DNA from: Candidatus Nitrosymbiomonas proteolyticus
GTDB lineage: Bacteria; Armatimonadota; Fimbriimonadia; Fimbriimonadales; Fimbriimonadaceae
DNA length: 64,000 bases
Direction: 5' to 3'
Assembly (NCBI GenBank): GCA_017347465.1
Contig: AP021858.1
Location: 1,878,472 to 1,942,471 of the forward strand
Shown here in pieces: positions 1 to 64,000 of this stretch. The notes beneath the pieces are model-generated. The model saw only the letters and a list, made by a program, of their open reading frames with translations. It did no database searches and was not told the origin of the DNA. Made by a program: the position numbers and the translations under genes. How positions within the stretch are numbered: position 1 is the first letter of the stretch; every line of letters begins with the position of its first letter.

Positions 1-171
1 CGCTTGCATCCCTGCGTTCAACGGGATTTCGATCGCCGCATCGTCCTTGACGGCCTTGATCTGCCACGCAGCCGGAAACTCGAGTGTCATCCCGACGGCT
101 CCGTTGACATACGGCTTGACCTCCCCTTGGAGCAGAACCGGCGCCGCGACTAAGAGTGCTAACCAATGCAT
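1..171 (-). CDS. Secreted protein, N-terminal fragment (cut by window edge)
   Basis: The reading frame opens with an ATG whose A is also the last base of the kinase stop codon (TGATG overlap), so the two genes are translationally coupled and in one operon. It stays open for 57 codons to the window edge. The first 15 or so residues (MHWLALLVAAPVLLQ) form a short hydrophobic signal peptide without a lipobox Cys. The mature part begins EVKPYVNGAVGMTLEFPAAW, a pattern seen in secreted proteins that open with a beta-rich domain. Family not recognised. Its coupling to a sensor kinase suggests, but does not show, that both serve one signalling or envelope process. Confidence 0.7.
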   Translation of the reverse strand, partial: MHWLALLVAAPVLLQGEVKPYVNGAVGMTLEFPAAWQIKAVKDDAAIEIPLNAGMQA

Positions 172-1904
172 CACTTTCCCTCGTTTGGACGATCTGGGCT
201 CGGCAAGAGCACGACGAACTTCGCCCCCTCTCCTTCCGCGCCGATCTCGATGACCGCTCCTCCGTGAGCCTCCGCGATCCCTTTCACGATCGAGAGTCCG
301 AGGCCCATTCCTTTGACTCTACCGCTGAAGAACGGCTGAAATATCTTGTTCTTGATGTTCGATTCTACGCCGGGACCGGAGTCTTGAACTTCAATCGCGA
401 CGTACTGGAGATTCGGCCGGAGCTTGAGTTGGCGGACCAGCGAAGGCTCAGCCATGCAGGTGCTGATCCTGAGTTCACCCTCGTTCATCCAAACGATCGA
501 GTTCTCGATCAGTTCGGAGAGCGCTCGCCGAATCCGCTTCGCATCCGACTGGATCAGCGGAATCTCATCCGAAAGGTTCAGTTGCAGCTTGATCCCTGCG
601 CGGCGCGGGATCACTTCCGAAACGGTCTCGCTCACAAGCGCGTTGATGTCGGTGGGTTCGAGCCTGATCTGAGTCGCCGTCACAAAGTCTCGGAAGTCTT
701 GAAGAATCTCCTCGACCCTCACGACGTTGGCGTCGAGGCTTTCGATGATCGGACCCAGTTCCTCGGCGTCGGATTGCCCGGTCGAAACCAGGTGCCGCAA
801 CTCGTTCACATCTCCCTTGAGGGCGAATACCCTGTTGCCGATCATGTGGGAGCTCTTCGCGCTCAACTCTCCCCATGCCGCCATTCGCTCGCCCGTGCGG
901 AGCTTCTCGATGCTTCGGATCGTCTCGAGGCCGGTGGCGAGTTGCTCGCCGATCGCTTGGAGGATGCGTTGATCCGAGTCGGTGAATCGGTTGTCGAGGA
1001 ACGCATGCTCCGATCTCTTGCGGATGACGCGAATCACCCCCGTGCAGTGGTTCCGAAAGACGACGGGTACTGCCAAGAACCCTGCAATTTCGCTCGCTGG
1101 AAACTCGAGGAACCGACCCCTCCATCGGGGATCGTCTTGGGGCTGATCGAGCCGGATGGGCTGAGCGTTCTCGCAAACCCACCCTGTGCAACCCTCACCG
1201 GCCTTGTAGTGAATTCGTCCCCGCATCTCCTTCAGTCTGCCCGTTGAGGCGCGGAGCGTGAAAACCTCTTCAGAAGGGTCGCGAATGAAGATCGAACACG
1301 CCTGAAACTGGAGCACTTCGCCCGCTACGCGAATCACAAGATCGAGAAGCTGCTCTTCGCCTTCCGCGTTGTCGAGGGCGCTCCCGACCAGAACGAGTGC
1401 CTGCTCCCGAAGGCGCTGCTCCTCGCGCTCCAAAACCAGTTCCAGAAGGTTCGCCAGAACTTCGCAATAGAGCTTGTCGCCCTCGTCGTAGTCGTTCTCG
1501 CGGTCGGATTCGACGTTCAGGACGGCCCGAATCCTCCCGTCTTGATCTCGCACGGGGATGGCGATCTCGCTCACCGTAGATTCAAACAGCTTGCGATAAC
1601 GAGGCTCGGCTTGGACGTTTCCGGTGACGAACGAATTGCCTGTTGCGGCGACGAACCCAACGATCCCCTCGGCCGAGGCCACGTTGACCTCGACAAACTT
1701 CTCAAAGCCCGCTTGGTCCCACTCTTCGCCGACGCCGTGCCGGAGCTCCAAGCACCCCTTCTCGTCGTTCATCAGGGCCAGCATCGCGTTGCGAGAAGAC
1801 GTTCCCTGAAGCGCCGCAGATGCGATGAGGCCCAAAGCCTTGCCGAAGTCCTTTTCCCGGACGACGACCGCAACGACTTCAGCGATCTCGACGAGACCCC
1901 GCAT
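171..1904 (-). CDS. Sensor histidine kinase with two GAF domains
   Basis: 577 residues, cytoplasmic: no signal peptide or membrane span is visible. GAF domains lie at about residues 20-165 and 175-325, followed by a HisKA/HATPase core. The phosphoacceptor is probably His353 in AKSSHMIGNRVFALKGD. The N-box is ELIENS (about 464-469), the G1 box DSGPG (508-512) and the G2 box GMGLGLS (532-538). It should autophosphorylate in response to a ligand or redox signal sensed by the GAF domains and pass the phosphate to an unlinked response regulator, since none is nearby. The start at MRGLVEIAEV was chosen because the frame upstream of it is low-complexity and unlike protein. A CATAAT or TAATCT hexamer 5-7 nt upstream could be a leaderless promoter. 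It overlaps the following secreted gene by one base. Confidence 0.9.
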   Translation of the reverse strand: MRGLVEIAEVVAVVVREKDFGKALGLIASAALQGTSSRNAMLALMNDEKGCLELRHGVGEEWDQAGFEKFVEVNVASAEGIVGFVAATGNSFVTGNVQAEPRYRKLFESTVSEIAIPVRDQDGRIRAVLNVESDRENDYDEGDKLYCEVLANLLELVLEREEQRLREQALVLVGSALDNAEGEEQLLDLVIRVAGEVLQFQACSIFIRDPSEEVFTLRASTGRLKEMRGRIHYKAGEGCTGWVCENAQPIRLDQPQDDPRWRGRFLEFPASEIAGFLAVPVVFRNHCTGVIRVIRKRSEHAFLDNRFTDSDQRILQAIGEQLATGLETIRSIEKLRTGERMAAWGELSAKSSHMIGNRVFALKGDVNELRHLVSTGQSDAEELGPIIESLDANVVRVEEILQDFRDFVTATQIRLEPTDINALVSETVSEVIPRRAGIKLQLNLSDEIPLIQSDAKRIRRALSELIENSIVWMNEGELRISTCMAEPSLVRQLKLRPNLQYVAIEVQDSGPGVESNIKNKIFQPFFSGRVKGMGLGLSIVKGIAEAHGGAVIEIGAEGEGAKFVVLLPSPDRPNEGK

Positions 1905-2094
1905 GGCGCAGATTATGACGCTACAATCTGGATTCGAGTGCGCGGGCCTTGAGTCCGGGGGGCGAGAAGCCATCTCAGGAGCCGGTTCCGGTGGCCCGGC
2001 GGGCCGGGGTATTGAAGCCAAAGGCGTAGCCTTGGAACCTCGCGTCCAGCCGCGATTGAATCCGGCTGGGAAAACACTCGGCTCTCGATATGCG

Positions 2095-3171
2095 CTAGCC
2101 AAACTCGGGCTCGTCGGGACGGGCGATTCGGCCCTCATAGGGAAGCAACTTCGGCAAGGGCGAGGAAGGGAGGAGCTGGTACCAGAAAGCCGCCGACGAG
2201 TAATCGTTCGAGAGCTTGTTGGCGTGGCCGTGTTCGATCGACACCCGAATGGACTTCCGAAACCGAATCGGGTCTTCGATATGAAACCGGTACATCGAGT
2301 TCTTACCCTTCCAGTTCCAGTTGGGGTTGCCCGAATACACTGTAAGGCCGTGGTAAGGCGCGCAATACTCCGTCCTCGGGCAAAAAGCCATGTTGAAGTA
2401 GTCTTCCGTGCCCGTTCCATGAAGCGCGGGAGGCCAAGGCTCGCCATCGACAAAGATCATGTCGTCGCCTTCGCCATACCAATCATTCGCCTGTCTCTGG
2501 AAGCAATCGACGCTCAACACGCACCCCACGTAGATGCCGTCGCCCGCCGCGTCGAGGATCGTGTAGTTTCCCGATCCATCCAAGTTCGGGTTCTTGCCCC
2601 AGACGTCCCAGAGGTTCTCGTTGGTCAGCCTCTCCGTACACCATCCATCCGTCGGGCTTTCGCGCCTCCACTGGCAGCAAAATCGGCCAACTTCGTCGGG
2701 CTGCGGTGAAGGGTGTTGTTCGTAATCGAGGTAGAAGTACAGGTTAACCGGCTCGGGATTATCGTTGACGATTTCGATCCGCGCCGCATCGAAGGGCATC
2801 GGCCACCAGCAGTTCATTCCCCTGCCGTCCTGGGGGCTCATCTGCAAGGGCAAACTCACAAAGTCCTTGTGCATCCCGAATCCGATCCCGAAGAAATCCC
2901 CCAACGGGCACTCGATGCTGGGATGCGCCTGCCCGTCCCACCAAGCTCGGATCGCCAACCCCCGCAGGAAGTGGGGTCCCCCTCCCCCGGCCGTCATCCA
3001 TAGATGACGCACGCACCCAGGCTCATTGGACTGGAGGACCGTCCGGGCCTCCCCCGGCTCAAGACCCCACCAGTCGCGATTCCCGCCGTCGCGGTCGAAG
3101 CTCGATGACCGTAGTGAGCGATAGTCGCGCAACAAGGGCAACCCGCTCAGACTCCCGTTTCCCAGTTTCAC
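2095..3171 (-). CDS. DUF2961 (GH172-type) protein
   Basis: About 358 residues. Features typical of DUF2961 are the opening LRDYRSLRSSSFDRDGGNRDW, the segment PSIECPLGDFFGIGFG, the PMPF motif and GTGTEDYFNMAF near the end. Characterised members of this family (GH172) act on fructofuranosides and arabinofuranosides, with paired acidic residues such as those in TEDYF. I see no signal peptide, but the N-terminus is uncertain. The start used is a GTG giving a protein that begins just before the family core. No good Shine-Dalgarno precedes it, and the open frame runs on upstream antisense to the next gene, which I take as chance. It is divergently transcribed from the glycosyltransferase gene. Substrate unknown. 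Confidence 0.85.
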   Translation of the reverse strand: MKLGNGSLSGLPLLRDYRSLRSSSFDRDGGNRDWWGLEPGEARTVLQSNEPGCVRHLWMTAGGGGPHFLRGLAIRAWWDGQAHPSIECPLGDFFGIGFGMHKDFVSLPLQMSPQDGRGMNCWWPMPFDAARIEIVNDNPEPVNLYFYLDYEQHPSPQPDEVGRFCCQWRRESPTDGWCTERLTNENLWDVWGKNPNLDGSGNYTILDAAGDGIYVGCVLSVDCFQRQANDWYGEGDDMIFVDGEPWPPALHGTGTEDYFNMAFCPRTEYCAPYHGLTVYSGNPNWNWKGKNSMYRFHIEDPIRFRKSIRVSIEHGHANKLSNDYSSAAFWYQLLPSSPLPKLLPYEGRIARPDEPEFG

Positions 3172-3222
3172 GGCGCAAGGGATTCTCTGCCCAGAGCGCG
3201 CATTCCTGCGACGGAGCTTTCG

Positions 3223-4302
3223 ATGAGGAGCAACTTCCGAACAAAATGGATGCCTGTAGGCGAGCCCATGACCGATCCCGTAGCGAGCATTCTCATTCCC
3301 ACGAGGAACCGCGCCCAACTCCTGCCGGCGACCCTTCAGAGCGCCCAGCGACAACGGCTCGACTCCTTGGAGATCGTGGTCATCGACGACGCATCGGACG
3401 ACGACACCGAGTCGGTGGCGCAACGGGCGCAGGCTCTCGATCAGAGGGTTCGGTATGTGCGGCTTGAGAACCGCGAAGGAGCCTGCCACGCCCGAAACCT
3501 CGGACTCAAGCTGACGGGGGCGCCTTATGTCCAGTTCCTCGACTCCGACGATATCCTTCACCCCGAGAAGCTGAGCTTTCAGGCCTCTCTGCTGGACAAC
3601 AACCCGGCGGCTGACCTCGCGGTATGCCAGGTTGGGTTGTTCCTCAAGTCCCCCGGCGACACTGACCGGCTCTGGAACACGTTTCAACGACCTGACGTGC
3701 TCGGAAGGTGGCTCAGACACGACAACCCTTGGGTAACGGTCGCTCCGCTTTGGAGACGATCTGCGCTGGTTCGGCTCGGCGGGTTCGAGGAAAGCCTTGA
3801 GACCTCGCAGGACTTCGAGCACGCTTCGAGGTCAATGGCGCTAGGGGCAGAGGCGCTTCTGCATCCTCACCTGCTGGCGTACTACCGGCTCCCTTCCGGG
3901 CCCACCATCGGCACGGAAACGCGAAGTCTCCGCAACGGAGCGCATCTCTACGTGTTTCGTAGGGTGTTCGAGATTCTGAGCGGCCGAGGCGAATTGAACT
4001 CCGAGCGTGCGCGCGACCTTGCGGACAGCTTGCTGTGGGTCGCTTCGAATGCCGTCGCGATGGCGGAGGCGACTGTCGCGAGAGAAGCGCTCGATTTCGC
4101 CTGTCGGTTGCGCCCGGACCTTCCAGCCGATCTCCACTCGTTGATCGCCGACCTCGACCGGCTTCAACCAAAGGAAGCAATTGCCCGCCTTGAAAGTCAT
4201 TTCGACCGGTCGGTTCGGGAGGGCTGGTGGGGAAAGGCGCGAATCGGGACCGAACCGCTCGAACCCGTGCCGCGCTCGGCGTTCAGGCGAAGGTCGCAGT
4301 AG
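3223..4302 (+). CDS. Family 2 glycosyltransferase
   Basis: 359 residues. The GT-A fold starts at VASILIPTRNRAQLLPATL, with the nucleotide-binding VVIDDASDDDT, then ACHARNLGL and the metal-binding YVQFLDSDD near residue 110. It transfers a sugar from a nucleotide-sugar to an unknown acceptor, in the cytoplasm. The last 150 residues are helical and not recognised. Start: ATG at 3223 has a GGAG six bases upstream. An alternative ATG at 3268 gives the usual short GT2 N-terminus (MTDPVASI) and cannot be excluded. It is convergent with the SIS gene, 13 bp away. Confidence 0.88.
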   Translation: MRSNFRTKWMPVGEPMTDPVASILIPTRNRAQLLPATLQSAQRQRLDSLEIVVIDDASDDDTESVAQRAQALDQRVRYVRLENREGACHARNLGLKLTGAPYVQFLDSDDILHPEKLSFQASLLDNNPAADLAVCQVGLFLKSPGDTDRLWNTFQRPDVLGRWLRHDNPWVTVAPLWRRSALVRLGGFEESLETSQDFEHASRSMALGAEALLHPHLLAYYRLPSGPTIGTETRSLRNGAHLYVFRRVFEILSGRGELNSERARDLADSLLWVASNAVAMAEATVAREALDFACRLRPDLPADLHSLIADLDRLQPKEAIARLESHFDRSVREGWWGKARIGTEPLEPVPRSAFRRRSQ

Positions 4303-4315
4303 GGACCTGCGTGCC

Positions 4316-5272
4316 TCAGTACGTCGAGGTCACCTTGTTGATGAACTCCGGCCGGTCCGGGTCGTAGGCCCTGCACCGGGCAGCCAGCAACGCCAACCAC
4401 TGGCCGAAGACGATGTCGGAAAGCGGCCGCAATTCGCTCGGAACCGTTTGGGGCATCGCAGGGGCTTGAATCACGTCGCAGCCTTGCTGCTCGAGGCCTT
4501 CGACGCTCTCGCCAAACAGAATCGCGCAGCTGAGGGGTCCGGCAAGCGCACGCGGGCCATGTTGAAAGTCCGCTGTGGAATACGCCTTGCACGGAACGAG
4601 CGCGCACTCCATCAGCTTGAGGGCGCATTCGAGCGCCGTGCTGAATCCGTAACCCCTGCCCAGAGAAAAGCACACGTTCGACCGAACGACTCGGCCCGAT
4701 GCCCGTTCGGCGGCCTCTCTCGCAGCCTCGATCCAGCCGTCCGTAGGTAGTCCCTCCTCCGGTGGGGGTAGCGGCGCGCCTAACGAGCGCGCCAGTTGAT
4801 AAAGCGCCAGCAGCGTGCACGTATAGGTTTTGGTCGCGGCGACCGACTTTTCGACCCCCGAATTCAACGCGAGCACGAACTCGGCTGCGCTCCCGACTGG
4901 AGATTCCTTGTGGTTCGTCAGGGCGAGCGCCGTGTGGCCGGCCTCCCTCGAAGAACGCAGCACCTCGGCGACGTCCGCTGCGGCCCCGCTTTGCGATATC
5001 CCAACCACGAGAGCGTTTGGATAGCGAACTCGCGTTCCGTATCTCGTGAGGACGCTCGGAGCGCAAAGTACGGTGGGGATGCCCAAGTGAACTTCGAACA
5101 AATAGCGCGCGTAGAGGGCCGCATTGTCCGACGAACCCCTCGCGACCAACACGATCAAATCGAATTGACGCCCCCGCAGCGCTTTCACGAGTTCAGCTTC
5201 ATAGACGGCGCTGTTGCCGCTGAGGACCGCCGGCTGCTCCCGAATCTCCGATTCCATCCATTGCCCAAGCAT
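4316..5272 (-). CDS. SIS-domain sugar-phosphate isomerase/deaminase (GlmS C-terminal / NagB-II like)
   Basis: 318 residues with two SIS domains (about 20-165 and 190-310) and no glutamine amidotransferase domain, so it is not a full GlmS. GlmS-like marks are MESEIREQP at the start, ARGSSDNAALYARY, VGISQSGAAADV, and EKSVAATKTYT, where the Glu is the conserved base. It ends DPDRPEFINKVTSTY, the C-terminal signature of stand-alone NagB-II/AgaS-type deaminases. Likely role: aldose-ketose isomerisation and deamination of an amino-sugar phosphate in the cytoplasm. The gene is monocistronic and divergent from the thioredoxin-fold gene. A TAGCCT hexamer six bases before the ATG, with no Shine-Dalgarno, suggests a leaderless mRNA. 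Confidence 0.88.
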   Translation of the reverse strand: MLGQWMESEIREQPAVLSGNSAVYEAELVKALRGRQFDLIVLVARGSSDNAALYARYLFEVHLGIPTVLCAPSVLTRYGTRVRYPNALVVGISQSGAAADVAEVLRSSREAGHTALALTNHKESPVGSAAEFVLALNSGVEKSVAATKTYTCTLLALYQLARSLGAPLPPPEEGLPTDGWIEAAREAAERASGRVVRSNVCFSLGRGYGFSTALECALKLMECALVPCKAYSTADFQHGPRALAGPLSCAILFGESVEGLEQQGCDVIQAPAMPQTVPSELRPLSDIVFGQWLALLAARCRAYDPDRPEFINKVTSTY

Positions 5273-5278
5273 CTCGTG

Positions 5279-5284
5279 AGGCTA
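5279..5284 (-). promoter_or_regulatory. -10 like element (TAGCCT) of SIS gene, leaderless type
   Basis: Read on the minus strand, TAGCCT is followed by CACGAG and then ATG, a gap of 6. A start site 6-8 nt after the hexamer would fall at the start codon. No convincing -35 box or Shine-Dalgarno is seen. Confidence 0.45.
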
Positions 5285-5309
5285 CCGCGATGGAGGGCCC
5301 GTTTGTGCG

Positions 5310-5315
5310 TAGACT
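5310..5315 (+). promoter_or_regulatory. -10 like element (TAGACT) of thioredoxin-fold gene, leaderless type
   Basis: TAGACT, then TGGAAT, then ATG (gap 6), without a Shine-Dalgarno sequence. It faces the SIS gene promoter about 25 bp away, so the short divergent region serves both genes. Confidence 0.45.
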
Positions 5316-5321
5316 TGGAAT

Positions 5322-5924
5322 ATGGAGAAACGCGCATTCACTTTGTCGATCGGGGAAGAAGCGCCCGACTTCCGACTCCCCGCGACCGACGGCAGGGAGT
5401 ATGCCTTAGCCGACTTTGAGGACGCCGACGTGTTGGTTGTGATGTTCACTTGCAACCATTGCCCTTACGTGATCGGGAGCGATGAGGACACGAGGCAAAT
5501 CGCCCTCGACTATGCGCCCAAGGGCGTCCGATTCGTCGCGATCAGCTCCAACTCGCCGCGAACCTATGAGGCCGACAGCTTCGACAACATGGCAAAGCGG
5601 ATGGAGGAGCACGGGTTCCCATGGCCGTACCTCTTCGATGCCACCCAGCAAGTCGCGCTGGCGTATGGCGCCCTGCGAACCCCGCATTTCTTCGTGTTCG
5701 ACGGAGATCGAAAGCTCGTCTATACCGGCAGGGCGATCGACTATCCTCGGGATTATCGCCATGCCACCACCCGCGAGTTGCGCGACGCGTTGGACGACCT
5801 CTTTGCGGGACGAGAAGTGAAGGTTTCCGTGACGAACCCGATCGGCTGCAACGTGAAATGGGAAGGCAAAGAGGCGCATTGGATGCCGCCGGAGGCCTGC
5901 GATCTGGTACCTGTTCCTCGGTAG
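5322..5924 (+). CDS. Thioredoxin-like AhpC/TSA family protein
   Basis: 200 residues, cytoplasmic (no signal peptide). It has an AhpC/TSA redoxin fold: the opening [18 protein letters not shown], then the active-site region [14 protein letters not shown] with a CxxC (C-N-H-C, about residues 46-49), and the cis-Pro strand RTPHFFVFD. This CNHCP subgroup is common in bacteria and is usually annotated only as thioredoxin family. Likely a thiol reductase or peroxiredoxin-like protein; its partner is unknown. The C-terminal 40 residues ([15 protein letters not shown]) add a third Cys that is typical of the subgroup. Confidence 0.88.
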
Positions 5925-5990
5925 TCCCATGAGGGTTCCCGCTCGGCCGTCGATACGGCATCGACACGCCGTCCTAGGTTCGGTTACCCT

Positions 5991-6590
5991 GTGGCCGGTG
6001 CAAAGCGTCAAAACAATTCGGTGGTGTCTGCGATCGTAAACAGCGCAAAGGTGGAGTCCTTTGACGAGGATCGAGTCCTGATCGACCGGTTTCTTTCTGG
6101 CGAGGCCGAGGCTTTCGAACGTCTTTACACCCGCTATTACGACAAGGTTTTCTCGGTGGCGCGGGGTGTTCTAATGGACGCCGATGAGGCCGCCGATGCC
6201 GTGCAAGAGATATTTACCCTCGTTTACAAAAATCTCGGCAGGTTCGACAACCGGGCGCGCTTCAGCACATGGCTCTTCCGAATCGCAGTCAACCGCAGCA
6301 TCCAGCAAGCCCGCGCCAACAGGCATCGAAGCCGGCAATCGCCGCTCAACGATGCGATTACGCAAGAAGCCGACCCCGTCGAAGTCGACTCGGACCCGAA
6401 GGTCGAAGCGGCGCTGGCTGAGCTTTCGGCTTCCGACCGCGCGATCCTTTCGCTGTTCTATTGGGAAGAACTCTCCCTCAACGAGATCGCCGAGAGCATG
6501 GGGTGCAGTCCGAACGCGGCCAAGACCCGGCTTTATCGGGCGAGAGAGAGGTTCAGAGAGAAGTACGACGCCCTGGAGGATCGGCCATGA
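5991..6590 (+). CDS. ECF-type RNA polymerase sigma factor
   Basis: 199 residues. Region 2 spans about residues 35-100 (ERLYTRYYDKVFSVA, DADEAADAVQEIF, FSTWLFRIAVNRS). Region 4 lies near 135-190 (LSLFYWEELSLNEIAESMG followed by NAAKTRLYRARERF). It has no sigma-3 region, so it is an ECF (group 4) factor that directs RNA polymerase to a small regulon. GTG is used as the start; no clear Shine-Dalgarno is visible and a GTG 30 bases later is an alternative. The stop overlaps the start of the next gene (ATGA), the usual arrangement for a sigma factor and its membrane regulator. Confidence 0.95.
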   Translation: MAGAKRQNNSVVSAIVNSAKVESFDEDRVLIDRFLSGEAEAFERLYTRYYDKVFSVARGVLMDADEAADAVQEIFTLVYKNLGRFDNRARFSTWLFRIAVNRSIQQARANRHRSRQSPLNDAITQEADPVEVDSDPKVEAALAELSASDRAILSLFYWEELSLNEIAESMGCSPNAAKTRLYRARERFREKYDALEDRP

Positions 6591-7405
6591 AAGGCATTCC
6601 CCGAGACGTCGATCAACTCATGTGGGCCCTCGCCGAAGCGCGGGACGCGAAAGCCCAACTCGAATTCGAAGAGCGGTTTCCCGACCTTAAGTACGAGCTC
6701 GCCAAGCGAATCTCTCTGGTGCGGAACCTAAAGGGTTCAAGGCCGGGACCTCATACCGGCGACCCGCCTCCAGCGTTCGTTCCTCCTCAAATCCACCCTC
6801 CTGCGGGCCTGAACTGGCGTTGGTCTTTTGCTGCGGCGCTGATGGTCGCGGCCCTCGCTTTCGGGTCGTATGCGGGCTACCGCGCCTTCCGGTCCGCGCC
6901 GAGGGAGTTAGAGCCTGAACCTGGCGCTGTTCGAATTGAGGGATTTCGCGATGCCCCGATTCGACGCGACGACGCGCTTTCGCAACCGCCCATCGCAAAC
7001 CCCGTCCCACAGCCCCAAGGCAATCTCCCTGAGGGCTCTTCGACCGAGCCGATCGTCGTGAGTTGCAGCGGGGAAGGGGTCAAGTTGGTTGACGCTCTGG
7101 ACCAGATCGCCAAGAAGGCCGGGATTCTAATCGAGGTCGCTCCTGGGTTTCCCGACAAGACGATATCGTTCAAGTACGCGAGCTGGAGCGTGGATTCGAT
7201 TCTCAACGACCTCTCCCTTCGCTTTGGCTTCAGCGTGTTCAAGCAATCCGACCGGCATTATCTGCTGATTCCGGCCGTGGAAGGGGAGCCCGGCGACAGC
7301 TCCGCTTCCGCAGGCGGCTCGGAGAAGCGCACAGATTCGTCGGGCGCCAGCGAGGGGCAGGACCCCCCGAGAGGGTCGCGGCTCGCGCCTGAACTCGGGC
7401 GATGA
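6587..7405 (+). CDS. Membrane anti-sigma-like protein with C-terminal STN-like domain
   Basis: 272 residues, starting at the ATGA that overlaps the sigma factor stop. A cytoplasmic N-terminus (1-75) is charged and helical (DVDQLMWALAEARDAKAQLEFEERFP). One membrane span lies near 79-101. A Pro-rich linker (102-150) follows, then a domain at about 154-231 (KLVDALDQIAKKAGILIEVA ... DSILNDLSLRFGFSVF) that resembles the short N-terminal domain of secretins and TonB receptors (STN). The last 40 residues are Ser/Gly-rich. No HxxxCxxC zinc anti-sigma motif is present. Position and topology argue that it holds the sigma factor at the membrane and senses something in the periplasm; this is inference. 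Confidence 0.8.
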   Translation: MKGIPRDVDQLMWALAEARDAKAQLEFEERFPDLKYELAKRISLVRNLKGSRPGPHTGDPPPAFVPPQIHPPAGLNWRWSFAAALMVAALAFGSYAGYRAFRSAPRELEPEPGAVRIEGFRDAPIRRDDALSQPPIANPVPQPQGNLPEGSSTEPIVVSCSGEGVKLVDALDQIAKKAGILIEVAPGFPDKTISFKYASWSVDSILNDLSLRFGFSVFKQSDRHYLLIPAVEGEPGDSSASAGGSEKRTDSSGASEGQDPPRGSRLAPELGR

Positions 7406-8247
7406 AGCTATCGCCCCGCGAACTCTCGGTAGACGTTTTCCGTCATGGGAGCATGCGCAAGCGAACCTGCGGCACGCGTAAGTTGGCTTTCACATTGATC
7501 GAGATCCTTGTCGTGATCGCCATCATCGCGATCCTTGCGGCGATCTTGTTTCCTGTGTTCAGCCGTGCAAAGGAGTCGGCGCTTGCGACTCGCTCGATGG
7601 CCCAGATGAAGCAATTGGGACTCGCGCTCGTAATGTACGCCTCCAATCACGATGACTATTACGTTCCCTGTTCGCTCAGATCGACCGATCCGGCCGCCGT
7701 CCCCGTGCTGTGGCCTTCGCTTCTCTTGCCTTATGTCAAGAACGAAGAGGTCTTTGTGACGCCCGGGACGGAAGGTGCGTTCGCGGGAAGCTGGAACACG
7801 CGATTCAATCAAAGCGTCGGCTACAACGAGTCCACAGCCTACGACCCGTTCGGGTGCGTTCCTGGCGCTTTCGTGCCGCCTTGCGAGGGCTTCACATCCG
7901 TCATCAGCTTCGCCACAACCGAGTTCGTCGCCTCAGCCGGTCTCTTTGCGGTGACCCCAAACGGGCCCGGAGGGAAGTACCGAGGCTATACGTTCAACCC
8001 GTTCAATGGCCCCGATCATCCAACCCTCCCGCATTTGGGGCTGCCCCTGATTTCCGATCGTGACCTGGTTCAAGAACTGTCTCACCTGAGCGCGGCTCAA
8101 CTTAAGCCGATTTACTGCAGGTTCTTTCGCACGGGCAAAGAAGAGGGCCGCACGCCGATCGTTTTCGCGGACGGACACACGAAGTCGTACTCTGCCAAGT
8201 CGCTTCAATCGTTCCAATCAGGGGTGATTTTTCGCTTCCGCGAATAG
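7402..8247 (+). CDS. Type II secretion / type IV pilin-like pseudopilin
   Basis: 281 residues from the ATG that overlaps the previous stop; an internal ATG at 7453 (MRKRTCGTRKLAFTL) would give a more usual leader of about a dozen residues. The prepilin peptidase site and N-terminal helix are clear: LAFTLIEILVVIAIIAILAA, with Glu at +5. The body contains ALVMYASNHDDYYVP and near the C-terminus IVFADGHTKSYS, the HxxDG-type pattern of the large pilin-like proteins expanded in planctomycetes and Armatimonadota (DUF1559-like). Its gene is coupled to the ECF sigma/anti-sigma pair, which suggests a shared transcript and a surface-structure role. Confidence 0.88.
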   Translation: MKLSPRELSVDVFRHGSMRKRTCGTRKLAFTLIEILVVIAIIAILAAILFPVFSRAKESALATRSMAQMKQLGLALVMYASNHDDYYVPCSLRSTDPAAVPVLWPSLLLPYVKNEEVFVTPGTEGAFAGSWNTRFNQSVGYNESTAYDPFGCVPGAFVPPCEGFTSVISFATTEFVASAGLFAVTPNGPGGKYRGYTFNPFNGPDHPTLPHLGLPLISDRDLVQELSHLSAAQLKPIYCRFFRTGKEEGRTPIVFADGHTKSYSAKSLQSFQSGVIFRFRE

Positions 8248-8311
8248 CCCTTGCCGAGATTCGGCTCGCAAGCGGTTATACTTGCTTTGAGTCAGTTCAA
8301 GGAACCCGTCC

Positions 8312-9034
8312 ATGCCGTTGCGAAGGTCCGATGTCATCGAAATGATCGGCGAGAAGTCGATTTTGTTTCTTGTCGGAGGTGTTGTGAGCATCCTTGTTGG
8401 GTTGCTCTTTGCCAACTACAATTACGGCGGATATGTGACGGGCCTTGTGTGGGTCCTTCTGCTGGCGGGCGTGGGGATGATCATCGCGGCCCTCTATAGC
8501 GGCACGAAGGTTCGTGAGGTGGGCGATTGCGAGGCCCAGTGCCCGTACTGCAACGCCGTCAATCGACTCGTCGCCGCGCCCGACGACGACTTCCGGTGCA
8601 GTTACTGCCAGAGGCTGATCCCGGTCAAGGACGGCGAGATTCTCGAGGTCCACCAAGTTCGCTGCGGCTACTGCAACGAACTCAACTTCTACAGCGAGAA
8701 AAACGACGTGCTGATTTGCGAGAAGTGCGATCATGAGATTCCGATCACAGTCGGCGAAGGGAAGCCGGTCCGGCACGTACCCCGCGCCTACACGGTTACC
8801 GACGACGAACGTCTCTATGAACTCGTTTTGACCGGCCACGGCCAGCACAAGCAAGAAGAGCTTATTCAGACCCTGCAACACATGCTCGCCCTCAACCGAA
8901 ACCAGGTGAAGCAGCTTCTCGAAGAGACGCCGGTCACGCTTCTCACGGGGATCACGCGAAAGAAGGCAGAAATGCTGGCGGCTCAACTGGCCGTGAACGA
9001 TGGCACCGCCGAGTTCCATCCGCTCGGCGAATAA
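8312..9034 (+). CDS. Membrane protein with two zinc ribbons and an L7/L12-like C-terminal domain
   Basis: 240 residues. Two membrane spans lie at about 17-33 and 41-62. Four CxxC knuckles at 77-80, 96-99, 118-121 and 136-139 form two treble-clef or zinc-ribbon units. Residues 168-236 (YELVLTGHGQHKQEELIQTL, QVKQLLEETPVTLL, ITRKKAEMLAAQL) follow the beta-alpha-alpha-beta-alpha-beta layout of the ribosomal protein bL12 C-terminal domain. Both ribbons and the L12-like part are probably cytoplasmic. Function unknown. L12-like domains elsewhere contact translation factors or serve as generic protein-interaction domains. AAGGA about nine bases before the ATG supports this start. Monocistronic. Confidence 0.8.
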   Translation: MPLRRSDVIEMIGEKSILFLVGGVVSILVGLLFANYNYGGYVTGLVWVLLLAGVGMIIAALYSGTKVREVGDCEAQCPYCNAVNRLVAAPDDDFRCSYCQRLIPVKDGEILEVHQVRCGYCNELNFYSEKNDVLICEKCDHEIPITVGEGKPVRHVPRAYTVTDDERLYELVLTGHGQHKQEELIQTLQHMLALNRNQVKQLLEETPVTLLTGITRKKAEMLAAQLAVNDGTAEFHPLGE

Positions 9035-9139
9035 ACCCAGGCCAGGGCGATTGAACGGCTATGCGCTACGCTGGGGTATCCTTTGCCGTCCATTTACCAA
9101 CCACGGCCAAATGCACAACGCGCATGGAAGCGTGGCGTC

Positions 9140-12100
9140 ATGGGGGTTAATGACACCGTGAAGTTGATGCATTCTGGAATTACCCGCCGCCTGCGCGCCG
9201 GGGTCGGCAGGTTACTTCTTCTCTTTTTGGGTTCCCTGCTAATGGCCCTTACGCCTCGGATGGCCCTTGCCGCTGGAGGAGAGAACGTTCACCTTGAGTT
9301 CACGTCCTCTCACCTGACCTATCTCTTCGTTTCGCTGGCGATCGGCGCGATCTCGTTGATCACCGCGTTCTTCTTGGCGAAGTCGATCCTTGCGAAGTCG
9401 CCCGGCAACGAGAGCATGCAGGAGGTCGGGAGCGCGATCAAAGAGGGTGCGCTCGCCTACCTCAAGAAGCAGGTCGGCACGATGTCGGTCTTCATCTTGG
9501 CGCTCGCGGTTCTGCTGGTCGTGATCTTCCAGTCCAGAATCGGGATGTCGCTCTCGATTTGGACTTCCGTCAGCTTCATCGGCGGCGTCTTGGCCTCCTA
9601 CATTGCAGGCTTTGCGGGCATGATCATGGCCGTCAACGCCAACACGCGCACGGCACACGCAGCGCTGACCAGCCCTCGCCAATCGCTCGAAGTCGCTTTC
9701 AGGAGCGGCGCGGTAGCCGGATTGCTTACGGTGGGCATGGGCCTCGTGGGCGCGACCCTCATTTTCTTGCTGGCCAGGGGCGACGCAATGCAGCTCTTGG
9801 TCGGGTTTGGATTGGGCGGTTCGCTCGCCGCGCTCTTCATGCGTGTGGGTGGCGGCATCTACACGAAAGCGGCCGATGTGGGCGCGGACCTCGTCGGTAA
9901 GGTCGAAGCCGGCATCCCTGAGGACGATCCTCGGAATCCCGCTACCATCGCGGACAACGTGGGCGACAACGTCGGTGACTGCGCCGGAATGGCTGCCGAT
10001 GTGTTCGAATCTTATGAAGTCACGCTCGTCGCCGCTATCGTCTTGGGCGCAGCGACGGCCGCGGTCTTCGATCAAGCCACTTGGATGAAACTCGTGCTCT
10101 TCGCCCTGATGGCTCGCGGCGTGGGCATCATCGCTTCAATCATCGGGGTGTTCTCAGTAAAGGGTTCCGACGACGTGGACACCGACAGCCTCAAACCGAT
10201 CCGGAGGGGCTTCGCGGTTTCGGCAATCGTAGCGATCCTCGGTACAGTCGGACTTGCCTACTTTATGATGGGCGGAATGGGCGATCCGATCCAGACGACT
10301 CAGCTCACTTCGCTCGGCAAGCTGAGTTGGGATGAGGCGGCCCAGATTCGCGAAATCCGCGACGGAATCGCGACCGAAGCGAAGAAGTCGCCCTGGGAGG
10401 TGACAGCGCAGGAGATCCAAAGCAGTGCGGAAGGCAAGGCGCTGGGACTGGATGCCGACGAGGCGATGACCTCGATCCAACTGGCGCTCATGGCAGGGGC
10501 TGAGAAGCAGCCACAGCCTGACGAATTGGCAGGTTATGCGCCGATCAACTTCAACGACGCGAACAACAAGGTTCTCAATTATGCCGTGCGGTCGCAATCG
10601 GCCGAGCCGGGCCAAGCGCAACCGATCGTCACTCTGAAAGAGGAGTTCGGCGGCAAGAACTTCTTCATGTTCAAGCTGAAGATCACGCGACCCGCTACGA
10701 CGACGCCGGACGGACAAGAAATCCCTGGATCAACCGAAGAGCGCTGGTTCCCTCCCACGGACGAGGGCTACTTGGATAAGCAGATCGCGGAAGCCGCCAA
10801 AGCCCCTGCGAATCTCAAGGTCGAAAAGCTGGAGCGGGTTCCTGTCGAGTTCTATTCCAACTCCGAAGGCAAGGTCGCGATGGCCGTGGACGGGAAGGTC
10901 CCGTATCCCCATCGCCAGTTCTTCGGTGGGAACTTCACGTACGGTTCGTACTACACGCAGTCTGTCGAAGAGATCCGAGCCATCGACAAGGCGCGTGAGA
11001 CCGACCCGATGAAGTCCTTGCCGCCGGACAACCCAATCGCTATCGCGGTCGCAGACCACACGACGGTTCCGTGGCACCTGTTCTTTTGGGCGATCTTCTT
11101 CGGGATCCTGATGGCCTTCGCCATCGAACAGTTGACCGACTACTACGTCTCGACGCACAAGAAACCGGTCCGAGAAGTCGCCGGACTCTCGACCGCGGGC
11201 CCAGCGCCGATGATCATCACCGGCTTCGCCCTTGCCAAAGAGTCGAGCGTGTTCTCGGTCTTCGCCATTGTAATCGCGCTCGTGTTCCCGCTCCTCCTGT
11301 TCCCCGAGCCCACGTACGGAACGTTCATCCTGAGCTTCTATGGAATCGCGCTTGTAGGGTTGGGCTTGCTCACGACGACCGGCTACATCCTGGCGATGGA
11401 CACCTTTGGCCCGATCTCCGACAACGCGCAAGGCGTGTTTGAAATGTCGAAGGCGGGGCACGGCAACGAGCGGGCCAGCAAGGCCGTACAACGACTCGAC
11501 GCCGCGGGCAACACCACAAAGGCGTTGACCAAGGGCTTCGCGATCGCTACGGCGGTCGTGGCCGCGGTCGCGCTGTTCCACTCCTATATCGAAGAAGCGC
11601 AGCTTGCGAGCGCGGGTCTTCGACTGGAAATGCCGGAGATCTTTCTCGGCCTCTTGATCGGTGGCGCAGCGCCATTCCTGTTCTCTGCGTTCTCCATCAA
11701 CGCCGTGGGGCGGGCCGCCTTCTTCCTCATCAACGAGGTGCGAAGGCAGTTCAAGGCCGACCCAGGGATCATGAAGGGCACGAGCAAGCCGGACTACGGC
11801 AAGTGCGTGGCCATCGTTACCGAAGCGGCGCAGAAGGAACTGCTCGGTCCGGGCATCCTCGCGATCGCCCTGCCGATGGCCGTTGCGTTTGGATTCTCGA
11901 TTGGTAAAGAGCCCGTTCTCATCGGGGGAGTCGAATACAACCTCACCGGCGCGCAGGCCCTGGGTGGATTCCTTGCCGGCGCGATCCTCAGCGGGCAGCT
12001 CATGGCGGTTCTGCTAGCGAACGCGGGCGGAATCTGGGACAACGCCAAGAAGCTGATCGAGGACGGCCTGTACGGAGGCAAGGGAACCGAGGCCCACAAG

Positions 12101-12445
12101 GCGGGCGTGGTCTGCGATACCGTCGGTGATCCTTTCAAGGACACCGCAGGACCTGCGCTCAACCCGCTCATCAAGGTCATGAACCTGGTGGCCCTGCTCC
12201 TTGCGCCCGTAGTCATTCAGGTTCGGTCCGAAGCCGCCCAAATCGGCATCACCGTAGCTTGTGTGCTCGCTCTTGCTTTCTCGATCTGGTGGTCGAAGCG
12301 GGGTTCGATGCTCGATGCGCTCGTTGGCTCCACTGAGGACGCCGACGCGATCGCTCCGAGCGCCCCGGTTTCACCGCCAGCAGCCAAGAAGCGAATCACC
12401 GTCGAGGACGAACCCCCTTCGGAGGAAGAGTCCAGCAAAGAGTGA
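9140..12445 (+). CDS. hppA: Membrane-bound K+-independent H+-pyrophosphatase with large inserted domain
   Basis: About 1101 residues, against roughly 670-770 for the family. It couples pyrophosphate hydrolysis to proton export across the inner membrane. Catalytic motifs are GIYTKAADVGADLVGKVEAG, DDPRNPATIADNVGDNVGD, DNAQGVFEMS and VCDTVGDPFKDTAGP. Lys in GNTTKALTKG is the residue diagnostic of K+-independent H+-pumping enzymes. The N-terminus carries an extra signal-like hydrophobic segment ending MALAAGG. About 265 extra residues (nt 10274-11068) sit between the eighth and ninth family helices, predicted to face the periplasm. The C-terminal tail is acidic. Start: ATG at 9140 (GGAAG ten bases upstream). 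A TTG at 9083 or ATG at 9167 are alternatives, the last giving a tidy signal peptide. A strong terminator follows. Confidence 0.93.
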   Translation: MGVNDTVKLMHSGITRRLRAGVGRLLLLFLGSLLMALTPRMALAAGGENVHLEFTSSHLTYLFVSLAIGAISLITAFFLAKSILAKSPGNESMQEVGSAIKEGALAYLKKQVGTMSVFILALAVLLVVIFQSRIGMSLSIWTSVSFIGGVLASYIAGFAGMIMAVNANTRTAHAALTSPRQSLEVAFRSGAVAGLLTVGMGLVGATLIFLLARGDAMQLLVGFGLGGSLAALFMRVGGGIYTKAADVGADLVGKVEAGIPEDDPRNPATIADNVGDNVGDCAGMAADVFESYEVTLVAAIVLGAATAAVFDQATWMKLVLFALMARGVGIIASIIGVFSVKGSDDVDTDSLKPIRRGFAVSAIVAILGTVGLAYFMMGGMGDPIQTTQLTSLGKLSWDEAAQIREIRDGIATEAKKSPWEVTAQEIQSSAEGKALGLDADEAMTSIQLALMAGAEKQPQPDELAGYAPINFNDANNKVLNYAVRSQSAEPGQAQPIVTLKEEFGGKNFFMFKLKITRPATTTPDGQEIPGSTEERWFPPTDEGYLDKQIAEAAKAPANLKVEKLERVPVEFYSNSEGKVAMAVDGKVPYPHRQFFGGNFTYGSYYTQSVEEIRAIDKARETDPMKSLPPDNPIAIAVADHTTVPWHLFFWAIFFGILMAFAIEQLTDYYVSTHKKPVREVAGLSTAGPAPMIITGFALAKESSVFSVFAIVIALVFPLLLFPEPTYGTFILSFYGIALVGLGLLTTTGYILAMDTFGPISDNAQGVFEMSKAGHGNERASKAVQRLDAAGNTTKALTKGFAIATAVVAAVALFHSYIEEAQLASAGLRLEMPEIFLGLLIGGAAPFLFSAFSINAVGRAAFFLINEVRRQFKADPGIMKGTSKPDYGKCVAIVTEAAQKELLGPGILAIALPMAVAFGFSIGKEPVLIGGVEYNLTGAQALGGFLAGAILSGQLMAVLLANAGGIWDNAKKLIEDGLYGGKGTEAHKAGVVCDTVGDPFKDTAGPALNPLIKVMNLVALLLAPVVIQVRSEAAQIGITVACVLALAFSIWWSKRGSMLDALVGSTEDADAIAPSAPVSPPAAKKRITVEDEPPSEEESSKE

Positions 12446-12462
12446 CGGCCGCTTGTCAGAAC

Positions 12463-12496
12463 GCCCTGGGGTTCGGTGAGCCCTAGGGCTTTTTTA
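12463..12496 (+). terminator. Intrinsic terminator after H+-PPase gene
   Basis: A nine-base-pair stem (GCCCTGGGG with CCCTAGGGC, one G-T pair) with a short loop, followed at once by a run of six T. Confidence 0.85.
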
Positions 12497-12573
12497 TTGT
12501 GACTTGACGCAATTTTCCTGGACAAAGCACGAATTCGCAAAACGTCCTATACAATATCAATAAGGGGGTGGCC

Positions 12574-12816
12574 ATGGCTGATCCTCGAGATATTGAAGCC
12601 ACGAAATACGCGCGACGCGAGTTCATCAAGCATCGGCTCGACGTGACGATGGCGGAGATCCGTGTGAGTCACGGGGTCGTGTACATTCGGGGTATCGTTC
12701 GCCGCGATCCCCAAGCTCACTACGACAACGTGAGCAACGAGACCGAGCGCGTGGGGCGGTTGCTCAAGCAGCGTCCTGAGATTCGGGACGTTGTGGTCGA
12801 AGCTAAGTTCCTGTAG
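12574..12816 (+). CDS. Small BON-like protein
   Basis: 80 residues, soluble, no signal peptide. The pattern is a basic helix (KYARREFIKHRLD), a strand pair (EIRVSHGVVYIRGIVRR), a helix with NETERVGRLLKQRPEI and a closing strand VVVEAKFL. This is the alpha-beta-beta-alpha-beta layout of a BON domain, but it lacks the usual hydrophobic signature, so the family call is tentative. The ATG at 12574 has AAGGGGGTGG just upstream; a GTG at 12568 lies inside that site and is less likely. It stands alone between a terminator and the convergent folC. Confidence 0.7.
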   Translation: MADPRDIEATKYARREFIKHRLDVTMAEIRVSHGVVYIRGIVRRDPQAHYDNVSNETERVGRLLKQRPEIRDVVVEAKFL

Positions 12817-12825
12817 AACCGGTAC

Positions 12826-14148
12826 TCAGGCTGAAGCATGGATGTGGCGCGCTTCCCGCTCCCGAAGCGATCTACCCACTTCTCCCACCAGGTAAAAGCT
12901 ACCTGTGACCAAGAGGACGCCGCCTTCGGGCGTCTCCTGCAGCGATTGATCCAAAGCGCTTTCGAGGTCGGAATGAGCGGAGCAAGGAACACCGGCCCTG
13001 GTGGCGCACTCAGCGACCAGCAAGGGGGGCATCGCTCGGAAGAAGTCGATCGGAGCCGCGTGGCCCCGCCCGACCCGCCCGACGAGCGGTTCGAAAAACG
13101 CGGCGCAATCGTGCCCACTGAGCATCCCCACAAGGAGCACAACGGGGAGGCCGGAGAACTCCTCATCGAGAGTGCCCCGTAGCTCCCTCGCAGAGTCTGC
13201 ATTGTGGGCGCCGTCGAGGACCATTCGCTTTCCTGCGAATTCGCGCACTTCGAATCGGCCCGGCAAGCGGGTTCGAGCGAGCGCCTCGCAGGCCGCGCTG
13301 GGGTCCTCGATCGCCTGAGAAGCCTCGGCAGCGGCAAGCGCGAGCGCGGCGTTGTCGATCTGGTGAGGGCCCTTCATGCCGGGAACAACCGGCGAGAAAC
13401 GTCTCGTCGGAGTCTGGACCGCGTAGGCGCCCTTCCCATCCCGCTCGGCAACGACTTCACGTCCCACTCGCCACAACGGGCAACCCCGCTCTTGGGCGAC
13501 CTTCAGGACGACCTCCATCGCCGGGACTGGAAGGTTGCCGACGACTGCAGGAACTCCCGGCTTGAGAATGCCCGCCTTTGCCTTTGCAATGTTCTGAAGC
13601 GTGGGCCCAAGGATCTCTCCATGGTCCAATCCGATGCTTGCGATCACGCTGCAATCTGGGGCGATTACGTTGGTGGCGTCGAGTTCGCCGCCAAGACCCA
13701 CTTCAAGGGCCACCCAATCGCACCCTGCGTCCCCCCAGCACCGAAAACCCATCGCCGTCTTAAACTCGAACTCGGTTACGGGGCCCAGTTCGGATTCGTC
13801 CATGCTCGTTGCGACGGGGATCAGGGCCTCCACGAGCCGCGTGAACTCGTCGTCGGAAATCGGCTCCCCTCCCAGTTGAATCCGCTCGGTGACGTGGTAC
13901 ACATACGGACTGAAGTAGCCCCCTACCCGGAATCCCTGACTCATCAATACCGACTGCACGTAAGCCGTTGTGGAGCCCTTGCCGTTCGTACCTGCCACGT
14001 GGATGAACCGGGGAGCCAAATCCCCTTCGATCGAGTTCAAAAGCCCCGCACGAACGACGAACTCCCGCATCCGGTCGAGCCCAAGACGCCACCCTCGGTG
14101 CTGCAGCCCGGAAACGAACTCAAGGGCTTGTTCGAATGTCAGCGGCAT
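12826..14148 (-). CDS. folC: Bifunctional folylpolyglutamate synthase / dihydrofolate synthase
   Basis: 440 residues, normal for the family. It adds glutamate to dihydropteroate and to folates in the cytoplasm, using ATP. The Mur-ligase-type P-loop is in HVAGTNGKGSTTAYVQS. The family segment GYFSPYVYHVTERIQLGG, the lysine/magnesium region ASIGLDHGEILGPTLQNIA and MVLDGAHNADSARELR of the C-terminal domain are all present. Second gene of a two-gene unit with the aminotransferase, 10 bp downstream of it. Confidence 0.95.
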   Translation of the reverse strand: MPLTFEQALEFVSGLQHRGWRLGLDRMREFVVRAGLLNSIEGDLAPRFIHVAGTNGKGSTTAYVQSVLMSQGFRVGGYFSPYVYHVTERIQLGGEPISDDEFTRLVEALIPVATSMDESELGPVTEFEFKTAMGFRCWGDAGCDWVALEVGLGGELDATNVIAPDCSVIASIGLDHGEILGPTLQNIAKAKAGILKPGVPAVVGNLPVPAMEVVLKVAQERGCPLWRVGREVVAERDGKGAYAVQTPTRRFSPVVPGMKGPHQIDNAALALAAAEASQAIEDPSAACEALARTRLPGRFEVREFAGKRMVLDGAHNADSARELRGTLDEEFSGLPVVLLVGMLSGHDCAAFFEPLVGRVGRGHAAPIDFFRAMPPLLVAECATRAGVPCSAHSDLESALDQSLQETPEGGVLLVTGSFYLVGEVGRSLREREARHIHASA

Positions 14149-14158
14149 CTTGGCTCGC

Positions 14159-15352
14159 CTATCGCACCAGGTCCGGGATGAGGTCCGACGCCGCGATCCT
14201 CCGAACGACCTCGGCGAACCGCTCGCCCTCCCGATCCCCCTTGAGCGTGAGAGACATCCGCAAGTAGCCTTCCCCCTCGCTCCCGTAGCCGCTTCCCGGA
14301 ATGGCGACGACGTTGGCCCTCCGCAGCAGTTCGGCGCAGAATTCCGCGCTCGACATGTCCCCGCGCGGAACCCGAGTCCAGATGTAGAAAGTGGCTTTGG
14401 GTTTCGGGACGTTCCAGCCGATCGACCTCAGGCCGTCGCACAGGAGGTCGCGTCTTCGCTGATAAAGCGCCAGCGTCGACGAGTTATCGACCGCTTCGAG
14501 CGCCACCGCGCCGGCTTCGGCGACGGCGGGGAACTGCTTGCTGTCCAGATTCGACTTCAGCGCCGCGAGGTTCTGAACCGCGTCCGGATTCCCCACGGCG
14601 AACCCGAGCCGCCATCCGGTCATATTGAACATCTTGCTGAGCGAATGGAACTCGAGCGAAACCTCCTTGGCTCCAGACACCTGAAGCACCGTGGGATTCC
14701 GGAAGCCGTCGTAGGTTACCGTCGCGTACGCCATGTCGTTGACGAGGAGAATGTCGTACGTTCGGCAAAACTCCACGAGATCTCGGTAGAACTCGGGCGT
14801 GGCTACGGCGCCGGTCGGGTTGTGAGGATAGCAGACGAAAAACAGCTTGGCGCGTTTGGCGACGTCTGAAGGAATCTCATCCAGTCGCGGAAGGAACCCA
14901 TTTCCCTCTTTGAGCGGCGTTTCGTACACCTGGCCGCCCGCAAAAAGCCCGTTCACCTTGTAGACCGTGTACCCAGGGTTCGGAACGATCACGTAGTCGC
15001 TGGGATCGACATAGGCCCAGCAGAGGTGGGCGAGCCCCTCCTTGCTTCCGATCAATTGAACGAGTTCGGCCGCCGGGTCGACCGCCACCCCAAACTCACG
15101 CTGGTACCAGGACGCGGCGGCGTCGAGGAACCTGCGCCACCCGCGCGGCGTCTCATCGTAGCGGTGGGTCTCAGGGTTCCGTGCGGCTTGGCCCAGCGCG
15201 TCGATCACCGGTTGGGGCGTGGGGAGATCGGGGTCGCCGATGCCGAGGTCGATGACGTCGGCGCCAGAAGCGACCGCCTCGGCCTTGATTCGCGCGATTT
15301 CGGCGAACAGATAGGGAGGTACCAGGTCGAGGCGATGAGCTCTGGCCGGCAT
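14159..15352 (-). CDS. dapL: LL-diaminopimelate aminotransferase (class I/II PLP enzyme)
   Basis: 397 residues. Fold-type I aminotransferase with the DapL pattern: LFAEIARIKAEAVASGADVI, DLGIGDPDLPTP, GSKEGLAHLCWAYV, CYPHNPTGAVAT and the PLP lysine (about K240) in HSLSKMFNMTGWRLGF. It makes LL-diaminopimelate from tetrahydrodipicolinate with glutamate as donor, for lysine and cell-wall synthesis. Closely related alanine or aspartate aminotransferases look similar, so the exact substrate is probable rather than certain. A TACAAT hexamer lies ten bases before the ATG and may be the promoter of a dapL-folC transcript with almost no leader. Confidence 0.85.
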   Translation of the reverse strand: MPARAHRLDLVPPYLFAEIARIKAEAVASGADVIDLGIGDPDLPTPQPVIDALGQAARNPETHRYDETPRGWRRFLDAAASWYQREFGVAVDPAAELVQLIGSKEGLAHLCWAYVDPSDYVIVPNPGYTVYKVNGLFAGGQVYETPLKEGNGFLPRLDEIPSDVAKRAKLFFVCYPHNPTGAVATPEFYRDLVEFCRTYDILLVNDMAYATVTYDGFRNPTVLQVSGAKEVSLEFHSLSKMFNMTGWRLGFAVGNPDAVQNLAALKSNLDSKQFPAVAEAGAVALEAVDNSSTLALYQRRRDLLCDGLRSIGWNVPKPKATFYIWTRVPRGDMSSAEFCAELLRRANVVAIPGSGYGSEGEGYLRMSLTLKGDREGERFAEVVRRIAASDLIPDLVR

Positions 15353-15411
15353 TTCGGACTGAATTGTACCTACGACGCCCGATTCCAGGTACCCTCCGAT
15401 TCGCCTTTCGT

Positions 15412-15488
15412 CGGGGCGTGGCGCAGTTTGGTAGCGCGCCTGCTTTGGGAGCAGGAGGCCCCCGGTTCAAGTCCGGGCGCCCCGACCA
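15412..15488 (+). tRNA. tRNA-Pro (anticodon TGG), CCA encoded
   Basis: Full cloverleaf. Acceptor CGGGGCG pairs with CGCCCCG, followed by discriminator A and an encoded CCA. The anticodon stem CCTGC/GCAGG holds loop TTTGGGA with anticodon TGG. The T-arm CCCGG-TTCAAGT-CCGGG is intact. An initial C with proline anticodon is typical of bacterial tRNA-Pro. Confidence 0.97.
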
Positions 15489-15676
15489 GTTTTCAGAGGG
15501 TGGGTTCGTTTCGGGCCTGGTCACCGTGCCTGAACTGAAGCGCGGAAGGGGTAGTAGCTACTTCGTTTCGCGAGACCCGGTAGGAGTACTGGGTCGTATT
15601 CCTGAAAGCTGTGTTACTATGGAAGGGAATCAAGTGCCTCGGTGCTTGAATGTCACGTTCAAAGGAGAAACAAAAG

Positions 15677-16294
15677 ATGCGTATTCGTACAATGGCGCAG
15701 GTTGCTGCTTGCGCTCTTCTCACCACCGCCGCGACGACTTCGTTTGCGGTCCTCGTCGACTTTGAGGGTCAAGGCCACGGCGTTTCCCTTACAGATGGTT
15801 ATGGCGGTCTGGATTGGACCGATAACTCCTGGACGCTGGACGGGTCGTTGATGCCCGCGGGCTGCGGCTACGATATTGGCCGGGTGTCCGGCAACAACGT
15901 CGGGTATAGCGCCTATGAAGTCGACTTCGGCTTCGCGACTTCCGACGGTGCCAACTTCCAGTCGTTGTCCTTCTGGATGGTTCCCGCGTGGAATGACGGC
16001 GTGTCTGTTCACATTGATGCTTACGAAGGCGGCTTCGGGGGCACGCTGGTGGTGTCGCAGGACTTTACGGCGAGCCTCTCCGACGGCGTGGCCCAATACA
16101 CGATGAGCGCGCCCTATGCGGGACTGACGGACGCCTGGGTGTTCACCATGAGCGGCGGCACTAACGTCCATACTGGCGGTAGCGGCTCCCATCTCTCGTT
16201 CGATGACATCGAGTACAGCACGGTCCCTGAGCCGACTTCGATGGCTGCTCTCGGTCTGGGCGCTGCTGCGCTCCTTCGCCGACGGCGCAAGTAA
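15677..16294 (+). CDS. PEP-CTERM sorting-signal protein
   Basis: 205 residues. Signal peptide MRIRTMAQVAACALLTTAA up to about residue 25 (TTSFA). The body is Gly/Asp-rich and beta-like, with no catalytic motif seen (VLVDFEGQGHGVSLTDGYGG, SHLSFDDIEYS). The C-terminus is a classic PEP-CTERM anchor: VPEPTSMAALGLGAAALL followed by RRRRK. Such proteins are exported and processed by exosortase, none of which is encoded in this window. Start fixed by AAAGGAG nine bases before the ATG. Function unknown; the body resembles the jelly-roll-like PEP-CTERM proteins of unknown role. A terminator follows. Confidence 0.9.
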   Translation: MRIRTMAQVAACALLTTAATTSFAVLVDFEGQGHGVSLTDGYGGLDWTDNSWTLDGSLMPAGCGYDIGRVSGNNVGYSAYEVDFGFATSDGANFQSLSFWMVPAWNDGVSVHIDAYEGGFGGTLVVSQDFTASLSDGVAQYTMSAPYAGLTDAWVFTMSGGTNVHTGGSGSHLSFDDIEYSTVPEPTSMAALGLGAAALLRRRRK

Positions 16295-16316
16295 GTTAAT
16301 CTGCCGCAAGGCTACG

Positions 16317-16352
16317 AAGGGCGCGGGCCATCGGGTCCGTGCCCTTTTTCTA
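16317..16352 (+). terminator. Intrinsic terminator after PEP-CTERM gene
   Basis: Ten-base-pair stem, AAGGGCGCGG with CCGTGCCCTT (one G-T pair), then a T-rich tail. Confidence 0.8.
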
Positions 16353-16536
16353 TTCTGGATCGGCACTAACCTAACCGCCCAGCCGAAGAAACACACCTCG
16401 CCTTCGCCCCTCCTGGCTCCACTGGGCGGTTTGCCGTGCCGTTTGTCCCATAGGGTTGAGGGCATTTGGTATGGATCGACAGAAGAACGTCCCCGCGCCT
16501 GACCCGCAGAGCCGACCGAGGAGGAGAACGCCCCTC

Positions 16537-17724
16537 CTACACGCTCTCAGGGAAGGGCCAGGAGGGAAGCGTGCGCTTCAACGGCCGATCCTCCCGATAG
16601 CCCAATTCGTACTCCGCCTGCAAGATCGTGTGAATCTCGTGGGTCCCCTCATAGATCATCGCGCCCCGCGAGTTGCGGAAGTAGCGCTCGACCGGGAACT
16701 CGTCGCAATAGCCATACGCGCCATGAATCTCGACCGCTTTGTGGGCCGCGTCGAAGGCCGCGGCGCAGTTCGTCCACTTCGCCAGCGAAACCTCGCGCGT
16801 GTGACGTGCGCCCGTGTTCTTCATCCACCCGACCTGATAGTAAAGAAGCCTGCCGATATCCCGGCCTTGGACCATGGAAGCGATCATCTGCTGCACGAGT
16901 TGCTTCTTTCCAATGGGTTCGCCGCCCACCTTGCGGTCGTTCGCGTAGGGCACGCAAGCGTCGAGGCAGGCCTGAATGATCCCCACCGCGCCCGAAGCGA
17001 CCGTGTACCGGCCATGATCGAGCGCAGACATGGCCACTCGAAAACCGTCGCCGTCGTCGCCGAGCCTGTTTTCTGCGGGGACTCGGACGTTATCGAAGAA
17101 GATCTGCCCCGTGTTGCCCGCGCGAACGCCAAGTTTGCCCTTGAGTGGCCTTGACGAGAACCCCGGCATGTCCCGCTCGACGATGAGCGCGACGTGGCCT
17201 CCTCCTTCGAGCCGGGCGATCACAAGAAACTGATGAGCGTAGTCGCTCAGGCTGATCCAAGTCTTCTCGCCGGTCAAGAGGTAGTCGCTTCCCTCTTTCG
17301 CAGCGCGGGTCTGAATGTTGATCGCGTCCGACCCCGCGTTCGGCTCGGTGAGTCCAAAGCCGCCGATTCGAGATCCTTTGGCGAGCAGCGGAAGCCACCG
17401 GCGCTTTTGTTCGTTGGTGCCCCACTGCAAGAGAGTCAGGCTGTGGAGTCCGCTATGCACGCTCATCACGACCCTCGCGCTGGTGTCCACCCGCTCGAAC
17501 TCCTCGCAGACGATGCCCAGCGAGATGTAGTCGGTATCCATGCCTCCGTACTTCGCGGGGAGGCTGACGCCGGCAAACCCACCCTCGCCAAGGCGCTCGA
17601 GGAATTCAGGCGAGGGATCTGCGTTGGCGTCTCGCTCGCGGAGTCCGGGCAAGACCGCGTCGAGCGCGAACTTCCTGGCAGACTCGCGGATCAAGGCGTG
17701 TTCGGGTGTGGGAGAGAAGTCCAT
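16537..17724 (-). CDS. Acyl-CoA dehydrogenase
   Basis: 395 residues. FAD-dependent alpha,beta-dehydrogenation of an acyl-CoA in the cytoplasm, passing electrons to ETF. Family signatures are GFGLTEPNAGSDA, GEKTWISLSDYAHQFLV, the GRYTVASGAVGIIQA segment and EIHGAYGYCDEFPVERYFR. The catalytic base is probably Glu359 in MIYEGTHEIH, the position used by short/medium-chain and glutaryl-CoA types. Chain specificity cannot be told. A TACAAT lies ten bases before the ATG. Single gene; no beta-oxidation partners are adjacent. Confidence 0.93.
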   Translation of the reverse strand: MDFSPTPEHALIRESARKFALDAVLPGLRERDANADPSPEFLERLGEGGFAGVSLPAKYGGMDTDYISLGIVCEEFERVDTSARVVMSVHSGLHSLTLLQWGTNEQKRRWLPLLAKGSRIGGFGLTEPNAGSDAINIQTRAAKEGSDYLLTGEKTWISLSDYAHQFLVIARLEGGGHVALIVERDMPGFSSRPLKGKLGVRAGNTGQIFFDNVRVPAENRLGDDGDGFRVAMSALDHGRYTVASGAVGIIQACLDACVPYANDRKVGGEPIGKKQLVQQMIASMVQGRDIGRLLYYQVGWMKNTGARHTREVSLAKWTNCAAAFDAAHKAVEIHGAYGYCDEFPVERYFRNSRGAMIYEGTHEIHTILQAEYELGYREDRPLKRTLPSWPFPESV

Positions 17725-17951
17725 CGGGAGGTCTATTGTACCGTGGGGTGTTGGTCCGTACGTCGAGGCCGAACTAGGCAGTAGAGCCCACGGTTAGGTG
17801 GAAGACTGAGTGGTAAAGGTACAATCTCCCCGTTACGCTTCACGTCGGAATTTCGAGCTTCAGTACCCGGCCTCGAGCCTGTTCCTGAGTTGATATCGAG
17901 CCTTGAATCGGAACAGATCAAGCGGCCCCAGCGCCGCAAAAGGAGGCCAAC

Positions 17952-18281
17952 ATGGCTACAAAAACACTCTACGTGGGCAATTTGCCCTACTCCCTCACCG
18001 AAACTGACCTGACCAGCGCATTCGCGAACTTCGGCGGCCGAAACGCCCGCATCATCGAGGGACGAGGCTTCGGCTTCGTCGACATCGAGTCCGAGCAAAT
18101 GGAAGCAGCAGTTTCCGCGATGAACGGAAAGGAGATGTCCGGAAGGACGCTCACCGTCAACGAAGCGCGGCCCAAGGAAGATCGACCCCGTGACAACTAC
18201 CGCTCCGGCGGCGGTGGCGGCGGCGGATACTCCAGTGGAAACCGCGGCGGGGGTGGCGGAGGCAAACGAAGGAGCTGGTAG
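17952..18281 (+). CDS. RRM-type RNA-binding protein with Gly-rich tail
   Basis: 109 residues. A single RRM domain (2-80) with RNP2 LYVGNL and RNP1 RGFGFVDI. Then a short basic stretch and a tail of glycine runs with Arg/Ser (residues 87-109). This is the layout of cyanobacterial Rbp and related bacterial RRM proteins, often cold- or stress-induced single-stranded RNA binders. AAAAGGAGG seven bases before the ATG is one of the strongest ribosome sites in the window. A TACAAT near 17819 would give a leader of over 100 bases, which could be regulatory. A strong terminator follows. Confidence 0.93.
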   Translation: MATKTLYVGNLPYSLTETDLTSAFANFGGRNARIIEGRGFGFVDIESEQMEAAVSAMNGKEMSGRTLTVNEARPKEDRPRDNYRSGGGGGGGYSSGNRGGGGGGKRRSW

Positions 18282-18303
18282 CGGCTTCAGAACGCATCTC
18301 CAG

Positions 18304-18345
18304 AGGGGTGGGGGACTTCGGGTCCCCTGCCCCTTCCTTTATTTT
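18304..18345 (+). terminator. Intrinsic terminator after RRM gene
   Basis: Thirteen-pair stem from AGGGG to CCCCT with a TTCGG-type loop, followed by a T-rich tail (TTCCTTTATTTT). Confidence 0.88.
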
Positions 18346-18441
18346 GATGCGCGCACCGCTAACCTGTTTGCGCCTTCCGCGTATCCTTTCTTGTTCGTCC
18401 ATTCGTCCCTACTTCGCGCCCTCGGGCCGTAAGGCAAAACC

Positions 18442-19341
18442 GTGTCTGATCATCCTCATTCCGAATCGCACCAGCCTCATGAAGTCCAGTTTGGACCGTT
18501 CCTGTTTTGGACTTCGCTCCAAGTCGTCGCAGCGTTCTTGATCTTCCGCTTTGCTTTTCCCGCAAGCTTCTTTGCAGAGATCAGCCAGCCATGGGCAATC
18601 TTGGTTTGGACGGTGGCGCTGGGGATTCCTCTCAGCCTGTTCGAATACCTCTACCACCGTTATCTTCTCCATTCCGCAGTGCTGCCGTTCCTGGGCTCGA
18701 TGCACCGCGCTCACAGCCATCACCATGGACTGACGAAGGTCAAAGCGCCCGTAACTCCCAAGACTCCCGACAAGCTGGTGACCGTCGAGAGCGACTATCC
18801 GATCGAGTACGAGCATCAGGCTGAGTCGATGATGTTCCCGACCTATTCGATCTCGATCTTTTTCGCGTTGTTCTTGGTCGTACTGGCCCTTCCCTTGAAA
18901 CTACTGTTTCCGGGCGCGCCCGTCATCACGGCGATGCTCATCACGGTTACCCTCAGCTACTCCCTGTATGAGGCCTGGCACGCGGTCATGCACCTGCCGA
19001 TGGACCGTTTTTGGAGCAAGCTGCTGAACCACAGACGGATCGGGCGCGTCGCCAAGCACGTCTACAGCTTCCACCTGATGCATCATTGGAGGCCGACGTG
19101 CAACTTAGCCGTCGTGGGCTTCTGGGGATTTGCGATCTGGGACCACCTGTTCCGAACTCATCGCAGGCCGCGGAGGTTGCCCGTGGATGGCGCGGAGGTG
19201 AGCTACACCGACGTTAGTTTGCGGCAACCGCTTTGGCCGATCCGAGTATTGGATAAGGTCGGCGCGCGGCTTTACAAGGGGTCGAGGAAGGTCGAGGACT
19301 TCTTCCGAAGAACCCTTCTTCGAAGACCTGCGAGAGGATAG
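18442..19341 (+). CDS. Fatty acid hydroxylase / sterol desaturase superfamily membrane protein
   Basis: 299 residues with about four membrane spans. Di-iron histidine clusters are visible: HRYLLH (near 75-80), HRAHSHHH (88-95) and HLMHHW (near 212), plus AWHAVMHLP. The superfamily hydroxylates or desaturates lipids using O2. The substrate here may be a fatty acid, hopanoid or carotenoid; I cannot say which. GTG start with AAGG upstream. The N-terminal dozen residues are His-rich and may bind metal. Single gene. Confidence 0.85.
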   Translation: MSDHPHSESHQPHEVQFGPFLFWTSLQVVAAFLIFRFAFPASFFAEISQPWAILVWTVALGIPLSLFEYLYHRYLLHSAVLPFLGSMHRAHSHHHGLTKVKAPVTPKTPDKLVTVESDYPIEYEHQAESMMFPTYSISIFFALFLVVLALPLKLLFPGAPVITAMLITVTLSYSLYEAWHAVMHLPMDRFWSKLLNHRRIGRVAKHVYSFHLMHHWRPTCNLAVVGFWGFAIWDHLFRTHRRPRRLPVDGAEVSYTDVSLRQPLWPIRVLDKVGARLYKGSRKVEDFFRRTLLRRPARG

Positions 19342-19422
19342 GCGGTCTCCTCGCCTTCCTGAAATGAGCGGCGAGACGCTGCCGACTCCACAGGACCGAT
19401 CGCCCAAGACTCCAAAATAGAC

Positions 19423-19450
19423 GAGCCTCGAAGCGAACGCCTCGAGGCTC
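19423..19450 (-). terminator. Terminator hairpin after second PEP-CTERM gene
   Basis: Perfect eight-pair stem GAGCCTCG/CGAGGCTC. On the minus strand it is followed by a GTCTATTTT tail. It may also slow transcription arriving from the hydroxylase gene on the other strand. Confidence 0.65.
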
Positions 19451-19478
19451 CTCCGTTTCGGGAACGAGAACTCAGTTC

Positions 19479-20246
19479 TTACTTGCGTCGGCGTCGAGCC
19501 AAGAACGCAAAGCCAGCGCCGAGAATCGCCATAGTGGCGGGCTCGGGCACTGCGGTTCCATTGATTGCGAATGGCATGTCGTGCGGGCCGGTGAAGGTGC
19601 CGCTGTCGACGGCGTTCGCCCAACCTGCAGTAGTGAACTGCATCGCATTGGACCCTGGCTTGTTGTTCTGGCCGAGGATCGTCACGGGCGGCTGCCAAGG
19701 GCCGCTCGAAAGGGTGCCGCCGAACTGCCAAGCCACCCAATAGGTGCCAGGGCCGAGGACCCAGCCCAGGTTGCTCGATTGCACGTCCATCACGGGACGG
19801 TTCGTGGCCAAAAGGTTGGTATCGATGACTCGATAAATCCCAGACCACGCCGTGCTCCCAAGCACGTTCGTTGCCGTACTTCCAAACGCGGGCGCTCCAA
19901 AACCTGTTCCGGCCGGTTGCGCGTTGAAGATCACAACCCGCAGATCATTGATCGTAGACGTCGTGGTGGAACCGGTTTGGTAGGCCATGAAGTCGAACGT
20001 ATCGATCGTCCATTGGTCGCCAGCGCCGATCGTGAAGTCGTCGGCCATCCAGTTGCCAGCGCTCACTTGGGCGCCGTATCCGTAGATGTTATTTCCCAAG
20101 CCGGTCTGAAGCGAACTGGCGTCCGCGCCGCCGAAACCGCCAGCCGGATGGGTGACGATGCCGCCGTTGTCGTAGATGACTGCCGCTGCCGCGAAGCTCG
20201 AGGCAACCGCAAGCGAAGAGATAAGCAATGCTCTGTGTTTCAACAC
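19479..20246 (-). CDS. PEP-CTERM sorting-signal protein
   Basis: 255 residues from a GTG preceded by AGGAGG at six bases, which decides the start over an ATG 33 bases upstream. Signal peptide up to about SFAAAA. The body is beta-rich (YDNGGIVTHPAGGFGGADAS, ADDFTIGAGDQWTIDTFDF, GTYWVAWQFGGTL) and recalls secreted choice-of-anchor domains found with PEP-CTERM. The C-terminus VPEPATMAILGAGFAFLA then RRRRK is the exosortase signal. Function unknown. Confidence 0.88.
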   Translation of the reverse strand: MLKHRALLISSLAVASSFAAAAVIYDNGGIVTHPAGGFGGADASSLQTGLGNNIYGYGAQVSAGNWMADDFTIGAGDQWTIDTFDFMAYQTGSTTTSTINDLRVVIFNAQPAGTGFGAPAFGSTATNVLGSTAWSGIYRVIDTNLLATNRPVMDVQSSNLGWVLGPGTYWVAWQFGGTLSSGPWQPPVTILGQNNKPGSNAMQFTTAGWANAVDSGTFTGPHDMPFAINGTAVPEPATMAILGAGFAFLARRRRK

Positions 20247-20497
20247 CAATTTCCTCCTGAAGCGAATGTGGTCCGTCACCGGTCCCGGAAACCTCCGAAA
20301 CCGAGCCAGACGATCACCAGCTCTCCGCAGCCCTAACGGGTACGGATTACTTGCTTCTACGATATCAGGGTTTTCAGGGGTTTGTGACGATTATTTTCGT
20401 TCTGCGCGAGAATCCGGCAAAACTACCTGGTAGCGAGCCTCTCCATCGAAGCGGGCGAGTCGAAATCCCTCGTGCCCGCAAGGCCGCTGGCCGTTTT

Positions 20498-20527
20498 TTG
20501 TCGCGACCGACCCTCGTTCGGTATACT
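20498..20527 (+). promoter_or_regulatory. Sigma-70-like promoter of secDF
   Basis: TTGTCG (-35 like), an 18-base spacer, then TATACT (-10 like), about 32 bases before the start codon. Confidence 0.5.
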
Positions 20528-20559
20528 GCCCGAACTCAACACGGATCGGGGAACTCGAC

Positions 20560-23076
20560 TTGCAGTCTCGCAGTTATATCTTTCTTCTCATCGTACTGGG
20601 GCTCGCTGCCCTGTCTGGATGGATTTTCAGTCGCGAACAGGTCAAGTACGGCCTCGACGTGCAAGGGGGCGTTAGGTTCACCTACGAAATGGACCTTTCG
20701 AGCCTCACTCAGGATCAGCGACAAAGCCTGGACCTCGTTCGGGCGAACACCATTCGGATCATGAACTCCCGCGTCTCTTCGGCGCTCGGCGTCGTTGAAG
20801 GGACCGTTCAACCCAAGGGCCTCGACCAGATCATCGTCGAACTTCCGGGTGAGACCGACATCGCCAAGGCGCGCGGAGTTCTCAGCACGACGGCTTCGAT
20901 CGAGTTCTATTGGGCCAAGACGGTCGCTACGCGAACGGCGGGATTCCGCAAGTACACCGGCGGCGAGATCGGCACCTACAACGGCAGCCCTGGTATCTAC
21001 TTCTCGCTCCGAGCCAACGCGGAGAAGCTCATCGAACCGGGCGCGCCCGAGTACCTTGAGATGATTCGGAGTTGGGGCGAGCCGATCCTACAGGGCGGAG
21101 ACCTCAAAAGGGCTAGCGCTCAGCAGGTCGGGGGTGGCTACCAGCCCTACATGGAGTTTACGGCGGAGGGCGCGCGCAAACTCAAGTCATGGAGCCAAAG
21201 GGTGCTGAATCGAGGCGAGCATCTGGCCGCCGTCCTCGATAACGTCGTCATCAGCATCGCGCCGGTCAAGGATGGAGTGGTCCTTTCGGACAACGCCATC
21301 ATCGACGGAACCTTCGATACCGGCTACGTGAAGACCTTGGTGGACCTTCTGAATGCGGGCGCGCTTCCAGTGACGCTGAAGGAGATCCAAAGTGAGAAGG
21401 TCGATCCGACCATCGGCAAGCAAGCGCTGAGCATGATCTACCAAGCCGGAATGTGGGCGTTCGGATTCACGATCGCATTCTTGCTGATTTACTACGTCTT
21501 TCCTGGCTTCGTCGCGATGTTGGCGCTGGCGCTGTACGCACTATTCACGATCACCGCTTTGAAGCTGATCGGCGCGACGTTCTCGCTTGCGGCCATCGCA
21601 GGCTTCATCCTCTCGGTGGGCATGGCGGTCGACGCGAACATCCTCGTTTTCGAGCGACTGAAAGAGGAGTTGCGAGGGGGGAAAACGCTGGCCGCCGCGA
21701 TCGAACTCGGGTTCAAACGGGCCTTACCGGCCATTGTGGACTCGAACGCCTGTACGATCCTTACGTCTTTGGTGCTGATGATTCTCGGAACGGGCCCGGT
21801 AAAGGGCTTCGCCACGACCCTCATCATCGGCGTCGCGATTTCGCTGTTTACCGCGGTCACGATCACCCGATCCTTGCTCAAGTTCTTCGTGGGATCGGGT
21901 TTGGGAGCCAACGAAAAGTGGTATGGCCTTTCGAGGCAATGGTTTGGAGAAAAGCTCGAAGCCGAGGCGGATCGAAGGCAGATGCCGATCGTCCAGAAGC
22001 GTAACGTGTTCTTCCTGATTTCGGGCTTAGTGATCTTGCCGGGCCTGATCGCGGTGGGCATGGGAGGCATCAAACGCAACGTCGAGTTCCTTGGCGGATA
22101 CGAAGTGTCCGTCCGGATGGGCGACCGGCAAGAGACGACTGCCCAACTCGTGGCGAACCTGGAAAAGGCGGGGATATCGGGCGGCAACGTCAAGCTCGCG
22201 GGCGAGGGCTCGAACCGGCTCGCTTATATCACGGTCGGCGAGGTGAAGGGGACTGACGATGTCGAGGCCGCCAAGATCAAGATCGCCGAAGCGGCAGGAT
22301 TCACAGCGGGGGACGTCGCCGGAGGGCAAAATGTCGGCCCGACGATTCAGCAAGAGATGGTTCGAAACGCGATCTTGGGCGTGATCATCAGCTCGATCCT
22401 TATCGTGCTGTACCTTGCGATCCGCTTCGGATTCGCGCTCGGCGGGTTTCCGGTCGGGCTTCGGTTCAGTTTCGCCGTCATCATGGCCTTGCTTCACGAC
22501 GTGCTACTCGTCGTTGGGCTCGCGGCGATCTTCGGATTCGCTTTGGGCTGGGAAATCAGCGGCCTTTTCGTTACGGCGATGCTGACGGTGATCGGCTTCT
22601 CGACCCACGACTCGATCGTTATCTTCGACCGTATTCGAGAAAACCTGAGGCGGCACATTCCGGGCGAGGACATCGGCACCCTCATCAATCGATCGGTCAC
22701 CCAGTCGATCGCGCGGTCGATCAACACGTCCGGCGTCGTGATCGTTTCGCTGATCCTGCTGATCGCCATAGGTTCCGCGACGCCCGATCTCAAGTTTTTC
22801 AACACCGTGATGCTGTGCGGCATCGTTGCGGGTACCTATTCGTCCATTTGGAACGCCGCGCCGATCCTGTACGTCTTGGACCGGTGGTTTGCGAAGTCTC
22901 GTGGCGAACACGCGACGTTGCTCGGTATCACGGCACAGGAACTCAAGGCCCAGCGCATCCTCTCCCAAACCGCCCGTCCGGCGGGGCAGGCTTCGGAGCC
23001 GACAGAAGACACGGGATACGGCCAGGTCCGACGCCGAAAGGCCAAACCCACGGGCGAGCAAGAGATCGAGGATTAG
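20560..23076 (+). CDS. secDF: Fused protein-export membrane protein SecD-SecF
   Basis: 838 residues. The SecD half (1 to about 455) has an N-terminal span, the periplasmic P1 domain (LDVQGGVRFTYEM onward) and five spans including GMAVDANILVFERLKEEL near 352. The SecF half (about 480-760) has LGGYEVSVRM and STHDSIVIFDRIRENLR near 677. It uses the proton gradient to complete SecYEG export and is an RND-superfamily member. Fusion into one chain is known in several phyla. The Lys/Gln-rich tail (770-838) is cytoplasmic. The start is TTG with GGGGA seven bases upstream. Ends four bases inside the convergent gene. Confidence 0.95.
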   Translation: MQSRSYIFLLIVLGLAALSGWIFSREQVKYGLDVQGGVRFTYEMDLSSLTQDQRQSLDLVRANTIRIMNSRVSSALGVVEGTVQPKGLDQIIVELPGETDIAKARGVLSTTASIEFYWAKTVATRTAGFRKYTGGEIGTYNGSPGIYFSLRANAEKLIEPGAPEYLEMIRSWGEPILQGGDLKRASAQQVGGGYQPYMEFTAEGARKLKSWSQRVLNRGEHLAAVLDNVVISIAPVKDGVVLSDNAIIDGTFDTGYVKTLVDLLNAGALPVTLKEIQSEKVDPTIGKQALSMIYQAGMWAFGFTIAFLLIYYVFPGFVAMLALALYALFTITALKLIGATFSLAAIAGFILSVGMAVDANILVFERLKEELRGGKTLAAAIELGFKRALPAIVDSNACTILTSLVLMILGTGPVKGFATTLIIGVAISLFTAVTITRSLLKFFVGSGLGANEKWYGLSRQWFGEKLEAEADRRQMPIVQKRNVFFLISGLVILPGLIAVGMGGIKRNVEFLGGYEVSVRMGDRQETTAQLVANLEKAGISGGNVKLAGEGSNRLAYITVGEVKGTDDVEAAKIKIAEAAGFTAGDVAGGQNVGPTIQQEMVRNAILGVIISSILIVLYLAIRFGFALGGFPVGLRFSFAVIMALLHDVLLVVGLAAIFGFALGWEISGLFVTAMLTVIGFSTHDSIVIFDRIRENLRRHIPGEDIGTLINRSVTQSIARSINTSGVVIVSLILLIAIGSATPDLKFFNTVMLCGIVAGTYSSIWNAAPILYVLDRWFAKSRGEHATLLGITAQELKAQRILSQTARPAGQASEPTEDTGYGQVRRRKAKPTGEQEIED

Positions 23077-24014
23077 TCCGGCCCGCCGAAGAGGGAAAGC
23101 GCCGCGGGACTTCCGGGGCGAAATCCGGCCGCGGAACACGCCTCTACGGCGAGGCGAGCGCCTTGCCGCAATTCCTCCTCGCCAGTCCGGTCGAGAGGCA
23201 CGAACTCGTCGTCTGTTGCCGTCGCCTGAAGTTCCGACTCGAGCAGACGGGCCGCTCGCAGAGCCTCATTGAGCACTTCGAGCGGGGCCGGACTGGTAGG
23301 GAGGTTGAAGCCCAGGCCAATGACCCGATGCCGAACGCCTTGGGTGACATTCCCCAGTCGAAAGATCTCATTTGGTTCCCAACTCGCCAGGGCCAAGAGG
23401 TCATGCGGCCATTGGGGAGCGCGCCAGACGAACTCGCCCTCCCGCGAAAGATCGAAGCCCATGCGAGCCGCTTGAACCCAAACATCCCGTTCGGGGATTC
23501 CCCCCTCAGGACCCACCAGGCCTATGGAAACGCCGACGTCGAGCGATTCCCTCCTCTCAAGCAGTTCGGCCACCTTGGGGTCGATCATGTCGGGGGTCGG
23601 GAGCGGCATCGGGATGCGCTCGAGCCGCTCGGCGATGGGTCGGACTCGCTCCAGAAGTTGGGCTGCCGAACCCGAGGAGAGAGTGCCTCTCGAACTGACG
23701 ACGTCCCAGCAGAGGGCGATCGAGTCGTAGGAGGGTCTTGAGTCGGAGGGAGTCAGGGGGGCCCAGCTCACGTCGGCAAGCCCAAGAACGAAGACGCTGG
23801 GGTTCCCCAACGCCCCGAGCGCGGAAGGCGAAAGCAGCGAGCGGGTGGTCTCCCCTCGGGAGGTTCGGGGTCCGACGAGTTCGATGACGTACTGCGTTGC
23901 GTGCAGGGGGCCGACCCCGATCTCTGGGAACGCGATTTGGGCTATGTCGAGCGCAACCTGCGGATCGCGCGATAGGATCGCTCCAAAGACGCCTTGGGCG
24001 TTGTCTGAGTCCAC
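23073..24014 (-). CDS. Conserved protein with ZipA C-terminal-like domain
   Basis: 313 residues, soluble, no signal peptide. The first 170 residues (RDPQVALDIAQIAFPEIGVG, ERVRPIAERLERIPMPLPTP) are not recognised. The second half (LDVGVSIGLVGPEGGI, WVQAARMGFDLSREGEFVWR, LLALASWEPNEIFRLG, IGLGFNLPTSPAPLEVLNEA, LRAARLLESELQ, then EEELRQGARLAVEA) follows the order of the ZipA C-terminal FtsZ-binding fold: strand, helix, strand, a LP(T)SPAP-like turn, and a long helix with AxxLxxEL. This is pattern reading, not a search result. Last gene of an operon after era, with a two-base gap. Confidence 0.6.
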   Translation of the reverse strand: MDSDNAQGVFGAILSRDPQVALDIAQIAFPEIGVGPLHATQYVIELVGPRTSRGETTRSLLSPSALGALGNPSVFVLGLADVSWAPLTPSDSRPSYDSIALCWDVVSSRGTLSSGSAAQLLERVRPIAERLERIPMPLPTPDMIDPKVAELLERRESLDVGVSIGLVGPEGGIPERDVWVQAARMGFDLSREGEFVWRAPQWPHDLLALASWEPNEIFRLGNVTQGVRHRVIGLGFNLPTSPAPLEVLNEALRAARLLESELQATATDDEFVPLDRTGEEELRQGARLAVEACSAAGFRPGSPAALSLFGGPD

Positions 24015-24016
24015 CG

Positions 24017-24910
24017 TTACTCCATGTATTCAAGCTCGCGGAGGACGCGAGGCGACATTCGCCAATTCTCACGAACTCCTACGTGAAGGTCGAGGTATAC
24101 GTGTCGTCCCAGGAGGGCCTCAATCTCCGCCCGCGCTTCTTGTCCCACGGCCTTGATGAAGGCCCCATGCTTGCCGATGAGGATTCCTTTCTGGCTCGCT
24201 CGCTCGACGAGAAGGCTCGCGCCGATGCGGAGCAAGTTCGGCTCTTCCTCCCATTGCTCGATCAGGACGGCCGTCGCGTAGGGGATTTCTTGGCGCGATT
24301 TGAGCAAGACCTTCTCCCGAATCAGCTCGCTCACCAGGAACCGGGCCGACTGGTCGGTGAAGTCCTCGTCGCCAAAGAGCGGGGGCTGCTCGGGAAGCTC
24401 GCCCACGATGAGGCCGCAGAGTTTGGAGAGGTTGTCGCCTGTCGTTGCCCGGGTGAGCATATACTTCTCAGTCCTAAAGAGCTGGCAATAGAGTTCGACG
24501 TGCGCTTGGACGTGTTCGGCTCTGAGCCGGTCCATCTTGTTCAGGCACAGGATCACCGGCGTCGCCTTCAAGGACTGCGAGCCAAGAAGCTCCGCGAGGC
24601 TTTGGTCGAGCGCGTCGGGTCTGCTGGAAGAGTCCACGACGACGACGATGACATCGACGTCCTGCACCGCGGACTTCGCCTGGTCCACCATCGCCTTGCC
24701 CAGTTGCGTGTGAGGTTCGTGGATGCCGGGCGTATCGACGAGCCCGAACTGAAAGTTGGGGCCGTGGACGATCCCAAGAGCGCGCCGCCGCGTCGTCTGG
24801 GGACGGGACCCCACGATCGAGACCTTCTGCCCCACGAGGGCGTTCGTGAGCGTGCTCTTGCCCACGTTCGGCTTGCCCATCAGCGCCACGATTCCGGAGC
24901 GAAAAGCCAT
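24017..24910 (-). CDS. era: GTPase Era
   Basis: 297 residues. Essential Ras-like GTPase that binds 16S rRNA 3' end and helps assemble the 30S subunit. G1 is GKPNVGKST, G3 DTPGIHEPH, G4 NKMD. The C-terminal KH domain has GILIGKHGAFIKAVGQEAR. All motifs are intact and the length is standard. It sits between a GH42-like gene (3 bp gap) and the ZipA-C-like gene (2 bp gap), so all three are likely co-transcribed. Confidence 0.97.
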   Translation of the reverse strand: MAFRSGIVALMGKPNVGKSTLTNALVGQKVSIVGSRPQTTRRRALGIVHGPNFQFGLVDTPGIHEPHTQLGKAMVDQAKSAVQDVDVIVVVVDSSSRPDALDQSLAELLGSQSLKATPVILCLNKMDRLRAEHVQAHVELYCQLFRTEKYMLTRATTGDNLSKLCGLIVGELPEQPPLFGDEDFTDQSARFLVSELIREKVLLKSRQEIPYATAVLIEQWEEEPNLLRIGASLLVERASQKGILIGKHGAFIKAVGQEARAEIEALLGRHVYLDLHVGVRENWRMSPRVLRELEYME

Positions 24911-24913
24911 CGC

Positions 24914-27900
24914 CTAGTCCCGCTTTCGGAACATCACCCCGAGTCCAAGCTCGTCGAACCCCTCAGGGGCATTGGACTTCCCGCGGCCGCCGTTGGAATC
25001 CATGGGCCGTCGCCTGCTTCGTCGCCGCCGGCCCACCTTTCCGGGTTCTTCGGTAGCGGGCTCTTCAAAGGGCGCTTCCTCGAACGGTTCGGTGGCGAGA
25101 GGTTTGAGGAACCACTCGTCGGAGATCTCTTCGGGAACTCCGCCTTCGATCCATTCCCCTAGCTGCACGATCGACACGTCGAGCGTATCGAGGTCGAACC
25201 GCGTCGTGTTCTCGGGGCGCGTCGGAATGTCCTCCATGCGGAGCGCGTCGTCGGGGGATACGGCGAGCAGCGCCTGGAGTTCCTCGCGCAATCCAACGAG
25301 GAACAGGTGCGTCGAGCCGTCCAGTGCGTTGAAGCGCAGAGTTGCGGACTCAATCGTGCTCCAATCGCCTTTGAGCAGATCGTATGCGGAGAAGTTCGCG
25401 GGGAGCGCGAGCGCGCGCTGGCCTTCGCCGGTGCAGTGAATCGTCAAGAACGGGGGCCGAACGTGGACGACGTCGTTGTGGAAATTCCAGACGTGCGCGC
25501 CGGCATATTGCCCCAGCGAGCGAATCAGTCCGGAACTCACCGAGGGCTCGCCCAAGAACACGCTCGTCCAGTTGTTTTCCGGGCTGCTAGGGTCGCGAAA
25601 CTCCTTCACCACGAAGCTGGGCAGTCCGGTTTGCGAGTATTCCCCAAGCACGGTCGCTTCTTCGGGGATGGCAAAGTAGCTCGGCACCATCGTGCCCCCT
25701 CCCACGACCCCGCGGTCGGGGAACGCTTCGCAAAGGGGATGCCGTCGGTTGAGGATCGTGGTTCCTGTCCGGCTGTGGAAAGGCTGAGGCTTGAGGGCGA
25801 TTCCCGTGACCTCACGCGCCCGTTCCAGACTCTCTCGCCCTGCGTCGAAAAGCCCGGCCGCATACAGCCAGAACAGCACCTTGCCCGACTTCTGAAGCCT
25901 CGCCTTGATCGCCGCCCGATGCTCACTCCTCATGTCCCATGCGTTGAGGAAGATGTACACCTTGCTTTCGGGGAACTGTTCGCGGTGGGCGAGATCGCTC
26001 AACAAGTAAAAGCCTGCGCTCAGCCCGGAACGGAGCACGGATTCCCGCACGTTTTGCACGAGTTGCGCGAAGGACTCCTTATCGACCAAGTAGGCGAGCG
26101 CGCGTTCGTCGATGAATACGGCGACGTCCGGACCGCCGAGGGGGGCCGACATCCGCTGAATGAACTTGCTCAGGGCTTGCGTCCCTCGGTTCCAGATGGT
26201 CGATGTCTTGAGCCAACCGTTGCCCCAAAGGTCCATCCAGCAAACGCCCGAAGCGTGGGCGAGAGCCGCCCCAATGCCTCTCCAATGGACGCATTCGAGG
26301 GCTTGGGGAGTCTTGATGACGGGGTTGAAGTCGTCGGACTCGGCGTAGGAACTGATCGCGGTCTTGTAGTCTTCCTCGCTGATGTAGAGCTTCCCATTCA
26401 GCGGAAAGCTGTCGACCGGGCAAGGGAAGGGCGCGGCTCCACCCGGCTCTCGATTTCGGTAGCTGGGGGGACCGGCCACGAAGTCGATCTCGGGAGTTCG
26501 GAGGATCTTGCCGAGTGAGAGGTGGCCGCTGGCAGGGTGAGCCCACTCGAAGGTGTACCCATAGCTCACTCCCGCAAGGAAGTAGCCCGCGCTCGCTTCC
26601 TTGACGGCGTAGGCGAGGTCCGCCACGCGGCTTGCCGTCGCATCGCTCAGGAATAGGTGGTAATCCACCCACGGCCGTTCCTTCCGGCTCAGACGCACAA
26701 AACTCACGTCCTCAGCTTTCGGGGTTTGGAACGGCGGGATCTCCAGGTTGGCGAAGCTCGCCTGCCCGTTGAACCATGCCGCCCTCAGCGAAACCTCATC
26801 CCCGTTGTAGCGGGTTCGAGCCCAATCGCGAAACTTCCTCGTGGCGGCTCGGGACGTGTCATATCCGACGCCATCTGCGATGAACCACTCGCCCCGCTCA
26901 AGGTGAATCCCGATGAGGTGTTGGCTAACTGCGGACTTGCGGATCTGCTTGATGAAGTCGATGAGGCACTTGCGAGCTTCGTCCCAGTACTCGTCGTCGG
27001 CCACGCTCGGCTCGGCAAGCCTCCCTGACTGATCGCTGTATACCGCGTCGGGGTAGGACGACTCCCAGCCGGTCGGAGACACGAACACAAGCCGAAGGAT
27101 CACTTGAGCCTCGGGGTCTGCTTCCGCCGCCTTCGAGATGAGGTAGGAAGCGATCGCCACAGATTCCGACACGGCGGAGCGGTCGACTTCGAGTTCCGTG
27201 AGCAAGAAGTGCAGGTGTACTCCCGCAGCGCCCGCCATGTGAATCTCCTCGAACACGATCGCCGAACGCTCTTCCGTGGTCGGGCTGCCAAAAAAGGCCA
27301 GCGGGGGGATGACCTTGCCCTCCCTGACCAGCGATGGAATCCCATCCCGCACTACGATCTGGGGCGCGTCGGCGGGAATCGGGATCAGCGGTTTCGGCTC
27401 CGGCTTCTTCGGCTCCTCGACGACTGTTTGGGGCTCGGGGGCGGTGGCTTCGGGAGTTCGATCTTTCGCGGACGTTCGGGTTTGCCGAGTCCTTGGCTGG
27501 ACGGCTGCCGCCGCGGTGATTTCGAGGTCCTGGTGCTCTCGTCTCCTTCGATCGCGGCTCTTGCGGGGTACCGATCCACGAGCTTCCGGGCTTTGGCTGC
27601 GGGGAGGGCGGGGCTCGATGGCGCGGAACGAAAACGTAGGGAAGCCCACGGAGAACTCCTCAAGGGGATCAACCGTTGCTGGCTCGTCCTTGACCTTCGA
27701 TCGCGTGCGCCTAGGCTTTCGCTGAGGCTCGACGGGCTCCGGCGCGTCCTTTGCCATGTTCGGCTCGGGGGTGGCTTCGGCAGAAACGTCCGGCTTCTTC
27801 CGCCTTCTCGATCCGCGCGGGGCAGCGGGAGGGTCGCTTGTTTCAGGAGCGGCCTCGTTCGCGGGCGGATCGCCCTCTACGTCGAAGGCGAGCTGCTTTG

Positions 27901-28063
27901 CGTCAGGGTCTTCGTCGGCGGCCTTGCGCCTGCGCCCGCGGGTGGAGGCTTTCGGCGCAGGCTTGCTCTGGCTTTCCGAACTTGCCTCGACTGGGGAAGC
28001 GGGCTCGGCGGACGAATCAGCAGGAGCCTCGGTAATGTCGTCAGACTGTTTCTTTCTTCGCAT
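24914..28063 (-). CDS. GH42-like (beta-galactosidase type) protein with disordered basic tails
   Basis: 1049 residues, no signal peptide, presumably cytoplasmic. Residues 1 to about 235 are disordered: Glu/Pro/Ala-rich with repeated basic patches (RGRRRK, RGSRRRKK, RKPRRTRSK, RKSRDRRRRE). From about 236 a TIM barrel of GH42 type follows. IGIHLERGEWF (Glu near 386) matches the acid/base strand, DTSRAATRKFRDWARTRYNG is typical of GH42, and YISEEDYKT may hold the nucleophile. Then comes a GH42 trimerisation-like domain (about 655-850) and a beta domain. The last 50 residues are again basic (GRRRRSRRRP, RGKS). Substrate unknown. The tails resemble those of RNA-binding enzymes. First gene of the era operon. 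Confidence 0.8.
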   Translation of the reverse strand: MRRKKQSDDITEAPADSSAEPASPVEASSESQSKPAPKASTRGRRRKAADEDPDAKQLAFDVEGDPPANEAAPETSDPPAAPRGSRRRKKPDVSAEATPEPNMAKDAPEPVEPQRKPRRTRSKVKDEPATVDPLEEFSVGFPTFSFRAIEPRPPRSQSPEARGSVPRKSRDRRRREHQDLEITAAAAVQPRTRQTRTSAKDRTPEATAPEPQTVVEEPKKPEPKPLIPIPADAPQIVVRDGIPSLVREGKVIPPLAFFGSPTTEERSAIVFEEIHMAGAAGVHLHFLLTELEVDRSAVSESVAIASYLISKAAEADPEAQVILRLVFVSPTGWESSYPDAVYSDQSGRLAEPSVADDEYWDEARKCLIDFIKQIRKSAVSQHLIGIHLERGEWFIADGVGYDTSRAATRKFRDWARTRYNGDEVSLRAAWFNGQASFANLEIPPFQTPKAEDVSFVRLSRKERPWVDYHLFLSDATASRVADLAYAVKEASAGYFLAGVSYGYTFEWAHPASGHLSLGKILRTPEIDFVAGPPSYRNREPGGAAPFPCPVDSFPLNGKLYISEEDYKTAISSYAESDDFNPVIKTPQALECVHWRGIGAALAHASGVCWMDLWGNGWLKTSTIWNRGTQALSKFIQRMSAPLGGPDVAVFIDERALAYLVDKESFAQLVQNVRESVLRSGLSAGFYLLSDLAHREQFPESKVYIFLNAWDMRSEHRAAIKARLQKSGKVLFWLYAAGLFDAGRESLERAREVTGIALKPQPFHSRTGTTILNRRHPLCEAFPDRGVVGGGTMVPSYFAIPEEATVLGEYSQTGLPSFVVKEFRDPSSPENNWTSVFLGEPSVSSGLIRSLGQYAGAHVWNFHNDVVHVRPPFLTIHCTGEGQRALALPANFSAYDLLKGDWSTIESATLRFNALDGSTHLFLVGLREELQALLAVSPDDALRMEDIPTRPENTTRFDLDTLDVSIVQLGEWIEGGVPEEISDEWFLKPLATEPFEEAPFEEPATEEPGKVGRRRRSRRRPMDSNGGRGKSNAPEGFDELGLGVMFRKRD

Positions 28064-28383
28064 GTGCGGTTGTTTTGTGGGCGCCGGAGATTCAAATCGG
28101 CACGGGGTAGGGTGCGGGCTCCGGCGCGATGGTGCAATTGAAATTGGTCTTTGTCGCTTGGGTCTTCACTTCGATGCGTTGGGCGAATTCGGGTGGGTCT
28201 CATGACAGGCATCTCGCTCTCCGAACAAGAACCGTCTAACGCAGCTTACGATGGCCTTTCGCGAATCGCAAGTGAGTATGGCAGATACCTACGCTTCGGG
28301 ACCCAAAGCGCGCGCGTCCCCTAGGATTTTCGCCGGGTGTTACCGAGGATTCAAACGAGGCCCGCAACGGGCCAAGAACGACA
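28064..28383 (+). other. Divergent intergenic region before the flagellar hook cluster
   Basis: 320 bp between the GH42-like gene and fliK. It must hold both promoters, but I see no convincing -35/-10 pair or sigma-28-type (TAAA / GCCGATAA) site. A 40-codon frame at 28202-28324 (starts MTGISLSEQEPSNAAYDG) has only a weak GGGTGGG upstream and is probably not a gene. Confidence 0.5.
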
Positions 28384-29904
28384 ATGAACCCAATATCGCT
28401 CAACTTAGGTCCTGTCGCAGCGCACCCGAGCGGCGCAGCAGGGCGAATCCAATCCGAGCCGAACGGGAAGCGTCGAAACGACAAGGCACACCCGCCGCCT
28501 GGCGGACTGGGTCCACCTGGCGCGGCATCGCGGACGGGAGGAGAAGCAAGAGACAGAGGGCCGATCGCCCCGTCGAAACAGCCGGACTCCGAACCCCAAA
28601 ACCCCGCGAAGCCCGTAAACGCCGACGCCGAAACGGCTCCCTCGAAACTCCAAGCGAGCACGGCAGAAGCTGAAGTTCCTCTGGCAGCGCCTTCTTGGGG
28701 TGTCCCTGAGAACTTTCAGTCGCTTGTGGTCTCCGTTATGGGAGGCGCACAGCCAATCATCGCCGAGCCCGCTGCGGCTCCGATTCCGGATTCGCTTCGC
28801 GCGGAAGCAACGGCCGGAACGGTTCCTTCGGCAGCTCAAGCGGGATCCGTCTCGATCCCAGGCTTCGTCCTCGGGGATCGAGCGGGAGATGCCGCTCAAC
28901 CTGGGGAAGCCTCGGTCTTTGACCTTCCTGTGGACGAGTCTTTTGCCGCGGAACTCGTGCCGGGCCCGCTCATTCAGGGCTCAAGCGGCTCCGAATCGCA
29001 AAGCATTGCGGAGGTTCCGGAGCCGATCCTCTCACCGATTTTCGATTCAACTCAAGTTGCAGGCGACTCCTCTGAGAAGGCCGCTCAGACCCGATCGCAG
29101 GTAGGTAATGCCCCGGCCAAAGCAAGCGAAGCGGCGGAGGTTGCGAGCGCGGCCCCTCTCGTTGAAGGCGAAGGCGCGGCGGCCCAACTCGGCCCCCGTG
29201 AAAGCGCTCCGGCCGGACGCACCGACGTAGCGACTGCAACTCCTTCGGGTTCGGCGGGAACACAGCCCGAGTCTTTCACAGGCGGCGAAGGCTCGGTCGG
29301 CGCAGAAACACCTAGTGACCCAGGCGCCTCTCTCAAGGCAGAACCTGCCTCCGGTGACGCCGCAGGCTCGGAAGGGCCGCCCCTCGACGTTATCAGAGCC
29401 GCCAGTGCTCAGACGACGCCGCTAACGCGTGTTCGATCTGAGCCCTCCGAACTGACGAGCCTTTCTGCGGACGTTCGCAACCGCGTCGTGGCCCAAGTTG
29501 CCGACCATATCGAGTCGATCCTTGCCGTCCGACCCCGCAACGGTGTCGTGTTGCAGCTCGAACCCCACGATCTTGGGGTGGTCGAAATCGGCCTGAAGGC
29601 AACGGAAGGCGGCGTCGAAGCGAAGCTCGCTGCGAGTCACGCGAGCGTTCACGCCGCTCTCGAACAGAGTAAGGCGCAACTCGGCGCGGCTATGGAAGCG
29701 AAAGGGCTGACGGTGGTTGCGCTGACGATTGAGTCCCAGTCCGACCTCGGAAGCCAAGCTCACCAGCAGGCACAGCCCGACTCGGGCCAGCCCCAAAACG
29801 CCTCACTTCGAGGCCAGGGTCTGCACCGCACTTCCGAATCGACCACGCTAACGACCTTCTATGATGCGCGGCGGCAATCAGCCGGCGTCGACATCTGGAT
29901 CTAA
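28384..29904 (+). CDS. fliK: Flagellar hook-length control protein FliK-like
   Basis: 506 residues. The first 340 or so are low-complexity Ala/Glu/Pro/Ser-rich, as expected for the extended ruler part of FliK. The C-terminal domain (about 355-460) carries the hook-length control signature: VRNRVVAQVADHIESIL, VVLQLEPHDLGVVEIGLKAT, then HAALEQSKAQLGAAMEAKGL. FliK is secreted during hook assembly and switches export from hook to filament subunits. First gene of a four-gene flagellar cluster; 12 bp to flgD. Confidence 0.88.
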   Translation: MNPISLNLGPVAAHPSGAAGRIQSEPNGKRRNDKAHPPPGGLGPPGAASRTGGEARDRGPIAPSKQPDSEPQNPAKPVNADAETAPSKLQASTAEAEVPLAAPSWGVPENFQSLVVSVMGGAQPIIAEPAAAPIPDSLRAEATAGTVPSAAQAGSVSIPGFVLGDRAGDAAQPGEASVFDLPVDESFAAELVPGPLIQGSSGSESQSIAEVPEPILSPIFDSTQVAGDSSEKAAQTRSQVGNAPAKASEAAEVASAAPLVEGEGAAAQLGPRESAPAGRTDVATATPSGSAGTQPESFTGGEGSVGAETPSDPGASLKAEPASGDAAGSEGPPLDVIRAASAQTTPLTRVRSEPSELTSLSADVRNRVVAQVADHIESILAVRPRNGVVLQLEPHDLGVVEIGLKATEGGVEAKLAASHASVHAALEQSKAQLGAAMEAKGLTVVALTIESQSDLGSQAHQQAQPDSGQPQNASLRGQGLHRTSESTTLTTFYDARRQSAGVDIWI

Positions 29905-29916
29905 CGGAGAACAACG

Positions 29917-30339
29917 ATGAACCCGATCACACCCTTCAATCCGAACGATTACTACGGGGTTACGCTCCCGAAGCCGAAGTCGGAGTTGAACATGGAGACG
30001 TTCCTGCGGCTCTTGACCGTTCAACTCTCGCACCAGAACCCTTTGGAGCCGATGAACGACAGGGACTTCTTTGCGCAACTCGCCCAACTCGGGCAGGTCC
30101 AAGGAATGTCGCAAATGCAGGAAGCTGTGAACGCAACGCAGGCCAACTCCCTGCTGGGTAAGCGAGTGTCCGCACTCTACACCGAGCCGGGAAGCGGGCT
30201 TACGGACCTCGTCACAGGCACGGCGACTCGACTGATCGCCAATAACGGCAAGTATGAGGTCGTCATCCGGACCGACAACGGCTTCGAGTTGACGGTGCCG
30301 ACTTCCTCGATTCAGACCGTTGAACTTACCAACCCTTAG
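29917..30339 (+). CDS. flgD: Flagellar hook cap / scaffold protein FlgD
   Basis: 140 residues. The N-terminal FlgD core is clear: ELNMETFLRLLTVQLSHQNPLEPMNDRDFFAQLAQLGQVQGMS, followed by LLGKRVSALY. The protein is short; classic FlgD is around 220 residues with a FlgD Ig-like and Tudor-like region, and here only one small beta domain follows. Short forms occur in Gram-positive and other phyla. FlgD caps the growing hook and is needed for FlgE polymerisation. GGAG seven bases before the ATG; 12 bp to the next gene. Confidence 0.93.
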   Translation: MNPITPFNPNDYYGVTLPKPKSELNMETFLRLLTVQLSHQNPLEPMNDRDFFAQLAQLGQVQGMSQMQEAVNATQANSLLGKRVSALYTEPGSGLTDLVTGTATRLIANNGKYEVVIRTDNGFELTVPTSSIQTVELTNP

Positions 30340-30351
30340 GAGACGCAAGAG

Positions 30352-30717
30352 ATGAGCAATCGAATCGACAACGCGCAGGTCGCAGAACTCCTGAGTCGTC
30401 AAGTCGCCCCGGTTTCGCCGCGGCCTACCGAGAAAACGACGGAGTTTCAAGACCTCCTGGGCTCAAGGCTCAAGCTCAGTGGACACGCCCAGACGAGGAT
30501 GCAAAGCCGGAACATCCAGCTTGAGGCCTCGCAGTGGGATCGCGTCATGAGCGGAGTCGAACGCGCTGCGGAAAAAGGGGGGCGCGAGTCGCTCCTGATG
30601 ATCGACGATGTGGCTCTCATTGTGAGCATCAAGAATCGCACGATCATTACGGCGGTCGACAAGGCCCATCTTTCCGAGAGCGTTTTCACGAACATCGACA
30701 GCGCGGTCATCGTTTGA
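30352..30717 (+). CDS. Flagellar operon protein (TIGR02530 type)
   Basis: 121 residues. It matches the small conserved protein found between flgD and flgE in many non-enteric flagellar operons: KLSGHAQTRMQSRNIQLEAS, ERAAEKGGRESLLMIDDVAL, IVSIKNRTIITAVDKAHLS and VFTNIDSAVIV. Its job is not established; it is presumed to help hook assembly. GGAG upstream of the ATG. Gene order flgD, this gene, flgE matches the usual arrangement. Confidence 0.85.
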   Translation: MSNRIDNAQVAELLSRQVAPVSPRPTEKTTEFQDLLGSRLKLSGHAQTRMQSRNIQLEASQWDRVMSGVERAAEKGGRESLLMIDDVALIVSIKNRTIITAVDKAHLSESVFTNIDSAVIV

Positions 30718-30865
30718 CCCCACGACCCCACGACACCCAATCGAAACCATCAAACAAAGCTCAGCGCGAAACACCGGACAGGATCGAGGTGAAACACCGA
30801 GAGTGTCCTCGCGACATCCCGATAGGATGACGCCCCTGCTCTGAGCGAACGGAGGACAACACACA

Positions 30866-32155
30866 ATGCTACAGGCACTACTCGCAGGAGTTGCGAGCAT
30901 CAAAGCGCAGCAAACGCGCATCAACGTCATCGGCAATAACCTTGCCAACGTGAACACCGTGGCTTTCAAAGGCTCGCGCGTGACCTTCAAGGACATGATC
31001 GCCCAAACGATGAGAGGGGCGAGCGGACCCACCGGGACGCGCGGCGGCCAGAACGCGCTGCAGTTCGGATTGGGAGTTCTCGTAGCCGGCACGGATGTCA
31101 ACAACGAGCAAGGATCGCTCAACGCTACGAACCGCCCCACCGACATCGCCGTCCAAGGAAACGGCTATCTCATCGTCGGCAATGGGAGTCGGATGCTCTA
31201 CACCCGCGATGGAGCTTTCGACCTCGATGCCAACGGCGACCTCGTCCACCGCTCGACGGGGGAAAAGCTGTTGGGCTGGAGCGCAGACGCCGACGGGGTA
31301 ATCGACACGAGCGCCCCGGTAACGGCAGCGTCCTCCATCCGCATCCCGATCGGGCAGCTTTCCGCAGTTCAAGTCACGACGAAGGTCGAATTCGCGGGCA
31401 ACCTCAACGCGAACGCCCTTCCGGCCGACGAGTGGCAAACTCAGTTCGCCGTGTACGACACCTTGGGAGGAAAGCACGATCTTCAGATGAGGCTCTTCAA
31501 CCGCGTGGCTAATCCCACCGGCGCCGGAGTGCCCGCGGGCGCGATCAGCGCGTGGTCTTGGGAGGTGACGGAACCCCCTTCGGCTACGGTGATCGGAACT
31601 TCGGACGGCGCGACTCCCACCGGCGAGCCCCTCTACTTCGATGCCAACGGGCGGCTGCTGAACACTTCGGCGGTCCAGGGCGTCACAGTCGCAGCGTCCA
31701 ACGCACCCGCCTTCACGTTCAATCTGAACTTCTCAGACGTGAACCAATTGGCCAGCGAGACCCAAGTGCAGGCGAGCAGCCAAAACGGGTACCCGCCTGG
31801 ATCGCTGCAGGGACTCGCAATCGGCGCAGATGGCGAGATTTTGGGCCTGTTCACGAACGGCATCACTCGTTCCCTCGGCAGGATCGCTATGGCGGTCTTT
31901 TCCAACCCGGCAGGGCTTCAGATTTCGGGGAGCAACACCTGGAGAATGACCGACAACTCCGGCATTCCGGTCATCGGAACGGCCGCGACGGGCGGGCGAG
32001 GAACCCTGAACGCCGGCTTTCTGGAGCAGTCGAACATCGACATCGGATCGGAGTTCACCGACCTGATCGTCACCCAGCGAGGGTTCCAAGCGAACACCCG
32101 CGTAGTGACGACCGTCGACGAGATGATGCAGGACCTGCTGAATATGAGGCGGTAG
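30866..32155 (+). CDS. flgE: Flagellar hook protein FlgE
   Basis: 429 residues. The N-terminal flagellar rod/hook motif (INVIGNNLANVNTVAFKGS) and the C-terminal helix (EFTDLIVTQRGFQANTRVV, TTVDEMMQDLLNMRR) build the D0 core. In between are FlgE-type beta domains (PTDIAVQGNGYLIVGNGSR, AFDLDANGDLVH, FAGNLNANALPADEW). It polymerises into the external hook after export through the flagellar type III system. GGAG nine bases upstream. A 148 bp gap before it shows no gene. Confidence 0.95.
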   Translation: MLQALLAGVASIKAQQTRINVIGNNLANVNTVAFKGSRVTFKDMIAQTMRGASGPTGTRGGQNALQFGLGVLVAGTDVNNEQGSLNATNRPTDIAVQGNGYLIVGNGSRMLYTRDGAFDLDANGDLVHRSTGEKLLGWSADADGVIDTSAPVTAASSIRIPIGQLSAVQVTTKVEFAGNLNANALPADEWQTQFAVYDTLGGKHDLQMRLFNRVANPTGAGVPAGAISAWSWEVTEPPSATVIGTSDGATPTGEPLYFDANGRLLNTSAVQGVTVAASNAPAFTFNLNFSDVNQLASETQVQASSQNGYPPGSLQGLAIGADGEILGLFTNGITRSLGRIAMAVFSNPAGLQISGSNTWRMTDNSGIPVIGTAATGGRGTLNAGFLEQSNIDIGSEFTDLIVTQRGFQANTRVVTTVDEMMQDLLNMRR

Positions 32156-32177
32156 GTAAGTTAGGCTAGCGCAGAGC

Positions 32178-32212
32178 AGGGCGGCAATGGGAAACCCGCG
32201 GCCGCCCTTCTT
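32178..32212 (+). terminator. Possible terminator after flgE
   Basis: Stem GGGCGGC/GCCGCCC with a 15-base loop and a short TTCTTGCT tail. The U-tract is poor, so this is only probable. Confidence 0.45.
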
Positions 32213-32234
32213 GCTGCTACCGAGTTGGGATTAG

Positions 32235-33458
32235 CTACTCTTCTTCGGTGGCGGCGTGTTCGCGAAGTCGCAAAGTGATGCCTCCATGAACCGCGCTTAC
32301 GTCGAGCGAGCCCGCTCCCGATCCCAACCGACCCGTAATGTGCTGGTCCATTCGAGCCTCGTCTTCGAGGACGATATCGCACAGGACGTCGCCCCGGAGG
32401 GTGGACAAGGACACGCGGCAGTCCGAACCGTCGGAGATCGCGAGTACGGCGTCGCCATCGACCGTGCGAACGCTCACCGTGCCGGAGATCGGTTCTTCGA
32501 GGTCAAGGTTGACCGCGCCGGAAACAGATTCGATGGAGAGGGTGCGACCGGAACATCCTTGCAGCGTCACGTCGCCACGTGCCGTTCGGGCGTTGATGTT
32601 GCCCTTCACGTCAGACAAGACGATGTCTCCCGATTTGCTCTCCAGACGGACCGACGGAGATTCGATTCGTTCCAACTTCATATCGCCAGCCTGCGAGGAG
32701 ACCTCGACAGGTCCTGATAGACCCGAGATCTTCACGTCCCCGCTTTGCACCGACAGGCGACAACCCGGCCCCGTATCGCGCACGTCCACGTCGCCCGCCT
32801 GCGTCTTGACCTCGACCACCAAGGGCAGGGCGAGGGTGACTTCGATATCGACCGAAAGGTCCGGAATGTCGGGCTGGCGGATGAGAACTTGGTGATCGCT
32901 CTCTTCGACGACGATCGTGTAGGCGTCCGCGTTCTCCCGTGCCTCGTACTCGTCCGCGCCCCGTACCTTCGCGATCGCTTTCACGACACTCTCGGCCGAA
33001 CCGCCGACTACGCTCACGTCGCCGCAAGGGTTTTCGATCCGCAGGACCTTCGTCTCCGCGACCTTGAGAGGAAGGGTGACCTCCCTCACTTCGTAGGCTC
33101 CAAACCAGCCCAGGCGCAGCTTTCCTTTCTTGACCTTGTCGATCGCGCCCTGCAAGCCCTCATAGCCCTTCTTCGCCCCGGTGCGAACCTGCCGGGCGAC
33201 GTCTTGCCAATCGACCGCAGTCGAGACCTCCCGGCCCAAGCCCTCCATGAAGTCGACGAAGGACTTCATCGGGTCGGTGGCTTTTGCCGAACCCTCCTCA
33301 GCGGAAGCGGTGTCGGACTCGCCTTCAGATTCCTTGGACTCGGACTCGCCCGCGTCCTGTTCGGGAGCGTTGAACGCGTCGATCAACTCCGCTGCGTCCT
33401 CGGGGCTGAGCTTGCCCTCTTGGACGAGTTGCATGATTCTTCGAATCTCTTCCTTCAC
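32235..33458 (-). CDS. DUF4097 (beta-solenoid) protein with N-terminal helical bundle motif
   Basis: 407 residues, no signal peptide or clear membrane span. The N-terminal 28 residues (EEIRRIMQLVQEGKLSPEDA) form an SHOCT-like helical motif. An acidic Ser/Glu linker follows (30-65). From about 120 onward come repeated short strands typical of DUF4097: GDVSVVGGSAE, VDVRDTGPGCRLSVQSGDV, KISGLSGPVEVSSQAGDM, ARGDVTLQGCSGRTL. The family appears in envelope stress regulators such as YvlB and LiaX. Its start overlaps the DUF2089 stop (ATGA), so the two are a regulatory pair. Function inferred from context only. Confidence 0.85.
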   Translation of the reverse strand: MKEEIRRIMQLVQEGKLSPEDAAELIDAFNAPEQDAGESESKESEGESDTASAEEGSAKATDPMKSFVDFMEGLGREVSTAVDWQDVARQVRTGAKKGYEGLQGAIDKVKKGKLRLGWFGAYEVREVTLPLKVAETKVLRIENPCGDVSVVGGSAESVVKAIAKVRGADEYEARENADAYTIVVEESDHQVLIRQPDIPDLSVDIEVTLALPLVVEVKTQAGDVDVRDTGPGCRLSVQSGDVKISGLSGPVEVSSQAGDMKLERIESPSVRLESKSGDIVLSDVKGNINARTARGDVTLQGCSGRTLSIESVSGAVNLDLEEPISGTVSVRTVDGDAVLAISDGSDCRVSLSTLRGDVLCDIVLEDEARMDQHITGRLGSGAGSLDVSAVHGGITLRLREHAATEEE

Positions 33459-33859
33459 TTTCTGACTCCTTCGCGAATTCGTTTCTTGGCTTCCTCGGGC
33501 GTGATCTCGCCGCGTTCAAGCTGCTCGATGATCTTCTTGGTTCTTTCGGATCGGTCTCGTTTGGGGCTTTCGTCGCGCGCGGGCGGGAGGCCGAGGGCTT
33601 CGAGCAATGCGTCGAGCCGGTTTCGAACGGTTGGATAGCTGATCCCGAGTTCTCGCTCGACGCAACTCAATACCCCGCGGCACCGAAGAAAAGCCTCCAG
33701 AAACGCCGCTTGTTCGGGCTCGAGCCGGGAGTATTTGGGAATGGCAAACCTCCCTCGAATCACGACCCCACTGTCATCGCAGGTGAGTTCGCTCACGTAG
33801 AGGCTCTGGCCCGACACCGGGTCCTTATGAGGAATGTCGTGCAGAGGTCGCTCGCTCAT
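33455..33859 (-). CDS. DUF2089 family HTH protein
   Basis: 134 residues. The N-terminus (CDDSGVVIRGRFAIPKYSRL) is the DUF2089 start; a helix-turn-helix follows (VERELGISYPTVRNRLDALL), then a linker and a C-terminal motif (IIEQLERGEITPEEAKKRI) much like the start of its partner. The Cys knuckles found at the N-terminus of many DUF2089 proteins are missing. Probably a DNA-binding regulator acting with the DUF4097 protein. TATGCT eight bases before the ATG and no Shine-Dalgarno suggest a leaderless mRNA. Confidence 0.85.
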   Translation of the reverse strand: MSERPLHDIPHKDPVSGQSLYVSELTCDDSGVVIRGRFAIPKYSRLEPEQAAFLEAFLRCRGVLSCVERELGISYPTVRNRLDALLEALGLPPARDESPKRDRSERTKKIIEQLERGEITPEEAKKRIREGVRK

Positions 33860-33867
33860 GACATAGC

Positions 33868-33873
33868 AGCATA
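33868..33873 (-). promoter_or_regulatory. -10 like element (TATGCT) of DUF2089/DUF4097 pair, leaderless type
   Basis: On the minus strand, TATGCT then GCTATGTC then ATG (gap 8). The flanking 90 bases are unusually AT-rich for this window. Confidence 0.45.
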
Positions 33874-33993
33874 CTTGAATTATTGAAGTGAGGTTTCACA
33901 TTTTGGGATGTTTGATTGCAGAACAATTAGAAAACACAAGTTTCAGGTTTCGGATCGTGATGTTCTGCCGCATCCATTCGTCCGCGAGAGAGG

Positions 33994-33999
33994 TATAGT
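33994..33999 (+). promoter_or_regulatory. -10 like element (TATAGT) of carboxypeptidase gene, leaderless type
   Basis: TATAGT, TGGCGC, ATG (gap 6). No Shine-Dalgarno is possible in the six intervening bases. Confidence 0.5.
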
Positions 34000-34005
34000 T
34001 GGCGC

Positions 34006-35502
34006 ATGACAGCTTCCTTGGAATCTCTGGAGTCCCGTTTCGCCGACATCAAGGCCCTGCAGGCCGCCATCGCGATGATGGAGTGGGACCAACAGACCTA
34101 TATGCCGCGGGGTGGGTCGCCGGCTCGGGCCTCACACTTGGGGTCTCTCAGCCGGATTGCCCACGAGATGTTCGTGTCAGAAGAGATCGGGGCGCTCCTT
34201 GGGCGTGCGAAATCGGAGGTGGACCCCGACTCGGAAGAGGGCGCGCTCGTTCGGGTCGCCCAGAGGGAATACGACCTCGCTACGAAGGTCCCGGCGGAAC
34301 TCGTTTCAAGGAAAGTCCAGCTTGCGGCGGAGGGCCACGAGGTTTGGATGGCGGCCCGGGCCAACAACGATTTCGAACGATTCCGCCCCTACCTCGAGCA
34401 GATGTTCGAGATCGCCCGCCAGGAGGCCACCTATCTTGGGTATCGCGATCACATCTACGATGCCTTGTTCGATCAATACGAGGAGGGGGCGAAGGCGGCG
34501 GACGCGACGCGGCTGTTCGAGACCCTCAAGGCGCCCTTGGTCGAACTCGTTCGTCAGATCGCAGAAAGTCAAAACGACCCCGACGACAGCTTCCTCACGG
34601 GCGAGTGGCCGGAATCCAAGCAGCGCGAGTTCACGGAGTTCCTGGTCAAGGAGATCGGCTTCGACATGAACCGAGGTCGGCAAGACGTCGCCCCGCATCC
34701 GTTTTGCACCGGATGGTCGGTGGGCGACATTCGATTGACGACTCGATTCAAGCCGTACCTTGCATCGTCGATCTTCGCCTCGCTCCATGAGGCAGGGCAT
34801 GGGATGTATGAGCAAGGTTCGCCGGCCGCTTGGGATTTGAAGCTCCCAATGCTGGTCGGAGGCGTGTCATTGGGAGTTCATGAGAGCCAATCCCGTCTGT
34901 GGGAGAACATCGTCGGCCGTTCGCGCCCGTTCTGGAAGAGGCACCTGCCCGAACTGGCCCACCGCTTCCCTGAGTTCTCCGAAGTCCCGCTCGACACGTT
35001 CTATCGGGCCGTGAACAAGGTCCAGCCCTCTCTCATTCGCGTGGAAGCGGACGAAGTCACGTACAACCTCCATATCCTCGTGCGATTCGAACTCGAATGC
35101 GACCTACTTACCGGCGACCTGAAGGCCAAGGACCTTCCCGCCGCGTGGAATGCCAAGTACAAGGAGTATTTGGGAATCGAACCGGAAACGGACTCCGACG
35201 GGTGCCTCCAGGACGTCCACTGGTCGAGCGGTCTCATCGGCTACTTCCCGACGTACAGCATGGGCAACTTGCTCAGCTACCAGATATGGAACGCCCTGCG
35301 GAAGGACCTCGGCGACACCGACGCGCTCATCGAGCAAGGCGAGTTCCGTCCGATCCTGGGCTGGCTCCAAGAAAACATCTATCGCCACGGAAAGCGCTAC
35401 CAGCCGCAGGACCTGATCGAACGCGCGACCGGTAGGCGGATGGAAGCCAACGACTACCTCACGGGCATCCGCGCCAAGTACTCGGAACTCTATGGGCTGT
35501 GA
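34006..35502 (+). CDS. Carboxypeptidase Taq, M32 metallopeptidase
   Basis: 498 residues, standard for M32, cytoplasmic. The zinc site HEAGH (His261, Glu262, His265) sits in ASLHEAGHGMYEQG; the third ligand is the Glu in GVHESQSRLWENIVGRS. Other family marks are MMEWDQQTYMP near the start, DVAPHPFC, and DDVHWSSGLIGYFPTYSMGN-like WSSGLIGYFPTYSMGN near 410. It removes C-terminal residues from peptides. First gene, followed 72 bp later by NDH-2; co-transcription is possible. Confidence 0.95.
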   Translation: MTASLESLESRFADIKALQAAIAMMEWDQQTYMPRGGSPARASHLGSLSRIAHEMFVSEEIGALLGRAKSEVDPDSEEGALVRVAQREYDLATKVPAELVSRKVQLAAEGHEVWMAARANNDFERFRPYLEQMFEIARQEATYLGYRDHIYDALFDQYEEGAKAADATRLFETLKAPLVELVRQIAESQNDPDDSFLTGEWPESKQREFTEFLVKEIGFDMNRGRQDVAPHPFCTGWSVGDIRLTTRFKPYLASSIFASLHEAGHGMYEQGSPAAWDLKLPMLVGGVSLGVHESQSRLWENIVGRSRPFWKRHLPELAHRFPEFSEVPLDTFYRAVNKVQPSLIRVEADEVTYNLHILVRFELECDLLTGDLKAKDLPAAWNAKYKEYLGIEPETDSDGCLQDVHWSSGLIGYFPTYSMGNLLSYQIWNALRKDLGDTDALIEQGEFRPILGWLQENIYRHGKRYQPQDLIERATGRRMEANDYLTGIRAKYSELYGL

Positions 35503-35574
35503 AGTCGCCGCATCCGATCGATTGCAGGCTGAGGTGAGAAAGCGGTAAAGAAAGGTCGGGAAGGCAAGCCTCGC

Positions 35575-36870
35575 GTGGTGATCGTCGGGGCGGGTTTTGG
35601 GGGGTTGCAGGCTGCCCGCAGCCTTAGGCGGGCGCCAGTCGAAGTCCTCGTCATCGACCGCCAGAACCACCACCTGTTTCAACCGTTGCTCTACCAAGTG
35701 GCGACCGCCGGACTCTCGCCCGCCGACATCGCGGTTCCGATTCGGAGGCTTCTGCGAGGTCAAGAGAACGCGGAGGTCCTGATGGCGGAGGTTCGGGAGG
35801 TCGACGCCCAACAAAGCATCGTTCGCCATTCGATGGGCGAGGTCCGTTACGATTATCTCGTTCTCGCGACGGGCGTTCGCCACGCCTATTTCGGGAACGA
35901 TGCATGGGAAGCCGACGCGCCCGGACTCAAGACGCTCGATGACGCGGTCGCGATCCGCCGGAAGGTGCTTGTCGCTTTTGAGAGGGCCGAGGCTTCGACC
36001 GACCCCTCCGAGCGGGCGGGATGGCTGACCTTCGTCATCGTAGGCGGAGGCGCAACGGGGGTCGAACTTGCGGGTTCCCTCGCCGAACTCTCGCGCAGGG
36101 CGCTGTCATGGGATTTCCGCAGGATCGATCCGGCAGCAGCGCGAATCGTCCTCATCGAGGCCGGGGACCGGGTTATGGCGTCGTTCGACCCGAAGCTATC
36201 CCGCTTTACTTTGGAAGCACTTGAGTCGTTGGGGGTGGAGACAAGACTTGGAGCAAAAGTGACCGACGTTCACCCCGACGGAGTCGAGACCACCGAAGGC
36301 CGCATCGAAGCTCGAACGGTCATTTGGGCCGCAGGCGTCCAAGCCACTCGCGCCACGGGGTGGTTGGACGCGCCGCGCGACCGGGCCGGGCGCATTCGAG
36401 TGCTTCCCGATTGCCGGGTTCCAGGGCATGAGAACCTCTTCGCCATCGGCGACGCGATGACCCTTAAGGGCTCTGAGGGGGAGCCCCTGCCGGGGGTTGC
36501 CCAAGTCGCGATGCAGCAAGGGAAGTTTGTGGCAGGGGTGATCGCGCGCGAGGTTCGCGGACAGCGTCCGGCTGAGGCGTTTCGCTATAAGGACAAGGGC
36601 AATATGGCGACGATCGGCCGCCGCCTAGCCATCGCCGAACTCGGTTCGTTGCGACTCAAGGGCGCTCTTGCGTGGCTGATTTGGGTCTTCGTCCACATTT
36701 GGTACCTGATCGACTTTCAGAACCGCGTTCTGGTCTTCCTGAAGTGGATTTGGGCCTACGCCACCTTTCATCGGGGCGCGCGCCTGATTACGGGGGTGGA
36801 CGCCGAGAGAGACCCGAACCTCAGTAATCCACAGGACGAAGGTAATAGTCGCCGATCGAACTCGAACTGA
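35575..36870 (+). CDS. ndh: Type II NADH dehydrogenase (NDH-2)
   Basis: 431 residues. FAD-binding Rossmann motif VIVGAGFGGLQAAR at the very start, NHHLFQPLLYQVATAGLSP, then NADH-binding VIVGGGATGVELAGSLAEL near 150, and the FAD motif NLFAIGDAM near 290. A C-terminal membrane-associating region (ALAWLIWVFVHIWYLIDFQN) anchors it to the inner face of the membrane. Oxidises NADH and reduces quinone without pumping. The first codon is GTG (35575), with another GTG three bases later; an in-frame stop at 35530 and no other start codon limit the choice. Its last 50 bases overlap the convergent nadE. Confidence 0.93.
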   Translation: MVIVGAGFGGLQAARSLRRAPVEVLVIDRQNHHLFQPLLYQVATAGLSPADIAVPIRRLLRGQENAEVLMAEVREVDAQQSIVRHSMGEVRYDYLVLATGVRHAYFGNDAWEADAPGLKTLDDAVAIRRKVLVAFERAEASTDPSERAGWLTFVIVGGGATGVELAGSLAELSRRALSWDFRRIDPAAARIVLIEAGDRVMASFDPKLSRFTLEALESLGVETRLGAKVTDVHPDGVETTEGRIEARTVIWAAGVQATRATGWLDAPRDRAGRIRVLPDCRVPGHENLFAIGDAMTLKGSEGEPLPGVAQVAMQQGKFVAGVIAREVRGQRPAEAFRYKDKGNMATIGRRLAIAELGSLRLKGALAWLIWVFVHIWYLIDFQNRVLVFLKWIWAYATFHRGARLITGVDAERDPNLSNPQDEGNSRRSNSN

Positions 36871-37678
36871 GCATGGCGACCGTGGGGGGCCTGCGCTTCC
36901 AATGCGTCGCATCGACCCAACGATCGACTTGAGTGACTTTTCGCTCCTCGAACCCCGCTTCGACGAGCAGCCTGGCGGGGAATCCCTTCATCCGGTAATG
37001 GAGGATCCGATCTGCCTCTTCGTAGGTGATCCCGAGGTCGCCTTCGTCGGTTTGGTCAGGCTCCAGATCGGCGGTCGGTAGCTTCTTGCGGATGGGCTCG
37101 GGAACCTGTAGGTGTTCCGCCAACTGCCGCACCTGGGTCTTGAAAAGGTCGCCCAGCGGGTTGATTGGGGGAGAATCGTCGGCGTGCCATGTGAAGTACC
37201 CGAACATCCTCTCGGTCTTGTTGCCCGTGCCGATGGGGAGCGCTCCCAGCTTGGCGGAGAGGTCGAAAAGCACGATCATCCGGGCTCGCGCGCAGACGTT
37301 GCCCAGCCTGCGAGGCGTCAGCGCTTCCCAATCCGCGTACCCGTCGACCATTCCTGTTATGTCCACGGTGAGCGTTTGCAAGCCCAGATGGTCGATCACG
37401 AGTTGCGCGTGGGTCAAGCTGTCCGGTGAAGAGGTCTTGTACGGCATTCGAACGGCAACGACATTGTCGGGCCCAAACGCCTGAGCGCAAAGGTACGCGG
37501 TTACGGCGCTGTCGATCCCACCCGAAAGCCCGAGAACCGCTTGGGTGATACCCCGCCTCCTGATGCACTCGTCTCGGAGGAACTGCACGAGCCACGTCGA
37601 AACGAGCTCGGCGTTGAGGCGCAAAGGCTCGCTGGAGTGAGGGTCGATCTTCGAACCCCAAAAAACGGGCACGGCCAT
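36821..37678 (-). CDS. nadE: NH3-dependent NAD+ synthetase
   Basis: 285 residues, the ammonia-dependent form without a nitrilase domain. Amidates deamido-NAD using ATP. The PP-loop is LGLSGGIDSAVTAYL (SGGIDS at 52-57). GTGNKTERMFGYFTWHADD, INPLGDLFKTQVRQLA and PTADLEPDQTDEGDLGITYEE are the expected family segments. Start at MAVPVFWGSK was chosen because the frame upstream is unlike protein and a TACCAT hexamer lies seven bases before this ATG, which fits a leaderless mRNA. Convergent overlap of 50 bp with NDH-2, so both stops lie inside the other gene. Confidence 0.95.
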   Translation of the reverse strand: MAVPVFWGSKIDPHSSEPLRLNAELVSTWLVQFLRDECIRRRGITQAVLGLSGGIDSAVTAYLCAQAFGPDNVVAVRMPYKTSSPDSLTHAQLVIDHLGLQTLTVDITGMVDGYADWEALTPRRLGNVCARARMIVLFDLSAKLGALPIGTGNKTERMFGYFTWHADDSPPINPLGDLFKTQVRQLAEHLQVPEPIRKKLPTADLEPDQTDEGDLGITYEEADRILHYRMKGFPARLLVEAGFEERKVTQVDRWVDATHWKRRPPTVAMLSSSSIGDYYLRPVDY

Positions 37679-37685
37679 GAACGAG

Positions 37686-37691
37686 ATGGTA
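37686..37691 (-). promoter_or_regulatory. -10 like element (TACCAT) of nadE, leaderless type
   Basis: On the minus strand, TACCAT then CTCGTTC then ATG (gap 7); no Shine-Dalgarno. Confidence 0.4.
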
Positions 37692-37866
37692 CTTCGGCCC
37701 GTCCGAGTTTGCAACTTGCGGCCAACTGAGCAAATCGCAGGGAGGGCACAAAGTCCCCCCTCTGCAAGACAATCTGAACGGCGGACCAATATGTGCAGTA
37801 CATTTAGAAAGACCTCTCGCGGCCCCGTCCCATTCGCCGAAGGCGTCGCGACCAAGGAGAAACCGA

Positions 37867-38058
37867 ATGTCTGGTAGCTTGAAACTCGGTGTAGTCCTCA
37901 TTCTCGGAGTGATCGGCGTTGCCCTCGCGATCAGCGTCCTCAAGAGCTTGATAAACCTGATCATGCCCATCGCGATCGTCGCGGGCGTGGGCTTGATCCT
38001 TTACGGCCTGATCAATCGCAAGGCCCTCGGCGGGTCAGGTCGGCGCTACCTGCCTTAG
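37867..38058 (+). CDS. Small membrane protein
   Basis: 63 residues. Two hydrophobic segments (about 6-23 and 29-47: VVLILGVIGVALAISVL and LIMPIAIVAGVGLILYGLI) and a short basic tail ending GSGRRYLP. No recognised family. AAGGAG eight bases before the ATG makes translation very likely. It lies between nadE (divergent) and the penicillin-acylase-type gene, 54 bp upstream of the latter. Confidence 0.75.
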   Translation: MSGSLKLGVVLILGVIGVALAISVLKSLINLIMPIAIVAGVGLILYGLINRKALGGSGRRYLP

Positions 38059-38112
38059 CGAATCGCCTTCTAACGTCACTTCACGCCTTGGCCCGAGGGT
38101 AAAACTCGGACC

Positions 38113-40389
38113 ATGCTTGTCTCCCTGATCTCCGCGGCGCTCTCCCTTTCGTGGATCGCGCAAGACGCCACTCCCATCGAGCGCGACACGTACGGAGTCC
38201 CCCACATCTATTCGTCCTCGCTCGAGGAAGCCTTCTTCTATGCAGGTTTTGCTTGCGCGGAAGACCGCCTATGGCAGATGGAAATGAGCCGGAGGCTTGC
38301 GAGGGGGAGTCTCGCCGAAGTATTGGGCGCTTCTCGCGCCGCGGCCGACCAGACGGCGGCTGCCTCGCGGTACACCGACGAAGAGCTCAAAGAGCAATTC
38401 GACCAACTCTCTCAACGCGCTCAGACGATCTTTGAGAGTTACGCCAAGGGGGTCAACGCCTACATTCGGCTCGCCCGCTCGTCGGACACATTGCCCCCAG
38501 ACTACGGCGCCAATGGGTTCGAGCCCGCGCCTTGGACCGTAGAGGATTCTGCCGCCATCGCCATTCGACTCTTTCAGATGTTCGGACGCCGAGACCCGGG
38601 TGAGTTGAGGGCGCTGGCCCTCCTTACGTACCTCAAGACCCAACCCGTCAAGGACCAACTTCCCGACGTGCTCGATGACTTCCTCTGGCAAAACGAGCCC
38701 ACCTCTCCCACCACGGTGCAGGCCGACGACGACCCGCTCGCCAAAGACCCTCCGAAGCTGTTTTCCTTCACGAGAAAGGACACCGAGAGGCACCTCGCAG
38801 CCTTACCCAACGTGAGTCTCTTGGAGCTGCTTCCCGCAGTACTCGCCCAAGACGAGCGGGAGCTTCTTGCCGTGGCCCAAGAGCTTGCCGTTCCCTACAA
38901 GACGGGCAGTTACGCGGTCGCAGTTGCCCCGAAGCGGTCGGCGACGCGCTCGCCCCTTCTCCTTTCCGGGCCCCAGATGGGGTTTCAAACCCCCTCCATC
39001 GTTCACGAAATGTCGATTTCCGCGCCCGGCTATATGGCCGCAGGGATGGACGTCCCGGGCGTGCCGGGAATCGCCGTGGGCCATTCTCCTTCGGCTGCGT
39101 GGGGTCTAACCACCGGCGTAGCGGACACGGACGACATCTTCTACTTCGAGTCTCCCCAAACCGGGAAGTACCTATTCGAGGGCGAGGAGAGGGCGATCGA
39201 GGAGGTTCCGATGCCGATTAAGGTGAAGGACCAGCCTGACCTTTCGACCGTCCAGAAGCGCACGATGTGGGGGCCGGTCGTGCTCGAATCGCGCAGCACC
39301 AAGACGGTGTTCTGCAGGAGATCGGCGAGTTGGATGAAAGAGTTGCTTTCCGTCGACGCCATGCTCGCCGCGGCGTCGGCAAAGAAGCCCGAGGACCTCG
39401 ACTCCCTAGCGGAGTCAGCAACCGTCAACTTCAACCTGATCGCCGCGTTTGCGACGGGCGATATCTCGTATCGGTACGTGGGGTACGTGCCAGTAAGAAA
39501 GCCCGGCTGGGATTCACGGTTGCCCCTGCCTGCGAGCCGCGCCACGGATTGGAGCGGCAGGCTTCAAGCGACCCAAATGCCTCGGGTCGACAACCCGGCG
39601 TCGGGCTTGATCGTGAACTGGAACAACAAACCCATAGCTTGGTGGCCCAACGGTGATACCCCCGCGTGGGGGAGGCTCTTCCGAGTGAGCGCGCTCCAGC
39701 GCAGGCTGAGCGCCCCTTCGTTAAGCGTGTCCGATCTCGAACTTGCGGTCTTCATGATCGCGCGGGAAGACCCCGACTGGACCGAGCTTGCGAAACTCAT
39801 CCTTCCTGCGCTCCGTGAGGCGGCGTATTTAGGCACGCTATCTGACGCCGCGAATTATTTGCAGAGCTGGAACGGCTTGACGATCTCCGGTTCGCAAGGC
39901 GCGAGCCTCTACTCAGCCTTGCTCGATGCGCTTCGGCCCGCGATCGTGTCCCCGAAAGCGGGCAGGTTCATGACGCCGGACTTGATGCGACTGGCGGTTC
40001 AACCCTCGGTGCTGTTGAGGGCCCTGGAGCGCTCCACTCGGGTCGCCTACCTGGGGGAAAAGTCCGGCAACGAGATTGTGCGGGAGGCTTTTGAGAAGGT
40101 GGTGCAGACCCTTTCCACCCAACGGGGTCCCGACCCCGGCCTCTGGGGATTTCGGCCGGGAGGCATCGCTCTAAGGACGGAACCCCCGATTCCTTATGGC
40201 AACCGAGGGACGTTCCTCCAGATCGTCGAAGTGAGGAATCGGCCCGTGGGAAGAAGCGTTCTGCCGCCAGGGAACGCCGAGTCGGGCGAACACAGCTCCG
40301 ATCAAATCCCGCTGGCGAGAGCGTGGACCTATAAGCCCATGAGAATACGGCCCGCACAGGCCGGTGGAAGTCCCGCCGGAGGGCGCTGA
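38113..40389 (+). CDS. Penicillin acylase family (Ntn hydrolase) protein
   Basis: 758 residues. Signal-like N-terminus MLVSLISAALSLSWI. The alpha chain starts IERDTYGVPHIYSSSLEEAFF and YAGFACAEDRLWQMEMSRR, hallmark of the family. The nucleophile that would become the N-terminus of the beta chain after self-cleavage is probably Ser266 in KTGSYAVAVAPKRS, followed by LSGPQMGF and GIAVGHSPSAAWGLTTG. Family members usually have Ser-Asn at the cleavage point; here it is Ser-Tyr. The oxyanion Asn is perhaps in LIVNWNNKP. Acts in the periplasm on an amide, possibly an acyl-homoserine lactone or a cell-wall amide; substrate unknown. Confidence 0.88.
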   Translation: MLVSLISAALSLSWIAQDATPIERDTYGVPHIYSSSLEEAFFYAGFACAEDRLWQMEMSRRLARGSLAEVLGASRAAADQTAAASRYTDEELKEQFDQLSQRAQTIFESYAKGVNAYIRLARSSDTLPPDYGANGFEPAPWTVEDSAAIAIRLFQMFGRRDPGELRALALLTYLKTQPVKDQLPDVLDDFLWQNEPTSPTTVQADDDPLAKDPPKLFSFTRKDTERHLAALPNVSLLELLPAVLAQDERELLAVAQELAVPYKTGSYAVAVAPKRSATRSPLLLSGPQMGFQTPSIVHEMSISAPGYMAAGMDVPGVPGIAVGHSPSAAWGLTTGVADTDDIFYFESPQTGKYLFEGEERAIEEVPMPIKVKDQPDLSTVQKRTMWGPVVLESRSTKTVFCRRSASWMKELLSVDAMLAAASAKKPEDLDSLAESATVNFNLIAAFATGDISYRYVGYVPVRKPGWDSRLPLPASRATDWSGRLQATQMPRVDNPASGLIVNWNNKPIAWWPNGDTPAWGRLFRVSALQRRLSAPSLSVSDLELAVFMIAREDPDWTELAKLILPALREAAYLGTLSDAANYLQSWNGLTISGSQGASLYSALLDALRPAIVSPKAGRFMTPDLMRLAVQPSVLLRALERSTRVAYLGEKSGNEIVREAFEKVVQTLSTQRGPDPGLWGFRPGGIALRTEPPIPYGNRGTFLQIVEVRNRPVGRSVLPPGNAESGEHSSDQIPLARAWTYKPMRIRPAQAGGSPAGGR

Positions 40390-40434
40390 ATCGCGCGGTT
40401 TGGAGTCGATTTGGGTAGACTGAACCCTCTGAGC

Positions 40435-40510
40435 GGTCCCGTCGTCTAGCGGTTAGGACATCGCCCTCTCAAGGCGAAGGTCGCGGGTTCGAATCCCGTC
40501 GGGACTACCA
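40435..40510 (+). tRNA. tRNA-Glu (anticodon CTC), CCA encoded
   Basis: Acceptor GGTCCCG pairs with CGGGACT (first pair G-T), then A and encoded CCA. Anticodon stem TCGCC/GGCGA with loop CTCTCAA gives anticodon CTC. The T-arm GCGGG-TTCGAAT-CCCGT is intact. A TAGACT hexamer 13 bases upstream may be its promoter -10. Confidence 0.96.
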
Positions 40511-40524
40511 ATGTTTCAACCTAC

Positions 40525-40560
40525 GAAGCCGGCGAGCCCCACAAGGGAGCCGCCGGCTTC
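40525..40560 (+). terminator. Hairpin after tRNA-Glu, possible terminator
   Basis: Perfect ten-pair stem GAAGCCGGCG/CGCCGGCTTC with a 16-base loop, 14 bases after the tRNA. No T-run follows, so termination efficiency is doubtful. Confidence 0.5.
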
Positions 40561-40587
40561 TGGCATGTCAGTCTTGCGTTTGTCGTT

Positions 40588-40683
40588 CTATCTCAGGTCT
40601 GCCGCGGTCGCGTCCTTATAAAGGCGCCAAGCGCCTACGGCCGATGCGACAGCCAAGATCAGGGCGATCCAGTGGTACAACAT
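40588..40683 (-). CDS. Predicted 31-residue membrane protein
   Basis: Starts with ATG four bases after an AGGAGGGGGA site, one of the best ribosome sites in the window, and runs 31 codons to TAG. The peptide has one hydrophobic span (about residues 5-18, WIALILAVASAVGAW) followed by a short basic-acidic tail (RLYKDATAADLR). No match to a family I know; size and topology are like KdpF or other single-span regulators, but the sequence is not. It stands between tRNA-Glu and rpsT. Confidence 0.6.
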   Translation of the reverse strand: MLYHWIALILAVASAVGAWRLYKDATAADLR

Positions 40684-40882
40684 TCCCCCTCCTATCCCAC
40701 GTCTCGCGTTGTCTTACACTCGCTATTTGCCTTGAAAACGGAGGGAGTTCCCTGGCATTCCGAACGGGAGAAGGGAAGTCTGGCACCCTTGCTGTCGGCG
40801 AAGTTGCCAGCCAGCAAAACAGTGGAGCCAATAGGACCCTGAAATCGAAACCGACTCAATCCGGCAGCGCCAGAGCGGGCCG

Positions 40883-41155
40883 CTACTCGCCGGTTGCGGT
40901 CTTGTTCACGAGCTTGGCGATGCGGGACTTGCGCCGCGCCGCCTGGTTCTTGTGGATGATGCCGTGCTCAGAGGCCTTGTCGAGCATCCGAGCAGCGGCC
41001 TGTAGCGCCTTCTGCATCGCTTCGGGGTCGCCACCCTCGGCGGCCTTTCGGACGTTCTTCACATAGGTCTTCAGAGCGCTTTTCGCCGACAGATTCCGGG
41101 CTCGGCGCTTGGCCGACCTCCGAAGGTCCTTTTTCGATGATTTCAGATTAGCCAT
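40883..41155 (-). CDS. rpsT: 30S ribosomal protein S20
   Basis: 90 residues. Typical bS20: MANLKSSKKDLRRSAKRRAR at the start, LKTYVKNVRKAAEGG, and the closing GIIHKNQAARRKSRIAKLVN. Binds 16S rRNA early in 30S assembly. A TATAAC about 18 bases upstream of the ATG could be part of its promoter. Followed on the same strand, 200 bp on, by the small membrane protein. Confidence 0.97.
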   Translation of the reverse strand: MANLKSSKKDLRRSAKRRARNLSAKSALKTYVKNVRKAAEGGDPEAMQKALQAAARMLDKASEHGIIHKNQAARRKSRIAKLVNKTATGE

Positions 41156-41191
41156 GGTTGCTGCGAATGCGAGTTATACCCGACGTGGGCC

Positions 41192-42283
41192 TCACTTCTT
41201 GATGAACTTCTTCTTCGTCTTGTCGAACCCGAGATCGACCTTCTTGCCGTCGTAGTGCCAGACCGGCGATCCCGAACGCTGATAGAAGCATTGGTAGCTG
41301 CTGAGGAGGGAAGCCACCAGCCGACGGGTCGAACGGCGAATCACGTTGACCTCGGCGAGAATCGTCAGGAAGTCCGCGCCCTTGTGCCAGTGCGCCATCA
41401 CTTCAATGAGCACGTCCTTGGTACTCATACCGTCGCTCCTCGATTGGATTTCGCGAAGCTGTTCCATTCGCTGCGGGCTGATGAAGAGCAGCGGGTCGGC
41501 TTGGTCTTCCCATGCGAACTCGAACACGTTGGGGCGATCGGTCTTGGTTATGTTGAACACCGCGCCGCTCTCCACAGGCTGCTCGAACCACCAGTCGATC
41601 AAGTTGTAAAGAAGTCGAGCTTCGAGGTTGGCCCAAGCCTGAAGTTCGCGGCCTTGGGTGTCGATGAAGATCAGCTCTTGAATCTTCGGCTCAGCTCCGA
41701 GGAAGCCCGTCGGCATCTGGCACAGGGGGAACGTCCCCAGTTCACGATGAATCGACTTCAGCACGAGCCTAAGCGTGGCGGGCATCGTTTTCGGCGCAGG
41801 GAGCGAGTCCTCGTCGAGAACGTCGGTCGCAAGCGGGTGCGTGAGCAGTTTGCGAAGTGAGGTGCTGAGGCCCTCGTCGGTGAGCTCGACGTCGATCGGC
41901 TCGCCTTCCTCATCGACCGCGCTGCTCACGACGAATTGGAACGGGTCAGGAACCGAGTAAATGAAGTCGGGCGCGGATTCCGGCTTGCGGAATCGATCGC
42001 CCCCGACCCACCAGACCTTTCCGCTCTCGCGCAAGGCGTCGACCACGTTCGCCATATCGTCGGGGAACGTCTTGCTCATCGGTGTGATCTCGTAGGTCTC
42101 TTCAAGGAGCTTGGTCACCGTAATGGATTCGGGCGCGCCGAGGATCTTCGCGGTCATCTCCTTAATGTCCGCCGCCTTGACTTCAATCGGCGCAGCGTCT
42201 TCGAGCTGAACCGACGGGGCCAACTTCTGGGCCACCTTCGTCGCGGAACTGATCCAACCCTTGACGTCCGATTCCGCGTGCAT
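41192..42283 (-). CDS. Downstream part of a frameshifted gene, function unknown
   Basis: If translated alone it would start at MHAESDVKGWISSATK (363 residues), but the sequence upstream of that in the same frame (LLSAYRGPGFVYGGDGV) reads as protein and joins the previous gene across a frameshift near 42325-42335. Segments include WWVGGDRFRKPESAPDF, LVLKSIHRELGTFPLCQMP, LLYNLIDWWFEQPVESGAVF and VWHYDGKKVDLGFDKTKKKF. It is soluble and alpha/beta in character. No family recognised. rpsT lies 36 bp downstream on the same strand. Confidence 0.65.
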   Translation of the reverse strand: MHAESDVKGWISSATKVAQKLAPSVQLEDAAPIEVKAADIKEMTAKILGAPESITVTKLLEETYEITPMSKTFPDDMANVVDALRESGKVWWVGGDRFRKPESAPDFIYSVPDPFQFVVSSAVDEEGEPIDVELTDEGLSTSLRKLLTHPLATDVLDEDSLPAPKTMPATLRLVLKSIHRELGTFPLCQMPTGFLGAEPKIQELIFIDTQGRELQAWANLEARLLYNLIDWWFEQPVESGAVFNITKTDRPNVFEFAWEDQADPLLFISPQRMEQLREIQSRSDGMSTKDVLIEVMAHWHKGADFLTILAEVNVIRRSTRRLVASLLSSYQCFYQRSGSPVWHYDGKKVDLGFDKTKKKFIKK

Positions 42284-43032
42284 GACGCCGTCGCCCCCAT
42301 AGACGAACCCGGGGCCGCGATAAGCCGAGAGAAGAACTCTCGCGCATCGTAGAGCCTGTGGGCTTTCGGGTCTTGAGGGTTGAGAGAAAGCCAAGCGACC
42401 GCTCCCAGAATCTTCGCGCTCATCGGGGCGGCAGCCTTGAGGGCCTGAACGGCGCAGTCCTTGGCGCGCCAATCGACGCCAGACAGCTTCTTAGCGGCCG
42501 CCTCCACGTCCTTGGCGTCAACCTGATTGAGGGCATAGGCCCGTTCGAGCGTCTCACCGCTCGCTTGAAATGCCCACTCCGCCAAAGCGACCTGGTCGTC
42601 ATCGGTGTACAGGAACAGCGCGCTTCCTTTGATGATGCGAATCAGCCGCTCGGGCGACCAGTCTTGCGATTCGGGCCGAATCCAAGAAAGCTCTTGCGCT
42701 AGGCTCTCGATCGGCATCGGGCCGCCAAATCGTTCGAGCGTGACTTGAATTGCGCGAACGAACGGGGCTTCGGCCGACTCGATGCGCGACGTCGGGATCC
42801 ACTTTCGGTCGTGATAAGCGAAGCGCTCCGAGTTCGTCGCAAGCAACGATTTCAGCGCATCGAGGCCCAGCCCATGAGGGCCCAGCTTCTCGGCAAGCTC
42901 ACCCAGCCGGACAGCGCCCTCCATCGTCGTTAGCTCTTGGAGGATCAGCCGATCGGCATACGATCGCGCGCTCAATTCTTCGGGACGTAAGGAAGTCGGA
43001 TTCGCCACGGTGTAACCTCGCGTCAATACCAT
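42154..43032 (-). CDS. Upstream part of a frameshifted gene, winged-helix-like N-terminus
   Basis: The first 235 residues read as real protein: LILQELTTMEGAVRLGELAEKLG and ALKSLLATNSERFAYHDRKWIP look like winged-helix units, and WSPERLIRIIKGSALFLYTDD may be another. After LYDAREFF the frame turns into Arg/Ser-rich nonsense and ends, while the sense continues in another frame. Removing two bases from a CT-rich run (TTCTTCTCTC on the minus strand) would restore one 612-residue protein spanning 41192-43032. Whether this is a true pseudogene, an assembly error or recoding cannot be decided here. Confidence 0.65.
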   Translation of the reverse strand: MVLTRGYTVANPTSLRPEELSARSYADRLILQELTTMEGAVRLGELAEKLGPHGLGLDALKSLLATNSERFAYHDRKWIPTSRIESAEAPFVRAIQVTLERFGGPMPIESLAQELSWIRPESQDWSPERLIRIIKGSALFLYTDDDQVALAEWAFQASGETLERAYALNQVDAKDVEAAAKKLSGVDWRAKDCAVQALKAAAPMSAKILGAVAWLSLNPQDPKAHRLYDAREFFSRLIAAPGSSMGATASCTRNRTSRVGSVPRRRWPRSWPRRFSSKTLRRLKSRRRTLRR

Positions 43033-43123
43033 AGACGCAAGGCGAAATTATGGCACATTCGCGGTCCTGAACGTCTACAACAAGTTTTGAGGTAGCATCC
43101 GGGCTGCAAGGGCGCACTGAATC

Positions 43124-43798
43124 ATGAGGCCGCGCGGGTTCACACTGGTCGAGATTCTCGTGGTGATTGGCATTATCGCCATTGTGTCCGCCATCGTGTT
43201 TCCCGCGGTGATCCGAGCCAAGCGTTCTGCGTCGCAAGCCCACTGCATCTCGAACCTCGGGCAGGCGGGCAAGTCCATGATGATGTACATGTCCGACTTC
43301 GATGATCAGTTTCCGAACGGCGTCGATTGCGTGGATAAGTACCGCCCTGAGATATGGGCGCCCTACCCTCAATGGCAAGCCCTCATCACCGTCCTGCCGC
43401 TCATGCATCAACTGCTCCAGCCTTACGTGAAGAGCTTCGAGATCTTTCGCTGCCCGAACGACCTCGGCACAAAGGTCGTGGACAACCACTATGACCTGGA
43501 GTTTCTGAGTTCGCCCTCTCTGTATGCGACTTATGGGTCCAGCTACTTCTACCGCACCGAACTCACGTTCCGACGTATCCCGCACACCGCCCTCCAAAAC
43601 CCGGCCGCGATCAACATGCTGTTCGACGCGGCGGGCCATTGGCATTCCGGAGAACGAGAGCTGCTCCTCGGCATGAGCATGGAGGACTACCGGTCTACGG
43701 TCAACAAATTCCGCTACAACATCCTTTTCGCCGACATGCACGTCAAGTCATCGACCTTCGGAGACCTTCAGAGAGCTTGGTCGATCGACGTTCAGTAG
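43124..43798 (+). CDS. Type II secretion / type IV pilin-like pseudopilin
   Basis: 224 residues. Very short basic leader (MRPRG) then FTLVEILVVIGIIAIVSAIV, the prepilin cleavage region with Glu at +5. SQAHCISNLGQAGKSMMMYM and a C-terminal NILFADMHVKSSTF match the large pilin-like proteins of this lineage; the usual DGH turn is here ADMH. Exported and processed by a prepilin peptidase, then assembled at the inner membrane. It is unrelated in position to the pseudopilin near 7.4 kb. Followed 14 bp later by an amidohydrolase gene. Confidence 0.85.
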   Translation: MRPRGFTLVEILVVIGIIAIVSAIVFPAVIRAKRSASQAHCISNLGQAGKSMMMYMSDFDDQFPNGVDCVDKYRPEIWAPYPQWQALITVLPLMHQLLQPYVKSFEIFRCPNDLGTKVVDNHYDLEFLSSPSLYATYGSSYFYRTELTFRRIPHTALQNPAAINMLFDAAGHWHSGERELLLGMSMEDYRSTVNKFRYNILFADMHVKSSTFGDLQRAWSIDVQ

Positions 43799-43812
43799 CG
43801 CGGCCGTACGGC

Positions 43813-44952
43813 GTGGTCATCGGGGGCGAGCTGCACCTTGGTGTTGAGCCTGTATTCGAGAACGGCGTTCTCACCCGCTTGCGCCCCCACACAGGGGTCC
43901 CCGAGCCGTTCGTCCTATCTGCGCCCTTCGTCAACGCGCACTCCCACTTCGAATACCGCGGGCTAATGGGGCGGGTCGAGGAGCGAGACTTCTTCGGTTG
44001 GATTCGCAGGCTCGTCCAACTCAAGGGCGAGCAAACGGAGGACGAGGTTCGATGCGACACCTGGATCGCCGCCCGCGAGAATCGCGCCTCGGGCATCGCG
44101 CTCGTCGGCGAACACTTCGACCGGCCCCATTCACCTGCCGCCGTTCGCGAGTTTGGCCTGATGGGCCGGCTCTTCGCCGAAGTGATCACGTTTTTGGAGC
44201 ACGAAACGCCCCAAGAGAAGCTCGAAACGGTTTCGAGGAAGGCCGCCGAAGCGACCAGGGCCTCCGGGCTTCCCGCCTACGTGAACCCGCACGCCCTCTA
44301 CACCGTCGACGAGCCCTCGCTCAGATGGATCGCGCGGCAAGGAACGCCGCTCAGCTTGCACCTAGCGGAGTCGAGGGAGGAAGCGGACCTCTTTCGCTCA
44401 GGTACGGGTCCGTTCGCTGAATTGATGACTTCGGTCGGTTTCCCGCTACCCCCGACGGGTATCACGCCTGTGGAGTTCGCCGCTGCCCTTGGGTTGCTTC
44501 GCGCGAACGCCCAATTGGTGCATTGCTGCGAGGTTTCCGAATCCGATATCGCCCAGATCGCAGCTTCCGGGGCCTCAGTGGCGCATTGCCCGCGCTCGAA
44601 CGAAGCTCTATCGTGTCCCATCGCCCCGATCCGAAGGATGTTGCGGTCGGGGATCACGGTCGGATTGGGGCTCGATTCAGCCGCCAGTTCGGGGCCGGTG
44701 GATATGTTCGCTGAAATGAGCGCTGCCATGCGGTTGGCGCACGAAAAAGGAGAACCGATCTCGCCTGAAGAATGCTGGCAGATGGCGACCGAGGGTGGCG
44801 CTCGTTCACTGGGCATGGATTCGTGGGTTTTGGGTGAGGGCTGGAGCGGCCCGCTTCTCGAAATCCATGTTCCTGATGCCCTCGGCGTCGAGGATCTGAT
44901 CGAGCGAGCTTCGCCGGATAAGGTCGTGTGGAGGGACCCCATCGACTTATGA
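43813..44952 (+). CDS. Amidohydrolase / cytosine-adenosine deaminase superfamily enzyme
   Basis: About 379 residues from GTG at 43813, just after the pseudopilin stop. A longer frame reaches back into that gene but overlaps it, and is less likely. Metal site: HxH in FVNAHSHFEYRGLMGR, then SLHLAESREE, VHCCEVSES and GLGLDSAASSGPVDMF (Asp), the complete set for a mononuclear deaminase. The layout recalls aminodeoxyfutalosine or S-adenosylhomocysteine deaminases (menaquinone or nucleoside metabolism), but the substrate is not certain. Its stop overlaps the next start (ATGA). Confidence 0.85.
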   Translation: MVIGGELHLGVEPVFENGVLTRLRPHTGVPEPFVLSAPFVNAHSHFEYRGLMGRVEERDFFGWIRRLVQLKGEQTEDEVRCDTWIAARENRASGIALVGEHFDRPHSPAAVREFGLMGRLFAEVITFLEHETPQEKLETVSRKAAEATRASGLPAYVNPHALYTVDEPSLRWIARQGTPLSLHLAESREEADLFRSGTGPFAELMTSVGFPLPPTGITPVEFAAALGLLRANAQLVHCCEVSESDIAQIAASGASVAHCPRSNEALSCPIAPIRRMLRSGITVGLGLDSAASSGPVDMFAEMSAAMRLAHEKGEPISPEECWQMATEGGARSLGMDSWVLGEGWSGPLLEIHVPDALGVEDLIERASPDKVVWRDPIDL

Positions 44953-45251
44953 AGGCTCATTCGGCGTTGGACGAGTTGTGGGACCTCGTTCGGGCGATCC
45001 CGGCAGGCAAATGCGCCTCGTACGGCGACCTGGGAAGGATGCTCCACAATCCGGCTTCGGGATTCATGGTGGGGCGATGGATGGCGCAGGCGCCGCCCGA
45101 ACTCCCTTGGTGGCGGGTCGTCGCGAAAGACGGGCGACTGCCGATCCACAAACGGGACCCTCGCCTGGCCGAAGAGCAGCGCCTGAAGCTGGAGAGCGAG
45201 GGGGTCGAGATCGGGGAACGGATCGACATGGAACGCTTCGGCTGGCGCTGA
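44949..45251 (+). CDS. Alkyltransferase-like (ATL) DNA-binding protein
   Basis: 100 residues. It has the DNA-binding fold of O6-alkylguanine-DNA alkyltransferase: ELWDLVRAIPAGKCASYGDL, the recognition helix region GFMVGRWMAQAPPELPWWRV. The active-site PCHR is replaced by PWWR, the Trp-for-Cys change that defines ATL proteins. These bind alkylated guanines without repairing them and hand them to nucleotide excision repair. Start is the ATGA overlapping the amidohydrolase stop. Confidence 0.85.
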   Translation: MKAHSALDELWDLVRAIPAGKCASYGDLGRMLHNPASGFMVGRWMAQAPPELPWWRVVAKDGRLPIHKRDPRLAEEQRLKLESEGVEIGERIDMERFGWR

Positions 45252-45271
45252 ACCCGCCCTTGCCCCTCAGA

Positions 45272-45277
45272 TACAAT
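45272..45277 (+). promoter_or_regulatory. -10 like element (TACAAT) of leuS, leaderless type
   Basis: TACAAT, GGGGCTC, ATG (gap 7). It supports the ATG at 45285 over the one at 45276, which lies inside the hexamer. Confidence 0.5.
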
Positions 45278-45284
45278 GGGGCTC

Positions 45285-47972
45285 ATGCCCGATCGATACG
45301 ACCCGACGACGTTTGAGTCCAAATGGCGCGAGCGCTGGAGGAGCGCCGACCTCTTTCGGACTCGCGAAGACCCCGAGCGGCCCAAGTTCTACGGGCTCGA
45401 CTTCTTTCCGTATCCTTCGGGCGCGGGCTTGAGCGTCGGCCACTGCCGCAACTACATCCCGACCGATGTCCTTTGCCGCATGAAGTTCATGCAGGGCTAC
45501 AACGTGCTGCACCCGATGGGGTTCGACGCGTTCGGGCTTCCGGCGGAGAACGAGGCGATCGCGAAGAAGACGCACCCTGCTCCGATGGTGAAGAGCTACG
45601 GCGAGAATTACCGCAGGCAAATGGACCTCATCGGGATCAGTTACGACTGGAGCCGCAGCTTCTATTCGAGCGATCCTGAGTACTACCGTTGGACCCAGTG
45701 GATCTTCGAGCTTCTCTATAAGAAAGGCCTCGCCTACCGGCGGCCCGCAACGGTCAATTGGTGCCCGAAGGACCTCACCGTACTTGCGGACGAAGAGGTC
45801 GAAGGAGGGCTTTGCTGGCGGTGTGGGTCGAAAGTCGAAAGGAAGCAAATCCCCCAGTGGTTCTTCAAGATCACCGCGTACGCCGACAGGCTCCTGGAGG
45901 ACCTCGATTCCCTGGATTGGCCCGAAGGCATCAAGGAGATGCAGCGGAACTGGATCGGGCGATCCGAAGGCGTTGAGTTCGAGATGAAGGTGGTTCTCCC
46001 GGATTCGGGCGCAGCCGACGATCCGAACGAGTTCCGGGTGCTCAACCGCGAGCGGCAGCCCACGTTCAGGGTGTTTACCACGCGAATCGACACCGTGTTC
46101 GGAATGACGTTTTGCGTCCTGGCGCCCGAGCACGAGCTTGTCCCTTTCTTCTTGGGCTCGACCGAGCAAGCAAGCGATCCTGAGACTGCCGAACGAGCGA
46201 GGGAAGTCGCCGATTACGTCGAGCGAGCAAGGTCGATGAGCGAAGCCGCGCGCACCGCCGGCGACCGAGAGAAGACGGGGGTGTTTTCGGGGTTCTACGC
46301 GCTGAACCCGGCCACGGGACGCCGCGTGCCGATTTGGATCGCGGATTATGTCGTCGCGAGCTACGGTACTGGGGCGATCATGGCCGTACCCGGACACGAC
46401 GAGCGCGACTTCGAGTTCGCCCAGAAGTACGGGATCGAGATCGTCGAAGTCATCCGCCCTCTGGATGAGGGCTCCCCCCACGAGGGCAAAGTGTTTACGG
46501 GCAAGGCGGGAGTGCTCACCTACTCGGGAGAGTACAACGGCCAAACCGTCGAGGAAGCTCAGAAGAACCTCACACATTGGGTAACGGCACTAGGGATGGG
46601 CGAGGCGAAAGTTACTTATCGCCTTCGCGATTGGCTCATTTCGCGCCAGAGGTATTGGGGCTGTCCGATCCCCGTCATCCTCGACTCAGAAGGCGGCACG
46701 CACTTGGTGTCGGAAGACTGCTTGCCCGTGATGCTGCCCGAAGTCGAGCGCTACGAGCCGTCGCCCGACGGCAAGTCGCCGCTGGCCGGCATTCCCGACT
46801 TCGTCAACGTGACGGGCCCGGAAGGCGACCTCGCCCAGCGGGAAACCGACACGATGGGAGGCTTCGCCTGTTCGTCGTGGTACTTCCTGCGGTTTTGCGA
46901 CCCCTGGAACGATGATCGGGCTTGGGACCTGGAGAAGGTGCGGCAATGGATGCCGGTGGATTGTTACGTCGGAGGGGCGGAGCACGCCGTCATGCACCTG
47001 CTCTACGCCAGGTTCTGGACCAAAGTCCTTTACGACGAGGGCCTCGTTCCGGTCAAAGAGCCGTTCCAGAGGCTGATGAACCAGGGACAGGTACTCGCGC
47101 TCACGCCATACCGAAAGCCGCGCGAGAGCGAATCGCTCGATGTGGGCCAGGAAGGGATTCTGGTTTCGTTCGAGGAGGCTCGGAGTCTCCCTGAATCGGA
47201 AGCCCTTTGGAGATGGGCTCGGATGAGCAAGTCGAAAGGCAACGTCGTGACGCCCGATGAGGTCGTGGAGAGCCACGGAGCCGACGCGCTGCGTGTGGGC
47301 GAGCTCTTTGTGGCGCCTTTCGACGCGGACGTAAACTGGTCCGACGACATCGTGGTTGCCGCGGAGAGGTTCTTGAACCGGGTGTTCCGGCTGGCCGCTC
47401 GGCTCTCCCCCACGCACGACCGAACCTGGCGAAGCGGGGTCCCCTCGGCATCCGAGGCCTCTGCCGAGGTGAGGGAAATCCGCCGAGCGACCCACCGCTG
47501 CATCGCCAAATCGACCGAGGACATCGAGCGGTTTGCGTTCAACACCTACATCGCTGCTCTGATGACGTTCGTCAATGAGATCAACGACGCCCTGAAGTCG
47601 AACCCGTCCGAATCGGACAAGGAACTTGCGTACGCCTACAGCGAAGCGCTCGAATCGCTGATCCTCCTGCTGGCCCCTGCCGCGCCGTTTTCGTGCGACG
47701 AACTGTGGGAATCGCTCGGGTATGAGGGGTTTACCTATCAGGCCGGTTGGCCCGTCGCCGACCCTGAACTCCTGAGGGCCGACCTGATGACGATAGCCGT
47801 GCAAGTCAATGGGAAGCTACGTGACACGTTGGAGATGCCTGCGGGCGCCTCTCAAGGCGAACTGGAGCAGGCGGCTCTCGCCTCGGAGCGGGTCCAAGCC
47901 CACCTCGCAGGAAAGACCGTTCGCCGGGTCATCGTTGTACCTGGGAGGCTCGTTAACGTGGTCGCGCCATGA
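45285..47972 (+). CDS. leuS: Leucyl-tRNA synthetase
   Basis: 895 residues, class Ia. HIGH-type signature FPYPSGAGLSVGHCRNY; KMSKS motif in WARMSKSKGNVVTPDE near residue 650; a CP1 editing domain (YGTGAIMAVPGHDERDFEFA); a zinc-type knuckle region WCPKDLTVLADEEV with a single clear CxxC-like pair (CWRCG); the C-terminal anticodon domain and VQVNGKLRDTLEMPAG. Charges tRNA-Leu. Complete and normal in length. Gene stands alone; leaderless promoter likely. Confidence 0.97.
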   Translation: MPDRYDPTTFESKWRERWRSADLFRTREDPERPKFYGLDFFPYPSGAGLSVGHCRNYIPTDVLCRMKFMQGYNVLHPMGFDAFGLPAENEAIAKKTHPAPMVKSYGENYRRQMDLIGISYDWSRSFYSSDPEYYRWTQWIFELLYKKGLAYRRPATVNWCPKDLTVLADEEVEGGLCWRCGSKVERKQIPQWFFKITAYADRLLEDLDSLDWPEGIKEMQRNWIGRSEGVEFEMKVVLPDSGAADDPNEFRVLNRERQPTFRVFTTRIDTVFGMTFCVLAPEHELVPFFLGSTEQASDPETAERAREVADYVERARSMSEAARTAGDREKTGVFSGFYALNPATGRRVPIWIADYVVASYGTGAIMAVPGHDERDFEFAQKYGIEIVEVIRPLDEGSPHEGKVFTGKAGVLTYSGEYNGQTVEEAQKNLTHWVTALGMGEAKVTYRLRDWLISRQRYWGCPIPVILDSEGGTHLVSEDCLPVMLPEVERYEPSPDGKSPLAGIPDFVNVTGPEGDLAQRETDTMGGFACSSWYFLRFCDPWNDDRAWDLEKVRQWMPVDCYVGGAEHAVMHLLYARFWTKVLYDEGLVPVKEPFQRLMNQGQVLALTPYRKPRESESLDVGQEGILVSFEEARSLPESEALWRWARMSKSKGNVVTPDEVVESHGADALRVGELFVAPFDADVNWSDDIVVAAERFLNRVFRLAARLSPTHDRTWRSGVPSASEASAEVREIRRATHRCIAKSTEDIERFAFNTYIAALMTFVNEINDALKSNPSESDKELAYAYSEALESLILLLAPAAPFSCDELWESLGYEGFTYQAGWPVADPELLRADLMTIAVQVNGKLRDTLEMPAGASQGELEQAALASERVQAHLAGKTVRRVIVVPGRLVNVVAP

Positions 47973-48058
47973 ACCGGCTCGCCCAAGCCGCCCTGCTTGG
48001 GCTCTGTGCGCTTGGGTGATCTGCTGGGCAACTCCAATCACTGCTGAAGACCTCGGCC

Positions 48059-48742
48059 TCAGGTTGAGCTGCCCAGCGGTCTTTTGCGGATTTCTGCCCA
48101 AGGCCGCGGGTAGCCGGTGGGCGTTGTTACGATCTTCCGGTAGACGGGGCAAACCCTCGCCGCTTCCTCGACCGGCAAGGTTCTGCGCTCGATTCGGACA
48201 AGCTCCAACCCCAACACGCGCGGATCGAACGCCTCGATGGCCGAAACGTCGGACGCAGTCCGCAGAGGCAAAACCCAACCTCCCACGGCGCACGGAGACG
48301 CGCTGAGTTCGAGTTGGATGGCTAGCGGAGCCAGCGCTCTACCGGTCACAACGTCGAACGACTCAGAGACGCCCAATTCCTCTGCCCTCCCTTGGAGAAC
48401 TTCGAGGTTGGGCAGAGCTTGCGACCGCAAGAATGCGAGCGGTTTGCCCGAGGAGTCGAGAGCCGTCACATGCAGGTCTTGGCGTGCCCACGCCAGGGGC
48501 CAGGCAGGAAACCCAGGTCCCGTGCCCAGATCGAGCACCCGCGAACCCGAAGGGATGAGGTCCTGAAACAGCAGCGAATCGATCACATGCCGGACGAAGA
48601 ACCGCTCACGGGGGACCCGCGTCAGGTTCACCCGTTGGTTCCACTCGTAGAGTCCAGCTTCGAACCTCGCGAGGAGGTCCCAGTCGACAGAATCCGGATC
48701 GATGCCGGTCGAAAGGAGCAGTTGCGGACGGGTGGGTTCCAT
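48059..48742 (-). CDS. rsmG: 16S rRNA m7G527 methyltransferase
   Basis: 227 residues. GidB/RsmG: YEWNQRVNLTRVPRERFFVRHVIDSL, the SAM motif VLDLGTGPGFPAWPLA, then SFDVVTGRALAPLAIQLEL. Methylates N7 of G527 in the 530 loop; loss gives low-level streptomycin resistance in other bacteria. Convergent with leuS with an 86 bp gap that holds a perfect GCCCAAGC/GCTTGGGC hairpin (47981-48002) but no T-run. Confidence 0.95.
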   Translation of the reverse strand: MEPTRPQLLLSTGIDPDSVDWDLLARFEAGLYEWNQRVNLTRVPRERFFVRHVIDSLLFQDLIPSGSRVLDLGTGPGFPAWPLAWARQDLHVTALDSSGKPLAFLRSQALPNLEVLQGRAEELGVSESFDVVTGRALAPLAIQLELSASPCAVGGWVLPLRTASDVSAIEAFDPRVLGLELVRIERRTLPVEEAARVCPVYRKIVTTPTGYPRPWAEIRKRPLGSST

Positions 48743-48808
48743 CGAGAGCGCTTCGCCATCTTACACGCAAGCGGCGGCCCTCAACCCAGCTACGCCTGGC
48801 GAGTGAAG

Positions 48809-48814
48809 TATCCT
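48809..48814 (+). promoter_or_regulatory. -10 like element (TATCCT) of pepC, leaderless type
   Basis: TATCCT, TGCGCTC, ATG (gap 7); no Shine-Dalgarno. Confidence 0.45.
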
Positions 48815-48821
48815 TGCGCTC

Positions 48822-50186
48822 ATGGCTTTTTCAACAGAACCTGCCCTAGCAAAGGGAGCAATCGACTCGAAGAAGATCGCGAAGTTTCAAGACCAGTTTG
48901 AGTCTGACGACCGCTACCTGCAATCCATGAACGCCGTCGCCGGGACCCCGGTCAGCAAGGTGGCCTTGAACCGCAGGAAGGCGAGCAAGGTCAGCCATTC
49001 GTTCAGCGTCCATCTTCCCGAGAACAAGGCCACGGCCCAAATGTCCAGCGGGCGGTGCTGGTTGTTCGCGGCTCTGAACGTGTTTCGACCGCGCGCGATC
49101 AAGGCGATGAACGTGGGCGACGATTTCGAGTTCAGCCAAAACTACGTGCTGTTTTGGGACAAGTTCGAAAAGGCCAACTACTTTCTGGAAGCGATCCTCA
49201 GCACCCTTGACGAGCCCGTAGGCAGTCGGCTTCTCGACCACCTCTTGATGGCCCCTGTGCAGGACGGCGGGCAATGGCACATGTTCGTCAACCTCGTGCG
49301 GAAGTATGGGGTGATCCCGAAGTCCGTCATGCCCGAAACGGAGTCCAGTTCGAGTACGGGACAAATGAGCTTCCAAATCACGGGCAAGCTGCGCGAATAC
49401 GCTTGCCGACTGCGGGAAAGGGCGGCCTCAGGCGATCCCGAATCCGACCTCCGGGAAGAGAAAGAGAGGTTCCTCGGCGAGATCTATCGGATGCTGTGCA
49501 TTCACCTGGGCGAGCCTCCGTCGGAGTTCCTTTGGCAATGGAGGGACAAGGACAAGAAGTTCACCCGCGCCGGGCAGCTCACGCCCCAGGAGTTCTATGA
49601 AAAGTTCGTCGGGATCGACCTCTCGGAGTACGTGTGCCTCATTCACGATCCCCGGCCGAAGCACGAGTTTAACCGAACTTACACGGTGAAGTTCCTCGGC
49701 AACGTCGTTGAGGGCGAGCCGATCGTCTACCTCAACGTCGAAGCCGGTCTCATGAAGCGGGCGGCCATCCACCAACTTCAGAACGAGGAGCCGGTTTGGT
49801 TCGGGTGCGATGTCGGGAAGTACCTCGATCGCGACCTCGGAGTCATGGACCCCGACCTCTTCAACTTCGACCTGGTCTATGGCACCGAGCACCGGCTGAG
49901 CAAGGCCGAGCGGCTCATGTATGGCCACTCCGCGATGACCCACGCGATGGTCTTCACGGGGGTCGATCTCGACGACTCGGGCGCGCCCCTCAAGTGGAGG
50001 GTGGAGAACTCCTGGTCCGAAAAGCCGGGCGACAAGGGGTTCTTCCAGATGTCGGATCGGTGGTTTGACGAGTTCAATTACGAGGCGGTCGTTCGGAAGG
50101 AGTTCGTTCCGGAGGAGACCCTTCGCGCACTGGAAGAGCCACCCGTCGAGCTTGATCCTTGGGACCCTATGGGCAGCTTGGCGTAG
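48822..50186 (+). CDS. pepC: Aminopeptidase C / bleomycin hydrolase (C1B peptidase)
   Basis: 454 residues, standard for the family, cytoplasmic. Papain-like triad: Cys79 in SSGRCWLFAALN, His in SAMTHAMVFTGVDLD (about 374) and Asn in WRVENSWSEKPGDKGFF (about 396). LLDHLLMAPVQDGGQWHMF and VWFGCDVGK are also family marks. Forms a hexamer with internal active sites and removes N-terminal residues. The C-terminal residues extend a little past the usual end (PMGSLA). Confidence 0.95.
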   Translation: MAFSTEPALAKGAIDSKKIAKFQDQFESDDRYLQSMNAVAGTPVSKVALNRRKASKVSHSFSVHLPENKATAQMSSGRCWLFAALNVFRPRAIKAMNVGDDFEFSQNYVLFWDKFEKANYFLEAILSTLDEPVGSRLLDHLLMAPVQDGGQWHMFVNLVRKYGVIPKSVMPETESSSSTGQMSFQITGKLREYACRLRERAASGDPESDLREEKERFLGEIYRMLCIHLGEPPSEFLWQWRDKDKKFTRAGQLTPQEFYEKFVGIDLSEYVCLIHDPRPKHEFNRTYTVKFLGNVVEGEPIVYLNVEAGLMKRAAIHQLQNEEPVWFGCDVGKYLDRDLGVMDPDLFNFDLVYGTEHRLSKAERLMYGHSAMTHAMVFTGVDLDDSGAPLKWRVENSWSEKPGDKGFFQMSDRWFDEFNYEAVVRKEFVPEETLRALEEPPVELDPWDPMGSLA

Positions 50187-50206
50187 AGGTCTCTTTACGG
50201 GGAGAC

Positions 50207-50460
50207 CCCAAAACCTCCCCGTCTCCCCTCCAGGGGAGAAGGGGATCGAGGGGATGAGGGGCTCATCCCAGGGGGCTTCGCGACCTTGTGGCCGGGGCCG
50301 ACCCATAGAGCAGCCACGAAACAGACCCCGTTCCCTCTAACGAGCAGCACCCCAAAGCAAGTTTGGGGTGGCACCCAAATTGGGTCGTACCGACCCCCGC
50401 TTCACTCGGCCGAGTCGTCCCGGTCTGCTCTGCGAGTCAGACCGGGGCACCCGACGGCGA
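50207..50460. repeat. Palindrome-rich intergenic repeat, copy 1
   Basis: 254 bp, near-identical to the next copy apart from the stretch around 50399-50420. It contains five inverted repeats: CTCCCCT/AGGGGAG (50223-50238), GGGATGAG/CTCATCCC (50251-50269), CACCCCAAA/TTTGGGGTG (50348-50370), ACCCAA/TTGGGT (50373-50385) and CCCGGTCTG/CAGACCGGG (50419-50446). Open frames through it are Pro/Gly-rich on both strands and are not genes. Confidence 0.9.
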
Positions 50461-50716
50461 CCCAAAACCTCCCCTTCTCCCCTCCAGGGGAGAAGGGGAT
50501 CGAGGGGATGAGGGGCTCATCCCAGGGGGCTTCGCGACCTTGTGGCCGGGGCCGACCCATAGAGCAGCCACGAAACAGACCCCGTTCCCTCTAACGAGCA
50601 GCACCCCAAAGCAAGTTTGGGGTGGCACCCAAATTGGGTCGTACCGACCCCCGCCCCACTCGGCCTCAGGTTCACCCGGTCTGCTCTGCGAGTCAGACCG
50701 GGGCACCCGACGGCGA
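50461..50716. repeat. Palindrome-rich intergenic repeat, copy 2
   Basis: 256 bp direct repeat of copy 1. The first palindrome is here extended to a perfect 13-base arm because CCGTCT is CCTTCT. The spacer before the last palindrome differs (GGCCTCAGGTTCA instead of GGCCGAGTCGT). Confidence 0.9.
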
Positions 50717-50787
50717 CCCAAAACCTCCCCGTCTCCCCTCCAGGGGAGAAGGGGATCGAGGGGATGAGGGGCTCATCCCAGGGGGCC
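50717..50787. repeat. Palindrome-rich intergenic repeat, partial copy 3
   Basis: The first 71 bp of the unit only, containing the first two palindromes. It stops at GGGGGC, three bases before the stop codon of the DUF4349 gene. Confidence 0.88.
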
Positions 50788-50790
50788 GGG

Positions 50791-51666
50791 TCAGAGTCGG
50801 AACTGAACCTCGGCCGCTGGCGATGCGCTCTGGAGCCTCTTTCTCCGCACCAGCCAATAGAGTCCGGCGAAAGGAGGAAGCCACAACGGGCTGTAGACCG
50901 CGATCGCGACTGCGCCCGATCCTACCTCGCGAAGAACCGACGAGAGGCCCACGACGCTCGACGCCCACGACTCGGACAGCCAGTTGGTGTCCTTGGAAGC
51001 GAGATACCCCGCTTTCGCGCTTTGCTCCAGGTCGATCTGAATCCGCGAGAACGTTACGCTATCCGAAAGAGCCTTGCGCTGGGCGGCTAGCGCTTCGATC
51101 TCTCCGCGCACTTGAGCGAGCTTCTCCCGTATGGCAATTGTTTGGTCGAGGTTGCCAGGTCGGCCGAGAAGGGTTCGAATGCTCTCCTCGGTGGCTCTAA
51201 GAGTAGCCAGACGAGCCTCCATGTCGAAAAGGCTCCCGGTCACGTCCTCGGTGGTGATTTGGAGTCCAAGCAACGTGCCGACCTCCCGGATCGCTTCGAG
51301 CGCCTGATCGAACTTGGCGGAGGGCACGCGCACCTCCAGTCGAGCTTGGGGGTTCTCCGACCCCAAACTTCCGAGCGTCGAGGCGGAAACGTAGCCTCCC
51401 ATCGAAGCGACCTTCGAGGAGAGCGCCCTTGAGGCAACCTCGACCTCGTCCACGCGAAGCGACACGTTGGCCTGCCGCACGATGGAGCGGCTTGGGATCG
51501 AGTAGCTCGCGCCGGTCGATGTTGGCGTCGCCGATGCGCCCGAAGGCTCTGCCGAACCGGAGTACGACGAGGGAGCCGAGTCCATTTCGTCTTTGGCAGA
51601 ACACCCCGCCACCAACAGACCCAAGCTCACGACGATGACGAACCCAATGTTGCGTTTCAACCACAT
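50791..51666 (-). CDS. DUF4349 lipoprotein
   Basis: 291 residues. Lipobox LLVAGC with Cys22. A Ser/Thr-rich linker is followed by the DUF4349 core: RQANVSLRVDEVEVASRAL, MGGYVSASTLGS, LEVRVPSAKFDQALEAIREVG, a coiled-coil (DMEARLATLRATEESIRTLL ... REKLAQVRGEIEALAAQR), and a membrane span near 248-270 with a basic tail (VRRKRLQSA). So it is tethered by lipid at one end and a transmembrane helix at the other. Role unknown; envelope-associated. AGGAGG six bases before the ATG. The stop abuts the repeat array. Confidence 0.88.
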   Translation of the reverse strand: MWLKRNIGFVIVVSLGLLVAGCSAKDEMDSAPSSYSGSAEPSGASATPTSTGASYSIPSRSIVRQANVSLRVDEVEVASRALSSKVASMGGYVSASTLGSLGSENPQARLEVRVPSAKFDQALEAIREVGTLLGLQITTEDVTGSLFDMEARLATLRATEESIRTLLGRPGNLDQTIAIREKLAQVRGEIEALAAQRKALSDSVTFSRIQIDLEQSAKAGYLASKDTNWLSESWASSVVGLSSVLREVGSGAVAIAVYSPLWLPPFAGLYWLVRRKRLQSASPAAEVQFRL

Positions 51667-51752
51667 GGTTCACCTCCTGTTGCAGCAAGCAACCACTGCG
51701 TTCCTTCGGGGCGTTCCTGGGTCCTAGGCGCGTGATTTCTGAACCTCTGAGG

Positions 51753-51781
51753 TTCCTGGCGGCCGGGCAGATCGCTATACT
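51753..51781 (+). promoter_or_regulatory. Promoter of serine hydrolase gene, leaderless type
   Basis: TTCCTG, a 17-base spacer and TATACT, then AAACGGG and ATG (gap 7). The best -35/-10 spacing among the leaderless candidates. Confidence 0.5.
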
Positions 51782-51788
51782 AAACGGG

Positions 51789-52898
51789 ATGGACTTGGGA
51801 CCTCTCTTGGAGCTTTGCGAACAGGGCGTGCGCGACGGCGTGTTTCCGGGAGCAGCGTTTGCGGTGGGCTCGGCGCAGAAGACGGAGGTCGGCTGTGTGG
51901 GTCGACAGCGCTACGAGCCATCCGCGCCGGAAATCACTCCGGCGACCCTCTTCGACATGGCGTCAGTGACCAAGGTCTTCGCCACAACGACCGCCGCCAT
52001 GCTCTTGCACGACGACGGCAAGCTCGACATCGCCGCCCCCGTCGCTCGTTACCTACCCCAATTCGCGGTCGAGGGCAAGAAGGAGATCACCGTTCGAAAC
52101 CTGCTCGTCCACGATTCCGGCCTGCCCGCGTACGCGAACTACCAAGGCAAGCTGACGACCTGCGAGGCGGTGCGCCAGGCTCTGCTCGAAGAGAAGCCCA
52201 TCAATCCTGTAGGGAAGACCACGGTCTACAGTTGCCTGAACGCCATCAGCCTTCAAAGGGTGATCGAGGCCCTCGCTGGTGTCCCGTTGGATCGTTTTCT
52301 TTCGCAGCGGGTGTTCGGGCCGCTCGGGCTTACTTCGACTCTTTTCTGTCCGCCCGAAGCCGACTGGAGCCTCGCGGCGCCGACCGAAAAGATGGCCCGT
52401 TGGCGGCTCTCCTTCCGAAAGGAACCCCCGACCCAACCCGAAGACATCGAGCGCGCGCTCGGGGCTTGGATTCAAGGCGAGGTGCATGATCCTTTGGCCT
52501 ATATGCAGGGCGGGGTCTCGGGCAATGCGGGGCTGTTCTCGACGGTCGGCGACACCGCCAAGTTCCTGCGGATGATGCTGGAAAAGGGGAGCGGTTCGGG
52601 AAAGCAGATCGTTTGCTCGGGCACGGTGGAGGAGTGGACTCGAAGGCAGGGCAGCGAGAGTTCTCGTTCGCTCGGATGGGACACCAAGTCGGCGAAGGGC
52701 TCGTCGGCGGGTTCGAAGTTCTCGATGCGGAGCTTCGGACACACGGGGTTCACAGGCACCTGCGTGTGGGTCGATCCAGAAAACGAGTTGTTCGCCGTAC
52801 TCTTGACCAACCGCGTGCATCCGACTTCAGAAAACTCGAAGATCACGCAGTTTCGTCCGAAGTTCCACGATCTCGTGTTTCGCCTAGCCAAGGGGTAG
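51789..52898 (+). CDS. Beta-lactamase family serine hydrolase (class C / esterase type)
   Basis: 369 residues, no signal peptide, so probably cytoplasmic. Active-site SxxK is SVTK (Ser59, Lys62) in DMASVTKVFATTTAAML. NLLVHDSGLPAYANY and FGHTGFTGTCVW (the HTG equivalent of KTG) fit the family. The middle motif, usually YxN, is YSC in TTVYSCLNAISLQRV, so the Asn is replaced. This group includes esterases, D-aminopeptidases and PBP4-like proteins. Start chosen because the promoter -10 ends seven bases before it; the frame extends 19 codons further up but overlaps that promoter. Confidence 0.88.
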   Translation: MDLGPLLELCEQGVRDGVFPGAAFAVGSAQKTEVGCVGRQRYEPSAPEITPATLFDMASVTKVFATTTAAMLLHDDGKLDIAAPVARYLPQFAVEGKKEITVRNLLVHDSGLPAYANYQGKLTTCEAVRQALLEEKPINPVGKTTVYSCLNAISLQRVIEALAGVPLDRFLSQRVFGPLGLTSTLFCPPEADWSLAAPTEKMARWRLSFRKEPPTQPEDIERALGAWIQGEVHDPLAYMQGGVSGNAGLFSTVGDTAKFLRMMLEKGSGSGKQIVCSGTVEEWTRRQGSESSRSLGWDTKSAKGSSAGSKFSMRSFGHTGFTGTCVWVDPENELFAVLLTNRVHPTSENSKITQFRPKFHDLVFRLAKG

Positions 52899-52916
52899 AA
52901 CCGAGGTCGAAACCGA

Positions 52917-52922
52917 TAGAAT
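52917..52922 (+). promoter_or_regulatory. -10 like element (TAGAAT) of rsmE, leaderless type
   Basis: TAGAAT, GGCTGAGG, ATG (gap 8). It lies 19 bases after the stop of the previous gene. Confidence 0.4.
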
Positions 52923-52930
52923 GGCTGAGG

Positions 52931-53680
52931 ATGAGTCGAACTCAAGCAGGCCGTAAACGCCGCCAATCCGAAGACTTTCGGGCTCTGCCTCGCGTCGTCG
53001 TCGAGGGCTTCTTGCCCGGCGAGCCGGCTGAGCTTCCTCAAGCGGAGTTGGATAAGCTCCGAAAGGTGCTCCGCCTTTCCACCGGAGACCCCCTGTTGAT
53101 CGTGCCCGGCGATGGGACCGTGGTGCGTTGCCGGTTGGAGGGACGCCGAGTCGTGCCGATGGAGACCCTCCATCCCCAAACCGAACCCGCCCTGAAGGTG
53201 ACTCTCGCTCAAGCCTTGCCAAAGGGGGACCGCATCGAAACGATCGTTCGGACTTGTACCGAAATCGGGGTGGCGAGGTTCTGGTTTTTCCCGGCGGCTC
53301 GAAGCGTCGTGCGGTGGGACCCTGGCAAGCGTGAGCACAAGCTACGGCGGCTTGCGGTCATCGCCCGCGAGGCCGTCGAGCAGTGTTTTCGAACCCAGGT
53401 CCCGACGATTGAATTCCTTGAGGGGCTGTCCGATGTGCTGGATCGCGAACCGGGTGCGGTCGTGCTTTCGGAGTCGGAGGGCCTGACCACTTGGCTCCGC
53501 GAAGCCACCGCCCCCAAGCGGGGAAGCGGCGTTACGTTGGTAGTGGGTCCGGAAGGGGGATGGACGCAGTCCGAACTTGCGATGATCGGGCACAGGGGGG
53601 TGACTCTGGGCCCTCGCGTACTGCGAACGGACACGGCCGGCCCCGCTGCGGCCGCGATCCTGCTGCTCGGCGGAGAATGA
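52931..53680 (+). CDS. rsmE: 16S rRNA m3U1498 methyltransferase
   Basis: 249 residues. SPOUT-class RsmE: PRVVVEGFLPGEPAELP with the PUA-like start, QALPKGDRIETIVRTCTEIGV, FFPAARSVVRWDPGKREHKLRRL, EAVEQCFRTQVPTI, and the knotted SAM site VTLVVGPEGGWTQSELAM with LGPRVLRTDTAGPAA. Methylates U1498 in the 30S subunit. Followed 37 bp later by rph. Confidence 0.95.
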   Translation: MSRTQAGRKRRQSEDFRALPRVVVEGFLPGEPAELPQAELDKLRKVLRLSTGDPLLIVPGDGTVVRCRLEGRRVVPMETLHPQTEPALKVTLAQALPKGDRIETIVRTCTEIGVARFWFFPAARSVVRWDPGKREHKLRRLAVIAREAVEQCFRTQVPTIEFLEGLSDVLDREPGAVVLSESEGLTTWLREATAPKRGSGVTLVVGPEGGWTQSELAMIGHRGVTLGPRVLRTDTAGPAAAAILLLGGE

Positions 53681-53717
53681 ACTGGAATCAGGCTCGAAAA
53701 GGTATTCTCCGAGGCGC

Positions 53718-54455
53718 ATGAGAAACGATTCCCGCAAGCCGGGCGACCTTCGTCCGACCTCGCTGCAGAGAGGGTTTGCCAAGTTCGCCGAAGGTTCTTG
53801 CCTCATCAAACAAGGAGACACCCATGTCCTTGTCACGGCAACCGTCGAGGACCGCGTGCCCCCATTTCTGAAGAACTCAGGTAAGGGCTGGGTGACAGCG
53901 GAGTATTCGATGCTGCCCCGATCGGGACGGCAGCGAAACCAAAGGGACACGGGACGCCCGAACGGCCGCTCTCTTGAAATCCAGCGGCTCATCGGGCGGT
54001 CGTTGAGGAGCGTAGTGAACCTGGACGGGCTCGGCGAAAGAACTATCACGCTCGATTGCGATGCGATCCAGGCCGACGGGGGAACGCGTTGCGCTTCGAT
54101 CACCGCGGCCTACGTTGCGCTCCACGACGCCATCTCCTGGATGAAGAAGGAGCGGATGGTCCGCAGTGAGCTTCTCACCACCCCGCTTGCAGCGGTGAGC
54201 GTGGGCATCTATCGCAACCAAGAGCTGCTCGACCTGAATTACGAAGAGGACAAGGACGCCGCGACCGACATGAATGTGGTGATGACTGGCACGGGCAAGT
54301 TCGTCGAGATTCAGGGAACTGCGGAACAGGAGCCGTTTTCCGTCGAGACGATGGGCAGGATGCTCAGCCTTGCGAAGTCCGGCATCGACAAGTTGATCGA
54401 ACTCCAGAATGCGGCGTTAGAGTCGAGCCAGGGGTTCGTCGAGTGGCGTCCGTGA
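53718..54455 (+). CDS. rph: Ribonuclease PH
   Basis: 245 residues. Phosphorolytic 3' exonuclease that trims tRNA 3' ends. R-GRKPGD-like opening (DSRKPGDLRPTSLQRGF), HVLVTATVEDRVPPFL, GWVTAEYSMLPRSGRQRNQRD, GRSLEIQRLIGRSLRSVV and the catalytic DCDAIQADGGTRCASITAAY are complete. TATTCT nine bases before the ATG may be another near-leaderless promoter. Overlaps rdgB by 13 bp or 4 bp depending on the rdgB start. Confidence 0.96.
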   Translation: MRNDSRKPGDLRPTSLQRGFAKFAEGSCLIKQGDTHVLVTATVEDRVPPFLKNSGKGWVTAEYSMLPRSGRQRNQRDTGRPNGRSLEIQRLIGRSLRSVVNLDGLGERTITLDCDAIQADGGTRCASITAAYVALHDAISWMKKERMVRSELLTTPLAAVSVGIYRNQELLDLNYEEDKDAATDMNVVMTGTGKFVEIQGTAEQEPFSVETMGRMLSLAKSGIDKLIELQNAALESSQGFVEWRP

Positions 54456-55066
54456 TCGCCAAGCTGGTGCTTGCGACCTTCAATCCTGCGAAGGCGCGTG
54501 AGATGCGACAGATTCTGTCCCGCTGCGCTCCGGCGATCGAGTTCCTCGTTCTGAGCGACTTTCCAGGGGCGATCGAAGCCGATGAGACCGGATCGACGTA
54601 TGCCGAGAACGCTCTGATCAAGGCCCGAGCCGCCGCCGCTTTCACCGGGGAGTGGGCCGTTTCAGACGACGCCGGGCTCGAAATCGACGCCCTCGAAGGC
54701 GCGCCGGGGCTGCACTCCAAGAGATTCGAAGGGGTCGAAACCGATTTCCCGAGCAAAATGCGCAGGATCCTCGAGTTGATGGAGGGCGTGCCCGAAGACG
54801 AGCGAGCCGCGCGCTTCCGCTGCTGCGTTGCCCTTTGTCCTCCGCCCGCGGTTTCCCAAGTGTGCGAGGTTTTTGAGGCCGTTTGCGAGGGCCGAATCGC
54901 AAGGCAAACGAAGGGGGATTATGGATTCGGGTATGACCCGATCTTCTACTTGCCGGAACCGAACGCTCACATGGCAGAACTTCCTCCCGAAGAGAAACAC
55001 AGGGTCAGTCATCGAGGCAAGGTGCTCGCGATGCTCTGCGCCCGTCTGGCGCGTCCCAACGAATAG
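54443..55066 (+). CDS. rdgB: XTP/dITP diphosphatase (Ham1/RdgB)
   Basis: 207 residues. House-cleaning enzyme that hydrolyses ITP, dITP and XTP. LVLATFNPAKAREMRQIL, SDDAGLEIDALEGAPGLHSKRF, GDYGFGYDPIFYLP and HRVSHRGKVLAML are the family blocks. GTG at 54443 is taken as start; a second GTG at 54452 overlaps the rph stop as GTGA and is equally plausible. The rph-rdgB neighbourhood is common in bacteria. Confidence 0.94.
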   Translation: MASVIAKLVLATFNPAKAREMRQILSRCAPAIEFLVLSDFPGAIEADETGSTYAENALIKARAAAAFTGEWAVSDDAGLEIDALEGAPGLHSKRFEGVETDFPSKMRRILELMEGVPEDERAARFRCCVALCPPPAVSQVCEVFEAVCEGRIARQTKGDYGFGYDPIFYLPEPNAHMAELPPEEKHRVSHRGKVLAMLCARLARPNE

Positions 55067-55151
55067 GCGACCTGCAAGCGCGAAGTTTCCGGCGATCGGA
55101 GAGGAACCACGAAGTCGCTGGCGAACTGGCCAGAGGGAGGAACCCAAAGGG

Positions 55152-55904
55152 ATGAGATCGGCCGACTACGGGATTGACGCTCCAAACATGCAGCGCGCGC
55201 TGTGGATTCTCGGCGCCCTTGGGGTCGCGCTGGCTTTCGCCTATCCGCCGCTGGGTCAGTACACCGTGTACGTTGGCGCGGCGTTCCTCGCCTCCGCTCT
55301 CGTCATGTTTTGGGGCAGTAAGGTCGGCAAACTCAAAGCCGTAGAACGAATGTTGAACGAATTCCCATGGACCGGCAACGAACGCGTGCTGGACGTGGGT
55401 TGCGGCAGAGGGCTTCCGCTGATCTCGGTGGCCCGTCGGCTCATCAAAGGGCGAGCGACAGGCGTCGACGTTTGGCGGGATGTGGACCTTGCCAACAACC
55501 GGATGGAGCGAACGCTCGAGAACATCTCTATCGAGCGAGTGGGGAACCGAGCGGATGTTCGGGACGGCGATGCCCGAGAGCTTCCTTTCGAAGACGAGAC
55601 CTTCGATGCGGTCGTGTCGAGTTGGGCCGTCCATAACATCGCGGTGCGGTCGGGGCGAATGCAAGCGATCCGCGAAATGGTTCGGGTGCTTCGTCCCGGA
55701 GGTTGGATCGGCATTCTCGATATCGAAGACACGAAGGATTACGTCAGCGAATTGCGGGCACTGGGGATGCTGTCCGTGACGCGAAAGGGTCCCAGCTTCT
55801 TGTTCTTGATCCCCACCTACCAGGTCACCGCATGGAAACCCGAGCCCGAACGAACTGGGGAAGAAGAAGCGGCGAAGGAAGAGGCCGTACCCGTGATGGC
55901 TTAG
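55152..55904 (+). CDS. Class I SAM-dependent methyltransferase, membrane-anchored
   Basis: 250 residues. Two membrane spans near 15-33 and 38-55 (WILGALGVALAFAYPPLG, VYVGAAFLASALVMF), then a methyltransferase domain with motif I VLDVGCGRGLPLISVARRL, the acidic position GVDVWRD, and FDAVVSSWAVHNIA and VLRPGGWIGILDIED. Substrate unknown; the topology is seen in some uncharacterised bacterial enzymes acting at the membrane. AAGGG six bases before the ATG. Acidic tail of 20 residues. Convergent with proline dehydrogenase, overlapping by 4 bp. Confidence 0.85.
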   Translation: MRSADYGIDAPNMQRALWILGALGVALAFAYPPLGQYTVYVGAAFLASALVMFWGSKVGKLKAVERMLNEFPWTGNERVLDVGCGRGLPLISVARRLIKGRATGVDVWRDVDLANNRMERTLENISIERVGNRADVRDGDARELPFEDETFDAVVSSWAVHNIAVRSGRMQAIREMVRVLRPGGWIGILDIEDTKDYVSELRALGMLSVTRKGPSFLFLIPTYQVTAWKPEPERTGEEEAAKEEAVPVMA

Positions 55905-56878
55905 CCCTTAAAGAGGGCCTTGACGATGAACAATAGGTTGGCAGGACGTTCAGCGAGTCGCCGCGTGAAGTAGGGGTACCAACTCTCCCCAAACGGAACG
56001 TACACCCGCACGTTGTAGCCTTCGGAGAGCAACTTGGCCTGAAGGTCCCGGCGAATTCCGTAGAGCATTTGAAACTCGAAAACGCGCTTGTCGATCCCCT
56101 TCTCGGCAATGAACTTGAGGAGCGATTCGATGACCTTCGCATCGTGGGTGGCGATCGCCGGGTACTTGCCCTCGATGAGCAGCTTCTTCGATTGTTCTTC
56201 GAACGCCCGATCGACTTCAGCCTTGTCGGTGATCGCCACGCCGGCAGGTTCGAGGTAGGCGCCCTTGACCAACCGCAGACGTATTCCTTGCCGGACGCAC
56301 CGATCGAGGTCCTCGCCGGTTCGGTGCAGGTAGGACTGAAGCACGGTGCCGGTGCAGGGAAACTCGGCGAAGACCTTTTCAACGAGTTGGAGCGTTCGTT
56401 CGGTATAGGCCGAGTGCTCCATATCGACTCGGACAAAGGTCTGCAGCTCGGCTGCGAGCCTTGTGACGCTGCGATAGTGTTCGAGCGCGACGTCGTCTCC
56501 TAGGTCGAGGCCGCATTGAGTGAGCTTGATGGAGATGTTCCCGCGTTCGACGGGCGACTCTCCTTCGGCGCCGAGGTAGCACGCTCGATCTACGGGCGTG
56601 GGCCCGCTCGCGCAACTGGCGCTGAGTCTACGGAGCATCGCTTGAAATGTGAGTGCCGCAGCTTCCGCTTCTTCCCGTGAGCGAACGTTCTCCCCCAGAT
56701 AGTCGAGGGTCACCCAATAGCCCTCGGAAGTGAGTCTCTGGGCGATCTCAATCGCAGATTCGAGGCTTTCCCCCGCAATGAAGCGGCGCACGAGCGGCCG
56801 GAGCAGAAAGGTCTTGCGGACGAGCCACTCCGTGAATCTCCAGGAAGCGATTTTGAGGGTGAGGGAGCGGACCAGCAT
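55901..56878 (-). CDS. Proline dehydrogenase
   Basis: 325 residues, monofunctional PutB/ProDH type. FAD-dependent TIM barrel oxidising proline to pyrroline-5-carboxylate: NISIKLTQCGLDLGDDVA, FVRVDMEHSAYTERTL, QSYLHRTGEDLDRCV, RLRLVKGAYLEP, and EFQMLYGIRRDLQ with VYVPFGESWYPYFTRRLAERP at the end. All key residues appear present. Starts 14 bases after the dus stop, so likely in one transcript with it. The pyrroline-5-carboxylate dehydrogenase is not in the window. Confidence 0.94.
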   Translation of the reverse strand: MLVRSLTLKIASWRFTEWLVRKTFLLRPLVRRFIAGESLESAIEIAQRLTSEGYWVTLDYLGENVRSREEAEAAALTFQAMLRRLSASCASGPTPVDRACYLGAEGESPVERGNISIKLTQCGLDLGDDVALEHYRSVTRLAAELQTFVRVDMEHSAYTERTLQLVEKVFAEFPCTGTVLQSYLHRTGEDLDRCVRQGIRLRLVKGAYLEPAGVAITDKAEVDRAFEEQSKKLLIEGKYPAIATHDAKVIESLLKFIAEKGIDKRVFEFQMLYGIRRDLQAKLLSEGYNVRVYVPFGESWYPYFTRRLAERPANLLFIVKALFKG

Positions 56879-56892
56879 GGGGCGGCGAGAGT

Positions 56893-57975
56893 TTACACCG
56901 CAGCCCCAATTCCGGGCGACGGATCGGGGCACGCCTTCGCGAAAGTCTCAAGCACATCGCGAAACTCTTCGAGCGAGCTGCACGAGGTGAGCCTTGCGCG
57001 AGCCTGAGATGCGCCAGGGTAGCCCTTGATGTAGAGTGGAATCTGACCCCTCAGTCTCCGACAAGCCCGGCGCTCCGCGTCTTCGACGATGGGTTGAGGG
57101 ATGGCTTCGACCTCGTCCCACTCGGCCACTCCCGCCTCAAAGGCGATGAGCCAACGAAGGTGTTGCAGCGCGACTTCGATGCGCTCTCGCAGACTCGGAG
57201 GACGCGGGATTTGGCGACCCTCGACCGCGGCGACGATCTCCGCCAATCGCCACGGGTTGGAAATCGCGGCGCGTCCCACCATGACCCCGTCACAACCGGT
57301 TTCGGCAAACATCCGCAGCGCATCGCTACCCGACCGGATGTCCCCGTTGCCCACCAAGGGGATCTGGATCGCCTCGCGGAGCCGCCGGATCAGGTCCCAG
57401 TCGGCCTCGCCCTCGAAACCCTGCTTTGCGAACCTCGCATGGAGCGTCAGCATTTTCGCCCCCGCCGATTCAAACCGTTGGGCCAATTCCGGCGCGGCGA
57501 ACTCGGAGTAGTCCCACCCCGCCCGAACCTTGACGGTCACCGGAATCCGGACGGCCTTGACGACGGCCCCGACGATCCGCTCGGCCGTCGAAGCGTCCTT
57601 GAGCAGCGCGGCCCCCGAACCCGTGCGGCAGACTTTGGGCACCCAGCATCCCATGTTGATGTCCACCAGGTCGGCGCCCGCCTCTTCCACGACCCGTGCC
57701 GTCTCCGCCATCACCTCCGGATCGCCGCCGAAAATCTGGACTCCAATGGGCCGCTCGTCGGGATGGACCCTCAGTTTCTGCAACGACTTCGCCGCGCCAT
57801 AGTGGAGGGCCATCGCGCTGACGAACTCGGTCACCACCAGCCCGGGCCGGCCGATTCTCTTTGCGATGCGGCGAAACGGCTGGTTTGTGACCTCTTCCAT
57901 CGGCGCGAGCACCACGGGCGGATCGATCTCGACCGCGCCCACGCGAATCGGCTGGGGTGATTTGAGTCTACTCAT
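56893..57975 (-). CDS. dusB: tRNA-dihydrouridine synthase (DusB-like)
   Basis: 360 residues. FMN TIM-barrel enzyme reducing uridine in tRNA: VLAPMEEVTNQPFRRIAKR, VGVQIFGGDPE-like PIGVQIFGGDPEVMAET, DINMGCWVPKVCRTGSGAALL with the catalytic Cys region, IPVTVKVRAGWDYSE, LVGNGDIRSGSDALRM and DGVMVGRAAISNPW. First gene of the pair with proline dehydrogenase. Confidence 0.93.
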   Translation of the reverse strand: MSRLKSPQPIRVGAVEIDPPVVLAPMEEVTNQPFRRIAKRIGRPGLVVTEFVSAMALHYGAAKSLQKLRVHPDERPIGVQIFGGDPEVMAETARVVEEAGADLVDINMGCWVPKVCRTGSGAALLKDASTAERIVGAVVKAVRIPVTVKVRAGWDYSEFAAPELAQRFESAGAKMLTLHARFAKQGFEGEADWDLIRRLREAIQIPLVGNGDIRSGSDALRMFAETGCDGVMVGRAAISNPWRLAEIVAAVEGRQIPRPPSLRERIEVALQHLRWLIAFEAGVAEWDEVEAIPQPIVEDAERRACRRLRGQIPLYIKGYPGASQARARLTSCSSLEEFRDVLETFAKACPDPSPGIGAAV

Positions 57976-58119
57976 GCGTCAAAGGGCCAGTACTTTTGCT
58001 AGACCTGTACGATTCGTCGGCTGTACATCGGCTTGGGTTGTCGTATCATAGCTTCAATGATCCCGGAGTTTGCCGGGCAATTCGGGCGTTTGGTACGCCA
58101 CTTGCTGAGGAGAAGGGTA

Positions 58120-58992
58120 ATGGTGATGAAGAGAAGTTTCGCCGTGATGGCTATGGTCGCGGCGGTTTCGTCGGTGTTCGCTGTCTACGGGCGTCTTACG
58201 GGCCCCAGCGATTCAGATTCGACTTTCACTTGGGTCGGCCGTGTCGGAAACGCCTCGGGCACGGTCATTGCCCCCAATTGGGTTCTAACAGCCCGCCACG
58301 TTTCGGGCACATTCAACTTGAACGGCACGGACATCGCTCACGACGCGAGGTTCGAGCACCCCACTTCCGACTTGGCTCTGCTGCGGTTCTCGACTCCGTT
58401 CGCGGGGTTCCATCCGCTGTTCAACGGTTCGGCATTGGGCCGAGAAGCGTCGATCGTCGGTTTTGGCAACTCGGGAACGCCCCGAACGAACCTGACGGGC
58501 TATAACTGGGTAACGGCCGCGGGGACCCGTAGAGCCGTTACGAACAACGTCGGTCTGACCCAAACTCTGGCCGTCAACTACGGCGGCAGCATCGGGGTTC
58601 TCAACGTGGCGATGTACCTCGCCGATCTGGATTCGCACGATCCGGGAACTCCCGCGCCGTACGACCGGGATTGGTTTGGTGACGGCGGGGCAACTTCGAA
58701 CGAAGGCAACGTCAGCGTGGGCGACTCGGGTGGGAGTTGGCTCGTCGACGATGGGGGAGTCTGGAAAGTGGCCGGAGTGACTTCGGTCCGGTTTTTTGCC
58801 GACCCGCTGCCCGCCGGAGCCACAGGCGATCCGGACCCGTTCATGGCGTTTGGAGTCAGCGGCTCGGGAGCGGTCAACCTCAACGACCCGAACAACTGGA
58901 ACTGGATTCAGGCAACGATGGTCCCTGAACCCGCCACCCTTATTGCATTGGGCATCGGGGTCGCCGCCACCCTTCGCCGACGTCGAAAGTAA
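58120..58992 (+). CDS. PEP-CTERM trypsin-like serine protease
   Basis: 290 residues. Signal peptide to about residue 22. S1-type triad: His60 in NWVLTARHVSG, Asp84 in HPTSDLALLRF, Ser in VGDSGGSWLVDDG (about 208). Ends VPEPATLIALGIGVAATL then RRRRK, an exosortase sorting tail. So it is an active-looking protease destined for the envelope. The usual Cys after Ala in TAAHC is replaced (TARHV), so the first disulphide is absent. AGGAG seven bases before the ATG at 58120; a second ATG is two codons on. Terminator follows. Confidence 0.9.
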   Translation: MVMKRSFAVMAMVAAVSSVFAVYGRLTGPSDSDSTFTWVGRVGNASGTVIAPNWVLTARHVSGTFNLNGTDIAHDARFEHPTSDLALLRFSTPFAGFHPLFNGSALGREASIVGFGNSGTPRTNLTGYNWVTAAGTRRAVTNNVGLTQTLAVNYGGSIGVLNVAMYLADLDSHDPGTPAPYDRDWFGDGGATSNEGNVSVGDSGGSWLVDDGGVWKVAGVTSVRFFADPLPAGATGDPDPFMAFGVSGSGAVNLNDPNNWNWIQATMVPEPATLIALGIGVAATLRRRRK

Positions 58993-59018
58993 CGCTCGCC
59001 TCGCGGCGGGTTCTTGCA

Positions 59019-59052
59019 GGCTCTCGCCCCAGTGGGCGAGGGCCTTTTGCTT
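59019..59052 (+). terminator. Intrinsic terminator after PEP-CTERM protease gene
   Basis: Ten-pair stem GCTCTCGCCC/GGGCGAGGGC (one G-T) with CAGT loop, then CTTTTGCTT. Confidence 0.75.
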
Positions 59053-59106
59053 GACAAGCGGAACGGACCGAACCCAAAATCCTCAGCAATCGCCGGGGGA
59101 TCGAAA

Positions 59107-60261
59107 ATGGCAAAGCGAGTACTTAATGTTGGGTTGATCGGCTACCAGTTCATGGGCAAAGCCCACAGCAACATGTACCGGCAGGTCGGCCACTACTTCG
59201 ACCTCGACATCGAAGTGAACATGCACACGCTTTGCGGTCGAACCGCCCACGCGGTAGAGGCAGCAGCCGAGAAGCTCGGCTGGGCGAACGTGGCCACCGA
59301 TTGGCGAGCCGTCGTCGAGAATCCTGAGATCGACGTCATCGATGTCTCGACTCCAGGGGACAGCCATTGCGAAATCGCCTGCGCCGCCGCCGAAGCGGGC
59401 AAGATGGTGTTCTGCGAGAAGCCGATCGGAAACACGCTCAAACAAGCCAAGGACATGCTCGAAGCCGTCCGGCTGAACGGCGTTCCCAATCTGGTGTTTC
59501 ACAACTACCGCGCTGCGCCGGCGGTCGCGCTCGCAAAGATCATGATCGATTCGGGCCGTCTGGGGACGATCTATCACATGAGGGCGACCTACCTTCAGGA
59601 TTGGATCGCAGACCCTCAGTTTCCCCTTGTATGGCGGTTGCAGAAGGAGCGGGCCGGGAGCGGGGCCCTAGGCGACATTCATTCCCACATCATCGACTTG
59701 GGGCGGTTTCTGTTGGGCGAATTTGAGTCCGTGGTAGGGAAGCTACACACGTTCATCGAAGAGCGGCCTCTTGTGGCGGCGACGGACGACAAGCTGGGCG
59801 CGAAGGCCTCGGAGCAAATGGGGAAGGTGACCGTGGACGACGCCTCGATGTGCCTCGCCAAGTTTCGGTGCGGCGCGCTGGGCACGTTTGAGGCCTCTCG
59901 CTTTGCGGTAGGGCGTAAGAACTACAACCGCTTCGAAATCAACGGCTCGAAGGGCTCGGTGGTATTCAACCTCGAACGGATGAACGAACTGGAGTATTAC
60001 AACGCCGCCGACCCGGACGGAGAGCAGGGATTTCGGCTGATCCAAGCGACCGAAGCGGCGCATCCCTACGCTGGCCATTACTGGCCTCCGGGCCACATCA
60101 TCGGCTACGAGCACACCTTCATCAACCTGATGGCCGATGCGCTCTCCGCGATTTCCGAGGGGAAACGGTGCTCGCCCGACTTCCAAGATGGCTACGAAAA
60201 CCAGAGGGTCCTCGACGCCATCGAGCGGAGTTCGCTCTCGGGAAGCTGGGTGAATCTCTGA
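59107..60261 (+). CDS. Gfo/Idh/MocA family oxidoreductase
   Basis: 384 residues. N-terminal Rossmann domain NVGLIGYQFMGKAHSNMYR, IDVIDVSTPGDSHCEIACA, and the catalytic EKPIGNTL; C-terminal sugar-binding domain with GALGDIHSHIIDLGRFLLG (conserved His/Asp pair) and RFEINGSKGSVVFNLERM. NAD(P)-dependent oxidoreductase of a sugar or inositol derivative, substrate unknown. It has no signal peptide, so it is cytoplasmic. Lone gene, 54 bp after a terminator. Confidence 0.92.
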   Translation: MAKRVLNVGLIGYQFMGKAHSNMYRQVGHYFDLDIEVNMHTLCGRTAHAVEAAAEKLGWANVATDWRAVVENPEIDVIDVSTPGDSHCEIACAAAEAGKMVFCEKPIGNTLKQAKDMLEAVRLNGVPNLVFHNYRAAPAVALAKIMIDSGRLGTIYHMRATYLQDWIADPQFPLVWRLQKERAGSGALGDIHSHIIDLGRFLLGEFESVVGKLHTFIEERPLVAATDDKLGAKASEQMGKVTVDDASMCLAKFRCGALGTFEASRFAVGRKNYNRFEINGSKGSVVFNLERMNELEYYNAADPDGEQGFRLIQATEAAHPYAGHYWPPGHIIGYEHTFINLMADALSAISEGKRCSPDFQDGYENQRVLDAIERSSLSGSWVNL

Positions 60262-60474
60262 GGATTTCGCAAAAAGCGCGCTCGTTGCTGTAACTTCTGC
60301 GGGGCTGGGGAGTCTTTACAAGCATAGGGGGCGGATTTCCCGTACGGATTCCGGAACGCACGGATGCGACGGCACAGTACGAAATACATCGGAAAGCACA
60401 AAAAAGGGCACGAAATTCGCGCTCGCGGTATAGCTTCTTCCACCAGTTCGACTAAAATACACAGTGGAGATCGT
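60262..60474 (+). other. Intergenic region before the beta-barrel gene
   Basis: 213 bp without a gene. TAAAAT at 60453-60458 is a possible -10 for the downstream gene; no clear -35 is seen. Confidence 0.5.
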
Positions 60475-63400
60475 ATGTCTCGACGTTGGATTGTATTGGC
60501 GATAGGAGCGGTGACAGCGGCCGCTAGCTGGGCTGAGGCCCAGACGCCATTCAACGCCGGTACGGAAGCCACCTCTACCCCTGCCGAAGCCGCCTCGATC
60601 GGTGGCACCCCCACGATCGACATGATCACGCTCGATGGTGCGAGCCTCGGCGTTCCTCTTCGGTTCGCGGGAATCGTCGCAGGTTCGGAGCGTGTCGAAC
60701 TCGACGGTCGCAAGCTCGTCCGCGGAGTTGATTACCGGATCGACCATGCCGCCGGTGTGCTTTACCTTGGATTTGAAGCTCGTGCAGGAAGTCGGCTGAT
60801 CGCGGCGTACCGCCACGACAAGGCCCTCGCAACGACCGCCCAGAAGGGGCTCGCCGGCGCGGGCGCGTTCAGTTTCCAGTTGGTGCCAGGTGGGCTGAAC
60901 ATGGTCGTGGGACTTGGCATGACCGAACGCACGGGCGACGGCAACGTGTTGAGCTCCAACATTTTTGGCTGGAACAACTCCTTCTCGTTCGGCGCGGGCA
61001 AGCTCAGCGGGCTGTTTCTCGTTGGGGATCGTCAACGCGTGCAAGCGCAGTCCCTGTACGAGTACGAGAAGCCTCAGGACAACGTGGACGTCGGGCGGTC
61101 GCAGTTCCTCGTTCAAGAAGCCGCGGCGAACTTGGGCGGCGGCTCGGTTTCGGCCAGCTACCAAGACATCAGCAAGAATTTCACCGGCTTCAGCGCCGTC
61201 GAAGGGGCCGGGTATGACGCTAAGCTCGTGCAGCAGTTCCAGAAGGAGCGCGGCCTCAAGAGGTTTGGGATGGGGCTTTCCCAGGTCGGACTGGGCGACC
61301 TCAAGCTCTCCTCCAGCTTCAAGACCGTCGGCGAAGGTTCGGAATCGATCGATTGGCGCAGCCTGAACGTTGCGGCGGGCGCCTTCAGCGCCGAATACTC
61401 ATCGCAACGCGTCGGTTCCGGCTTCACGCGCTTCAAGGACCTGGCCGAGGAAGATCGCGGCCAACTCGCCAAGGAGCGAGGCATGTCCCGCGAGCGGATG
61501 GCGTTCCTCTACAAGCCGAAGGGCGTCGAATTGTCGTTCTCGGATAGCCGGATCGGCGACGGCAACGAAAAGTCGATCGCGAATCGGGATTTCAGCCTGA
61601 AGTCCGGCGCCTTCGCGCTCAGCACTGGGACGCAATCGGTCGATGAAGGATTCTCGCGCATCGGGAGCCTGCTCGGCCCTGAGCAGCAGCGTCTGGCGCG
61701 GGAGGTGGGTGCATCGAGGTCTTGGACGAGCCTGGAGTGGGGTGCCATTCCCGGATTGAAGGAGCCCCTGAAGTACACGCGAAAGTCTCTCGTCAAGGGA
61801 GAGAGCTCCTTCGAGTCGACCGACGTCCGCCTCGCCGGCTCCAACTGGACGTTCGAATCGACGAAGATGGGTTCGGACGACGGCTTTGTGGGGATGGGCG
61901 CGATGCAAGATGCCGAACGCGCCGAGTACGTGAAATCCGCCGCTGGACTCTACGCTCCGAACCTTCAGTACAAGCCCGACGACGTGCAGAGGTTCCTGCA
62001 AGGCGCAGGGATCGATCGATCTGGGACGCGGTTGAGCCTGACCCCTTCTAAGAGCACGAGCTTCTCGCTTTCTGAGACTCGCGTGGGATCGAGCACGGGT
62101 GGGGCGAAGCTTCAACAGGCGAGCCTCTCAGTCGGGGCGCTGGGGCTGTCGTTCCGAAAGCAAACGATGGACGACGGGTTCAGTGATCTCTCCCGTCTGA
62201 TGCAGTTCGAGCGGATGCAGTGGGGAACCCTCCAGGGCCTCGACCGCACCGACTGGGCAGCAGGTGGCAAGTTCGGTGGGTCTCAGTTCTCGTTCACCAG
62301 TCTGACGGCGTCCGCGCCTTCGGGCGACGCCTCGCATCAGGCGCTCAAGGTTTCGAGCGGGCCCTTTGAACTCGAAGCGCATCAACGCGATGTCGATGCC
62401 TCGTTCTCGGACGTTCGCCAACTCCTCGACCCGGACAAGGACAACCTATTCGCCCTTCGAGGCTATAAGGAGAGGGACGTACGCGCCAGTTGGGCGATCC
62501 TTCCTAACCTTAAGCTGAACGCGTTTCTGCAAGACGGCAAGGCGATCGATTCGGACGAAGAGAAGTACCTGAGAGACTTCCGCCTGTCTTGGACCCCTGA
62601 CGCCAACAGCCAAGTCGGGTTCAACGATTTTTCGCAACGAGACGACGATCCGCTGAGGCTGCTTTTTGGCAATAACACGCAGCTTCTCACGCTTACGCGG
62701 AAGTTCGGGAGCCTGGGCACCTTCCGCTATGCGCGGGAGACCAAGGACTACGATGGCGAACTGACCGACCTGCCCGATTCGAAGCGCGAGTATGTGGCCG
62801 TCGAGACCAAGCTCGACCCCAAGACGACGCTCCTCTCCGAGCAGACCAACACGACCTTTGAGAACGGCGGGAAGGAGAGCGTCAGCACGAATACCGTCAG
62901 CACTGAGATCTCGAAGCGCGTCGGAGTCAGCATCAGCGACGTTCAGGTCGAACGAAACGGCGAGCAGCCCGACGAGACCAAGCGGAATTACGGCATGTGG
63001 CTCGACTTTGGCCGAGGCATCCGCCTGAGCTACGGCTACATTCGTAACCTTGCCGACGAGCAGGCCGGAACCCAGCAACAGCAACTCCAAATCACGCCGG
63101 GAACCGTTGGCGGCATTACAGTCGGCCAAGGCCAATACGTGGAGCAGCGATGGGACGGTTTGCGAACCAAGTCGCAGGGCGGGGTCCAGGTGTCCGCATC
63201 CAAGCCCTTTAGCTTGGGGCAGCTTGCGATCAACACGATGAAATTCGGCTTCGACAGCGCGGCAGATCGAGGAACGTGGCTCAAGGAAGACAAGAGTTTC
63301 CAACTGCAAGGAAACCTCTTCAAGAACACGTTTGGCGTCGAGTATCGCGGCCGGATGCACCCGAGCGGCATCCGCGCGATTGACCGCTTGTTCACGTTCG

Positions 63401-63957
63401 CTACCGATCAGAGCGAAACGCAGAAGGTTCGAGCCACCCTCGCCTACAAGGTCAGGACCCTGCCGGACGATGAGAACATCATGATCCGGAACTTCAACAT
63501 CGTCGCCAAGCCGTTCAAGGACTTCGAGGTGAGCCACCAACTCCTCACCAATCCCGAAGTCGCCAAGGGCGACGCGCTGCTGGGGACGATCACGCAAGCC
63601 TCGCAAGTGAGCGCGTGGAAGCTGGACTACAAGCGCAGCAAGGACTTCACGATCGGAGCCGAGTGGAAGGAGATCATGGACCCCAAGCGGCCCCTCCTCC
63701 GGACCGCCGGCATCAATCTCGGGCTGTTCGGCTCGAGCGGCTCGCCGCTGTACCTCTACTATGGCCTCGAACAAGCCGACCTGAACGCGGACACTCGCCG
63801 AACGACCCACAGGTATCACCTGAGGTTCGATCAGAAGCCTGGACCAAACCAGATGTTCAGCTTCTTCATCGGAAACGTCAGCTATCAGCACAGCATCATC
63901 GATGGCCAGCCGCGCTCCAACTGGACGCTTCGCCTCGATTACCAACTCCGATTCTAA
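60475..63957 (+). CDS. Large outer-membrane beta-barrel protein with repeated helical module
   Basis: 1160 residues. Signal peptide MSRRWIVLAIGAVTAAASW up to about AEA-Q. Residues 50-110 resemble a small beta domain (GVPLRFAGIVAGSERVELDG, VRGVDYRIDHAAGVLYLGFE). Then many amphipathic strands, and six copies of a short helical module (near 230, 311, 386, 463, 561 and 637) of the type GFSRhxxLxxxExxxLAxxxGxxR. The C-terminus ends in aromatic strands and a final Phe (LRLDYQLRF), the signal for BAM-dependent insertion. Probably a porin-like or assembly-scaffold outer-membrane protein. ATG at 60475 has GGAG eight bases upstream; the longer frame from 60364 adds a non-signal basic stretch. Confidence 0.8.
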   Translation: MSRRWIVLAIGAVTAAASWAEAQTPFNAGTEATSTPAEAASIGGTPTIDMITLDGASLGVPLRFAGIVAGSERVELDGRKLVRGVDYRIDHAAGVLYLGFEARAGSRLIAAYRHDKALATTAQKGLAGAGAFSFQLVPGGLNMVVGLGMTERTGDGNVLSSNIFGWNNSFSFGAGKLSGLFLVGDRQRVQAQSLYEYEKPQDNVDVGRSQFLVQEAAANLGGGSVSASYQDISKNFTGFSAVEGAGYDAKLVQQFQKERGLKRFGMGLSQVGLGDLKLSSSFKTVGEGSESIDWRSLNVAAGAFSAEYSSQRVGSGFTRFKDLAEEDRGQLAKERGMSRERMAFLYKPKGVELSFSDSRIGDGNEKSIANRDFSLKSGAFALSTGTQSVDEGFSRIGSLLGPEQQRLAREVGASRSWTSLEWGAIPGLKEPLKYTRKSLVKGESSFESTDVRLAGSNWTFESTKMGSDDGFVGMGAMQDAERAEYVKSAAGLYAPNLQYKPDDVQRFLQGAGIDRSGTRLSLTPSKSTSFSLSETRVGSSTGGAKLQQASLSVGALGLSFRKQTMDDGFSDLSRLMQFERMQWGTLQGLDRTDWAAGGKFGGSQFSFTSLTASAPSGDASHQALKVSSGPFELEAHQRDVDASFSDVRQLLDPDKDNLFALRGYKERDVRASWAILPNLKLNAFLQDGKAIDSDEEKYLRDFRLSWTPDANSQVGFNDFSQRDDDPLRLLFGNNTQLLTLTRKFGSLGTFRYARETKDYDGELTDLPDSKREYVAVETKLDPKTTLLSEQTNTTFENGGKESVSTNTVSTEISKRVGVSISDVQVERNGEQPDETKRNYGMWLDFGRGIRLSYGYIRNLADEQAGTQQQQLQITPGTVGGITVGQGQYVEQRWDGLRTKSQGGVQVSASKPFSLGQLAINTMKFGFDSAADRGTWLKEDKSFQLQGNLFKNTFGVEYRGRMHPSGIRAIDRLFTFATDQSETQKVRATLAYKVRTLPDDENIMIRNFNIVAKPFKDFEVSHQLLTNPEVAKGDALLGTITQASQVSAWKLDYKRSKDFTIGAEWKEIMDPKRPLLRTAGINLGLFGSSGSPLYLYYGLEQADLNADTRRTTHRYHLRFDQKPGPNQMFSFFIGNVSYQHSIIDGQPRSNWTLRLDYQLRF

Positions 63958-64000
63958 CGGCGCCAAGGCCATAATCCCTGAATCGGTTCGGCAACGATTT

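Follow-up and report, generated by a model that had tools for sequence, protein, structure and literature searches.

Hexamers ahead of genes in the window

Candidatus Nitrosymbiomonas proteolyticus is itself a little-studied bacterium, and the window analyzed here is a stretch of 64,000 nucleotides of its genome. The first-pass annotation had reported nine TAnnnT hexamers 6–8 bases ahead of start codons, and all of them (9/9) were present at the spacings claimed. Six of these putative -10 elements are on the forward strand: TAGACT (5310–5315) lies 6 nt ahead of the ATG of a thioredoxin-like gene (5322–5924; PF08534), TATAGT (GGTATAGT; 33994–33999) 6 nt ahead of the ATG of an M32 carboxypeptidase gene (34006–35502; PF02074), TACAAT (45272–45277) 7 nt ahead of the ATG at 45285 in leuS (45285–47972), TATCCT (48809–48814) 7 nt ahead of the ATG of a pepC-like gene (48822–50186; PF03051), TATACT (51776–51781) 7 nt ahead of a serine hydrolase gene that begins with the ATG at 51789 (Pfam Beta-lactamase, PF00144; 51789–52898), for which the model posterior is only 0.67, and TAGAAT (52917–52922) 8 nt ahead of the ATG at 52931 in rsmE (52931–53680; PF04452). 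The remaining three are on the reverse strand, namely TAGCCT (5279–5284), 6 nt ahead of the ATG of a SIS-domain gene (4316–5272; PF01380), TATGCT (33868–33873), 8 nt ahead of the ATG of a DUF2089 gene (33455–33859; PF09862), and TACCAT (37686–37691), 7 nt ahead of the ATG of nadE (36821–37678; PF02540).

Three further genes, for which the hexamers and spacings reported earlier were likewise confirmed in the sequence, have the element slightly farther from the start codon. TACAAT (GGTACAAT) occurs twice on the reverse strand, each time 10 nt ahead of an ATG: at 15363–15368 before a gene formerly labeled dapL, for which Pfam supports only a class I/II aminotransferase (14159–15352; PF00155) and a leader of a few nucleotides is predicted, and at 17735–17740 before an acyl-CoA dehydrogenase gene (16537–17724). 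On the forward strand, TATTCT (GGTATTCT; 53703–53708) lies 9 nt ahead of the ATG of rph (53718–54455; PF01138). The same motif precedes an untranslated gene, as TAGACT (GGTAGACT; 40416–40421, forward strand) was found 13 nt ahead of tRNA-Glu (40435), and TACCCT (GGTACCCT; 15390–15395, forward strand) lies 16 nt ahead of tRNA-Pro (15412).

When start codons were taken from coding potential, TAnnnT at 6–8 bases was found in 7 of the 24 divergent-first genes in the window against 0.7 expected (P = 1.2e-5); these seven comprise six of the nine genes above and a trypsin-like gene at 58057. Judging from their neighbors, leuS and rsmE are not transcript-first, since both lie close behind a same-strand gene. 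It could be supposed that the hexamers are chance matches picked out among alternative start codons. Indeed, leuS, the serine hydrolase gene, and rsmE (3/9) need a start other than the coding-potential pick (the longest-frame ATG of leuS, at 45276, is overlapped by the hexamer itself), and the window is richer than the rest of the genome (7/24 vs 40/338 divergent-first genes outside the window). Against this supposition stand the counts presented below, in which the enrichment persists with starts computed blindly to the upstream sequence as well as with no gene calls, and the whole-genome counts in relatives contradict it, too. We thus give chance and start choice virtually no credence.

Enrichment across the genome

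We computed gene starts from coding potential alone, using no upstream signal, in a sample covering 45% of the genome (1.264 Mb). TAnnnT lay 6–8 bases ahead of the start in 47 of the 362 divergent-first genes against 11.1 expected and in 51 of the 733 other genes against 12.2 expected; among the 64 XYnnnZ patterns it ranked first in all three gene classes compared. The chance rate of 2–3% assumed in the first-pass annotation agrees with the genome background (11.1/362 = 3.1%), and the count by distance against controls that it had proposed, run on this 45% of the genome, yielded the peak at 6–8 bases: 25, 12, and 10 of the 362 first genes have the hexamer at spacings 6, 7, and 8, respectively, over a background of ~3.7 per position. 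Independently of gene calls, TANAMT-N6-ATG and TANAMT-N7-ATG occurred 34 and 27 times in the same 1.264 Mb, against ~8 per spacing. The loose pattern TANNNT-N6-ATG displayed no excess over the whole genome (288 vs 276 in the backward control), because coding sequence supplies too many background matches; the stricter GGTANMMT, counted across several spacings, overcame this. The same gene caller found the hexamer in 5/26 first genes of D. radiodurans MP1 (1.0 expected), 0/26 first genes of E. coli (1.9 expected), and 11/214 in 30 named loci of Bacilli (21.9 expected).

Genes scoring over 0.8 under a fixed model were called leaderless-type, with the mean of 12 shuffles as the control. These counts were used in place of the fitted weight of the first class (25%), which was set aside as a measure because a refit on shuffled upstreams still yields 18%. 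In total, 202 of the 1095 genes passed the threshold versus 30 in the shuffles, a difference that also speaks against chance. By gene class, the calls amounted to 108/362 divergent-first genes (shuffle mean 10.6), 50/331 genes behind a gap over 40 nt (10.0), 41/209 behind a gap of 1–40 nt (5.5), and 3/193 overlapping genes (4.2). Two halves of the genes gave much the same motif, both with a peak at spacing 6. According to the model, roughly one quarter of the transcript-first genes and one sixth of all genes would be leaderless-type. The first-pass annotation had counted nine hexamers among some 25–30 transcript-first genes; the share is well over the background, but the raw excess is ~10% and the fitted model gives ~27%, not one third. 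Likewise, transcript-first genes are enriched as claimed, but the co-directional genes with gaps of 1–40 nt are positive as well.

Two details count against this picture. In the first 464 kb, the hexamer was found in 1/140 co-directional genes with gaps of at least 40 nt, or 4/139 after retraining, against 23/200 such genes in the later stretches, and the sample is therefore uneven. Among the genes behind gaps of 1–20 nt, six of the nine hexamers at 6–8 bases coincide with the preceding gene's stop codon.

Promoters, leaders, and Shine-Dalgarno genes

The resolved motif is GGTAnAMT, accompanied by hardly any -35. TTG with a 17-bp spacer was found in 7/202, compared with 3.0 on average across offsets, and two other offsets also gave 7; a -35 element would be weak and confined to few genes at most. 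A translation signal in the leader, namely a ribosome site other than Shine-Dalgarno (SD), could also lie at a fixed distance from the start codon, and most of the hexamer genes lack SD (present in 7/98; 4/47, 2/27, and 1/24 by gene class). Such a signal, however, fits poorly with the genes that overlap their upstream neighbors, of which 1/193 has the hexamer against 1.5 expected, i.e., no enrichment. It also leaves unexplained why the mRNA-start matrix scored at least 6 bits at 8–21 nt ahead of 17/25 tRNA genes (gene-body rate 0.00085 per base), why the same motif is in excess 20–40 and 80–90 nt upstream of 86 SD-type first genes, and why the motif prefers A at position 4 and A or C at position 5, as in the Pribnow box. 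The lack of enrichment at overlapping genes and the presence at tRNA genes point to the hexamer being a promoter rather than a ribosome-binding signal, and we consider the latter very improbable.

Real promoters may nevertheless start transcription a few bases farther upstream, leaving leaders of 1–8 nt rather than strictly leaderless mRNAs. The enrichment at spacings 9, 10, and 11 (10, 9, and 6 of the 362 first genes) and the commonest motif distance of 11–12 nt before tRNA genes favor short leaders. On the other hand, the peak is at spacing 6, where a start 7 nt past the hexamer is the start codon itself, and TTG starts are avoided: the hexamer was found in 1/76 TTG starts and 97/1021 ATG/GTG starts, which agrees with the first base of the codon serving as a purine +1. 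We regard leaders of this kind as unlikely to be the general case, albeit the two readings are not exclusive, as leaders of 1–4 nt are allowed for part of the genes in the explanation we prefer.

Altogether, the distance peak, the promoter-like behavior, and the presence throughout the family support the widespread leaderless transcription put forward in the first-pass annotation, and we propose with high confidence, from the sequence, that leaderless mRNAs are commonly produced from GGTAnAMT promoters abutting start codons. The hexamers would be the -10 elements of sigma-70-type promoters, mostly with no recognizable -35, from which RNA polymerase would start 6–7 bases downstream, on the initial A or G of the start codon. 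The resulting mRNA would carry neither a leader (or 1–4 nt for spacings 9–10) nor SD, and the ribosome would take it up at the 5'-terminal AUG or GUG. Many of the remaining genes appear to depend on SD sites and the intact anti-SD, some with the same promoter motif farther upstream.

The 16S gene retains the anti-SD GGATCACCTCCTT, the fitted model includes an SD class, and the SD fraction is 0.57 in overlapping genes versus 0.13–0.35 in four gap bins of first genes. The best reading of the sequence is a working SD system alongside widespread leaderless mRNA, as in Deinococcus. Hydrophobic N-termini were found in 32/202 leaderless versus 191/454 SD genes by model class. With plain motifs, leaderless genes are depleted among the genes with hydrophobic N-termini (21/348 vs 77/749, P = 0.02), and SD is associated with them (94/348 vs 113/749, OR 2.1). 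Ten genomes of other families, one of which (G056) has a weak leaderless signal itself, displayed an SD association of like size (66/180 vs 107/446, OR 1.8); the association was absent in E. coli (4/19 vs 17/63) and reversed in the Bacilli loci (47/147 vs 173/394, OR 0.60). The two translation-start classes suggested earlier are only partly borne out: SD and export are associated, but the association is modest and recurs in the ten other-family genomes, and the idea that the leaderless system sets exported proteins apart was rejected. We rate the split as a modest, phylum-wide trend that does not follow from the leaderless genes.

Distribution in the phylum and comparison with known systems

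The ratio of GGTANMMT-N6-10-ATG to the N16-20 control was calculated from whole-genome counts. The signal was found in 25/25 drawn genomes of the window's family (ratio 2.1–7.8, median 4.5) and in 12/126 genomes, belonging to four families, in the rest of the phylum Armatimonadota (median ratio of the 126, 1.01). Two genomes of family f13 have 490 and 486 sites versus 109 and 108 controls, and the other signal-bearing families are f21, whose G056 is weakly positive over the whole genome, and f8 and f34 with single genomes. In 33 other families, none of the genomes drawn had the signal. The statement that other families lack the signal, based on 4/176 first genes in ten genomes, turned out to be too broad, as that sample did not contain f13 and included the weakly positive G056.

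Among orthologue pairs with six other genera, in which some genes belong to two pairs, 10/25 leaderless-type genes were leaderless-type in the other genome as well, versus 9/103 others (P = 4e-4). For the 25 genes, 2 orthologues were SD-type and 13 undecided, and the called starts were more than 5 residues apart in 7 pairs. One further genome (G077) is of the same species, with long matches 95–99% identical, and has diverged too little to serve in a substitution test. We tentatively entertain, as a possibility short of even chances, that the leaderless mode arose (or was kept) several times in one phylum, that the GG-extended -10 with hardly any -35 is the general housekeeping promoter of the window's family, and that the choice of leader depends partly on the destination of the protein, with exported proteins keeping SD.

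SD genes are listed at 25% in Fimbriimonadia and 70% in Chthonomonadetes (PMC10783764), and the passages of that paper covered here contain no promoter or leaderless account of the low value in Fimbriimonadia; taking the window's family to be Fimbriimonadaceae, leaderless genes would be a likely cause of it. Gene starts given by SD-based programs may consequently be wrong in these genomes, leuS being a candidate, and a phylum with both leaderless-positive and leaderless-negative genomes offers a comparison on what drives the switch. The main text of PMC12340547, whose domain-wide scan by phylum is in supplementary figures, gave no match for Armatimonadetes or Armatimonadota with leaderless, and Table 2 of a survey of 953 bacterial genomes (PMC3160421) does not name Armatimonadota, which could fall under 'Other Bacteria'. 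In that survey, TA-led leaderless genes, with the first T of TANNNT ~12 bp before the start, are reported in several phyla, averaging 19.2% in Actinobacteria and 39.4% in Deinococcus-Thermus; the placement of TANNNT ahead of starts is the same here. In D. radiodurans, nearly one third of genes have TANNNT ~6–7 bp ahead of the ORF and SD is the other main motif, and the Deinococcus-Thermus motif is reported to act as a promoter -10 sufficient without -35 (PMC12340547). Both systems combine TANNNT close to the ORF with SD as the second motif, but the one described here, known from sequence alone, has GG before the hexamer, a lower share of genes, and a different phylum. The arrangement of a promoter at the start codon is already known from other bacteria and is predicted here for a further lineage.

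The hexamer upstream of start codons

The first-pass annotation had paired nine start codons in the window, namely those of the SIS, thioredoxin-like, DUF2089, M32, nadE, leuS, pepC, serine hydrolase and rsmE genes, with a -10-like hexamer (TAnnnT) ending 6-8 nt before the start, and proposed widespread leaderless transcription (mRNAs beginning at the start codon). All nine hexamer/spacing pairs were found in the sequence, and the gene names were correct at the family level. Judged by LeuS, the closest named relatives were two MAGs called Armatimonadetes (59-60% identity), and the remaining loci of the 80 kept shared 44-49%. This places the genome in the phylum Armatimonadota; its family (f1) is probably Fimbriimonadaceae. 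The pepC orthologue in a relative (G088:C14:266530-267885) carries one in-frame TAG.

The source genome (2.81 Mb, single contig) was sampled as the 64-kb window plus 60 stretches of 20 kb spread genome-wide. Genes were called with a self-trained dicodon model, which picked starts from coding potential and start-codon type and ignored the upstream sequence. Of the 1165 genes called, 1097 had an assigned start preceded by 150 nt or more of sequence, and two at stretch edges were then removed. TAnnnT at spacings 6-8 preceded 47 of the 362 divergent-first genes (hereafter first genes), with 11 expected from other distances, as well as 27/339 co-directional genes with gaps of at least 40 nt (6.4 expected) and 24/394 with gaps below 40 nt (5.1 expected). 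In each of these three classes, TAnnnT ranked first among 64 XYnnnZ patterns, and the count by distance to starts, a check set beforehand, peaked at spacing 6. The window alone gave 7/24 first genes (P = 1.2e-5) and the rest of the sample 40/338. Without gene calls, TANAMT-N6-ATG and TANAMT-N7-ATG occurred 34 and 27 times, respectively, on a background of about 8 per spacing. Two observations, however, count against enrichment: TANNNT-N6-ATG showed no surplus in the whole genome (288 vs 276 in the backward control), and the sample was uneven, with the first 464 kb giving 1/140 in one gene class (in a later count, 4/139 vs 23/200 in later stretches).

Tight gaps are misleading, since six of the nine hexamer matches in gaps of 1-20 nt were the stop codon of the upstream gene, in each case with exactly 9 nt between the two genes. 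In these six co-directional pairs from the organism's own stretches, TAA or TAG doubles as the TA of a TAnnnT lying 6 nt before the next start, and GG precedes some; the overlap reflects either chance or a shared element. At 45272-45285 of the window, the leuS hexamer overlaps an upstream in-frame ATG (45276), and the longest-frame start is thus probably three codons too early.

Putative promoter character and predicted share of leaderless-type genes

In the 98 hexamer instances, the two bases just before the hexamer were mostly G (0.61, then 0.63); within it, position 4 was mainly A (0.57) and position 5 mainly A (0.36) or C (0.42). No enrichment was found in genes overlapping the upstream neighbour (1/193 vs 1.5 expected). 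A weight matrix trained on mRNA starts (cut-off of at least 6 bits) matched 8-21 nt upstream of 17 of the 25 tRNA genes scored (26 were found and one was left out), the gene-body rate being 0.00085 matches per base. Its matches were in excess 20-40 and 80-90 nt upstream of 86 first genes of the Shine-Dalgarno (SD) type. Furthermore, the hexamer was nearly absent at TTG starts (1/76 vs 97/1021 at other starts). Base preferences, the null result in overlapping genes, the tRNA and SD-gene matches and the avoidance of TTG all fit a putative promoter element whose +1 falls on the start codon.

A mixture model with three classes (leaderless, SD or neither), fitted over alternative starts, converged on GGTAnAMT, with spacing weights of 0.37 for 6, 0.19 for 7 and 0.10-0.12 each for 8-10. 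Under the fixed model, 202/1095 genes exceeded a posterior of 0.8 for the leaderless class (mean of 12 shuffles, 30). By class, this applied to 108/362 first genes (shuffle mean 10.6), 50/331 genes with gaps >40 (10.0), 41/209 with gaps 1-40 (5.5) and 3/193 overlapping genes (4.2); in the window, 14/54 genes did so. Net of shuffles, about 27% of first genes and 16% of all genes are predicted to be of the leaderless type. The 16S gene retains the anti-SD.

Distribution in Armatimonadota

A second genome of the same species, in stretches spanning the window's region, had the hexamer in 8/34 first genes. Six other genera of the window's family (f1) gave 33/210 (about 5 expected), albeit not all reached significance individually (e.g., G126, 3/26, P = 0.07), and ten genomes from ten other families gave 4/176 (about 7 expected). 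Across 128 orthologue pairs, which are partly non-independent, the orthologue in another genus was also leaderless-type for 10/25 leaderless-type genes, vs 9/103 of the other genes (P = 4e-4); the leaderless mode is retained more than expected.

Whole-genome counts of GGTANMMT-N6-10-ATG in 151 genomes were significant after correction in 25/25 f1 genomes (13 genera; ratio 2.1-7.8) and in 12/126 outside f1 (median ratio of all 126, 1.01). These 12 belonged to families f13 (5/9), f21 (5/6), f8 (1/14) and f34 (1/2); no genome of the other 33 families, many with one or two genomes only, was significant in these counts. As the pattern was derived from the window's genome, lineages with a different promoter flank may be missed. 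The counts were 490 vs 109 and 486 vs 108 in the f13 genomes G013 and G071, respectively, and 82 vs 15 in the window's genome. Among 100 listed G013 sites, all were distinct and spacing 6 was the commonest (44/100). Judged from sequence, f13 is perhaps a second, independent leaderless lineage within the phylum, and the patchy distribution deserves pursuit.

In a search for RpoD (TIGR02393), 101/151 genomes reached the RpoD_Cterm cut-off (354 bits) but 0/25 of f1 did so (best listed, 348), with 4 to 8 matches in each f1 genome. These sub-threshold scores are a possible candidate link to promoter type.

SD use and known leaderless systems

SD use in Fimbriimonadia is given as 25% in PMC10783764. 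The first-pass annotation had also suggested two translation-start classes. Genes with hydrophobic N-termini did favour SD (94/348 vs 113/749 other genes, OR 2.1) and carried the leaderless hexamer less often (21/348 vs 77/749, OR 0.56). However, ten genomes of other families showed a like SD trend (OR 1.8), and the SD preference of exported proteins is therefore apparently not caused by leaderless genes. The trend was absent in E. coli and opposite in Bacilli (OR 0.60).

Enrichment, promoter-like behaviour and the unanimity of the f1 genomes support the proposal of widespread leaderless transcription, which we regard as very likely in this organism on these genomic grounds. Our literature search found no description for Armatimonadota in the portions of the sources available, and the GeneMarkS-2 study or the supplementary domain-wide scan of PMC12340547 could cover such genomes. 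Leaderless transcription itself is a known phenomenon: the leaderless-type arrangement was surveyed from sequence in 953 bacteria (PMC3160421), 21.6% of bacterial species are cited as predicted to use leaderless transcription (the StartLink paper, PMC9581028), and a promoter abutting the start has experimental support in D. radiodurans (PMC12340547).
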